DNA from: Fragilaria crotonensis | Lineage: Eukaryota > Bacillariophyta > Fragilariophyceae > Fragilariales > Fragilariaceae | Direction: 5' to 3' | Assembly: GCA_022925895.1 (NCBI GenBank) | Contig: JAKSYS010000535.1 | Location: forward strand, 1 to 43,370 | Length of the DNA stretch: 43,370 nucleotides | Part shown: positions 1 through 43,370 of the stretch, one piece after another | How positions within the stretch are numbered: the first letter of the stretch is position 1 | Layout: the number at the start of each line of letters is the position of its first letter | Notes under the pieces: model-generated | The model's input: the letters and a program-made list of their open reading frames with translations, nothing else | Told to the model about the DNA's origin: nothing | Databases searched by the model: none | Made by a program: the position numbers and the translations under genes

Positions 1-632
1 ACCTCCATCTGGAAATCTGCTGTCCACCGTTTTATAAATGTGAGTTTGATGACAGGGACACAGGGACCCCCCATGTCATATCTTGGCAATATCCTGAAAT
101 GCATCTCAGACGTTCGTTCCATGAGGAAAAACATATAAGCCCCTGGATGCCGTTGCAGAACAGTCACACCGTCATGATGATCTAATTGTGTACTATGACG
201 ACACACTTTTAGTACCCGAGTAGTAGCGTTATGTTGATGTCCTAAAACAGACCTAGGTTGTAAACGTTTTCGTAAAATGCTTATAGCTCTCAGCATATCG
301 TTTAAGTCCTCAACTTCCTACGCTGCAAACCTTCGTATAAATTGGATATAGCTCCAGAACTTCAATCCTGGTGTCAAATGCCCACAGATGCGTTCGCTAT
401 AGTTGACGATTAAAACTATAAACGTACTACTCTCTAATACTGAACTATTGATGTCGCTGTCCCGACTGGATTTGTCGTACAACATGTTCTTTACAGTGTA
501 TTGAAGGAACGTTGTCCTCGTGCGTGGCAGCCATCGAAATCCACCTGAGTCCAAGACCGAAAGTGACCATCCACAATTTCTGCTCTAATCCAGCTGCCAG
601 CAGCCAATTCTGACTATTGTTGACTTGCAACG
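1..632. other. Left-edge spacer without a supported gene
   Basis: Both strands carry only short overlapping open frames on the minus strand between about 318 and 639. Neither has a recognisable motif, and their composition does not suggest coding. I see no tRNA, repeat or transposon end here. Confidence 0.5.
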
Positions 633-1049
633 ATGCCATTCTCCAACAGCAACCAACACGACCAGTACAAGGAGGATGACCAAGACATTACATTACCAAC
701 GGATCGCGAGGGGCGCAATACTGTGATTGAGGAATCTTTCGTTGCAGGTCCTGCTAGTTTGCGTTTTTCCGGACCTGCGAGTTTGCATTTCGTCGAGGCA
801 GCATCAACATCGCTCAGACGTCAAGGTCTAGAGTACCTTCCTGGACAGTTCTCGTCGCGTGATAATGGTCCTCCTCATATCCCGCGTACTCCTGAAGAAG
901 AGAGGCGATTTCTGCTCTCCGTCCTACAGGAGGCACTTCATCTATGTAGAGACGATGACACCTTTCAGTCGGGGCCTCCACAGCATCCTCGCGGGACTAT
1001 ATCGCAGTCCGAAGCAACGGGCGAAGCAAAACAGAGAAAGCAGCAGTGA
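633..1049 (+). CDS. Small hypothetical protein, 138 aa
   Basis: This is an ATG-started open frame in a reasonable context (caacgATGcc). The protein is hydrophilic, with an acidic N-terminal part, a near-repeat GPASLRF / GPASLHF around residues 38-53, and a possible amphipathic helix PEEERRFLLSVLQEALHL around 87-104. It has no signal peptide or membrane segment and I do not recognise a family. It is convergent with the sulfotransferase gene, whose stop lies about 160 bp downstream. An overlapping frame reaches to 1167 and looks like a shadow. It could be a real lineage-specific gene or a chance frame. Confidence 0.35.
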   Translation: MPFSNSNQHDQYKEDDQDITLPTDREGRNTVIEESFVAGPASLRFSGPASLHFVEAASTSLRRQGLEYLPGQFSSRDNGPPHIPRTPEEERRFLLSVLQEALHLCRDDDTFQSGPPQHPRGTISQSEATGEAKQRKQQ

Positions 1050-1207
1050 ATGGGTATGCGTCAAGGGCAAGGAATGTCCGTCGACTAAAGAACTGCTTGT
1101 AACGACAATCCCTATTTTGCATTCTCAAATAATGGGTCTTGGGGTACCGACCCTACGTGCGAAGTAGAAACATGTCGACTAAAGCAGCAAGTAGATTGAA
1201 GTGGAGT

Positions 1208-2476
1208 CTAGTATCCAATTGTTTCAATCATGCTCTCAATCTCTTCTTCCATGCCGTCTATACACTCATAGCCACATCCTGAGTCTAGCCACAGGCAATC
1301 GGTGGCAGGGTCAGAGTGTTTCAAATAGGGTGCTCGAACGCCGCTGGCTGAGCACGGATAACGAAGACCTTGAGCGCATTTGGCGTTGACCAATTCCTGG
1401 GCCGCCTGGAATTGCAACAAGAGGCGATTGAATTGTCTCCGGCCAAGTCTATCAATGGTCATATCCAAGCTTTTCTCAGCGGCACGATAAAGCATCCAAT
1501 CTCCCGCTGAGACGTTCAAGTATAACGGTGATTGAAAGAACTTTTTCATTCCAGGTGATGTGAACGATGGAACTATGTAGACGCAGGTATTGTTGAAGGC
1601 TCCGTCGTCAAAATTGCCACTCGATTTCGCTTTGATGTACACAAGGTCAGACACCTTGAGTCGCAGCATCATCATGAGTACCACCAGGCACTCGTCCATA
1701 CGTTCCGTGATACCAATAAAGTTGTACCCTCGCATTATATCATTGGCAAGTTTGAGACGCAGTTGGCGCAGTCGATGCGCCTCGATCTGCAGCGGCTTGT
1801 AGGTATGTACGAAATGATCCTGTTCCTTGTCGTCAGTAGGTACCAGCGCAAGATCCTTCAGGTAATAATCTTGCAAATACGGCGCTTTCATGATGAATTT
1901 TTGGAAGTTCTCGTCGGATGGCTCCATTTTCATCCGAGAAACAAGGAAATGAAAGAACTGCGAACTGATTCGTTTCTGTGGATTCCGTATAATCGTAAAG
2001 AGAAAGGACTTTTGTGGGTCTCGGTCGACGAACTCCATGTACCTCGCTGGATAGTGATCGAACCGACTGTCACACATGACACTTTGGTTTTTCCGTCTGG
2101 CGATGTTGCGAGCGATTCGTAACACAATCCCACTCACGGTGGAGCTCCCTGTCTTCATTTCCTTGACAAACAGAATGCCCTCCGTGGTCGGCGACCTCGA
2201 CACGGCCGGTGTCGACCATTTCAGTGCGTCAGCCTTGCCGCATGGAAGAGGTAAGTTTTCTGGCCATGGAGGGAAGGCTCTTACAATAACCCCACTCAAG
2301 AGCTGCTCATGATTTGCGGTGTTGACGGACTGAAGTGGTGGGTCAAAACTACGTCTGTGGTGTTCATTGTCAGTACAGGTTATAAGCAATGAGAGTTGCC
2401 GCCACGATGACAACAAACCAGCCTGAATAACCAGGAATATGAATAGTAAGCTCAGAGTGTTCCCAGCGAGATACAT
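1208..2476 (-). CDS. PAPS-dependent sulfotransferase, Gal-3-O-sulfotransferase-like
   Basis: This is predicted to be a Golgi type II membrane enzyme that moves sulfate from PAPS to a glycan or similar acceptor. The 422-aa product starts with a hydrophobic anchor (about residues 7-23), followed by a lumenal domain. The 5'-phosphosulfate loop is seen at about 102-114 (LFVKEMKTGSSTV, with the K-T-G-S-S-T core typical of the galactose-3-O-sulfotransferase group). The 3'-phosphate-binding strand is at about 159-172 (FLFTIIRNPQKRIS, with R and S). N-glycosylation sequons (NQS, NNT, NVS) and several C-terminal cysteines fit a lumenal protein. The frame is intact and a single exon. Diatoms make sulfated polysaccharides, which fits, but the acceptor cannot be told from sequence. 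The gene is divergent from the RAD51C-like gene. Confidence 0.75.
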   Translation of the reverse strand: MYLAGNTLSLLFIFLVIQAGLLSSWRQLSLLITCTDNEHHRRSFDPPLQSVNTANHEQLLSGVIVRAFPPWPENLPLPCGKADALKWSTPAVSRSPTTEGILFVKEMKTGSSTVSGIVLRIARNIARRKNQSVMCDSRFDHYPARYMEFVDRDPQKSFLFTIIRNPQKRISSQFFHFLVSRMKMEPSDENFQKFIMKAPYLQDYYLKDLALVPTDDKEQDHFVHTYKPLQIEAHRLRQLRLKLANDIMRGYNFIGITERMDECLVVLMMMLRLKVSDLVYIKAKSSGNFDDGAFNNTCVYIVPSFTSPGMKKFFQSPLYLNVSAGDWMLYRAAEKSLDMTIDRLGRRQFNRLLLQFQAAQELVNAKCAQGLRYPCSASGVRAPYLKHSDPATDCLWLDSGCGYECIDGMEEEIESMIETIGY

Positions 2477-2931
2477 CTGTACTCAGTGACATGAATTGCG
2501 GCTGATGGTGTTTTTTTATTGAGGTTTTCAATTTCTCATCACAGTGATGCCGTTGGATGGGCAATGAAAGACAGAGGAGCCAAAAGCGTTAAATCATCGT
2601 TAATTTGTATAAGGGAATTTCCGTGTTATATCGTTCGCATGTATAGCATGTACATGTGTACGACGGTACCAGGTATCCTACACAGGGCTCGGTAGGTGCG
2701 GAATCTGGTATACAGTACTAGTACAGTTTACTACAGTACCAGTTGTCCGATTAGCAGATGACGCCCACGTGCACACATATAACAATATGCCTATTACCTC
2801 GCCGCCGCGCATTGAAATCACAGTTCGTTCCCACACACAACTCTCCCTAACCCGAAGATATCTGATACAAACCTGAAGTCCGCGGTTGCCACCAACCACA
2901 AACAATCGGATCGGAGAAGACCCTGCTTGCC
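2477..2931. promoter_or_regulatory. Shared divergent promoter region, sulfotransferase / RAD51C-like
   Basis: This 455-bp spacer lies between two divergent starts, so it must hold both promoters. It contains several GTAC-type words (gtaccagg, agtactagtacag, cagtaccagttg) also found in other spacers of the window. I see no convincing TATA box and cannot define single sites. Confidence 0.4.
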
Positions 2932-4016
2932 ATGTCTGCAACAATACCCCTGTCGCATCTTCCCTTGCGTCCCTCAAGTCTTGCTCTCCTGCAGCAGAGA
3001 GGGTTCACTACGTTGAAAGAGATCGAGGAATCCAAGGCCAATGGCGGTTTGTCAAATCTGGCGCAAGAACTCCAGATCACGCTAGTCGAGGCTGCAGCAT
3101 TGGTACGAGAACTTCAGACAGCATCTTCGACAACCGCCGCTCCAGCGACGGCAACCGCGCTATCTATTCTCCAGTCGCAGTCAACACGATCTATCGTTAC
3201 GTTCTCCAAGTCCTTGGATGAAATGCTCGGCGGTGGGGTTAGCATTGGGGAAGTAACAGAGATTTGTGGTTTGCCTGGGGCGGGCAAGACGCAGTTGGCA
3301 ATGCAGTTGTGTGTCAATGCCAACCTTCCACATCAAGTTGGTGGTACCTGCGGACAAGCTGTGTACATCGATACGGAAGGCTCATTCAGTCCAGAACGAT
3401 GCCAAAGCATGGCGGAGGGGTTGGTCCGACATGTACATAAATCCACTCGAGGTCGAGCAGAAATTCCCGATTGGTTTGAACCCGATGCCATCCTCGATGG
3501 CATACACGTCTTTCGAGTCTATGACGAACCGACACAAATGGCAACGCTAGAAGCTTTGCCTCGATTTTGGAACAACACCAGAACCCACCGTCAAGACCGA
3601 TACGGCTAATCGTGCTAGACTCTGTTGCCTTTCATTTCCGAGCTACGACAACGGACTATTCGGGACGCTCGCGAGCTCTATCCAAAGTGGCGTCTCTCTT
3701 GTCCGATATGGCGTCGAAATACCAACTTGCAACTCTCGTTGTGAATCAAATGACGACCAAGGTGAACGGCGATTCCAGCGAAGTTGTTCCCGCCTTGGGA
3801 GAATCATGGGCTCACGCTGTCACGACGCGGCTGATTGCAGAACAACCTAATCCACAAGAATCTACGCGAATATGTCGTCTCGTCAAAAGTCCACACAAGC
3901 CCTGCAGTGTGGCACATTTCGACGTGCGCGAAGTTGGTATACGCGACGTGCAGCAACATGGGGAATCCGATCGAAAGGAAAATCAAGATGGTAAGCGACA
4001 ACGAACGTGCGCTTGA
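2932..4016 (+). CDS. RAD51C: RAD51C-like recombinase paralogue with an apparent 1-nt frameshift
   Basis: Proteins of this family form RAD51-paralogue complexes that act in homologous recombination repair in the nucleus. The first frame has an N-terminal helix-hairpin-like segment (about residues 10-35) and the RecA core starting FSKSLDEMLGGGVSIGEVTEICG, with Walker A GLPGAGKTQ at 113-121 and the YIDTEGSF strand. The second frame continues with Walker B (LIVLDSV), VVNQMTTKV, the GESWAH segment and a C-terminal GIRDV. The two frames meet at about 3564-3568 in the run cgaTTTTgg; one extra T would join them without loss, giving 361 aa, a normal RAD51C length. No GT-AG intron fits there. Either the assembly lost a base or the gene carries a real frameshift. 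XRCC3 or another paralogue is possible, but RAD51C fits better. Confidence 0.75.
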
Positions 4017-4109
4017 AAAACAAGGAGGTAGAACCATGCTGATGGGGGAGGGGCGCTATAAGCACTGCGTTGTCGATTAAGAAGCATAATACTTTTATCC
4101 TTTGTTATG

Positions 4110-7100
4110 CTATCTTGCACGTCGAGAATGGACAGTAAAGGCTATTACTCCAATGGCCGCTGCAGTCAATCCCATGCGCACTGGCGTTGGGGATGGTAAA
4201 TAACGCAGGATTGGGTTTGGACGCACAACTGTGTTATCAAAGGCCTTGAGACTTCCTCGCAGTTTCACGAGATCTGATGTACTATCAACCACCACATTTG
4301 TCGTGGAAGTCGCTCTCATCCTGGCTGCCAGCTCGTCCAACGGAAAGGTGCTACCGTACACCATGGAGGTGACTCGGGATCGATTGGAACTTAGGACCAC
4401 GCGGTCCCACGTGGACACTAAGTCCTCGCGCTCCAGGGATTGTATGGCAGCAGCGAGGTCTCGCACCGAGTTCCACGGAATGTCAGAATCACGACCGCCG
4501 GCCCGGAGAACCTCGGGCCCGAATCGATGGATTTTACTGAAGTGGATTGAGGATTCAGTGGCGAGCTTCTGGATGGGCTTGAGTAGGGTGGTGCTCAAAG
4601 CGGAAGCATGATCATGAATCTGGGACTCCGGCATTTTGAGAAGAGACGCGCGGAAGTCGGTCAAGAAATCGTCGATTCTTGTCGCAACGTCAGTAGGGGA
4701 AAGCTTGCGGCTCAAGACGTTGATTGCAATAAAGTCAACAGCAGTTGTAGTTGCATTCGACTGCGCAAAGTCAACATCGTAATAGCTCTGCACAACGTAA
4801 CCAAGCTGCTGCTTGGTCCTTAAAGTATTAAAGAGCGGTTCGCGAAGCATGTGGCAAAGTAGTCGAATCGAAGCGGTGCTCTGCAAGCTCTCCGGACACG
4901 AAAGACCTACGCCTCGAAAGGCAGGGATTTGAGACTGAAAGGTCATAAGCACAGCCCCATTCTCTTCGTGAGGATTCTTGGAAGCAAAATGTAACTCCAC
5001 GGACTTGCCAAGAGGCAATCGCCTCGTGTCAGAACCATACAGTCGGATTTGCGTTGAAGCATTAGGTGGCTTTGAACGTCCGAGGACGTGAGTCACCATC
5101 GCGAAGAAGTCAGTGGCTGACTTCTCTGAGACATTACCGGTGAAGAAACAATCAACCTCGAATTCAGTACTTTGGACAAGACGTCGATGATGCTCCTTGA
5201 TAGAATCGAGCGAGGCGTTTTTGGCGAAGTCAAGAGAGACATCAATCACTGTCTGTTTCTGAGAGAAGAGAAGATTCTGGTAATGCAACGCATGTGAATC
5301 AGCGCGGCGCGAGGATAAGTAGGTCGACAGGTTACGAACTGTTCGATCCTTAGTTGTCTCAACATAAGATTCACTAACGAAGTCACCATCGAGGAAATCC
5401 CGAAGAACTTTGATAGCCAGGTCAGGAAGGCGATCGGAGAAGCCTGTGCATGATAGCCGAATGCCCGATGAGGACGCAGAGAGGGACCAATGCAGACCTG
5501 CCAAAGTGGCATCATAAGTCTCCTGCGCCAGAGCTTGCGCGAAAACCGATGACAACAAGCTCGAATGGATGGAAGCTTCGGGATCAAACTCCCATTCATC
5601 GCCTTTCAACGAATGTTGGACAGAAGCATGTCTTATGAATACGTCAAGCGACGACTTCGGCAAGGCGTAGCGATCATCCAAGCGATGCCAAAGTCTGCCT
5701 ATGCCGTTTGTGAATAGGAGAGTCGGCGGGTCGATTTCTTTCTCAATGCGCGGACCTTGCTTGGCTTCGTCTGGTAATTCATCAACAAGTTCAAGGCTAC
5801 GAGGAATGAAGCGATTGAAGCTTGGTAGATGCAAACGTGAAGGATCCAGCAACGCCGTTGGGGTCATTTCGTTCCAGCCGCTGCAATCCACAATGGGAAC
5901 GAGGTAGTATTCAATGCCATACCACGGTTCGACTTTCTTCCCAAACGCTCTACCAAAATGCGCAAAAAACTTGAGGGCTTCCATTTCTTCCCAGGCGGCT
6001 TCGCTGCACCTCTCGATAATGCAGTTTTCTGCCGTGAGGTACGACGCAAACTCCTGCGCAGCAGGCGCATCCTTGTCGACAAGTCTTCCGGCAGACTGGC
6101 AAAACTCTGTCCCATAGGCAACAATCGACTGCGCAAGATTCGGGGCGGTGTCGTACGCCTGGCCTGGCGAGGCATGGTTGAAATGAATTTCCGACAATTC
6201 TCTTGACTCCTCCCAGTGGCGTTGCAAGTCTGGCGCTCGAACAATGAGTCGACAATGCTCCAACAATAAGGCAATGATTGACTTCCATTCTTTCTCACCC
6301 TCCTCGGTCAAAGAGAGTTCAAGCTGAAAGACTGTCTGGTCAGGTCCAGATATTCGGGTGCCTGAGGAGAGTGAAGTAATAAGTCCAGCAGTCTGCAAGA
6401 CTGCAAACGAGCTGCCAGGGCCTTCATGCCCTAGTAGGTGACTGAGCAGATTTGTTGGATTACGATTGAAAAGATTTCGACAGGGAGGTACGGGGAAATT
6501 GAGCGTCAACTTGCGCATGGATTGAAGGGGCTTCACAGTTAGCAGGACAGGCCATTGATGATTTTGCAGCTCGGATGAAAAGGCAGGTCTGTATTCGGGG
6601 ACTGGTCTGCCAAAGACGTATTCTGGCATATCTGCCGCAGCGTCGATAATCATCATCTCTACCTCGCCGCTTGGATTTTCCAACTCTTTTCTAACAATCG
6701 CGCCAAAGCGCGGAACCATCCAATCTTGCAGCTGGTCCAAGGACTGAGGACCCACAATCACAACAGTCATGTTCTCTGGTTGGTAGTGATAACGATGGAA
6801 GGCCAAGAGCGCTGCTCTGATTTTTGCCGTATCTCCCGATTCCGCTGGTAGAGTCAAGGCATTTCCCGTCGTAAACTTTGAGTAATAGTGATCTGGATCA
6901 GCGAGTGCCTTGATAATCTGAAGCCTTCGTCTGCCATCGCTAGTTAGGTTCTTCGAGTTCTCAGAGTCCACAGCTTGTACCTCTCTAGCAGTACCTGACA
7001 AGCTGAAGAGGGGTGAAATAAAGAAGTTTGAAAAGATGTCCACCGCATGTTCTGCAAAAGGAGCCAAGACATCGAACTTGTACGTTGTCAGATGGAGCGA

Positions 7101-7496
7101 GGTGGAAGCATTCGAGTGCCCACCGTGGCTTGAAAGGTACTTTTTGTACTCATTTTCACCTGGATACTTCTCACTCCCTAAAAAGCACATATGCTCGCAG
7201 AAATGAGCCAATCCACTCATCTCTCTGGGATCCGCTGCAGCGCCAACGGCAACAGCACACGACATGGCTGTTGTTTTCGATTCCTTGTCGTTCACAACCA
7301 TACAAGTGACGCCATTCTGCAATCGCAAGGCTCTATACTCTCGCCAATCAGACTTTCCCTTCTTTGCAGGCGGGAGGATCTCGATCGACGGCTGAAGTTC
7401 CGTCATTGCCTTGTCTTTGTTCGTTGTCCTGCACTCGAAAAATGCCATATTCTTCCACCGTTGTACGGAGTAATTGCAGCGTACTCCAAACTTCAA
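4110..7496 (-). CDS. Insulin-degrading-enzyme-type M16 zinc metalloprotease with C-terminal membrane anchor
   Basis: This is a pitrilysin-family (M16A) peptidase that would cut small peptides inside a closed chamber. The 1128-aa product is slightly longer than typical IDE (about 1000 aa). The inverted zinc motif H-F-C-E-H lies at residues 98-102 (H98, E101, H102), inside the family block GLAHFCEHMCFLGSEKYPGE. The third ligand is predicted as E179 in REVQAVDSEN, at the same 77-residue spacing as in human IDE. The later block FNTLRTKQQLGYVVQSY is the typical IDE substrate-binding region. The C terminus is unusual: a hydrophobic stretch at about 1104-1121 (GLTAAAIGVIAFTV) ends in HSRRAR, which looks like a tail anchor. 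Starts at M17 or M31 are possible. It is a single exon with an intact frame and is convergent with the RAD51C-like gene. Confidence 0.9.
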   Translation of the reverse strand: MKFGVRCNYSVQRWKNMAFFECRTTNKDKAMTELQPSIEILPPAKKGKSDWREYRALRLQNGVTCMVVNDKESKTTAMSCAVAVGAAADPREMSGLAHFCEHMCFLGSEKYPGENEYKKYLSSHGGHSNASTSLHLTTYKFDVLAPFAEHAVDIFSNFFISPLFSLSGTAREVQAVDSENSKNLTSDGRRRLQIIKALADPDHYYSKFTTGNALTLPAESGDTAKIRAALLAFHRYHYQPENMTVVIVGPQSLDQLQDWMVPRFGAIVRKELENPSGEVEMMIIDAAADMPEYVFGRPVPEYRPAFSSELQNHQWPVLLTVKPLQSMRKLTLNFPVPPCRNLFNRNPTNLLSHLLGHEGPGSSFAVLQTAGLITSLSSGTRISGPDQTVFQLELSLTEEGEKEWKSIIALLLEHCRLIVRAPDLQRHWEESRELSEIHFNHASPGQAYDTAPNLAQSIVAYGTEFCQSAGRLVDKDAPAAQEFASYLTAENCIIERCSEAAWEEMEALKFFAHFGRAFGKKVEPWYGIEYYLVPIVDCSGWNEMTPTALLDPSRLHLPSFNRFIPRSLELVDELPDEAKQGPRIEKEIDPPTLLFTNGIGRLWHRLDDRYALPKSSLDVFIRHASVQHSLKGDEWEFDPEASIHSSLLSSVFAQALAQETYDATLAGLHWSLSASSSGIRLSCTGFSDRLPDLAIKVLRDFLDGDFVSESYVETTKDRTVRNLSTYLSSRRADSHALHYQNLLFSQKQTVIDVSLDFAKNASLDSIKEHHRRLVQSTEFEVDCFFTGNVSEKSATDFFAMVTHVLGRSKPPNASTQIRLYGSDTRRLPLGKSVELHFASKNPHEENGAVLMTFQSQIPAFRGVGLSCPESLQSTASIRLLCHMLREPLFNTLRTKQQLGYVVQSYYDVDFAQSNATTTAVDFIAINVLSRKLSPTDVATRIDDFLTDFRASLLKMPESQIHDHASALSTTLLKPIQKLATESSIHFSKIHRFGPEVLRAGGRDSDIPWNSVRDLAAAIQSLEREDLVSTWDRVVLSSNRSRVTSMVYGSTFPLDELAARMRATSTTNVVVDSTSDLVKLRGSLKAFDNTVVRPNPILRYLPSPTPVRMGLTAAAIGVIAFTVHSRRAR

Positions 7497-7988
7497 TACG
7501 AGCCCTCTTGTAGTTGAGGGTTAACATCGCGTACGTACTGCACCTTTGTATCGTTCGGTAGTACTACAGTACTCAAGTATTCGAAATACAGTGCGAACCG
7601 AAGTGACTTTGCTAGACGATCGTTTCAACGGTGCGACCGTACTAAAGTAGTTTCTACAAGCTTCCAGTACGAAAACGTTCGGTAGTCCCGGGTCCCGGGT
7701 CCCCGCTTTCGGAATTCCGGGCGTGAACGAGTGACCCGAACCGGAGCGCACGTGGATTTTTCTGCGTACTCCACCAGTACCAGGCACCGTGGCCAATCAC
7801 ATAGCCAGGAATCCCTTCACTCACCTGAAAATGTCACAACATTGTGATGCGGCGACTTGACATCCCTGTCATCGATCAGAAAACCAGAACATCATCCTAC
7901 TCAAGTCCTTGGTACAACCACTGTACTGAAACGGTTCCTGCCAATCCTATTCTCCTTTAACAACATTGCCAACCGACATTTTTATATC
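7497..7988. promoter_or_regulatory. Divergent spacer, M16 protease / thioredoxin
   Basis: About 490 bp separate two divergent genes. The spacer has GTAC-type words (agtactacagtactcaagta) and a short direct repeat gtcccgggtcccgggtcccc near 7686. The open frame at 7521-7796 (-) has no protein-like features and is not called. Confidence 0.4.
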
Positions 7989-8543
7989 ATGAGTCGAAAA
8001 GCCTTGAGACTATTGACACTGACGGTGTTGGTGCTGAGCCACAGCAACAGCCCAACAACTGGACTGGTAGTTGAGGGGTTCCAATTGTCCATGAATCGAA
8101 AACTTCCCACAAACTGTCATACGGCGGCGACTAACATGCGTGGTCGGCTGGGACATTTACGACCCCGACTGTGGGGTGCTGCTGTGGAGATTGAAGCCTC
8201 GTCGCCAACATCCCTCAAGGCGGCCATGAAATTCAAAAACTTTGAAGAAATGTTGCTCAATTTTGGTAGCTCCTTGGTGGTAGTTTCCTTCTCCACTGAC
8301 CTGTGTGGGCCCTGTCGATTGATGAAGAAGGAGCTCTCTCGAATATCATCAAACATTGGAGACGGGGTTAAAGTCTTTTCCGTTGATACAGACAAGTTTC
8401 CCAAGCTTGGTGCTCGATACAATATCTCAGTTCTCCCGACCTTGGTCGTCTTTAAGGAAGGACAGATCCAGGATCGCATTGAAGGCATAGGGAAGGCACA
8501 TTCGGTAGAGGAGAGAATTAGAGGCCTGCTAAATTCTGATTGA
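7989..8543 (+). CDS. Thioredoxin-domain protein with N-terminal targeting sequence
   Basis: This would be a dithiol-disulfide exchange protein. I start it at the ATG at 7989, giving 184 aa; the longer frame from 7857 would bury the targeting peptide. Residues 1-30 look like a signal peptide (SRKALRLLTLTVLVLSH). A segment VVEGFQLS follows, where the F may mark the plastid-type cleavage point of diatom bipartite signals, and then a Ser/Thr/Arg-rich stretch. The thioredoxin domain covers about residues 75-184, with active site C106-G-P-C109, the VLPTL cis-proline strand and a closing helix. The CGPC redox site is intact. A plastid thioredoxin is the likeliest reading; ER or secretory location is the alternative. 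It is convergent with adenylosuccinate lyase. Confidence 0.8.
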   Translation: MSRKALRLLTLTVLVLSHSNSPTTGLVVEGFQLSMNRKLPTNCHTAATNMRGRLGHLRPRLWGAAVEIEASSPTSLKAAMKFKNFEEMLLNFGSSLVVVSFSTDLCGPCRLMKKELSRISSNIGDGVKVFSVDTDKFPKLGARYNISVLPTLVVFKEGQIQDRIEGIGKAHSVEERIRGLLNSD

Positions 8544-8800
8544 AGGCACTTTTTAAACAGGCCGAGTTGCTTGCATTTTCGTTTCTCATGCGATGTGCCG
8601 CGGTCGTGGTTGGATTTCATTTCATTCAATCGTTACATAATCCGATACTTGGTAATAGTACTTGGAGTTTAATACAACATCTTTTCATGACAACTACCGA
8701 CTTGAAGTGATCCGCTTTCCAGACGCCATCCTACAGCAAAGAATGAGACAGGTGCGAATCGAACCCATAAACTGAGTACCCTCACAGTACTTAGGAGTAT

Positions 8801-10371
8801 TTAGACATTTACGCCGTCGACAGACTCGATCGTCACCAATTCCTTGAATTTCTCCAGAATTGGGTCAATTTCATCGGCAATGAACTCATCGACTTGTTCG
8901 GGAGCACGACCGACAAATTGAGATGGTTCCATCAGCTGATCGAGCTTTGCGTGCACTGGCTTGAAGAGATCGTCGGATGCGATCCGTTCCAACAAATCGT
9001 TGGGCTTTCCTTCACCCTTGACAACAGCACCCGCCTCCATGGATTTGACACGAATTGCCTCGTGCAATTCTTGACGATCGCCACCGGCCTTGACACCTGA
9101 GGAAAAATTAATCGAGGATAAGACAAGAAACACAGCATGATACGCAAGCGCGATAAGGTGAACTCACATTCCATGATAATGTTCTCAGTTGCCATGAAGG
9201 GTAGCTCCGCCATAACATGGGACCTGACAACATTAGGCCAGACGTGCAGACCGTCCGCAATGTTTATCAAGAGATTAAGGACAACATCAGTCCCCAAGAA
9301 CCCTTCGGGGAGAATGATACGTCGGATAGCAGAATCATCCAGGGTACGTTCAAACCACTGGGATGCATGAGTATTGGCAGCACCGGTCGGCAATCCCATG
9401 ATGTATCTTGCTAGGGAGCAAACACGCTCACTTCTCATAGGGTTACGCTTGTATGCCATGGCACTGGATCCGATTTGTGTCTTGGAGAATGGTTCCTCAA
9501 CCTCCTTGAGATTCGCCAGTAGACGAATGTCGCCGCACATCTTGTAGGCAGACTGTGCAATACCCGACAAGACACTTAAAACGTTATAATCGATCTTGCG
9601 AGTGTATGTTTGACCCGACACAGCAATAGCACGAGAGAACCCCATCAATTCACAAACACGCTTATTTAAAGCTTTGACCTTCTCGTGGTCTCCATCAAAC
9701 AGCTCCAAGAAACTGGCTTGCGTTCCTGTTGTGCCCTTGACTCCGCGCATCGGGAGGTCCTCGATTTCACGGTTGACACGTTCCAAATCCAAGACGAGAT
9801 CTTGCATCCAAAGAGTACAACGCTTACCAACAGTGGTTAATTGGGCAGGTTGGTAGTGGGTAAATCCCAAAGTAGGAAGGTCACGATACTTGACAGCGAA
9901 CTCCTTCAATGTAGCCAGGACTTGAACTAGCTTTCTCTGAATAAGTTTGAGAGCTTCACGGATCTGAATCAAGTCCGTATTATCTCCAACGTAACAAGAA
10001 GTCGCCCCAAGATGGATGATAGGCATTGCGGCTGGAGCTACTTCACCAAACGCATGGACATGTCCCATGACGTCGTGTCGAAACTCGGCTTCCTTCTTGT
10101 CGGCAAATTCAAAGTCAATGTCAAAAAGCTTGCTGCGCATCTCCTCAAGCTGCTCATCAGTGATCTCCAATCCCAACTCTTGTTCGGCAGTCGCCAACGC
10201 GGTCCAAAGTTTGCGCCACGTAGTGAACTTCATGGCCGGACTCCAGACGAAACTCATTTCTTTGGTTGCATACCGTTGTACCAGCGGATGCTCATACTTT
10301 TGATGGTCAGGCAAGGCACCTTCTGGAAATTCAGCAGCAGCTGCGAGGAACAAGTCGGCGTTAGAGGACAT
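8801..10371 (-). CDS. Adenylosuccinate lyase, two exons
   Basis: PurB/ADSL catalyses two fumarate-releasing steps in purine synthesis: SAICAR to AICAR and adenylosuccinate to AMP. Exon 1 is 9168-10371 and exon 2 is 8801-9096, separated by a 71-nt intron (9097-9167) with a GTGAGT donor and CAG acceptor. Splicing joins IIME-C-VKAGG without breaking the reading frame and gives 499 aa, normal for the eukaryotic enzyme. Visible blocks are [33 protein letters not shown], the [11 protein letters not shown] region and the fumarate-lyase signature [15 protein letters not shown]. That signature reads AYKRNP where many homologues have PYKRNP. Many ADSL proteins are cytosolic; no presequence is seen. The start at 10371 matches the family N terminus. 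Confidence 0.95.
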
Positions 10372-11136
10372 GGCACTTTTGTGACGATGGACTCCTAGTT
10401 TGCTTAATGTCTCGAGGATTGCTGGCTGTCTTGGTGTTAAGGTTTTGACCTGATAAAACCTAGCACCGACAGATCGAGATCATGCTCGAGTGGCGAAAGG
10501 GGCAACAGACTCATTCTTTACTCGTAGCAAGTACCAGTATAAGTAGCACCTGGTAGTGTAGTACCAGGGGGAATACCACACGGCCCATGCAGTTTTGGAT
10601 TCGGTGGTCGAGGTTTTTAGGAATCGTCATCGGCACTCGGCACCATTCTCTTTTTTTAAATCTGAACTTCATCATTCCTTCCACAGCTATTTCGTTTGAA
10701 CCGTCTGACCGTCTGCATTAACCACTACTCGGCCAACTCCGAGCTCCGAGTTCCAGGTATGCATACAATCGTACAAGAACGAGTAATGGAGCACTTCAGT
10801 GTTCAATTGCCAGTACCGTACTCTGAAAACGTAGCACTACCGGTAGCAGAGTACTGGTACCTGGTACCTCTTATTGTGTCGTCACGTCGTCACTCGTCAC
10901 ATTCTTGTAGTAGTCTAGTAGCGTACCGATCACTGTCGCACTTTGCATCTTTGCACAATACAACGTATGATTCGCAGTGCGTACATACCCAGAACGTAGT
11001 ACTACTAGTAGTACCTGGTACTCGGAGTATGACATAACTGGTATAAGACAGGTGGAACGGGAAAGGCACAGCTGAGGCGACTTTCAGCGCGGGATTCAAT
11101 GCTCGCCAAAACAACTATTACCGATCGCGACATGAG
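10372..11136. other. GTAC-rich spacer
   Basis: About 765 bp with no convincing gene. It is dense in GTAC-type words, for example agtaccagtataagtagcac, gtactggtacctggtacctc and agtactactagtagtacctg between 10525 and 11025. The open frames at 10696-11037 (+) and 10890-11114 (-) run through these words and look accidental. Confidence 0.5.
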
Positions 11137-11985
11137 ATGATCAGATCCACTGAAGATGCTCATACATCAGCTCCATCACATTCAAGGACCGTCAGGCTTG
11201 AGATATGTGATAACGTCCATTTGTTCTTCCCAAAAGCCAGACGGCGCCGCATCACAGATCGATTTTGACCGTACTTTTACCATCGGGTTTGCCAATCCTA
11301 ACTAGGAGCTACCCATTGAAAAACGAGTCAGAGGGGTGGCAGACCACCGTGGATGCGCTTAATTTATCAAAGTCTAACAACCCCCGTTTACGTTGTTACG
11401 GCGAGAAATACGGCTCACAATTGAACAGTTCGAGGCCTCGATGCAAAACTGCCAATCGGATGAGGGAGAGATATTTCTCTGACAATCCCGAAATCCCCTA
11501 TAAAGTTGAAAAACTGCCCAACGGAATGAACTGCGCGTTTCGCAACACCATATACGCTAGTGATGACGCCGAGAAAAACGCCGTCGAGCGCATCCTCGCC
11601 TCGTTGGATTCCGATGAACAGGAGGTTGTCCTTCACTTTTTTGACGATTTCGTGGGCAACGGCTTTGACGTGGGAACGCTGTCAAATGTTCACGCGTATT
11701 GTTGGGATTCCTTTTCGGAAGAAGTCGCGGGAGGCATGGGAGTGATCAACACATTTTCCAGCGACTTACCTTACCAGGAGGGCACCAAACCCATGCTCCT
11801 ATCCGGGTTTGGCATGAAGGAGGGGGGAATTCCAAAAAAGAAGGAGTTGGTATGAAAAGGTTGAAAATGAAAACAACATTTTCGAACCCCTGGGATTGGA
11901 GGTGGAAAAACCCGTGGTGAAGAAGAAGGACATGTCTGCTTTTGAGCGCCTATTGATTGGGATCAAGAGAAGGAAACCCTTGTAG
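11137..11985 (+). CDS. Hypothetical protein, about 282 aa, with two apparent compensating frameshifts
   Basis: Three coding-like frames abut. An ATG at 11137 opens a hydrophilic frame that ends at a tga right after cgaTTTT (about 11262). A second frame (about 11265-11855) follows, and its only ATG is internal (11460). From about 11848 a third stretch reads WYEKVENENNIFEPLGLEVE and stops at 11983. The outer frames are in phase with each other, so one lost base near 11263 and one gained base in the GGGGGG or AAAAAA run near 11822-11840 would restore one frame. The family is unknown. The middle part has an acidic segment (DSDEQEVVLHFFDDFVGNGFD) and the C terminus is basic (KRRKPL). No signal or membrane segment is seen. 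A spliced gene or a pseudogene are alternatives. Confidence 0.5.
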
Positions 11986-13104
11986 GGGTTCAACCATGCG
12001 TGTCATCTACGAGTCCCCTTCCCTATTGGAAGTATTGCCCCGGTAAGCACGTCACGGAGCGGCACCACGCCTTTTGAAATCTCCGCCTCACCCAGAACAG
12101 CAGCCTCCAAAATGATGGCTTCTTTGAATTTTTTTGATCGACCTGTCGTCCCCGTGGCAAGTGAAACCGCTGGAGGACGCGCCCATGCTTCGGGTTTTGT
12201 TGGTCAACCGATTTTCTGTAACAAACGCATCGTTGTCCACCACAGCAGCGGTGATGGATGTATGATTGTATGATGTATAAAAATATGATACGGTACTAGT
12301 ACCTCTGGTACTTCTAACTTCACTCCCGGATACCGAATGAAGGCTGGTCCCGATCTTAATCGTCAGAATTTCCATCAGATTGGAATACAAAAGAAGCTGC
12401 GACACCTGCATCCTCTCAGACTTTTGTTAACCTTCTCAGGATGATGCCGAATGCCGATTGTGTGCATAGGTGTTACTCCCAGCTCCCAGTACGACATACT
12501 CGGAGTGATGTATAGCATACATAGGACTTCATAGTCTGGAGACTCGAGCACTTTAACCTTCAACGCGCTACTACTAGTACATTTGGTAACCATTCCCGGT
12601 TGGTCCAAAATGTATGTGCGAAATTTCTACATGCGTGGTTGTATGGTGTACGCGCAGTACCTGGTACTCCGGTGTTCACAAACTGTTCGGCGTGTGCGGC
12701 AATTTCATTTTTCGATTGACAGGCAACGTGCATGCAGCATAACATAAGGACGCATTGAGTGGTTGTACTCGGAGTACCGTTCAAAATATGATACTAGTAG
12801 TAGTGCGACAACACTGATGTCGGGTCAAGAAATCTCTGGTCCAGTAATAATAAGAAGTTTAGCTATCTTCACCCAAGAGTAAAGCCGTCATTTACCAGAC
12901 CTGCCTGTTCTGTGTCGGTGTAACATGTGTATGAAGATAAGTGAACGAGTGTCAGAAGAACCGATTGGAACAGAATTAATGCCCATGCAGATTGCTTCGT
13001 ATTCACGCAACACACAACCACAATTTTTTCGAGCGATCACACTGGTTCCCCTTTGACGCGACATCAGAATTCACACATTTCCTTCCTCTTCACAATCGGA
13101 TCGC
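11986..13104. other. GTAC-rich spacer
   Basis: About 1.1 kb without a supported gene. GTAC-type words cluster at 12293-12310, 12480-12505, 12570-12580, 12650-12680 and 12768-12805. Minus-strand frames at 12088-12784 have no domain and cross these words. The last about 100 bp before 13105 should hold the promoter of the next gene. Confidence 0.5.
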
Positions 13105-13680
13105 ATGTGTAAACTGTCAACACGCATCAATTCTAAAATGAAGGTCGACAAGAAATCAACAACAAGGCGTGTTCGCTTCCCTCTTGATTCAAACATGGTT
13201 CAAGTTCGGGATATTGAATCCGTTCAGAACAAGGGCCTGTGGTACTCTCCAGACGATTTAAATTCGTTTCGCAACATGGCGCGATCGACCTGTGATGCGG
13301 CACTCGAAGAAGGAGCCTCTCGCGCCCTTGATGTTATCAGTAGCAAATATTGTAATCAATCGGCAATGGACTATTGGAGCCAACATGGGCAGTCAAGTCG
13401 TGGATTCGAAAGCTTTGCAAATCCCAATCTCGGTATGGAAAGACAGCGTCAACGTCTGCGGTGCATCAGGAGCGTCCTAATAGCGCAGAAGGTAACGCAT
13501 CAGCAAGCGGAGGCCGGCCTTGAAATGGATGCGGAGAAATTTATTGCCTTTGTCTCCTCCAAGGAGAGCATCGTCGCCAAGAAGTTTGCGTTCATGATGG
13601 GCAAGGCTGACGAAAATGCTATTCACCGTCCTGCATGTATTGAAGAGGAATCAAGTATAGGCGGTGCTCCTTCGGCATGA
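13105..13680 (+). CDS. Diatom-type uncharacterised protein, 191 aa
   Basis: The intact frame encodes a soluble, basic-to-neutral protein. The N-terminal part reads VRFPLDSNMVQVRDIES, then a WYSPDDLNSFRNMAR motif at about 46-60, then ERQRQRLRCIRSVLIAQ at about 111-127, and a C-terminal helix-rich part. A V-x-F basic strand followed by W-Y-S/T and a QR..R..V...Q helix is a pattern I associate with a family of small diatom proteins of unknown function; that association is from memory and untested. The start could be M1 or M12 (13138). No targeting signal is evident. Confidence 0.6.
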   Translation: MCKLSTRINSKMKVDKKSTTRRVRFPLDSNMVQVRDIESVQNKGLWYSPDDLNSFRNMARSTCDAALEEGASRALDVISSKYCNQSAMDYWSQHGQSSRGFESFANPNLGMERQRQRLRCIRSVLIAQKVTHQQAEAGLEMDAEKFIAFVSSKESIVAKKFAFMMGKADENAIHRPACIEEESSIGGAPSA

Positions 13681-14080
13681 AAGGGTAGTGCCATTTTTGA
13701 AATTCGTTTTTTTTCGCCTATGATGCGTCAGCTTCGTAAATTTAGGATTACGTCATGGGAAGTTTCCGAGACTCGCTTCGCCTACATCCAATCGGTCCTG
13801 CGTCATCGAGTTTTTGTGCTAGAGAGAGATGGTTTCAGAGTGTGGATACAAGTCGGGAACAGGCGGAAGCTAGAAATTCATGTGTCGTGAAGTAGCAATT
13901 TTTTAATTTCACCGTTACGAACTTCCCTAAGTATGTCTGTTCGATGGAGTTGCTGGAGAACGACCTACTACCATACGAAGAAAGCGACAATAAAGTGTAT
14001 TGTACTCAAGTAGTACTTATGATGGCGCCGTTCATGAAGTCATCGAAATGGATATCAAATTGATTGTAAAGAAGGACATC
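13681..14080. other. Convergent spacer
   Basis: About 400 bp between two convergent genes. It contains a T-rich stretch just after the upstream stop and one GTAC-type cluster (gtattgtactcaagtagtac near 13996). No gene or RNA is seen. Confidence 0.4.
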
Positions 14081-15770
14081 CTATACGTCAATTCCTTTAA
14101 GCGCCATGCCGGTTCCAATCGCACCCATGATCACTCCAAGAGCTGCAATCAACTTGGCCAATAGCGTTTCCGTGTTACCCTTCTCACCCTTATTAGCTTG
14201 ATGTTTCAAGAGCATGAGACATGGGTAGATAAAGACGAGTGCTGTACCAAAGGTAGCTCCACCAAGGGAGGCCACTAAACCCAAATCAGTCAATTTGGAC
14301 GCCAACAATGTGACAACGGCCAACATCCCTAAAGTCACCTTGTTGATCAAACCATTGGTGCGTTCCTTGACCTTGAAAAGGTCCAAGAGTCCATCGCGGC
14401 TTCCGACAAAGAGGAGTGGGTACGAGGCAGTGATGCTAACGGCAATGGCAATGCGACTCAAACTCATGAGAAAGTCGCCAGTGGCATAATTGTTAAGAAT
14501 GTATCCGTTGCTGGCGGCACCAAAGGTGAGGAACCCGGCACCTGCGACAAGGGAGTAGAGGATGATTGTGGCACCGAATGACCAGGCTGTCATTTGGTAG
14601 AAGCGAGGAAGGGTGTTGTTCTTGAGATCGTTGTACAACTTGGGAGCACTAGTGAAGCCATGAATTGGCGTGTTAGCAAAGAGAGGAGGAAGGGAGTGGA
14701 GATTCAGCACTATCGATTGGTTGTTATACTCACATAAAGTGACTGATGTAGGCGTTGGATAACATGCACATGAGAATGAGCGCGTTGGGAGAAAAGACGG
14801 CAGCGGCGCCAAAGTTGCCAAAGGCCGGAGCTGCGACTGCGCCAAAGAACTCTCCACCAGCTTGGTAGCTTCCCCCAACATAGCGCATGACCACGGCAAC
14901 AGTCGTGTAGAGCATCCCGATAATGCCCACGAGGGAAAACGGCGCCAAGGATGATAGGTTCTTGAGGAGGCAGAGTGGCAGAAGTACACCTCCAGTGACA
15001 CCGAGCAGACTCTGGGTTCGGGTGACGGCAATCCCGACTCCGCTCAAAAGGGAGGTGAAGGTATCAGCAAGAATCATTGAGTAGGATAGATTTCCTGCAA
15101 AGCAATCGATGAAACAGGAAAAGGCGATCAATGGAGCCCACTTTGCTCCAACAGTGGCATCCCAGGCATCCGAGTAACTCTCAGTCTTGGTCTCGGCACA
15201 GATGCGACCAATGAGAGCAAAGGTGTAGGCACTGAGACCTCCCATGGCGGCAATAAGAGCAACTGCAGGGATAAGTGCAGACGGTGCATTTCCGAATGCA
15301 GCGATTCCTGTCAAAGAAAGGGAGGTTAGCATGATCCAGACGACACTCGACGAACGGGAGTTCATCATGTGACATCAAGAATACTCGCAGTGTTCGATGA
15401 TTTCGGAGCACTTGAGTACTCGAAGTACAAGATAAACGATATGACGAAGTGTTCACTAACCTGCAGGAAGGGACAAAACTCCAGCCCCAGCAATACTCTT
15501 GACTAGATTGAAGACTTCAGTAGGAATCGTTGCAGTCCCTCCACCAGTGCCAGCTTCTCCGCCTCGAGGGATTTCAGAAGGTGACGACGGTGCCAAATCG
15601 GCCATCGCCAGCTTGACACTTTGCCGTTGTTTGTGTTGTTCTTGCGAGAGCAACAGTTGGTTGTTGGTCCTTTTCACCAACGTTTTGGGGGTTGGCAGAC
15701 CAAAGGCCGACACGGGCGAGGCCATCACGAAGAGAGCACAAAGAGAGAGCTTGGTAAAGGTCGCCATCAT
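14081..15770 (-). CDS. Plastid-type amino-acid transporter (AAAP/SLC38-like), three exons
   Basis: This is a multi-pass secondary transporter of the amino acid/auxin permease superfamily. Exons are 15461-15770, 14734-15307 and 14081-14648. The introns (15308-15460, 153 nt; 14649-14733, 85 nt) have GTTAGT and GTGAGT donors and CAG and TAG acceptors. The exons splice in phase to 483 aa, joining LSLPA-G-IAAFG and ISHF-I-APKLYNDL. The N terminus is a signal peptide (FTKLSLCALFVMASPVSA) ending in SAF-GLPTP, the conserved diatom plastid cleavage motif, followed by a Ser/Thr/Gln-rich transit-like stretch. The core has about 11 membrane segments starting at VKSIAGAGVLSLPAGIAAFG. The substrate is unknown. 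The presequence suggests a plastid envelope location. Confidence 0.85.
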
Positions 15771-16487
15771 CCAACGAGAGTCAACTGTTTACAAGTGCTC
15801 GGAGGTATGCCTGGTGGCTTCTATTATGCCTGTGGTCGTTGTATGGATCCAGCACAGCTGGGCAGCTGGGGACCCCTGCGAGACGTTGGAAATCGGCATT
15901 CAAATTGGTGCCAAAAGGCTCTCTCTAGGATAGTGCGGAGTGGATGGTGGATGGTGCTCCAGTGCGAATCTGACCGGTGATCGGCGCAAGTCTGTGTAGT
16001 TTCATGTTACATTTTGTCATCCCAAGTTGTTCATATGCGACGACGCTACTGCTGTACAGTAATCCCTAGAGTAGTACTCCAGTATGTTGGAAACTTGCAA
16101 TCCAAATATGACATATTCTGAATTGCCCACATAAGTGTATGTATGACATATGAACGGCATGTCAGATGTGTTCCACCACACCACCACCTGTGCAATCAAG
16201 AAAACTTCAGTCGGTGGTCGGAGTCGACATGTCGCATCCTCCAATCATATTGGAGTATTTCTCAACCTACGCTCAGAACATGTGGTAAGCGCCAGCCGAG
16301 TGTCAGTCGGGGCACATGCACATGAAGCGCACACACAACACCACTCACACGGTCCGCTAAATAGAGTACGAGTAATGCTCAACACGTCGACTTCGGTCTA
16401 TCCAAACTCGGAGATACGAGCTCTAATTGCAATATTGTCTATTCTTTAATGCATGTCTAATGTATTTCGATGCCTTGAGAGGAAAAA
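15771..16487. other. Spacer upstream of the transporter and downstream of the nitrilase-like gene
   Basis: About 720 bp. The part next to 15771 should hold the transporter promoter. Open frames on both strands are short and overlapping and show no domains. One GTAC cluster (agagtagtactccagtatg) lies near 16068. Confidence 0.45.
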
Positions 16488-17999
16488 TCAAACTTCAGCA
16501 ACATCCCGCGGATTGTACGCGACAATCATCGGTTCATATTGGGTGTTTGTGAAAACACCCCTCAATGAATTCTTCCAATCCGAATAGATGCTGTGCTTTT
16601 GGTATTGGTCGTCAACCTGGTAGTGGAAAAGGACTTCCGTTGGGCTGATGCTGGCGGTTCGCTGAATCACTTCTGATCCACCATCGAACTGCCACTCATA
16701 TTTGAAGCATTCGTATACCCACGTCATATTGATATCATCATCATGCATACCATCTTGTAAGATGATGGTGCCTTTGTCGGCCAATGCAAGAGCTGTAGGG
16801 GAGACCGTCATCTCGGCACTGGAGACAATGGAAATCTGAGCTTGGTGCTTGGGAATTTGCACGTAGTCGATTTTGTTGTCGTAACTGGACGGGATGAGGG
16901 TCGACTTTCTGGAGGAAGCTTCGGCCAAGTACGTTGTGAGGGCCGTTCTCATGTCGTGATCGAGGCAAATCTCAACCGTCATCGTGATACCGTCCATGAG
17001 GAACCAGCCATACTCAATCATGGTGTAACCCAAAGTGACGAGCTCGCCCTTGTATTGATGCCAAATATCGCGATCGTACGTCTTGTGGCTTAAATTGTGT
17101 GGATTCAAGACTGCAAGATCGTCGATGGGACTGCTGGACTGAAAGATCTGGCGGGTTCCTTCGATTTGACGTTGAGGAGTGAGAAAGTCAAGGTTGCTCA
17201 CATAACGTTTCGGGATCAAAAAGCGATTGCCCTTGGGATCCTTCGTCTTGGCTGGGTCGTATCCTTTGTAGAGCATTCCAAAGTTGTAGAACAAGAAGTC
17301 CCAAGTGTCTTCGACGGGTAATGCTTCAGAGAGGATAGCTGTTCCAAACAAAAACACCCAATCTTCGAAGCGAGCGTCTGCAACAAGTTGCTCCAGGGCC
17401 GTGAGAATTAGACAAATCTCAGCACGACAGGTACCATCGTCGTCGTTGAAGAGATACTTGTGGTCATCTGTGGGGTGTAGAATGTAAGCTCCGTTACGAC
17501 CGCGGAAGAAGAATTCAGGCGCAATGAATAACTTGAGAGTGTCGTTCGACTTGTCAGATAGTTCGTATGCCTTTTCGACAGCATCCGTCATGATGGCAAG
17601 ACGATCGACAACGTCTTCCGTGGTGTTCTTGTGTCCCTTGTAACAGTTCATAGCGCCAATGAAAGTCCCGAAGATCCTTGCATCTTGGCACTCAGGATTT
17701 GGATGGCTCGTTCCATCCTCGTCGTTGATAATGTCCACGGGAGCCCCGCCGGTGAAGAGCTGGAGACTCAGGGGCTGAAACTTTGAATATTTGGCAGCGG
17801 GGACAAACGAACCAGTGGGTTCGCGGAAATGGTGCGACTTGTGATTTATTTCTCCCTGGTTCAGCTTCATTAGGATGACCCCGCCAGCGAATCCAAGCAC
17901 ACCAACAAGAAAGGCACTCCCGACCTGAGAAAACCAATTATGTTTCTGAACTCGGTGTCCTCCACTCAGGAGACCCGTCTCTTCATCTGGATTGCACAT
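16488..17999 (-). CDS. Membrane-anchored nitrilase-superfamily-like protein
   Basis: I start it at the ATG at 17999 (503 aa); a start at 18047 adds 16 residues of hydrophobic leader. From 17999 the protein begins with an acidic dileucine-type motif (DEETGLLSG), then a single membrane helix at about 29-46, suggesting a type II protein of the endolysosomal or secretory system. The long domain has the three expected nitrilase positions in order: Glu in LFIAPEFFFRG (about E162), Lys in FLIPKRYVSN (about K264) and Cys in TVEICLDHD (about C345). These fit the Glu-Lys-Cys triad of carbon-nitrogen hydrolases. Overall similarity to classical nitrilases is low, so the substrate is unknown. The frame is intact and intronless. 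Confidence 0.6.
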   Translation of the reverse strand: MCNPDEETGLLSGGHRVQKHNWFSQVGSAFLVGVLGFAGGVILMKLNQGEINHKSHHFREPTGSFVPAAKYSKFQPLSLQLFTGGAPVDIINDEDGTSHPNPECQDARIFGTFIGAMNCYKGHKNTTEDVVDRLAIMTDAVEKAYELSDKSNDTLKLFIAPEFFFRGRNGAYILHPTDDHKYLFNDDDGTCRAEICLILTALEQLVADARFEDWVFLFGTAILSEALPVEDTWDFLFYNFGMLYKGYDPAKTKDPKGNRFLIPKRYVSNLDFLTPQRQIEGTRQIFQSSSPIDDLAVLNPHNLSHKTYDRDIWHQYKGELVTLGYTMIEYGWFLMDGITMTVEICLDHDMRTALTTYLAEASSRKSTLIPSSYDNKIDYVQIPKHQAQISIVSSAEMTVSPTALALADKGTIILQDGMHDDDINMTWVYECFKYEWQFDGGSEVIQRTASISPTEVLFHYQVDDQYQKHSIYSDWKNSLRGVFTNTQYEPMIVAYNPRDVAEV

Positions 18000-18300
18000 G
18001 TTGATTCGATCGGAAAGTAGTACTGGATACAAGAGCAGACTGAACAACGAACCAATGCGTTGTTCTTAGGCAATCCGAAAGTGAGACTTGGAGCGAAGGC
18101 GGCGATGAGCGTTGACGATTCCATTCGTCTTGCACTTTCAGAAAGAAAAAAAATAGGTCGCGTGGCAAAAGCAATGAATCTTCACCGAATGTTGGTGGCG
18201 TAGTGGCGTATGGGCGTATGGGACACCATTGAATGTAGTGAAATGACGTCATATTCACGACGTCAGAGTACTGAGTGCCTTACGTGCCGTATAATACATA
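18000..18300. promoter_or_regulatory. 5' region of the nitrilase-like gene
   Basis: This contains the upstream region of the minus-strand gene ending at 17999. It includes an A-rich tract (18145-18153) and a palindromic-looking segment with two GACGTC sites (gaaatgacgtcatattcacg and acgacgtcag, 18240-18268). GACGTC is the core of bZIP/CRE-type sites; function is untested. Confidence 0.35.
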
Positions 18301-19649
18301 TGAATACTTACATACAGCATTCCAGTACAAGTACGACAGCAAGTCCGTAAATCCAAATTGATAATCTTGCATACCCCCAAGCCCCCAGTATGAAGTATGA
18401 AGTCCGAGTATGAAGTATGGAACTGATTGATGTCATTTTACTGCATCCGTATTTGATCTGGGGGCCTATTGGATATGGAAGGGATTAGGGGTTGCAAATA
18501 ACCTCTAATTTTTGTTTTATAATGTTTTTAGGTTTTACTCTCTGTGAAAAACCTAAGTTTCCCGAACGCGTATGCTATGGACCACCACTTATGGTGACCA
18601 TCAATCTCAAATTTCAGTGCCACTCATTGCCTTGCAAGTGGCATGACATTCATCAGGACCATTTCCTGTTCCCTTCTTGCAGTGATTATATCTGATTGAA
18701 AAAGTCTTGCTAACAGCACAGTTCAAGTTCCTTGCTGACTCAGGATCATCAGTGCATTGGTGCCAAATTGTGGTGGTGGCACTTCATCCTCCTCCTGATG
18801 CTCTGACCCTCTCAGCATTGAAAGTGTGTATTGTATCTCCAGGATTGTTGTATCAATGTTGGCAATAACATTGTCCTCATTAACTACCATACTTGAATTG
18901 CACTGCTTGAGTGAGTGCGGTGGCACTAAGCAAAAAATAGGAGTCACATTTGAAAAAAACCAAAAACCTAGATCATATGTCTCATAATGAAATCTAGGTT
19001 TTTGAATAAAAAGAAAACCCTATCTTAGTTAAGCCATCCAATGTCAGCCCTGGATGGGATGTTAATAGGCAGTCAACCGACTGTAATCCTACTGTATTGA
19101 AGCACCAGCAATCATAGCTAGAGTATCCCGCCTTCTTGTTATATTAGCATGCAAATAATGAAATCAGCATCATCTTCTACAATATGATAACTTGTGCCAA
19201 CTCACTGGATTATGATATTCCAATTCTGATCCAGCTATTAGTATACTTGATTGTGCCACAACTTTTCTCAATCATGAATTTTCTGTATCGGTCTTAAGTC
19301 ACTGGGACTGTTCATGTTAGGTTCATGAGGATACCAAGAGGGCGATTCGGGGCACTTGCATGCTGTTGTTCTGCAACACTATCTACAAATGGGATCATGG
19401 TGTCACGCTTTCCATGAAAAAAACAATCAGCATTTTGGTCATATGCTGGCAGGCAAAAGTATGATCACACCAATACATTACCTTCAGTATGTGATCCTTG
19501 TTTGGGCAGCAACAAAACTCTATCTTTTGTTGGTACATTTTCAACGGGATAAATACTACCAAATTACAAATTTTCATAAATGTGCACTGTGTGAAAAGTC
19601 ATTAAACTGTTGGTCTCTGTATTGATTCACAACACACAGCCAGTTGCAT
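18301..19649. other. AT-rich relic sequence to the left of element 1
   Basis: Base composition becomes AT-rich at about 18450 and stays so to about 30600. The stretch carries short coding-like pieces on the minus strand (18723-18947, ending QQGT; 19395-19577), interrupted by stops. It also has a reverse-complementary pair ctaggttttt / aaaaacctag near 18965-19005. It probably is part of an older, unidentified transposon into which element 1 inserted, since comparable relic sequence continues to the right of 29312. No family could be named. Confidence 0.4.
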
Positions 19650-19680
19650 CATCAGGAAGCCCATATCTGTGGTTTGAACA
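19645..19680 (+). repeat. Left terminal inverted repeat of element 1
   Basis: TGCATCATCAGGAAGCCCAT (19645-19664) is found exactly, in reverse complement, at 29298-29317. The match continues inward as TCTGTG and TTT with single mismatches, then ends. Confidence 0.7.
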
Positions 19681-20166
19681 TAAATCTGTGGTCATGCACC
19701 AAGAAAATATGTATTGACCGCATATATCTAACAAAATTTATTCGATTTGAAAATCACTTAGGTTTGTTTAGGTATGTTAACATGATATCTTTGTTTTGTA
19801 CATGGTTATATTTACAAAGGTCTTTTTATACTTATTTGTATCTATGATAGAAATATTTTCACAACAATATCCTATTACTGTATGATTCCTCGGAAAGTTT
19901 ACATACTATCCACTCTTTTGGTCAGATGTTATGTATCTTCTACATCCTTTCCGCACGTTCGTAAGCTTGACGGACGTGCTTCCCTTTTCATCGGTTGTTG
20001 TTCATGCTTTTCGTGTATCTCCTACTAGTATGATACAATCTTCGCGCCATATTTTCCAACAGAAGGCTTAATTTCATTTTGGTGTAAACCATCTTACTGA
20101 CTTGGCATCATCACCAGCCACCACTGCCATTAGTAAGCAAGACGTGGAAGTTGATCAGTTTTCATA

Positions 20167-23131
20167 ATGGCACCAAGCAGCACATCATCAGCATCTCAAA
20201 GTGGAGCCTTCACATGTTTCAATGTCAACTGCTATGCTACGTTCAAAACCGAACGAGGTCTTCGTCAACATTTATGGCGAAGTGCTCCATGTCGCGATTA
20301 TATGTCGGAACCAAGGCCTCTTGCTGCTAGCCTTGACGTAGTTCATGAGTACATGGTCCCGGCGCTTGGGATACGGCGTTGAATCTTCACGTCTAAATCC
20401 TTTTATGAGTGCAGATCCTCCATCGTATGAGCCTTACGAAGTTTTGACTACTCGGCTACTACTTGTAATTTTGACGCAGATGATGGCATTCATGAACAGG
20501 AGGTTGAAATGAACCAGAACTTGTCTACAAGAACAGGCATCGGTGACATTGCTATATCTTGCCCAGTTTTTCATGCCATGATGGAACGCCTTCAAGCGGG
20601 TGATCGCCATGCAATCATGGTATTGCATCATGATGTTGAACATCGAAATATTGTGAATCTCCTCAAGCTTTTGGAGGATGCCCAATGTCCTGACTACATG
20701 TTGCAGAAGGTACTGCAATGGGCATACAATGCTAAGTTAGAGGGCTTTGATTTCAACCCAAAAGCTACAACACGGAAAGCCAACATCCAGTGGATGTACA
20801 AAGCTTTGGAACACTCACACAGAGGACTTCCTAAGGTACTGACAGCGAATCTTGAAGATCACGACAAGGCTCAAGATATTATTTGCTTTGACTTTGTACC
20901 TGCATTATTGTCAATGCTGCAAGACGAGTCATTGATGGTGATGGAAAATCTTGTCATCAATAAGGAGTATCCAATGTCAATGTACATACCAACTGACAGC
21001 AAAGTTGGCGAGGCAAACAGTGGTTCACGTTATCGAGAATTGTACCAACAACTTGCACAAGGAAGGATCAGCTGCTTGTACCAATTATAATGTACCTTGA
21101 TGGCACCGTCATTGACAGCAAGGGGCATATTGATATCTGTCCTGTGTCATTCACAACATCTCTTTTCACTGAGAAAGTTCGTCGTGATGTAAAAGCATGG
21201 CGTCTGCTGGGCTATGTTCCAGACCTGAACCGTGGGCGCTCTGCAGCAATGAATAGCTTTGCAAATGCATGTGCTGAAGAGAAAGGTCGCACTACTCGTA
21301 ATTTCCATAAGGTCATGGATGTGATGATGGCAGGTTGGGTGAAGTGTCAAGCTGGTTTAGATGATCGTTTAAAACACGTACCACTGAAACTTGGTGACAG
21401 GTGGTTTGTTGTCGAACTTGTTTGCCCCTGTTATTTGTCATCAACGATGGCAAACAAGGTGACCAACTTTGTTGCCGAATCAATGGCCATCACAGCAGTA
21501 CATTGCGTCACCATCGTTCATGTGATTGCTTGTATGAAGATCTAGATAATCCTGATGTTGAGTGCACATTCCTATCGACTGAGACAATCAACTACGCATC
21601 TCAACATGGCTCACAAGAGGAGCTCCGCCAGCTTTCAATTTACAGATGTGACAATGCCTTCAATCGTGTTCAGATGGGGCAAAACCCCCACGGCATCTTC
21701 ATGTGTGCAGTTATTGATGTGATGCATACAATTCAACATGGCATCATCATGTATGTTCTCGATTGCTTCAAAAAAAGCCTCAGTGTTCAGTCACTGGCGA
21801 CGCTTGACAAAATGGCTTTTATATTTGACACAACGTGCTGTCAGAGTATTCGCACCTCTTTCCCCAGAACTGATTTTTCCAGAGGAATAACAAACCTCAC
21901 CATGGTGGAATGCTCTGAACAGTCGGGGGCGTTGTTCCTCATTTCTTTCTTCATTATGCAAGCGGAAGGTTGGGAAGTCTTCGATGAGCATTTTCTTCAA
22001 TTGGATGCCGTGTTGGGGACTATGGAAAGCCTTTTATGCTTTGAGGCCTGGCTTGATCAGTACACCTTTTGGGATATTGGAGATCCAGACGGAGAGGCAT
22101 CACAAGCTGAAGCAGCAATTGCTTCTCTGATGAATCTCATCACCACACATCTTCCGAGACACGCTGGCAATGGATGGAAACTGTCAAAATTTCACGAGAT
22201 CAAGCACATCGTACGATTTATTGCTGCGTTTGGAGCACCGCGTGGTTACAATGCCTCCCGTCCTGAGGAACATCACAAGGCACACGCCAAACGTCCTGGT
22301 AGACGTGCACAGAAGAATGTGGACACCATTGACCAGCAGTGTGGCCAAAGAATTGCGGACGCACTCGTGATTGATACTATGCACGCGATGTTCCAAGAAC
22401 GACCTGTTTTGAAGACATCATCACAGCATACTAACCGTAGTCAATTACTGGCTGCTGACGATGTCCAAGATCCTCTGACGAGTGAGTCAGGGTCTGGAAC
22501 GTCATATTACGTAAGGTCATACATTGACCCTATGGATGATAATCGATTGTGTCGTGATGTAATCTTTGACACTCAGACCAGGGGAGACATCGAACTGGAA
22601 GATAATCTTGCACTGTTCATTTTGCAGACTTACAGTGACTCCGATCTCGACGACAATGGGGTGGGCGGTATCTGGTGCCGCACAGAGTACCATAAGTACA
22701 ACATTGAAACAAAGGAGGAGATGGTTTCTGTTCGCTGTCATCCCAACTTCAGGGGAAAGGGGTATTCCTGGTATGATTGGGCTCTCATCCGCTATGAAGA
22801 TGATGAGGGAAATGAGATGGAGTACCCATCTCGCATTGTGAGTTGCATACCACGCCACAGTTGCTTTGGTGGAATTGAAACCACCACGTTTGACCTCATT
22901 ATTCAATGTTGTGGCAAACCAACTGGGCGTGAGTCCTTCCTGTTCACTGAGTGGACATTCGAGAAGGAGTTTCATGTTGTCTCCTCAGAAGCCATTGTTG
23001 GCTTGTGTTTTGTCCCAAGCAACCCTGACCTCGCTGACTCTGATGTCCTTGTTGTAACAGATAGGGACAAATGGGCATCAATGTTCTACGATTCAGCAAT
23101 GGTTGATTACACCATCAATGGTCAAAATTAA
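20167..23131 (+). pseudogene. Plavaka-like (KDZ superfamily) transposase, frameshifted
   Basis: This would cut and paste the element. The N-terminal piece (20167-20382) has a C-x4-C-x12-H-x6-C zinc finger (FTCFNVNC...RQHLWRSAPC), as often seen at the start of Plavaka transposases. The catalytic region follows in changing frames: YLDGTVIDSKG with VRRDVKAWRLLGYVPDLNR, then IDVMHTIQHGIIMYVLDCF, then KFHEIKHIVRFIAAFG with SRPEEHHKAHAKRPGRRAQ, all in the order expected for the family. The C-terminal domain ends at 23131. Frames change at about 20380-20500, 21090 and 21420, so no single product is made as assembled. It overlaps the end of the convergent dioxygenase-family gene by a few bases. The assignment rests on recognised motifs only. 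Confidence 0.75.
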
Positions 23132-25686
23132 GTAGAAACAATATTAAACCATCGGTAACTGGGACATTCCATACATGATGATCCGTGTCTTTGGGGCAAA
23201 GAACGTACCATAGATATTTCCACTCCGAAACCTGTCATGGATGTACCATGCCTGATCAGGCGGCCATCCCATCCAATCAGGACACCATCAGACAATTTGA
23301 TGGCAATTCCGTTGTAGTCCCGATCCGATCCTGGGAATTTCCCCTTCATGTTCGGAAGGACAAAGTACCAATCCTCAGTTGTCCCAGGGTGATCTTCAGT
23401 CCAGATCGTAAACCCCTGACTGGCATCGTTCACATCGTAATGTGTTGAATTTGCCAAATTAATTGACAAGTCCATGCTGTGCGTAACGCGGCACATGCCT
23501 CCGTCCATGCCACCAACATGCTTCATTTCAGAATCATTTTCCAAGTCCTGCATCACTCTGAGGGCAGCCGGGATAGTCACTGATGCAAGCTTTGCCGCAG
23601 CTTGCACAGCCTTCAACAATACCGGGGCAGCATCCACAGTTGATGATGTCACATATGGCACCTTGTTCCAGCATTTTGTGATGCGGCTTCCAATTGGATG
23701 CATTGATCCGAGGTCTCCATTGCCAGCCCTTGCTCCCGTGCTGCTCTTCTGTTTTCTCACCAAGTTGCAATGCCTGTTGATGTCGGTCAGAAGGTCCTCA
23801 CAACCTGATCCAACAACGTTTGGGAGGTACCGGATTTGAACCACAGAACACCGATGGAAAGCAACTTCGCCCGCATTTGCGGGTACAGTGACATCAACGT
23901 GCAAGTCAAGCTCACCATATTTGATTGGATTGATAACAAATGTCGTTAACGGGTCAATGGTCTTGTGCAGAAATCCCGGTGCATAATGGCGACCTCCACG
24001 TTTGGCTGACCTTGATCGCGAGAACGCATCTTGGAATGTCTCAGCTCGAAACTTATGATCAGCACTCAACAACTCATCCTTCTCACCCACAACATAGTCA
24101 GGAGGAAGTCCAGGTCCTTCCTCATCCATCAGTTGCTTCGTGCAGTGAATAGATCTCACAAGTGATCTTGGCATCACCCCCATGATCGCATTGGGAATTG
24201 GCAAGAGGTTTGTGGCGGAGCGCCGAATAGTCCACTTCCAAATGGAACACTTATCAGCATTCGCAAGGTGTGAAACATAAGATCCATCACCGAAGAAGTT
24301 ACCATGAGAATCATGCTGAAGTCGTAACCAGTTTATGTCCATTGGGACATGCGAATTAAGGACCCCAGTTGATCGTGAGCGCCTCTCCCTGTGGCAATAG
24401 AATATGCCAGCTTGGGGAAGGAGGACAATGCATGCACGGTAGAAGTTATCGCTGTTATTCTTCCCTGAAGGGCGAGAAGAAAAAGCATTTCCATCTCTAA
24501 CAGCGATTGCCAAATTGACAGCATCAACATCATCAAATAGACAGACATGCACGGGACTGTCACAGGCATGGGCGTCATCTTTCCTTTTCCTTTTCAAATC
24601 CATAGGACCACTTCTCGAGAGAACACAATCCATGACAATCAGGTCGAGATCGGAATGACTTTCCCCATGACTATACATTTCATCAGGATGTTTGCAGCGC
24701 TTGAGCATGACATACTCAGTACCAAACACATGTTTCAGGGACGAGTCAACCCACTCGATGGGAGTCTTGCAAATCTTCTCGTCACAAAATGCCGATGGAC
24801 CTAGAGCTGACGCCGCCGCCACAACTGCAGGTGGTATTGGAACAGACGCGGCGTTGCCCTTCTTCCGCTTTTGCTTCTTCCGTTTTTGGAGAGGAGGTGG
24901 TCGAAAATTGTTGAACATGACCATGAAAGGAGCAACAGACTGCAAAGGCAGACACTTGGCTATTACATTCGCAACTTGAGTGTGACTTGCCATAGAAAGT
25001 GATGGATGCTCTCGAAGCAATCCAATCTCCAAACCTTTCGTTTCCTTGATTATCTTCCTCGCAGCCTTGACTTCTTTCCTCGTTCTCCCTGTCCCCTGAT
25101 CAGGAAAATTGCTGCCGACAGCAGCATCAGCTTCCATGGTACCGCCAAGTGTGGCAATAGGCACAGACATGGTGTTTTCCGTCAACGGAATGGTCTGTCG
25201 ATTGTTCACTCTTGCCAAAATAATGGCACGGGAGAGCTCACCTGGCAGAGTGCGTTGAAATGGTCCATGAGGGCGAGCACGAATTGGGCGTTCACGCCAA
25301 TTGTTTTCCGCCTTCCCACTCTTTTTTCTTCTGCCGTGGTTTGGTGCTTTGGGATGAAGATGGCAACGTGGTCACAGCATCATCAACAGCACTAGTCGAT
25401 GAACCAGCGTTCTTCAATCCACCACTCACATTTGCCATCAAGACAGCCTTAGTAGACACAACCTTCAACTCAATCTTCACTTTAACTTTGAGCTCAACCA
25501 TCATATCCTTGTCCTTCCTCAACGAATCAGACCTTCTTGCCAAAGTTGAGGTCTTTCCTTCTTGAATAGCCGAACATGGTAGCAGTTTTGAGAAAACTCC
25601 GCCTCGTCTTCCGACGATGAATCCTCAAACCATTCCTTTGTCAACGTCGAACATGAAGTCGTTGAGCACAAAGTCTCTGCCATCAT
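23128..25686 (-). pseudogene. Transposon-borne protein with C-terminal 2OG-Fe(II) dioxygenase-like fold, frameshifted at both ends
   Basis: The main frame (23128-25218, extendable upstream in frame without ATG) gives about 700 aa. The N-terminal half has a basic, nuclear-signal-like run (QKRKKQKRKKGN) and a central conserved block with YRACIVLLPQAGIFYCHRER and WLRLQ, shared with the relic at 41577. The C-terminal part reads STHYDVNDASQGFTIWTED, then DWYFVLPNM, then GVLIGWDGRLIRHGTSMTG. This gives an H-x-D and a distal H placed as in double-stranded beta-helix 2OG-Fe(II) dioxygenases. After TSMTG a shift of one base reads NIYGTFFAPKTRI, a better family-like end than the assembled frame. An upstream N terminus starting MMAETLCS at 25686 lies in other frames, so one or two shifts or an intron occur near 25300-25570. 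A TET/JBP-like nucleic-acid role is inferred only. Confidence 0.5.
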
Positions 25687-25734
25687 AGACAACTGGAGCC
25701 AATCAAAGTGAATGGGCCTCACAAAATTTGTCGT

Positions 25735-26380
25735 CAACGGTGGAGCAAGGAAGCCAACAGCGAGCAACACGCGAACACGACCGGTCGTTGTCGTAACCAA
25801 CAGCCAGCCAGGAACAACCAAATCGACGTCAGCTGAGCTTTATAGATGTAAACGCAAAGCTGAACGCGAAATTGGAAGCCAGCAATTGGCGTGGATCCAG
25901 ACAATGACAGTCTCGCAATATCTGTTATCAGTGGCGGAGCGACGAGAATTCTGCAACGTGACAGCCAACGAAGAACAAATATGCAACGACCTGTCGTCGT
26001 CGTTGTCACCAACAGCCAGCCGTGAACAACCAAATTGACGTCAGCTGAGCTTTATAGATGTAAACGCAAAGCTGAACGCGAAATTGGAAGCCAGCAATCG
26101 GCGTGGATCAAGACAATGACAGTCTCGCAATATCTGTTATCAGTGGCGGAGCGATGAGAAACCTGCAACGTCGTGACAGCCAACAATGAACAAATATGCA
26201 ACGACCTGTCGTCGTCGTTGTCACCAACAGCCAGCCGTGAACAACCAAATCGACGTCAGCTGAGCTTTATAGATGTAAACGCAAAGCTGAACGCAAAATT
26301 GGAAGCCAGTGACCGGTGTGGATCAAGACAACGACAGTGTTGCAAAATCTGTTGCTCGTTGATGGTGGAGCTTCCAAAAC
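25735..26380. repeat. Tandem repeat, about 212-215 bp unit, three nearly complete copies
   Basis: The phrase caacagccagcc recurs with the same downstream sequence; its cagcc starts at 25801, 26013 and 26228, giving periods of 212 and 215 bp. A degenerate partial copy precedes the first and the last decays near 26380. Each unit contains GACGTCAGCTGAGC followed by CTTTATAGATG, a possible TATA-like box. The array lies 50 bp upstream of the dioxygenase-family start (minus strand), where promoter elements would be expected. Confidence 0.9.
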
Positions 26381-27410
26381 ATCAATGCGATACGAAAGGC
26401 AATGAGTGTGACAAGGTTGTCGGGGTCAGGTGCCTAACAGTGAGTGTGTTGTAGTTGAGAAAATTTGACAAAAGAGACAACCGAATCGCCCAATACATTC
26501 GTTGTAGAAAACATACCAAAACTTGTGCATCACGTTGCGAGCAGGAATGCATACAAAGCTTCACTATGCTAAGCATAATTGCAAATTGAACATATAAGTA
26601 CACTAATATTTACTGATATGATTCACATGTAGAATGTGACAGTACTTTCGGTGCTTGTTTTTATTGAGAAAATTTGTCCATCCTGCGAAGTATTCAGTAC
26701 TACTAGGATGTCGTCTTATACCATTGAATCGCCAGTATAGACACTATGAATGTTCATAGCGATACTGCGAGCGGGAAATTGACTCGCTACTTCGCGTAAA
26801 CGGCTACTTTGTCTAAGAAAGTACATGTTGGTGAGTGTATGCTACATTAACACCTGTTTAATATACCAAGAATTACATACAATGTATGATGAACATTATT
26901 AATTCCAAACAACCACATTTTTATTAAATGCATATGATTATATATGCGCATATCAATTCATTTAGCGAGAAATGTATGTTATATATATGAATATAAGCAT
27001 AACATGCAACCACATTTTAATTCAACGCATATGATTATGTATGCGCATATCGATTCATTTAGCGAGAAATGTATGTTATACATACGGATATATGTATAAT
27101 ATGCATATTCAAATGACAAAAAACGAAAATTCAAAACATCTACATATTCATGCATATTTAAACTGATCATTTGAAGAAGTATATTGAATGTGAATACTTA
27201 TGTGTAACGTTCAGTATAAATCATCTTCCCCTAAGGATATGCAGATTTTTGAAACGCATGTGAATAACTTTGTCAAGACTTCGAAATATTGAACAAGTCT
27301 TGTGCTCGCACGAAAACAAAACAGAACACATGTCAGCCGAGTGATCTTGCCATATGCTGGCTTTTTGTTCTCGCGTTTAAAGAACACACCCAAAGATCAG
27401 GGTAGTCTCT
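26381..27410. other. AT-rich spacer between the divergent genes of element 1
   Basis: About 1 kb of very AT-rich DNA. It includes a 97-bp tandem duplication starting at 26911 and 27008 (shared cattTAGCGAGAAATGTATG and CATATGATTAT blocks, several mismatches). Many CATATG / ATGCATAT words could form hairpins. It should include the promoter of the accessory gene at 27411. No gene is called. Confidence 0.6.
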
Positions 27411-29024
27411 ATGGCAGGAGGTCGTGGTCGAGCAGGACGACGACAACGTGGTGGAGGTGCTGGGAGAAGTGGTCGAGGAGCTAGAGGTGGTCCTCCTCCT
27501 CGTCCTCCGCCTCCTCCTCCGCCTCGTCCTCCGCCTCCTCCACCTCCTCCACCTGCTCCACCGGATCATGCGGCTGCTGCTGGCAACAGTGTTGAAGATT
27601 CTCCAGCTACACGAACACGACGACAACTGATGCTTGCGCTTCAAGCAGGTTCTAATTCTGCTGATTGTCATGATGGTGGTCGTGAGGGTCGCGGTCGTGC
27701 TGCTGATGTCACAGAAGATTCTTCAACTAGAAGAAGGACGCGTCAACGACTTGCTGCAGCTTCTCATGTAAGTGCTCCCGCTAATGCTCATATGATGCGA
27801 AGATTGTTTGCCGACACAGACGGAAGTGAGGAGGAGGATGATGATGGAGAAGACGACCCTGCTTATGATGAACCTGCTGTTGCAGCTCCCATTCATGCTC
27901 CAGCAACAGACGGGCGACAAGTTGGTCACGAAGGGGTCATGCAATATGGGAACAGACTGACAAATGTGGGAAAAGATTGGTTGCTTGAGAAGTGTGTGAA
28001 AGAGGATGTGTTTCCCAAGCAGAAGTTTGCAAATTTGAATGGTGATCTTGACTTCAGCAACAACCGTAATTCCATCTGCAGATTCATGGCGGAAAAATGA
28101 AAGTTCAGGAAGCGGATGTGGAAGGTTGGTGGGAGAGTTCAAGAAAGCTGTCCATAAGAAACTGAAAAACCATAGGAACAATGTGATCAAAACAATAAAA
28201 ACAAAATTCAACGGTGAGATGGTGGCGACTGATTTCTGTGACATCATGCTGGCAATGCACTATTTCTTCTAACACCCTACTCTTCTCTGGCTGATATTAC
28301 CACAGATAATATACTAGCTGTAACAAACCGGGAATTCCGCTTGCGGAGCATCATGGGAATGAGAAGTCTCCCATCAAGGCCAGCATATGTAGAGTTGTTG
28401 GATTGTCTTGCGAGGGCAGTGGTTGGACGTAAAGTGTACGTTGATAACAGGATGACTAAACCATTGAGTGAATGGTTTACACTGACAGACGAGGCATTTC
28501 TACTGTTGTGCCTAGAGTCGTATGTACCGAAGTGGAATCGGGAATGGGCTCAAAGTTCTCGTGCTCCGATAGCAGCAGCAGCAGAACGGCAACAAGAAGG
28601 AGAGCAAAAAGAAGGCGACGGTGAAGACGCATTGTACACAGGGAGAAGCCGAGGAACAAAGCGCAGCTGGTCAAAGGATGGATTAGAGCGATTCAATGGG
28701 CTTATGGTTGATGTTTATCGGGACCGACAGGCAAATGGGGCCAACTTTGACAACATTTTCAGAGAGGAGATGATCAAAAGGTATGGCAAACAAAATGACA
28801 GCGCAAATCCAGCACGAGGGGGAGAAGATGATCAAGCAAATCCTGAAAATCGTGTTGTTGTAGTGTACAGTGACTTCAACATGGAACAGCTTATGGCTCA
28901 TGCCACAGCTGCCAGTGCTGTTGGCGCCGGTAGAGAAGCAACAAGAGGAGGGCAGCAAGAACAAGGTAATGATGATGATGATGATGATAGTCATACAGAA
29001 GAAGTGAGCAGAGTAATGGTATGA
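27411..29024 (+). pseudogene. Element 1 accessory protein, frameshifted in the middle
   Basis: The first frame (27411-28100) starts at ATG and encodes an RGG-rich and proline-rich N terminus (GRGRAGRRQRGGG, PPPPRPPPPPP), acidic patches, and a conserved-looking stretch DWLLEKCVKEDVFPKQKF. After FMAEK the coding passes through another frame (KKAVHKKLKNHRNNVIKTIK, to about 28270) and then into the frame of 28341-29024. The last part has TLTDEAFLLLCLESYVPKW and GLERFNGLMVDVYRDRQANG. The DEAF-LL-Y-KW block is shared with the accessory protein of element 2 (SDEAFGLLLIDNYMEKW). The function is unknown; the basic, low-complexity N terminus could bind nucleic acid. The divergent position to the dioxygenase-family gene is conserved between the two elements. 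Confidence 0.6.
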
Positions 29025-29282
29025 AAATCAACCGTACAATAAATATACCAAACCGTTTCTACACACCTCCCCCCCTAAAAACTCGCGGAATAAATTTCGC
29101 GGAATAAATTGAAAATATTAGCTGCGACCAATTTGTCCAAAGTATTTGTACATAAATATCCACAACATTTCTATATAAAGATGTCAATTTTGTAAATTAA
29201 TACTTATAACTTTCTAAGTAAAGAGAACAGAATCTGTCTCAAAAAACCAAAGAAATAATTAGAATGAAATATAAATAAATAT
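29025..29282. other. AT-rich end segment of element 1
   Basis: This is AT-rich DNA between the accessory gene and the right terminal repeat. It has an imperfect short direct repeat tcgcggaataaatt (29083-29110). No gene is seen. Confidence 0.5.
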
Positions 29283-29317
29283 TTAGAAATCACAGAAATG
29301 GGCTTCCTGATGATGCA
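29283..29317 (-). repeat. Right terminal inverted repeat of element 1
   Basis: Reverse complement of the left repeat; the 20-bp core is at 29298-29317. Read inward it goes CATCAGGAAGCCCAT, T, TCTGTG, A, TTT, differing from the left end at two of the first 26 positions. Confidence 0.7.
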
Positions 29318-30600
29318 TATCGATGACAAATGTGCTGTGATGCTCTGTCAATGCATGCTTGAGAGCACTCCTCATACATGCAATGAAACTTAGATCATGA
29401 TCTGTGTCACACTTCATGTTATGCAATCTTGTTCTGGAATTCCAAGAGTTGAATTGAATTATTTCAGCCTGTGATCTGCACTGGAAGCGAGGCACCAATT
29501 TGCTGACTTCTTCTTGGACTTCTTTATCGTGAATCCAGAGCTTGGGACATTGACAGTTCTTTTTTAGTGCATTTTGTTACACACATGGAATTTGTAATCC
29601 ATGGCCGTTTAAGTTCAACAAGCAACTTCACTATCAACAATCATCTCAACAAGCAACGCCCAGCACAGCACCAGTATGGGAATGAGTTGCTTCCTTGCTC
29701 ACAATTAAGATTTTTCTTTGTTTGTAGTATTGCAAGAGATCTTGCCTGGGAACAGGAGGGTCTGGGGGGTTTGCATGGTCATGAGCTATCACATTAAGTA
29801 GCATGCCAAAAAATGCAACCTAAAAACTCGATTGTTAAAATCCAGATTCAGATTTATTATGTTCTCACATATGAAAAGTCTTCAGCAATGAAGAACCCTA
29901 TATTTGCCAACATTTGATAGTATGCCTCCCCTTAACTTGGACATGTCTGGTGGACTCCAGACTTGGCCTATCTCCTTGGAACACGACCTAACACTGAAAG
30001 GTTGCATGATTTAATAGGCAATTGGTGCGCAATTGCTCAATATTCTTGTTTGAAATTGAGTTATAAAACAGAATCTCAAGCTAAAAAAGTATATGATTGT
30101 TTTTGTCCTGCATTGTTGACCATGACATCACATGGACCACACCTCATGATCTGCAAATCCAATAAGGCTTAAATGTGGCAGAAATGATGCTCACATCATT
30201 GTTGCTCAAGCAGAGGCTAATGAGAGTGGGATCCATGCAATCTCTGCTATTGAGTAGCCACAGATGCAATATGAACATCATTGTTTCATTTTTAAATGAT
30301 GAGGTCTCACAAAATGGTGACTGTTTCACTATTTTTCCATTTCTTCTGCACTTTGGGGCTACCTAGTTGGACTTTCAAGAATGCATTCTGAGTGCAAAAG
30401 TAGCATTCCTTTGATTTTGTTACTGGAATCAACAAAGGGAGCAAATTGGAACATCTAGATTGCAATGCTGCACTTCTTGATGATTTATTTGTATAATCTG
30501 AGGAGTTCAATCTAATTTTGTCAGTGTCAAGAAGAGTATTTTTGAGTATACAACAGCAATACAATTTCATATTTTTATGGGGTTAAATAAGGCACGTGAT
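29313..30600 (-). pseudogene. Unidentified transposon relic to the right of element 1
   Basis: Minus-strand coding-like pieces run toward the element end. One is about 29283-29560, with CQCPKLWIHDKEVQEEVSKL and LHNMKCDTDHDLSFIACMRS. Others lie at 29700-29800 (PPDPPVPRQDLLQYYKQ), 30144-30329 and 30307-30570 (SKECYFCTQNAFLKV). Stops and frame changes interrupt all of them. The family is not recognised. It may be one half of an older element split by element 1, the other half lying left of 19650. Confidence 0.4.
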
Positions 30601-31006
30601 GGGTGCACAACTGGGCTCTGGATACCTTCAAGCGACAACAAGTAGCCTTCAGTTGTTGCAATCGACAAGAATCACTGAAAAACATTTGTCGCACTAAAAT
30701 TCTCGCTAGCTTTTTCGTAGGACAAATATTTTGGGGTCGCCCAGAAATCGGGATAAGTTTTGTTGCATGCCATGCGGCAAAAAAATACTGGGGTTAAGGG
30801 ACATAGGGACCAGATGGGTAGACAACTAGCTACCGGTACTCGTTCTACTAGAGTCTCTAGTAGACTAGATTAGAGCATGTTTACTATTTTATCTTGCCAC
30901 AGGCATAGAATAATAAGTACTATACTTGTAGGCGCCAAATCAACTAAGCGTTTCTACGTAGAAATTCTTCGTACACAGTCCTTTTGTAGTACCGGTACTA
31001 CTAGTA
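30601..31006. other. Spacer with GTAC-type words
   Basis: Composition returns toward the host average. It contains ctagctaccggtactcg, ctactagagtctctagtagactaga and gtagtaccggtactactagtac. The plus-strand frame at 30603-30797 has no recognisable features. The right edge is the 8-bp duplication of the next element. Confidence 0.4.
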
Positions 31007-31014
31007 CTGTGGGC
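31007..31014 (+). repeat. Left 8-bp target-site duplication (CTGTGGGC)
   Basis: This is identical to 32887-32894 and directly abuts the terminal inverted repeat. Confidence 0.85.
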
Positions 31015-31142
31015 CAGGCTGTGTTATAGTTGGAAAGTTCCCCAAAACACCAAAATAGCTTATTTCGGGACATTTTTGAAACTTATTTTGGTAACTTTAA
31101 TTGGGAACATACAGTACACAGTACAGTGTGAGGCCTACGTGA

Positions 31143-31601
31143 TTGTTACGTGGATCGTCATGGCTAGGGAGATTTGCGAAGGAGTGGAGCAAGGTGCAAG
31201 TACGGTATCACGAGATGCAGTATCCAACGCAACAATACATGTCGGAACGATGGCAAGTGAACTTAATATCGAAAATATGGGACAAATGGCACAAGCTATG
31301 GTTAAGTCAAAATTCGGAACTCTTTGGTAAAGATGAGGTCAGCCGTTGGCAAGCAGAACAATAAGAAGTAAGGAGACAACTCACAGAACTATACTCCCAA
31401 CGTGGGATGATGGAACCAAGAGTCCAGGACCTCTTGTTGGAAACACCAGAAGCACATGATAAACATCCCATACACGTTACGAAGAATTGGATTCTGATGC
31501 ATGCGTCCACCATTGCAGAGAGTGTAAAAAGAGTGAAAACGCGAGCACTCACGGGCGTGCGATCTATACGATCATACTTTAACACCATACCGTCCGCTTA
31601 G
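31143..31601 (+). pseudogene. Retroelement coding remnant with an in-frame stop
   Basis: One frame reads WLGRFAKEWSKVQVRYHEMQ, then WQVNLISKIWDKWHKLWLSQ, then after a TAA at 31362-31364 it goes on in the same frame with ELYSQRGMMEPRVQDLLL, KNWILMHASTI and GVRSIRSYFNTI. The W-x-I-W..W..LW..N pattern followed by LY and WI blocks resembles the C-terminal region of diatom retroelement polyproteins; that is from memory and untested. There is no ATG and no reverse transcriptase domain, so it is a fragment. Confidence 0.5.
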
Positions 31602-32082
31602 TTGCAAGGGGAAACCACTCAAGGGACAACTATTCTCGGTACCTGCAATTCCCTCCAGAGTTGTGGCTACCCGTGCGAGTCGAGTATTTGTACCGCCGAA
31701 TATCGCGGCAGCACGTTAATTTAGATTTCGAGGTTTTTTTTTGTTTGTTTTGTTGTTACGTGGATCGTCAGTACATCGATGATATCATACAGTAATACAG
31801 TAATTCAGTGCTACTATGACCGAGTCCAGGAGGTTCCGGAATTTCGGCTCTTTTATGTGTCTCATACCTTTCACGCGGCAGATTATCTACCAGAAATATG
31901 TTCGACGAACACCTAAATAATTCCACGTTTCAAAATGATAGAATGTCTTCTGTTGAACCACAATAATAAAAACCGTGCTTAAGTTTTGGAACTTTGTTAA
32001 CATCGTTTGTTATGACAAGTACGACATCGATTCAATGTCTTGGATGAACCCTAGTACTATGTAGGGATATTTGGAAAAGACG

Positions 32083-32172
32083 TTGGCTCTTGAGCCATTG
32101 GCTCTTGAGCCAGAGGCTGTTGAGTCATTGGCTCTTGAGTCATTGGCTCTTGAGCCACTGGCTCAAGAGCCA
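32083..32172. repeat. 15-bp tandem repeat, cluster 1 (six units)
   Basis: The unit TTGGCTCTTGAGCCA is repeated six times with substitutions; the last unit has the inner bases inverted (GGCTCAAGAGCC). Each unit contains the near-palindrome GGCTC-TT-GAGCC. Confidence 0.9.
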
Positions 32173-32402
32173 GTTTACTTCGTCGAACTAGTCGAGGAAC
32201 GTGTTTTCCTTAAATGAGAACTCGCCAAACGGGGAAAGAAAGAAATGACAGGTCATCTATGGTTGCTATATAGCATTTTCTGTAAGCATCGGCGAAACAA
32301 TATTCAAGTATGAAGAGAATACATCAAGCAAATGACAAGCTCTATGACACACAAAAAAGTGTGTTCTTGAGTTTGACTTCGTCGGGGGCTGTTGTTCAGC
32401 CG

Positions 32403-32462
32403 TTGGCTCTTGAGCCAGCGGCTCTTGAGCCAATGGCTCTTGAGCCAGCGGCTCTTGAGACA
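32403..32462. repeat. 15-bp tandem repeat, cluster 2 (four units)
   Basis: The same unit (nnGGCTCTTGAGCCA) occurs four times, 230 bp after cluster 1. An open frame on the minus strand reads it as repeated Ala-Gln-Glu-Pro-Leu, but the frame has no other features and is not called as a gene. Confidence 0.9.
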
Positions 32463-32886
32463 ACGGCTGCCGACACTTCAGATGTCTTATATCCTTAAGT
32501 AGGATTTCATAAGACGTCGATTCCATTGTCGCAAAGTCTAAGCTCAAGTTCTTTACTTAAAGCTCAAAATTTGTCACGTCATGCAATTAATGTACCTAAT
32601 GATCCGGACATTTGAAGGGGTGATGGAACGTGGAATATTTGTCCGGCGTGATGAACGAAGTTATAGAATTAGTACTGTATACGTAGCCACTAGTATACAC
32701 TTAAAGGTAAAAATTCCGGAACCTCCAGTACGACGCCAGTCCGACAAAGATTCGGGCGATGGCCAGTTGATCTCTACTGAATCCTACGTATTCTACACGG
32801 TTTAAATCGGGAACTTTTAAATGTTCAATTGGGAACAAATTCCCAAAATAAGAAATAAGAAAAAGCTCCCAAAATAACACAGCCTG

Positions 32887-32894
32887 CTGTGGGC
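32887..32894 (+). repeat. Right 8-bp target-site duplication (CTGTGGGC)
   Basis: Identical to the copy at 31007-31014. Confidence 0.85.
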
Positions 32895-32938
32895 TGGTTC
32901 GGACGAGAGATTTGATCATTTTATCAGCAAAAAGTGTT

Positions 32939-32955
32939 GGGGGGGGGGGGGGGGG
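32939..32955 (+). repeat. Poly-G run, 17 G
   Basis: An uninterrupted run of 17 G lies about 50 bp to the right of the hAT-like element. It may form a G-quadruplex and its length is likely uncertain in the assembly. Confidence 0.9.
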
Positions 32956-33432
32956 CACAACGGCAAAACTGCAAAACTCAGAATCCGATCGCTGAATCGG
33001 CACTTTATAGGCACATAGGCGAAAAAAATGCGCCGTGTTACGTCAACTTATAACGCTCATGCGGGAACCCCGGAGTCCCTACACGTCTCCAAGGAGGACA
33101 GGAGCACATCAGAACGGGTGGGAACGGCTGCGTCAGTCGATGAACATGGATGCGAACCCAAAATTCGATATTGCTTAATTATGCGCATTCGTATTATGAG
33201 ATTGTTCTCAATGCGAAGTACGCAACATGTTTTGGGAATTTTCGTCCCTAAACAATCTCTATTTCTACTCCGTGAAAAATTCTTCTATCGCACGCGAGAG
33301 TTCATCCCGAACAGTTTCAGTTTCAGTCCAAAAACAGCAACAAAACTACACTTGAGTGCTCGTACTCTACCAGCAAGGGAAGAAGCAGCTGTTTCAAACC
33401 AACGACCACCTCATAACTCCCATTGCGTCAAT

Positions 33433-34777
33433 ATGCCAATGCCCAGAAGAACTCCTTCCGATGAGGACTCAGGTGAAGCGCAAACCTCGACAATTGAGCA
33501 TTGCAACAAGCGAGGCAATCAACATGGATCAAACATCCGCGATAACAACCAAGGGCCTTATGCACCTTACACAGCGACGGCTTACTTGTCGATCCCGTTC
33601 CCCTGTCTCAGTCAGAGAATCATATGCGAGGCGCGAGAAAGCACCAATCGGGATGCGATGGTGCCGCGCGTCGTCGGCCATGAGTTGCATTCTCGCTCGT
33701 TTCAGTCTCCTTCTCTCGAGACCGTGTCACAATTGACTGAGGCATTATCCAACAGATTCCCTCGGGGCGCGAATCCGAACACACAGTTTGATATGATGTA
33801 CCTTAGTGCTGCGGCCAATGGAACTCACCCATCGTCCATAAGGACAACAGAAGCGCCGTTTAATAGCAGAGATGAACGTCGTCAGGTACGTCTCCCGGGG
33901 TCATTGCCGCATGTTGAGTCAGGTCACACACTAGTATTGCAAAATTCTAACACTGATCACGATCAACAGCAACGAAACATTGACGTTGGAAGCATCCAAT
34001 CCTACGCCAGGATGCATGCGGATGCTATGAATGAAATCGCTATGTCAGGGACATTGGCAATGCTGTATGGAGGCCAAGGTCTCGCCGCGAATCAAATGCC
34101 GGTTTTACTCGCTCATCGCATTCGGAGACAACAGGAGCTCGATTTGCAAAAGCGTGTTCACTTCCTTGAGGCATCCGCCATGCTCGCAAGGAGGCAAATA
34201 TCCCAATGTCTGGGGGAAGCAAATAACAGGCAGCATGTGCAGTTGCACGTTGATGTTCCTTTCAGGTCACCATCGACTATTTCCGACGACAACGAAAAGC
34301 ATGACCTTCAGGCCGCACCATCCTCTGTCTCAACAAGCGCACTCTTATCCGCTGCACAGGCGGCAGAGCGCGCAAGACCATTCTCACAGCACGAGGAAGA
34401 TCAGATTCCAGTTATCGGTGGCTCCGAAACGTTTCCTATGGTACTTCATCGAGCCCTCGCTGAGTTGGAATTCAACGGCCGCCACGCGGACATTGCTGAA
34501 TTTCTTCCCGACGGTAGGACCTTCCAAATCAAGAACCAGACCTTCTTTGAAGAAACCATTCTTCCAACCTTCTTTCCCAAGATGAAATGTTTCGCAAGTT
34601 TTCAGAGGCAGCTCAACCTCTATAATTTTAAACGTGTCGGAGGGAAGGGTTTGCCAGGGGCCTATACAGACACGAGCTTTCATTCGCGATAATCCCGCTC
34701 TTTCCAGTGGCATGCGGCGCATCAAGAAGAAACCGCGCCAACTAGGAAGTTGTGCGAGCGTCAGTGGTGACCATTGA
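33433..34777 (+). CDS. HSF-domain transcription factor with C-terminal DNA-binding domain and an apparent frameshift
   Basis: This is predicted to be a nuclear heat-shock-factor-family regulator. The frame is open from 33028, but the ATG at 33433 (MPMPRRTPSDED) gives a better start. The first about 330 residues are low-complexity and polar with no clear domain. The DNA-binding domain follows: TFPMVLHRALAELEFNG, IAEFLPDGRTFQIKN, FFEETILPTFFPKMKCFASF and QRQLNLYNFKRVGGKGLPGAY, including the recognition-helix F-x-S-F-Q-R-Q-L-N-x-Y pattern with A for the first S. The assembled frame stops at 34692, but after GAY a one-base shift reads RAFIRDNPALSSGMRRIKKK and ends at 34777, the normal end of this domain. 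A base error or recent mutation near 34660-34672 is likely. No hydrophobic heptad region is seen. Confidence 0.75.
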
Positions 34778-35726
34778 CTCGCTTTGCAAAACCCACTTCA
34801 CAGCAGCACGGTCGTGGCGATATAAGAATCCTGAATACATATTCTATTATTCAAAGCCAGCTCAAATTGAACGTTTCTCAACATCGCCACAGGAAATGAT
34901 GCGATGATTTACCAAATAACTCAATTTAAGACATCTTTGTTAATGTTTCGAAAAATGGTTCTTCTGTATGAGGACTGTGTTATCAACAATCGTTTGGTGT
35001 AGGACTGAATCCTTGCAAAAGAAACAAAAAATGCTCTCTTGGTGATACTAGTAGATTTTTTCAAGCGCCTTGTTTAGAAAGCCAACAATCTGCATAAGGA
35101 TCTCGACCGACATTTCGCCGTACCCACCACTGAAAGTCTTGAAAGTGATCCGTCCTGTCTCGTATGAGGCTCCGTTTTGGTAGGATTGTCACGGTTGAAA
35201 GCTGCGAGAGCAACAGCCGAGAATCGTCTATTGTGCTCAGGAGTAATCCTTTGGTGTCTCTGTTGTTTCTCCTAGAGGAGGGTCCGACCACGCAGTCGCG
35301 ATCCTGAGAAGGCCGTCGATATGTAGGCGTTCTTCGTTACAAGATGTTTATTCTTCGGAAGCATATGCTGCAAAAGGAGGAGGGAGTCATTGGGTAGGCT
35401 TGAGGTGAATGTATGATCGATGATATACTGCGTACCGCTGTACAAACGAAATGAACGCACACGTTTCAGAGCCAGACGACAGTTTTGGAAATGACTCCTG
35501 CTTACGATAGTAGAACTCGAGTACTCCAGAGTCCAGAGAGCATTTCCTTTTTGCGCGAGACTTCAGCACATCGCGGAGGACTGCAATCAATTTAGCGTTT
35601 GTATTGAAAAAGGTTGATACGAGATTTCGTTTCGTCATTGATGAGCAAAAAACTAATCGCTTTTGCTGCGTGATGATTCGAACTTCGAACTTCGAACTTC
35701 GAACCCCATTTGAGGTCCTTGTGAGG
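34778..35726. other. Spacer downstream of the HSF gene
   Basis: No supported gene. The minus-strand frames at 35061-35291, 35272-35460 and 35387-35638 are short and lack motifs. Four copies of TTCGAAC (35677-35704) lie at its right end. Confidence 0.45.
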
Positions 35727-35760
35727 TACTACAGTACTACAGTACTACAGTACTACAGTA
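35727..35760 (+). repeat. 8-bp microsatellite TACTACAG, four copies
   Basis: Four exact head-to-tail copies plus TA. The unit is an expanded form of the GTAC-type word common in the spacers of this window. Confidence 0.9.
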
Positions 35761-35774
35761 TGGAGAATATGAGT

Positions 35775-36275
35775 GTCACGTGGAGAGTGATCATGATATG
35801 ATGTCCTCTTGAAGTGTTGTGAGTTGTGAGTTGTGACAAGCCATCATTATTCTCGTATGTACTTGTACAACGATCTGGTAATGTGCGTGACGTCGAAGCG
35901 CGGATGGCCTCCACCTTCTCATAGCCTCTTAGAGTCACGTGGAGAGTGACACATTATGAATCATGATATTATGTCCTCTTGAAGTGTTGTGAGTTGTGAG
36001 TTGTGACAAGCCATCATCCATCATGATTCTCATATGTACATGTACAACGATCTGGTAATGTGCGTGAAGTCGAAGCGCGGATGGCCTCCACCTTCTCATA
36101 GCCTCTTAGTGTCACGTGGAGAGTGACACATTATTATGAATCATGATACTATGTCCTCTTGAAGTGTTGTGAGTAGTGAGTTGTGACAAGCCATCATTAT
36201 TCTCATAAGTACAACGATAATGTGCGTGACGTCGAAGCGCGGATGGCCTCCACCTTCTCATTTCTCATAGCCTCA
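35775..36275. repeat. Tandem repeat, about 159-177 bp unit, three copies
   Basis: GTCACGTGGAGAGTGA marks unit starts at 35775, 35934 and 36111; the third unit decays near 36275. Each unit has a CACGTG box and, about 110-120 bp later, gcgTGACGTCgaagcg (TGAAGTC in the second copy). These are cores of bHLH- and bZIP-type sites, so the array could be regulatory, but no start site lies immediately next to it. Confidence 0.9.
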
Positions 36276-36899
36276 TAGGCATAGAAAAGAATGCAGCATA
36301 GAACCAAGATGACGTACATAGTGGTATGCCACCCACGTTTGCAGTAGCCCATAGTCCATACCAAGTACTCGGACTGCTACTATTCCGGACTTATTCCGGA
36401 CTTTTGGCGTTTCTGACGTATAATACCAGGTATCGCATATTTGTATTGTTAACAGAATTTCTACACATAAATTCATTCCCCTTGACGCTTCATAATCTCT
36501 CTTTCCTTCCCTATCCCTGGGTGGTGGGTGGGAATTTAACTTTCTATCTCTACCGGTATGTAGTCGTTGTCTTGGTCGAATTCGTTCGGAGTATGTGAGA
36601 ACGTGAGAACTCATTCTTCCTGGAGGTTGTCTGTCTGTCTGTTCAGTCGGCCTGCCTTCTCGCACATACGAGTACCAGGCAGCCTCGTAATGTGGGAATG
36701 TCAGGCTCGTGTCTGATTACGATTAACAACGACCACTTATTGGCTGCATTGGTAAAAATGAATTGTAATGACTTCTGGGACGACTGATAGCGCATTCATT
36801 TTATTGAGTATATGAACGATTGTTTTTTTTCGAAATTTTTGACAGAAGCACTATGAGAGGTGGGTTCAGAATTCATATCTTTTGGATATACTGTGTACA
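36276..36899. other. Spacer without a supported gene
   Basis: Two overlapping frames on opposite strands (36326-36598, 36273-36665) have no motifs. The sequence becomes AT-rich near 36740. Confidence 0.4.
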
Positions 36900-36949
36900 A
36901 ATTTGATTGAATAGTGACTTAAGTTAAGTTCAGAAGGGGGAAGGGGGAG

Positions 36950-37415
36950 CAGTACATTATTGTATGGACCACGAAGCAATGCTATGTTGTCTGGGAAAAA
37001 TCTGATGATGATGACAATTATATAGAATCATTGGGCAGTGACTACAATTAGGAGGATGAAAGTTCTGACAACTAAAGTTCTACCAGCAAGAGTCCACGGA
37101 TGATGAAGAAAAAATGAGGAAAAGTGGCACAACAACTGCGCAGCAGAAGTTGGAAGATCAACTTAAAACATCAGCAAAGCTGTGTAGGAACAATTTTGGG
37201 CTCTTTAATGGTAGTTGGATGCCTTTGATGACAACTCTTGAGTGTGTGGAAAATTTCCTGCAGCTTCAGATGGTATAAGCCTAGTGCTTTCCTCCACGAA
37301 TTCTGTGAATGATGATCTGGTCGTGTCAACCATCAACTCCAACAATGGTGAGGACACATGATTAGGTCATTGAGCAACCCAGCGCAGCCGAATGATGCAT
37401 GCCTGGTGAGCCATA
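36950..37415 (-). pseudogene. PIF/Harbinger transposase, C-terminal half, split by element 2
   Basis: Read on the minus strand from 37413, one frame gives HASFGCAGLLNDL. This is the Harbinger block usually preceded by W-x-W and followed by N and a loop region. Further down, IKEPK appears in place of the family IKEP stretch. Many stops and shifts interrupt it, and its left limit is uncertain. The matching N-terminal half lies at 42495-43070 on the same strand. Confidence 0.6.
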
Positions 37416-37428
37416 CATCAGAAGGTGC
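37414..37428 (+). repeat. Left end of element 2 (TA plus 13-bp terminal inverted repeat)
   Basis: TACATCAGAAGGTGC; the exact reverse complement is at 42480-42494. TA is either a 2-bp target duplication or part of the terminal repeat. Confidence 0.75.
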
Positions 37429-37833
37429 AAAATGTTTACTTTATTTTTACTTGGTAAGAGTTACCGAGTAATGACCTCCGATCTGTAACATCTCAACTAT
37501 AAATGGTTACTATGACCAATTTTGTTGATAAAACCATAAAATGTTGTCTTTCACCAATTTAATCACAATCTAATGTTACAAATCAACATATTTGGCTAGA
37601 TATGACCTTTTGAGCAACTATATTTGTTTGTCTTGATCACTGTTTTATGGTTGCTCCTTGCAATTTTTGTTCATTAATTTGTTGTTCAGTAACCAAACAG
37701 ATGTTGCTTTTTCACCAGACGTTGTATCCTGTAAGCATTTCATTCTACAAATAGTATACAGCTATTTTCTTTGCATATTGGCTCATCGTAGTGCTAGAAG
37801 AAATGTTTAAACTAGTCTCTCAAGTCCATTTGC
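37429..37833. other. AT-rich end segment of element 2
   Basis: About 400 bp of AT-rich DNA between the left terminal repeat and the accessory gene stop. The word AAAATGTTTACTTTAT (37429-37444) recurs in the same orientation at 42425-42440, close to the other end. No gene is seen. Confidence 0.5.
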
Positions 37834-39552
37834 TTAGTCGTCCAAGTCCCATGCTGCCTCGACCGGCAGTGCTTCAGTTCCTTCCGCCGCATTGTTGTTA
37901 CCATGACCCTCCTGTTCGTGTTGTGCATTGTTGTCATCTATTCCCGCCTGAGCCCTGCAAAATGCCATCAACTCCCCTTTCCATTTGTTCCGATTGCGCG
38001 CTTGCTCGGTCGTCTTGAACAAGATTGTATAGTTCATTGAAACGTGCAGTTCCATCACGGCTCCACCCACCATACTTGCAGTGCCCATTTTTTTTTTTGC
38101 TGTATACCTTCCTGGGATTTTTGCCGCCGCCTTCTTCTTTTGCCTGTTGCCGTTGGTTCCCACCTGTCTCGCTGTATTGTCGACGTCATGATTGTTAGCA
38201 ACTTCATTAGCGCGTGCCTTTTCCTCCTCTGCCAGAACGGTAACCCACTTTTCCATATAATTATCGATGAGCAACAAACCAAACGCTTCATCACTTTTAG
38301 TTACAAGTTTTCCACCACGCCCATCTGCGGCTTTTGACACCAACGTGGTCTTCTTTGCATTTCTCCACTGCCTTGCCCCGCATACACATTCCAAGAACGT
38401 GTCAAAGAACCAGAAGAATGCATTCTTCTCTCTTTCTGTTGTTGCTCTCCTGAGCTTACAGAATTCGTCAAAACTGTAAAACTCTTCTCCACGTTGTTTG
38501 AACTCGGCGATTGCTTTCCTTGCAAGTGCCCCACCTGTTTGTTCGCACGAACTCCTCTTCGTATTCAATGCATGATTAAAACAACTTTCGTACAGCATTT
38601 GAAAACTTACACGCTTGTTAGGCTCCACTTTTTCATGATTCATCACCAACTGGAATGCTCTTTGGAACATTGCGTCGTTATTAATGAACTTGATTCGGCG
38701 GAATACATCTGATTTAACCAATTGAGTAACACGATCTGCCACATGCTTCTCTTGCTTCTGAATAGATTCAGCCTTTGACAAGCCACGAACCGAAATGCCA
38801 ACATCAATAATCTGACGTGACGGCAACATGACATTAGGATTTGAATTGTTTGGAGGATCCACTGCACCTTGTTGGGTACTGCGGTTCAACTCCTTGCGAC
38901 GAGCCTCAGCCCTCATTGCTGCGGCTTCTGCCTCGTCCTCCATTTCCCTTCGATACCCATTGTATCTCTGTCGACGTCCCCTGCTGTCATCCTCATCTGA
39001 TGAAGTTGACGACCAGCCATGCTTTTCCTTATTTTCAGCGTCGTTGTTGTTGGCGGGTTCCTTCTGTCCCCCGTCGTCATCACTTGATTCGTCCTGCACA
39101 GCATCCTCATACACCTCCTCTTCATCATCCTCCTTGTCATCGTTCTCCTCGTCAACATACTCCTCTGATTCGGATGTGCTTTCAATGTCATCGAGTATCA
39201 ACTTCTGTACCACCGATTTTCTTGGTTTAATTGACTTTCTCTTCTTACCAGCACCAGCAACACGTTTCTTTTTGTTCTTGGTGGTCACACTTTCGACAGC
39301 ATCGGATTCGTCACCATCAGGTTTGCCCTTGTCACCATCCGCCGGATCATTCGTTGTTTTTGTACGCTTATGATTTGCAGCAGCAGCACTTTCATTTACC
39401 TTCTTTCGTTTGTTATTTGTCGTTTTCGTAGTCTTTGATCCTCCGCCTTTCGTTACATGCTGCTGTAGTTGTGCAGCTCCGCCTTTACGGGTGCGTGCCT
39501 GCTTCTTGCGTGGTGATGTCCAAGAAGCTGCTTTGGCTGCTCCTCTGGCCAT
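37834..39552 (-). CDS. Element 2 accessory protein, intact, about 572 aa
   Basis: The ATG at 39552 (MARGAAKAASW) is preferred; the frame opens 9 codons earlier at 39579. The N-terminal third is highly basic with nuclear-signal-like runs (KNKKKRVAGAGKKRKSIKPRK region, about residues 90-120), followed by a long acidic Ser/Glu/Asp-rich stretch (about 130-200). The C-terminal half is a folded-looking domain: LVKSDVFRRIKFINNDAMFQ, a helix-rich part with FFWFFDTFLECVC, and SDEAFGLLLIDNYMEKW. The last block matches TDEAFLLLCLESYVPKW of the element 1 accessory protein at 9 of 17 positions. The function is unknown; a DNA-binding or chromatin role is inferred from composition only. It is divergent from the dioxygenase-family relic. 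Confidence 0.7.
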   Translation of the reverse strand: MARGAAKAASWTSPRKKQARTRKGGAAQLQQHVTKGGGSKTTKTTNNKRKKVNESAAAANHKRTKTTNDPADGDKGKPDGDESDAVESVTTKNKKKRVAGAGKKRKSIKPRKSVVQKLILDDIESTSESEEYVDEENDDKEDDEEEVYEDAVQDESSDDDGGQKEPANNNDAENKEKHGWSSTSSDEDDSRGRRQRYNGYRREMEDEAEAAAMRAEARRKELNRSTQQGAVDPPNNSNPNVMLPSRQIIDVGISVRGLSKAESIQKQEKHVADRVTQLVKSDVFRRIKFINNDAMFQRAFQLVMNHEKVEPNKRVSFQMLYESCFNHALNTKRSSCEQTGGALARKAIAEFKQRGEEFYSFDEFCKLRRATTEREKNAFFWFFDTFLECVCGARQWRNAKKTTLVSKAADGRGGKLVTKSDEAFGLLLIDNYMEKWVTVLAEEEKARANEVANNHDVDNTARQVGTNGNRQKKKAAAKIPGRYTAKKKMGTASMVGGAVMELHVSMNYTILFKTTEQARNRNKWKGELMAFCRAQAGIDDNNAQHEQEGHGNNNAAEGTEALPVEAAWDLDD

Positions 39553-39579
39553 GATGCATGTATCTTTAACTACAAGCAA

Positions 39580-40390
39580 GTGTGAAAAAGGAAGTGTGAG
39601 AAAGGCAACAATTCGTAGGATTCGTGTATGCTACATCATGCGTTTTGAATCAGATAGGGATTTTTGAATGCGAAGCAGTTCGCCATGTTTGTTTAATATA
39701 TACCGTCACATGATTAAAACATATTTTTTTATAGTACAAATCAACATACATGCGTAAGATGTATCATGTGTTGTGTTTGAATGCAGGTTGATGGTCAGTA
39801 CTCAACAGCTGAGTTTTCCGTTACGGCGTAAGTCATACGTTATGTTTAGTCGTATCTGTTGTTGACATTCCCGCATTCCTGCATTCGTTTCATTGTTTGT
39901 ACCGCAACCACGTAGCATTGCATATATATATATATATATAAGAGTCTATTTTTACCACTATTTGTTTTACTTAGATACATTATTATGTTCAGTATACACA
40001 ACTATTAATAGTAGTTCATACTACTTCAGAGTTTGTATCGACGAAAAATCAGATTTACATAGAGAGTTATTGTAGTTATATAAGAATCATAAAAAATTGA
40101 TTTCTAACTGCTACGTACCATGTAGTAGAAACTGTGCGTACAATTTTTTAGTCATTTCCCATGACAGCAATATGGCATACATGTACATAGTTAATTAGTT
40201 TAGTATAAATTACATATTTGTATACTTATATACGTCATGTGGTTATACACAACATATACAAGCATTTCCTAAGTAGTTTGAGTTCCTGTACTCAAGTCCC
40301 AGGTGCAGAATCGCCTCTTTTTTGCATAGTAAACTGATCCCTTTCGTGCGTTATGTGTTCCTGTTGTCAATACTTGACACCACAAGCAAT
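39580..40390. other. AT-rich spacer between the divergent genes of element 2
   Basis: It includes a TA dinucleotide run (about 39921-39940) and AT-rich sequence with many CATAC / TATAC words. It corresponds in position to 26381-27410 of element 1 and should contain the accessory gene promoter. No gene is called. Confidence 0.6.
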
Positions 40391-40421
40391 TGCACAATTG
40401 CTTCTCAGAAGCAATTGTGCA
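40391..40421. repeat. Perfect 31-bp palindrome, 15-bp arms and 1-nt centre
   Basis: TGCACAATTGCTTCT (40391-40405), C, then its exact reverse complement (40407-40421). Its right arm forms the start of the first tandem unit. It could form a hairpin or bind a dimeric protein. Confidence 0.95.
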
Positions 40422-41111
40422 TTCGTTTGCTTCGCGATTGTCACCATTGCTGTCGGATCCTCGTTCTCCTCGCCAATTCGACGATCAGAGGCTCATTCCC
40501 CGCCAGAAAGCAGGGAGAGTTGCCATTGAGTTGTCGAAGACGCGCTCGCATTCCCACCAGTGGGAATCGTTGCGAGGAACTTAACTGACATCGTGCATTC
40601 GTTTGCTTCGCGATTGTCACCATTGCTGTCGGATCCTCGTTCTCCTCGCCAATTCGACGATCAGAGGCTCATTCCCCGCCAGAAAGCAGGGAGAGTTGCC
40701 ATTGAGTTGTCGAAGACGCGCTCGCATTCCCACCAGTGGGAATCGTTGCGAGGAACTTAACTGACATCGTGCATTCGTTTGCTTCGCGATTGTCACCATT
40801 GCTGTCGGATCCTCGTTCTCTCGCCAATTCGACGATCAGAGGCTCATTCCCGCCAGAAAGCAGGGAAAGTTGCCATTGAGTTGTCGAAGACGCGCTCGCA
40901 TTCCCACCAGTGGTGGTCGTTGCGAGGAACAGAAGTGACATCGTGCATTCATTTGCATCGCGATTGTCACCGTTGCTGTCGGATCGTTCTCGCCAATTCG
41001 ACGATCAGAGGCTCATTCCCGCCAGAAAGCAGGGAGAGTTGCCATTGAGTTGTCGAAGACGCGCTCGCATTGCCACCAGTGGTGGTCGTTGCGAGGAACT
41101 GAACTGACATC
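40417..41111. repeat. Tandem repeat, about 169-176 bp unit, four copies
   Basis: GTGCATTCGTTTGC-type unit starts are at 40417, 40593, 40769 and 40943, and the array ends at GTGC 41112. Periods are 176, 176, 174 and 169 bp. Copies 1 and 2 are practically identical, while 3 and 4 differ by small deletions. The unit holds an inverted repeat ATTCCCAC-CA-GTGGGAAT in the first two copies. Open frames running through it on both strands are by-products. The array ends 38 bp before the ATG at 41150. Confidence 0.95.
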
Positions 41112-41149
41112 GTGCGGCCTTTACTTGCCAGAAAGCAAGGGAGGGCCCG

Positions 41150-42094
41150 ATGTCGCATAATCGACGCGGTGGTGATAGGGTCGCGGGCATGGGCAATAAG
41201 ACTTCCGTGCAAGACGTCGGTGCTAAATTTGGGAAGACACCGCGAGTGCCAGGATTGCATGTTGTGGACGAGAAGAAGGATGCAAAGAAACAACTCCCAG
41301 CAAAGCGCAACGAGCGGGAGAGTCTCCCGACAAATAGGAGGATTATGAGGCTGTTGTCGATGGCGGTTATTCCTGAGGAGAGGAGTGCTTTCAGGCGACG
41401 GTTCCGGCGGGCAAGCAAGGATGAAAGGAAGCATGCAAAATCAGAACAAAGCAATCTGTGCCACGTTCCGATGAGTTGGATCGCCAAAGCTTTTCAATGC
41501 GAGCCGTTCCAGCTACGACGGGCGGGCGACATGTTCCCGCGCGGATTGAATCGAGTTCCTTAATGAATTTTACATTATGGATGTCATTCTGAACCGGGCG
41601 CCTTCATCAGCAGCAGTGACAGGGGCTCCATCTGATCACAAGAAACAACCTGTTGTTGATCCGGACGTGGTCCGACCGTTTCGATTGTACCAGCCGGATG
41701 ATGCTCTACCTGAGAAGGATTATTGTTATAGGGCTGCTATCCTTTTCTTACCCCAGTGCGGCGTGTTCTACTGTCATAGGGAGCGTCAGGGAGATGTTGG
41801 TGTGCCGGGCTCATTCATAGCCCATGACATGAGCTGGCTACGCCTGCAACGTGAGGTGATGTGGTGGTCGAGGTGTCATACAAGTTTGGCAGCGACAGCT
41901 TTGTGAAGCGATTTTATACTGAGCATACGGGCCATTGTGTCTATCGTGATGAGCATGATATCAGTTCTGGTTGGCACTTCCTTGATGAGAATCACCGCGT
42001 GTCAGCGTGGAGGATTTCCACTGGGAGAACACACCATTCCCAACAGAACCGAGACAAAACAATGTTGAAGAACAAACACAGATTAGTATACTAA
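41150..42094 (+). pseudogene. Dioxygenase-family relic of element 2, catalytic half missing
   Basis: The first frame (41150-41563) has a basic N terminus (RRIMRLLSMAVIPEERSAFRRRFRRASK region) and ends in a stop. The next frame (41577-41906) contains YRAAILFLPQCGVFYCHRER and WLRLQ, closely matching YRACIVLLPQAGIFYCHRER and WLRLQ of the element 1 protein. A third frame runs to 42094. The H-x-D and distal H region present in element 1 has no counterpart here; the sequence goes directly into AT-rich DNA. This looks like an internal deletion that removed the catalytic half and the neighbouring transposase. Confidence 0.65.
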
Positions 42095-42479
42095 CGGGCG
42101 AGGAAAAAACAAAACGTTCTGTACTTTTGCGTTTAAAGTGACAAACAATATTACAAAAACATCGTAAATTGGGGAACAAATGACAAAATATGTTTCTAAT
42201 CAACTGAAAAAAGCTACAATTGTTACGTAGAAACAAGTAAAAAATTGTGGTTGGTATGCAAATAACATAATTTGTTGACAGATAGTTATAGTAAAAACGA
42301 AATGTTTCTTCCAGTAACCAAATTATAAATTGCACTAAACAACAATGATAGCATCAAGCAACATTTGTTTGAGTAATCACAAAGTTACGTTCAATGTGTA
42401 CTATTTGTACATGTTTTCTAAACAAAAATGTTTACTTTATAACAAAATCAATAACAAATTATGACCATATGACCATAAC
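42095..42479. other. AT-rich right end segment of element 2
   Basis: AT-rich DNA with no convincing gene; a minus-strand frame (41961-42335) is rich in F, C and I and looks accidental. It corresponds to the segment inside the left end of element 1. Confidence 0.5.
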
Positions 42480-42494
42480 GCACCTTCTGATGTA
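42480..42494 (-). repeat. Right end of element 2 (13-bp terminal inverted repeat plus TA)
   Basis: GCACCTTCTGATGTA, the reverse complement of 37414-37428. Confidence 0.75.
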
Positions 42495-43070
42495 GATGAT
42501 AACCAGTGCTTCATGCACCATGTCTCTTTCCACTTGAACAATGCCTGCCATGCTCCTTTGCACAGCTTTTCCAAGCAGTACTATGCAGGCAATCCACGGA
42601 ACCATACATTCCATTCATGCCGTGATGTTCTTCTAATGCAATTCAACAATCGTCTTCAGGTTGAGAGCATCAGGAAGGTGGAGATATTTGTCATCATAAA
42701 GCAATCTCATTACAACAGCAAAGGCCTTGCAGCATCGTGGTGCAAGTCCTCTGACATTTGGAAGTAATCAATAAAGGTATGAGGAGGTGATTATGTACGC
42801 AAATGTTTTAACCAACTTTGCTTCAAACGACGCCCCCTGTTTGCCCGTCGCATCCGATGAGCTTGCATAGAAGCGGTTGACTTCCCTTCTGTCCCCTGCC
42901 TGGGATATTCGCAAGGAAAGGACGACTGACGGACGGGACGTCACGCAATCAAAGATCTCACAATTCGCAGGATCGACAAAGACAACGGCAATTCTAGAAT
43001 AGAAAGACAACGGCAACAATTCTAGAATAGAAATTAAAATTGGCCGTATCTCTCCCCGCACCCACTTCAA
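42495..43070 (-). pseudogene. PIF/Harbinger transposase, N-terminal half, split by element 2
   Basis: Minus-strand reading, in shifting frames, gives SSSDATGKQGASFEAKLVKT (about 42860-42800), DYFQMSEDL, DDKYLHLPDALNLKTIVELH, HGMNGMYGSVDCLH (about 42580-42621) and AWQALFKWKET near the element edge. These are the ordered blocks of the plant-transposon-protein / Harbinger DDE nuclease, including the first catalytic Asp in GSVDCLH. Several frameshifts and stops show it is dead. The protein should continue with the HASFG block, which is found 5 kb away on the far side of element 2. Confidence 0.75.
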
Positions 43071-43079
43071 CGCACCACC

Positions 43080-43370
43080 ATGTCTTCTACACCATCTGTA
43101 TTCTCTCCCGTCACCCTATCGAAGACGTGGGTGGACATCTTCCGCGAAATCGATCAATAGGACGAGGTTGAGCGATTCACCAACCTGCAGGCAAGCGAGC
43201 TCAACACCGTGAACGGATTTTGCAGACTCTGCTCCCCAAGATTGGCCACCCCTGCTGATCCGAGGCGGGGGCGTTTTGGCAGTCCATCACATCCACCAGG
43301 ATGTCGAAGACGACCTCCATGCCGACAGTGGAGGAGACCTCTGGGCGCTCACAGGTGCTGGGAGTACAGC
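43080..43370 (+). pseudogene. Unidentified plus-strand coding relic at the window edge
   Basis: An ATG at 43080 opens MSSTPSVFSPVTLSKTWVDI, and a TAG follows at 43158-43160. The same frame then stays open to the window end (DEVERFTNLQASELNTVNGF and further). It is GC-richer than the upstream AT-rich element. It could be a truncated or mutated transposon accessory gene; I do not recognise it. The window ends before its stop. Confidence 0.35.

Follow-up and report, generated by a model that had tools for sequence, protein, structure and literature searches.

What kind of transposon sets a tandem repeat array directly ahead of a dioxygenase gene, and what might the array do there? The question is raised twice within a single window of Fragilaria crotonensis DNA (the whole stretch analysed, 43,370 nucleotides), where two elements carry related genes in mirrored order. 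Judged from their sequence, elements 1 and 2 are copies of Plavaka-type cut-and-paste DNA transposons. The full-length plan comprises a transposase, a tail-to-tail dioxygenase gene of predicted TET/JBP fold and then, beyond a proposed leader (in many cases with a tandem array) and an AT-rich spacer, an accessory gene in divergent orientation. The mirrored order put forward in the original prediction is borne out by the window sequence in gene order, strands, arrays and ends. The parts of the plan that it named all stand; it omitted the transposase, present as a broken copy in element 1 and again in the full-length relative of element 2.

Gene plan and transposon identity

The features of element 1 are as follows.

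19650..19664: left terminal inverted repeat CATCAGGAAGCCCAT; AT target duplication at 19648-19649
about 20167..23131, + strand: Plavaka-type transposase, broken, with open pieces in several frames and similarity to C147 and C5
23131..25686, - strand: dioxygenase of predicted TET/JBP fold, the window copy frame-broken near both ends
25687..26379, - strand: ATG-free stretch before the dioxygenase, proposed mRNA leader (696 nt between ATGs)
25784..26353, - strand: tandem array, 215 bp x 2.7, its unit without a sense ATG
26354..27400: AT-rich spacer, 35% GC, with a 97-bp repeat at 26910-27105
27412..29024, + strand: accessory gene in two open pieces that share a frame and are separated by stops or by an intron
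29298..29312: right terminal inverted repeat ATGGGCTTCCTGATG; AT target duplication at 29313-29314

Those of element 2 are the following.

37416..37428: left terminal inverted repeat CATCAGAAGGTGC; TA target duplication at 37414-37415
37837..39555, - strand: accessory gene, open
39556..40352: AT-rich spacer
40356..41149, + strand: ATG-free stretch before the dioxygenase, proposed mRNA leader (797 nt between the ATGs at 40353 and 41150)
40417..41115, + strand: tandem array, 176 bp x 4.0
41150..42080, + strand: dioxygenase relic, the remainder absent by comparison with C85:19020-28197
42480..42492: right terminal inverted repeat GCACCTTCTGATG; TA target duplication at 42493-42494

The Plavaka transposase model PF18759 is matched by L036 (E 9e-12), L037 (E 4e-12) and L053 (E 1.1e-6), all of which pass the cut-off. 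No match to this model was obtained for the window's own two transposase fragments, two pieces of L035 or two pieces of L053. The element 1 pieces are related to C147 (E 5e-57) and C5 (E 4e-66), that is, to the PF18759-matching L036 and L037. Set against its full-length relative (C85:19020-28197), which carries all three genes, element 2 is an internally deleted copy from which the transposase and most of the dioxygenase are gone.

Both elements share CATCAG-type ends, as the original prediction held (CATCAGGAAGCCCAT..ATGGGCTTCCTGATG with AT/AT flanks at 19648 and 29313; CATCAGAAGGTGC..GCACCTTCTGATG with TA/TA flanks at 37414 and 42493), and further copies likewise show CATCAG..CTGATG. CATCAG or CTGATG is present at each of the 26 ends that were read, 4 of them in the window and 22 elsewhere, from among 32 places located through similarity to the window's own ends; this agrees with the Plavaka CATCA..TGATG. 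Among eight independent two-ended copies, the target duplication measures 2 bp in six and 3 bp in one and is absent from one; the chance probability of 2-bp duplications in six of eight copies is p 1.5e-6. The divergent pair is a recurrent arrangement, with many further loci in the same genome and the accessory gene upstream and divergent in 20 of 23 accessory-dioxygenase pairs (pairs within 12 kb). Counts from the genome searches are lower bounds because limited sets of candidates were scored (60 of 423 for the dioxygenase; 73 of 330, 76 of 404 and 141 of 141 in the other searches), and one search is given for 100 of 132 places.

Dioxygenase and accessory gene

The kinship of the two dioxygenases, originally proposed from a shared motif, is real: the element 1 protein aligns with the element 2 relic by BLASTP over 49 residues (E 2e-14), and the element-1 type with the full-length element-2-type relative over 416 columns (E 7e-27). 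An open copy of the element 1 gene, 99% identical, is found on C659 (L002). According to the structural model (pLDDT 74.0, pTM 0.81), the dioxygenase is predicted to have a TET/JBP fold, with a double-stranded beta-helix of the TET kind and PDB matches (VIA-align) led by TET2, CMD1, CcTET and NgTET. The HxD...H iron triad (H465, D467, H529) is invariant in A1. Fold and metal triad are shared with these four enzymes; identity over the aligned parts is 8-12%, and the activity of the diatom enzyme is predicted. With a limit of E 1, none of the dioxygenases tested matched a Pfam TET model; recognition by structure is also what PMC12730594 reports for the fungal PE type.

The accessory proteins, also linked at first by a motif, are confirmed as relatives by a profile comparison without shared rows (probability 98.4, E 4.3e-15, 148 columns). 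The accessory protein is probably a nucleic-acid-binding regulator; its fold search gave no confident match, the best one falling below the tool's informative level.

Tandem arrays before the dioxygenase

Of the 23 upstream families, 14 have a large array ahead of the dioxygenase and the other 9 do not. One explanation would be that the arrays are by-products of hairpin-prone sequence that slips during replication, producing minisatellites without selection. Minisatellites are common in this genome, occurring in 3 of 20 random stretches and 1 of 15 host stretches of the window, but the enrichment directly upstream of the dioxygenase (14/23 families versus 4/35 controls, p 1e-4), anticipated in the original prediction, argues against this explanation, which we consider improbable on the further grounds given below. 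The distance from array to start was misjudged earlier: instead of 40-50 bp in both elements, it comes to 98 nt for element 1 and to 35 nt for element 2. That the repeat units are unrelated is correct insofar as no blastn link joins the arrays of the two elements; in the wider group, arrays often share a short hairpin. The arrays vary between related elements, as seen from the unit sequences of the 14 families.

ATG-free run and hairpins

The stretch before the dioxygenase is marked by what it lacks. On the dioxygenase-sense strand, ATG is absent from 13 of 14 array units, where about 44 would be expected, and this scarcity is limited to one strand. Sixteen of 23 families have an ATG-free run longer than 381 nt, the maximum among 40 random strands; the other 7 have no long run. 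At 11 of 30 loci the run stops at the ATG of a long dioxygenase frame; at the other 19 the ATG that closes it lies out of frame or begins a frame of fewer codons. The start points used as anchors are open-frame edges and imprecise, several lying inside broken genes (e.g. L039, L043), and some runs (e.g. L019, L029) reach the end of the sequence and are lower bounds. At L006 the anchor was set too far upstream and the stretch missed its own array; with the correct start this locus has an array of its own and an 875-nt ATG-free run, the family count being unchanged with L052 as representative. For L034 the anchor had been placed 520 nt upstream of its proper position; only about 175 bp separate the two start codons of this locus, and with no long ATG-free run either way the family count again stays the same.

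Sense-strand hairpins with CAUCCA-type loops and covarying arms are found in 12 of 23 families, in the sense orientation only, and the same loop recurs in dispersed hairpins of families that are poor in array sequence or lack it (clusters 4, 9 and 14). Elements 1 and 2 themselves lack the CCAT-core hairpin. The element 1 array unit folds below shuffles (z -3.16 sense, -1.38 antisense), and the element 2 array holds candidate GC-CAGAAA-GC hairpin cores at 40502, 40678, 40852 and 41021, with another just past the array at 41127. In window scans of the two elements the sense strand was no better folded than the antisense strand, and unsupervised k-mer tests on both strands did not rise above shuffles. 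G-U pairs are not enriched relative to shuffled arms, and therefore RNA structure is only weakly favoured over DNA structure. Slippage leaves both the zero ATG count on one strand and the dispersed same-loop hairpins of array-poor families unexplained. The ATG-free, often repeat-built and hairpin-bearing stretch precedes the dioxygenase and not its two neighbour genes.

Proposed role of the leader and alternatives

Because ATGs are missing and hairpins occur on the sense strand, the stretch is read as transcribed. The account we hold to be moderately likely is that it forms a structured mRNA leader, free of upstream AUGs, of an anti-silencing enzyme whose expression is controlled by the repeated hairpins. 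We infer transcription, methylation and protein function from sequence. The ATG-free stretch, as the absence of ATG suggests, would be the transcribed 5′ leader of the dioxygenase mRNA, kept without upstream AUGs to permit translation of the dioxygenase; the hairpins would control this translation or RNA stability, probably through a bound protein. The enzyme would then oxidise methylcytosine on the element, so weakening host silencing; in diatoms, methylation is linked to the restraint of young transposons. The earlier suggestion that the array has a job is supported by the missing ATGs and the sense hairpins. The jobs then named, namely promoter, transposase binding or modification target, fit less well than a transcribed leader, although the leader may contain part of the promoter.

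An alternative that retains some plausibility, though it is unlikely, places the target in the DNA of the array: motifs multiplied there would be bound by the accessory protein (or by the dioxygenase), which would spread hypomethylation from that point, as VANC does on VANDAL elements, whose transposase class differs from Plavaka, and array differences would result from co-evolution of protein and target. This does not predict an ATG lack confined to one strand or hairpins in the sense orientation only. CpG in the array differs from the rest of the same stretch only at p 0.02, the accessory coding part of element 2 is not CpG-poor (0.94), and the weak accessory fold match also counts against it. 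In an improbable extension of the leader account, the hairpins would serve as an RNA address, the accessory protein or dioxygenase binding nascent leader RNA and bringing TET activity to the transcribed copy, with divergence of loop and stem separating families. Finally, the subterminal repeats of CACTA/EnSpm elements are transposase-binding, and the hairpin core CATCCAG resembles the terminal CATCAG; yet the arrays are found between dioxygenase and accessory gene, kilobases in from the element ends, and it is the dioxygenase start and not the ends that sets their position, which makes a transposase-binding region very improbable.

Relation to known systems

The original prediction knew of no described family, but TET-carrying Plavaka transposons have been published in fungi (Kojima 2025, PMC12730594). 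As that paper's text describes them, the fungal TET+ PlavakaB elements have CATCA..TGATG ends and 2-3 bp target duplications, and so resemble the diatom elements in ends, duplications, Plavaka transposase and TET/JBP-fold dioxygenase gene. They differ in host and in the metal motif (HxE in the fungal PE type, HxD invariant in the diatom), and the diatom elements add the recurring divergent accessory gene and the ATG-free, often tandem-repeated, hairpin-bearing stretch before the dioxygenase. The main text of PMC12730594 holds no mention of diatom, stramenopile, algae or tandem repeat. Like VANDAL/VANC of Arabidopsis (PMC5735166), the diatom elements have tandem repeats that vary among relatives, and they would likewise carry an anti-silencing function of their own; the available text of that source names no dioxygenase for VANDAL, and in the diatom the loss of ATG and the orientation of the hairpins speak for targets in RNA and not in DNA. 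The Plavaka giant repeats of Amoebidium likewise carry gene cargo beside a Plavaka transposase outside fungi, but there the gene clusters reach up to 50 kb, with many genes encoding tyrosine recombinases (PMC11244446, as far as its text describes them).

Transposon-borne TET-like enzymes, reported from fungi, are hereby extended to a diatom, one genome of which offers dozens of natural variants of the element group. If the proposed account is true, the leader would give a transposon a means of controlling the de-silencing enzyme that it carries.

Gene plan of the element group

The 881 contigs of the genome (62.1 Mb) were searched for relatives of the two elements. Element 1 dioxygenase relatives occupy at least 52 places, those of the two accessory types at least 54 and at least 67, and those of the transposase at least 55; these counts, taken after pieces had been merged by hand, are lower bounds. 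Among accessory-dioxygenase pairs found within 12 kb, the accessory gene lies upstream on the opposite strand in 20 of 23 (the accessory being of the element 1 type in 13 and of the element 2 type in 7), and the divergent neighbours expected by the original prediction recur at further loci. It lies downstream in three pairs, two of which, on contig C30, involve a neighbouring element. The transposase is downstream and convergent in 16 of 17 transposase-dioxygenase pairs (15 loci, same distance limit). The full plan is therefore: transposase > < dioxygenase / proposed leader, containing the array / AT-rich spacer / accessory >. That the two elements share one plan had been proposed; it also includes the transposase, and the mirror image is mere orientation.

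The window's element 2 is an internally deleted copy. Its full-length relative L053, on contig C85, measures 9.2 kb between ends matching those of element 2 and retains the accessory gene, spacer, 176-bp array, dioxygenase and transposase, itself with frame breaks. At C30:89330-99795, an element 2-type copy (89658-99537) is bordered left and right by fragments of an accessory gene of the element 1 type, into which it was probably inserted. The left flanks of element 2 are near-identical on C487 (the window), C474 and C674 (L066, L067 and L068) and the right flanks on two of them; the region was therefore probably duplicated together with the element.

Transposase family and element ends

Two transposases related to that of the window match Pfam Plavaka (L036, E 9e-12; L037, E 4e-12), as does part of the L053 transposase (E 1.1e-6); the remaining pieces, among them both of those in the window, have no Pfam Plavaka match. 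Target duplications of 2 bp flank six of the eight independent copies with both ends (AT, TG, CT, TA, GA, GA), with a chance probability of 1.5e-6. One copy has a 3-bp duplication (ATT) and the C30 copy has none; a ninth two-ended copy (C474) was left out of the count, its flanks being common to element 2. Kojima 2025 (PMC12730594) describes PlavakaB as having CATCA..TGATG termini and target duplications of 2 or 3 bp, and assigns every fungal TET+ Plavaka to it.

Tandem arrays before the dioxygenase

Forty-five stretches, each covering up to 1600 bp upstream of a dioxygenase plus 150 bp inside its open frame, were joined by blastn into 23 families. With arrays called at a tandem period of at least 80 and a score of at least 250, 14 of the 23 families carry one and nine have none by that criterion. 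This frequency exceeds the 3/20 of random 1750-bp stretches, drawn from 24 contigs of the assembly (Fisher p 0.002). Host stretches of the window gave 1/15, and comparison with both control sets together (4/35) gives p 1e-4. Stretches within and downstream of the genes gave 2/39; of these two, the L006 array belongs to the leader, the anchor of that locus having been misplaced, and the L008 array lies inside the open frame. From array end to start codon, nine loci measure 12-232 nt.

A second tandem array, of 96 or 168 bp period, extends into or lies inside the dioxygenase open frame in L008, L009 and L042, and the N-terminus may therefore be repeated there too. At L034 (C482) the start codons of the divergent pair are only ~175 bp apart, leaving no space for a long leader or array. 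Outside both elements, the window holds a 177-bp x 2.8 array at 35790-36261 (CpG o/e 0.87) and two arrays at 32083-32468 with the palindromic 15-mer TTGGCTCTTGAGCCA.

A proposed ATG-free leader

Thirteen of 14 array units lack ATG on the dioxygenase-sense strand. Dinucleotide shuffles predict 45.3 sense ATGs in total, whereas 4 are present, every one in cluster 8, where the array is far upstream; antisense ATG (CAT) is not depleted (66 observed, 49.6 expected). With one fixed representative per family, 16 of 23 families have an ATG-free run of more than 381 nt on the sense strand (17 with the best locus) and 0/23 on the antisense strand. This threshold is the maximum of 40 random strands, whose own 0/40 holds by construction. 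Median longest runs are 695 nt sense, 156 antisense and 212.5 random (sense versus antisense, Wilcoxon p 2e-7). Clusters 4, 5, 12, 14, 18, 19 and 20 have no run above 381 nt, the stretch of cluster 12 being incomplete. In both elements of the window, the array fills most of the run.

ATG-free runs in the window
26382 to 25686: element 1
40353 to 41150: element 2

At 11 of 30 loci the ATG that closes the run starts at least 200 open codons of the dioxygenase frame, or a frame still open where the sequence stops. At the remaining 19 the closing ATG starts a shorter frame or lies outside the dioxygenase frame, in part because copies have decayed.

ATG-free runs ending at a long dioxygenase frame
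L002: 705 nt
L008: 360 nt
L010: 693 nt
L017: 505 nt
L019: at least 1062 nt
L029: at least 1038 nt
L030: 414 nt
L031: 866 nt
L047: 933 nt
L052: 876 nt
L053: 604 nt

Runs at seven accessory and three transposase starts span 7-150 nt, and the longest in ~1 kb before six accessory genes 95-243 nt.

Hairpins in the proposed leader

Array units unlinked by blastn often have in common a sense-strand core, C-CATNNW-G, with pairing arms, as in TTGTTA-CCATCCAG-TAACAA, CCCTG-CCATACAG-TGGG and TTGTTG-CCATACAG-CGACAA. Across 48 distinct contexts from 19 families, not selected for pairing, consecutive outer pairs average 2.71 versus 1.53 for re-dealt arms, a mean matched by 0/2000 shuffles that treat families as independent. 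One context per family gives 2.74 versus 1.72 (p 0.0005, families again taken as independent). Under the pairing rule, hairpins occur in 12/23 families and 19/45 stretches. Their density per 10 kb is 16.7 on the sense strand (one stretch per family) and 0.47 on the antisense; the sense value is ~117 times that of random DNA (0.14, one match in 70 kb). In the hairpin alignment A4, pairing holds for 82% of cells and covariation scores 0.61 versus 0.29 shuffled, values biased by rows picked for pairing.

Genome-wide, GTTRCCATCCAGTRAC occurs 132 times versus 3 for its reversed control, and CCTGCCATNYAGYGGG 46 times versus 0. Over 17 loci of GTTRCCATCCAGTRAC (100 of 132 places), a dioxygenase lies downstream on the same strand in eight and a known accessory upstream in none. 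At the 29 loci of CCTGCCATNYAGYGGG, a known accessory match lies within 6 kb upstream in 16, every one divergent, and a known dioxygenase match downstream in two. The C-CATNNW-G core is absent from the families to which elements 1 and 2 belong. Their array units nevertheless fold at lower energy than shuffled versions (z -3.16 and -2.40), and all four units of element 2 hold a GC-CAGAAA-GC hairpin, with a fifth adjoining the start codon. The resemblance of the hairpin core CATCCAG to the terminal CATCAG of the elements may be chance or a common recognition site.

Because ATG loss is strand-specific and the hairpins are oriented, a leader acting as RNA is favoured. Array or leader may instead act at the DNA level. 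The system closest in logic is VANC/VANDAL, where an anti-silencing protein targets repeats that vary from family to family; there the target is DNA (PMC5735166), whereas here RNA is favoured.

CpG content

All 11 families compared have a higher CpG o/e in the array than in the coding part of the dioxygenase; the array also exceeds the remainder of the upstream stretch (p 0.02). Element 1 coding parts have 0.66-0.68, versus 0.96 in host sequence and 1.24 in the element 1 array; the element 2 accessory has 0.94. These CpG contrasts are suggestive only. In the element 1 spacer, two 97-bp AT-rich repeats (26910-27105) have a CpG o/e of 1.88 at 28% GC.

Proposed function

Among the matches listed for literature on diatom and stramenopile TET, Plavaka and 5-hydroxymethylcytosine, and on Plavaka with tandem repeats, hairpin, 5-UTR or upstream AUG, no title or abstract describes these elements or this leader; the stramenopile matches listed do not contain TET JBP, and those listed for hairpin, 5-UTR and upstream AUG do not contain Plavaka. 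Subscription papers fell mostly outside the scope of these searches.

In diatoms, methylation is associated with restraint of young transposons, and in P. tricornutum DNMT5a loss accompanies methylation loss and overexpression of young elements (PMC9998398). An element-borne TET-like enzyme would counter this methylation-linked restraint, as Kojima proposes for fungi (PMC12730594), and the leader would allow the dioxygenase gene alone to be separately expressed and regulated.
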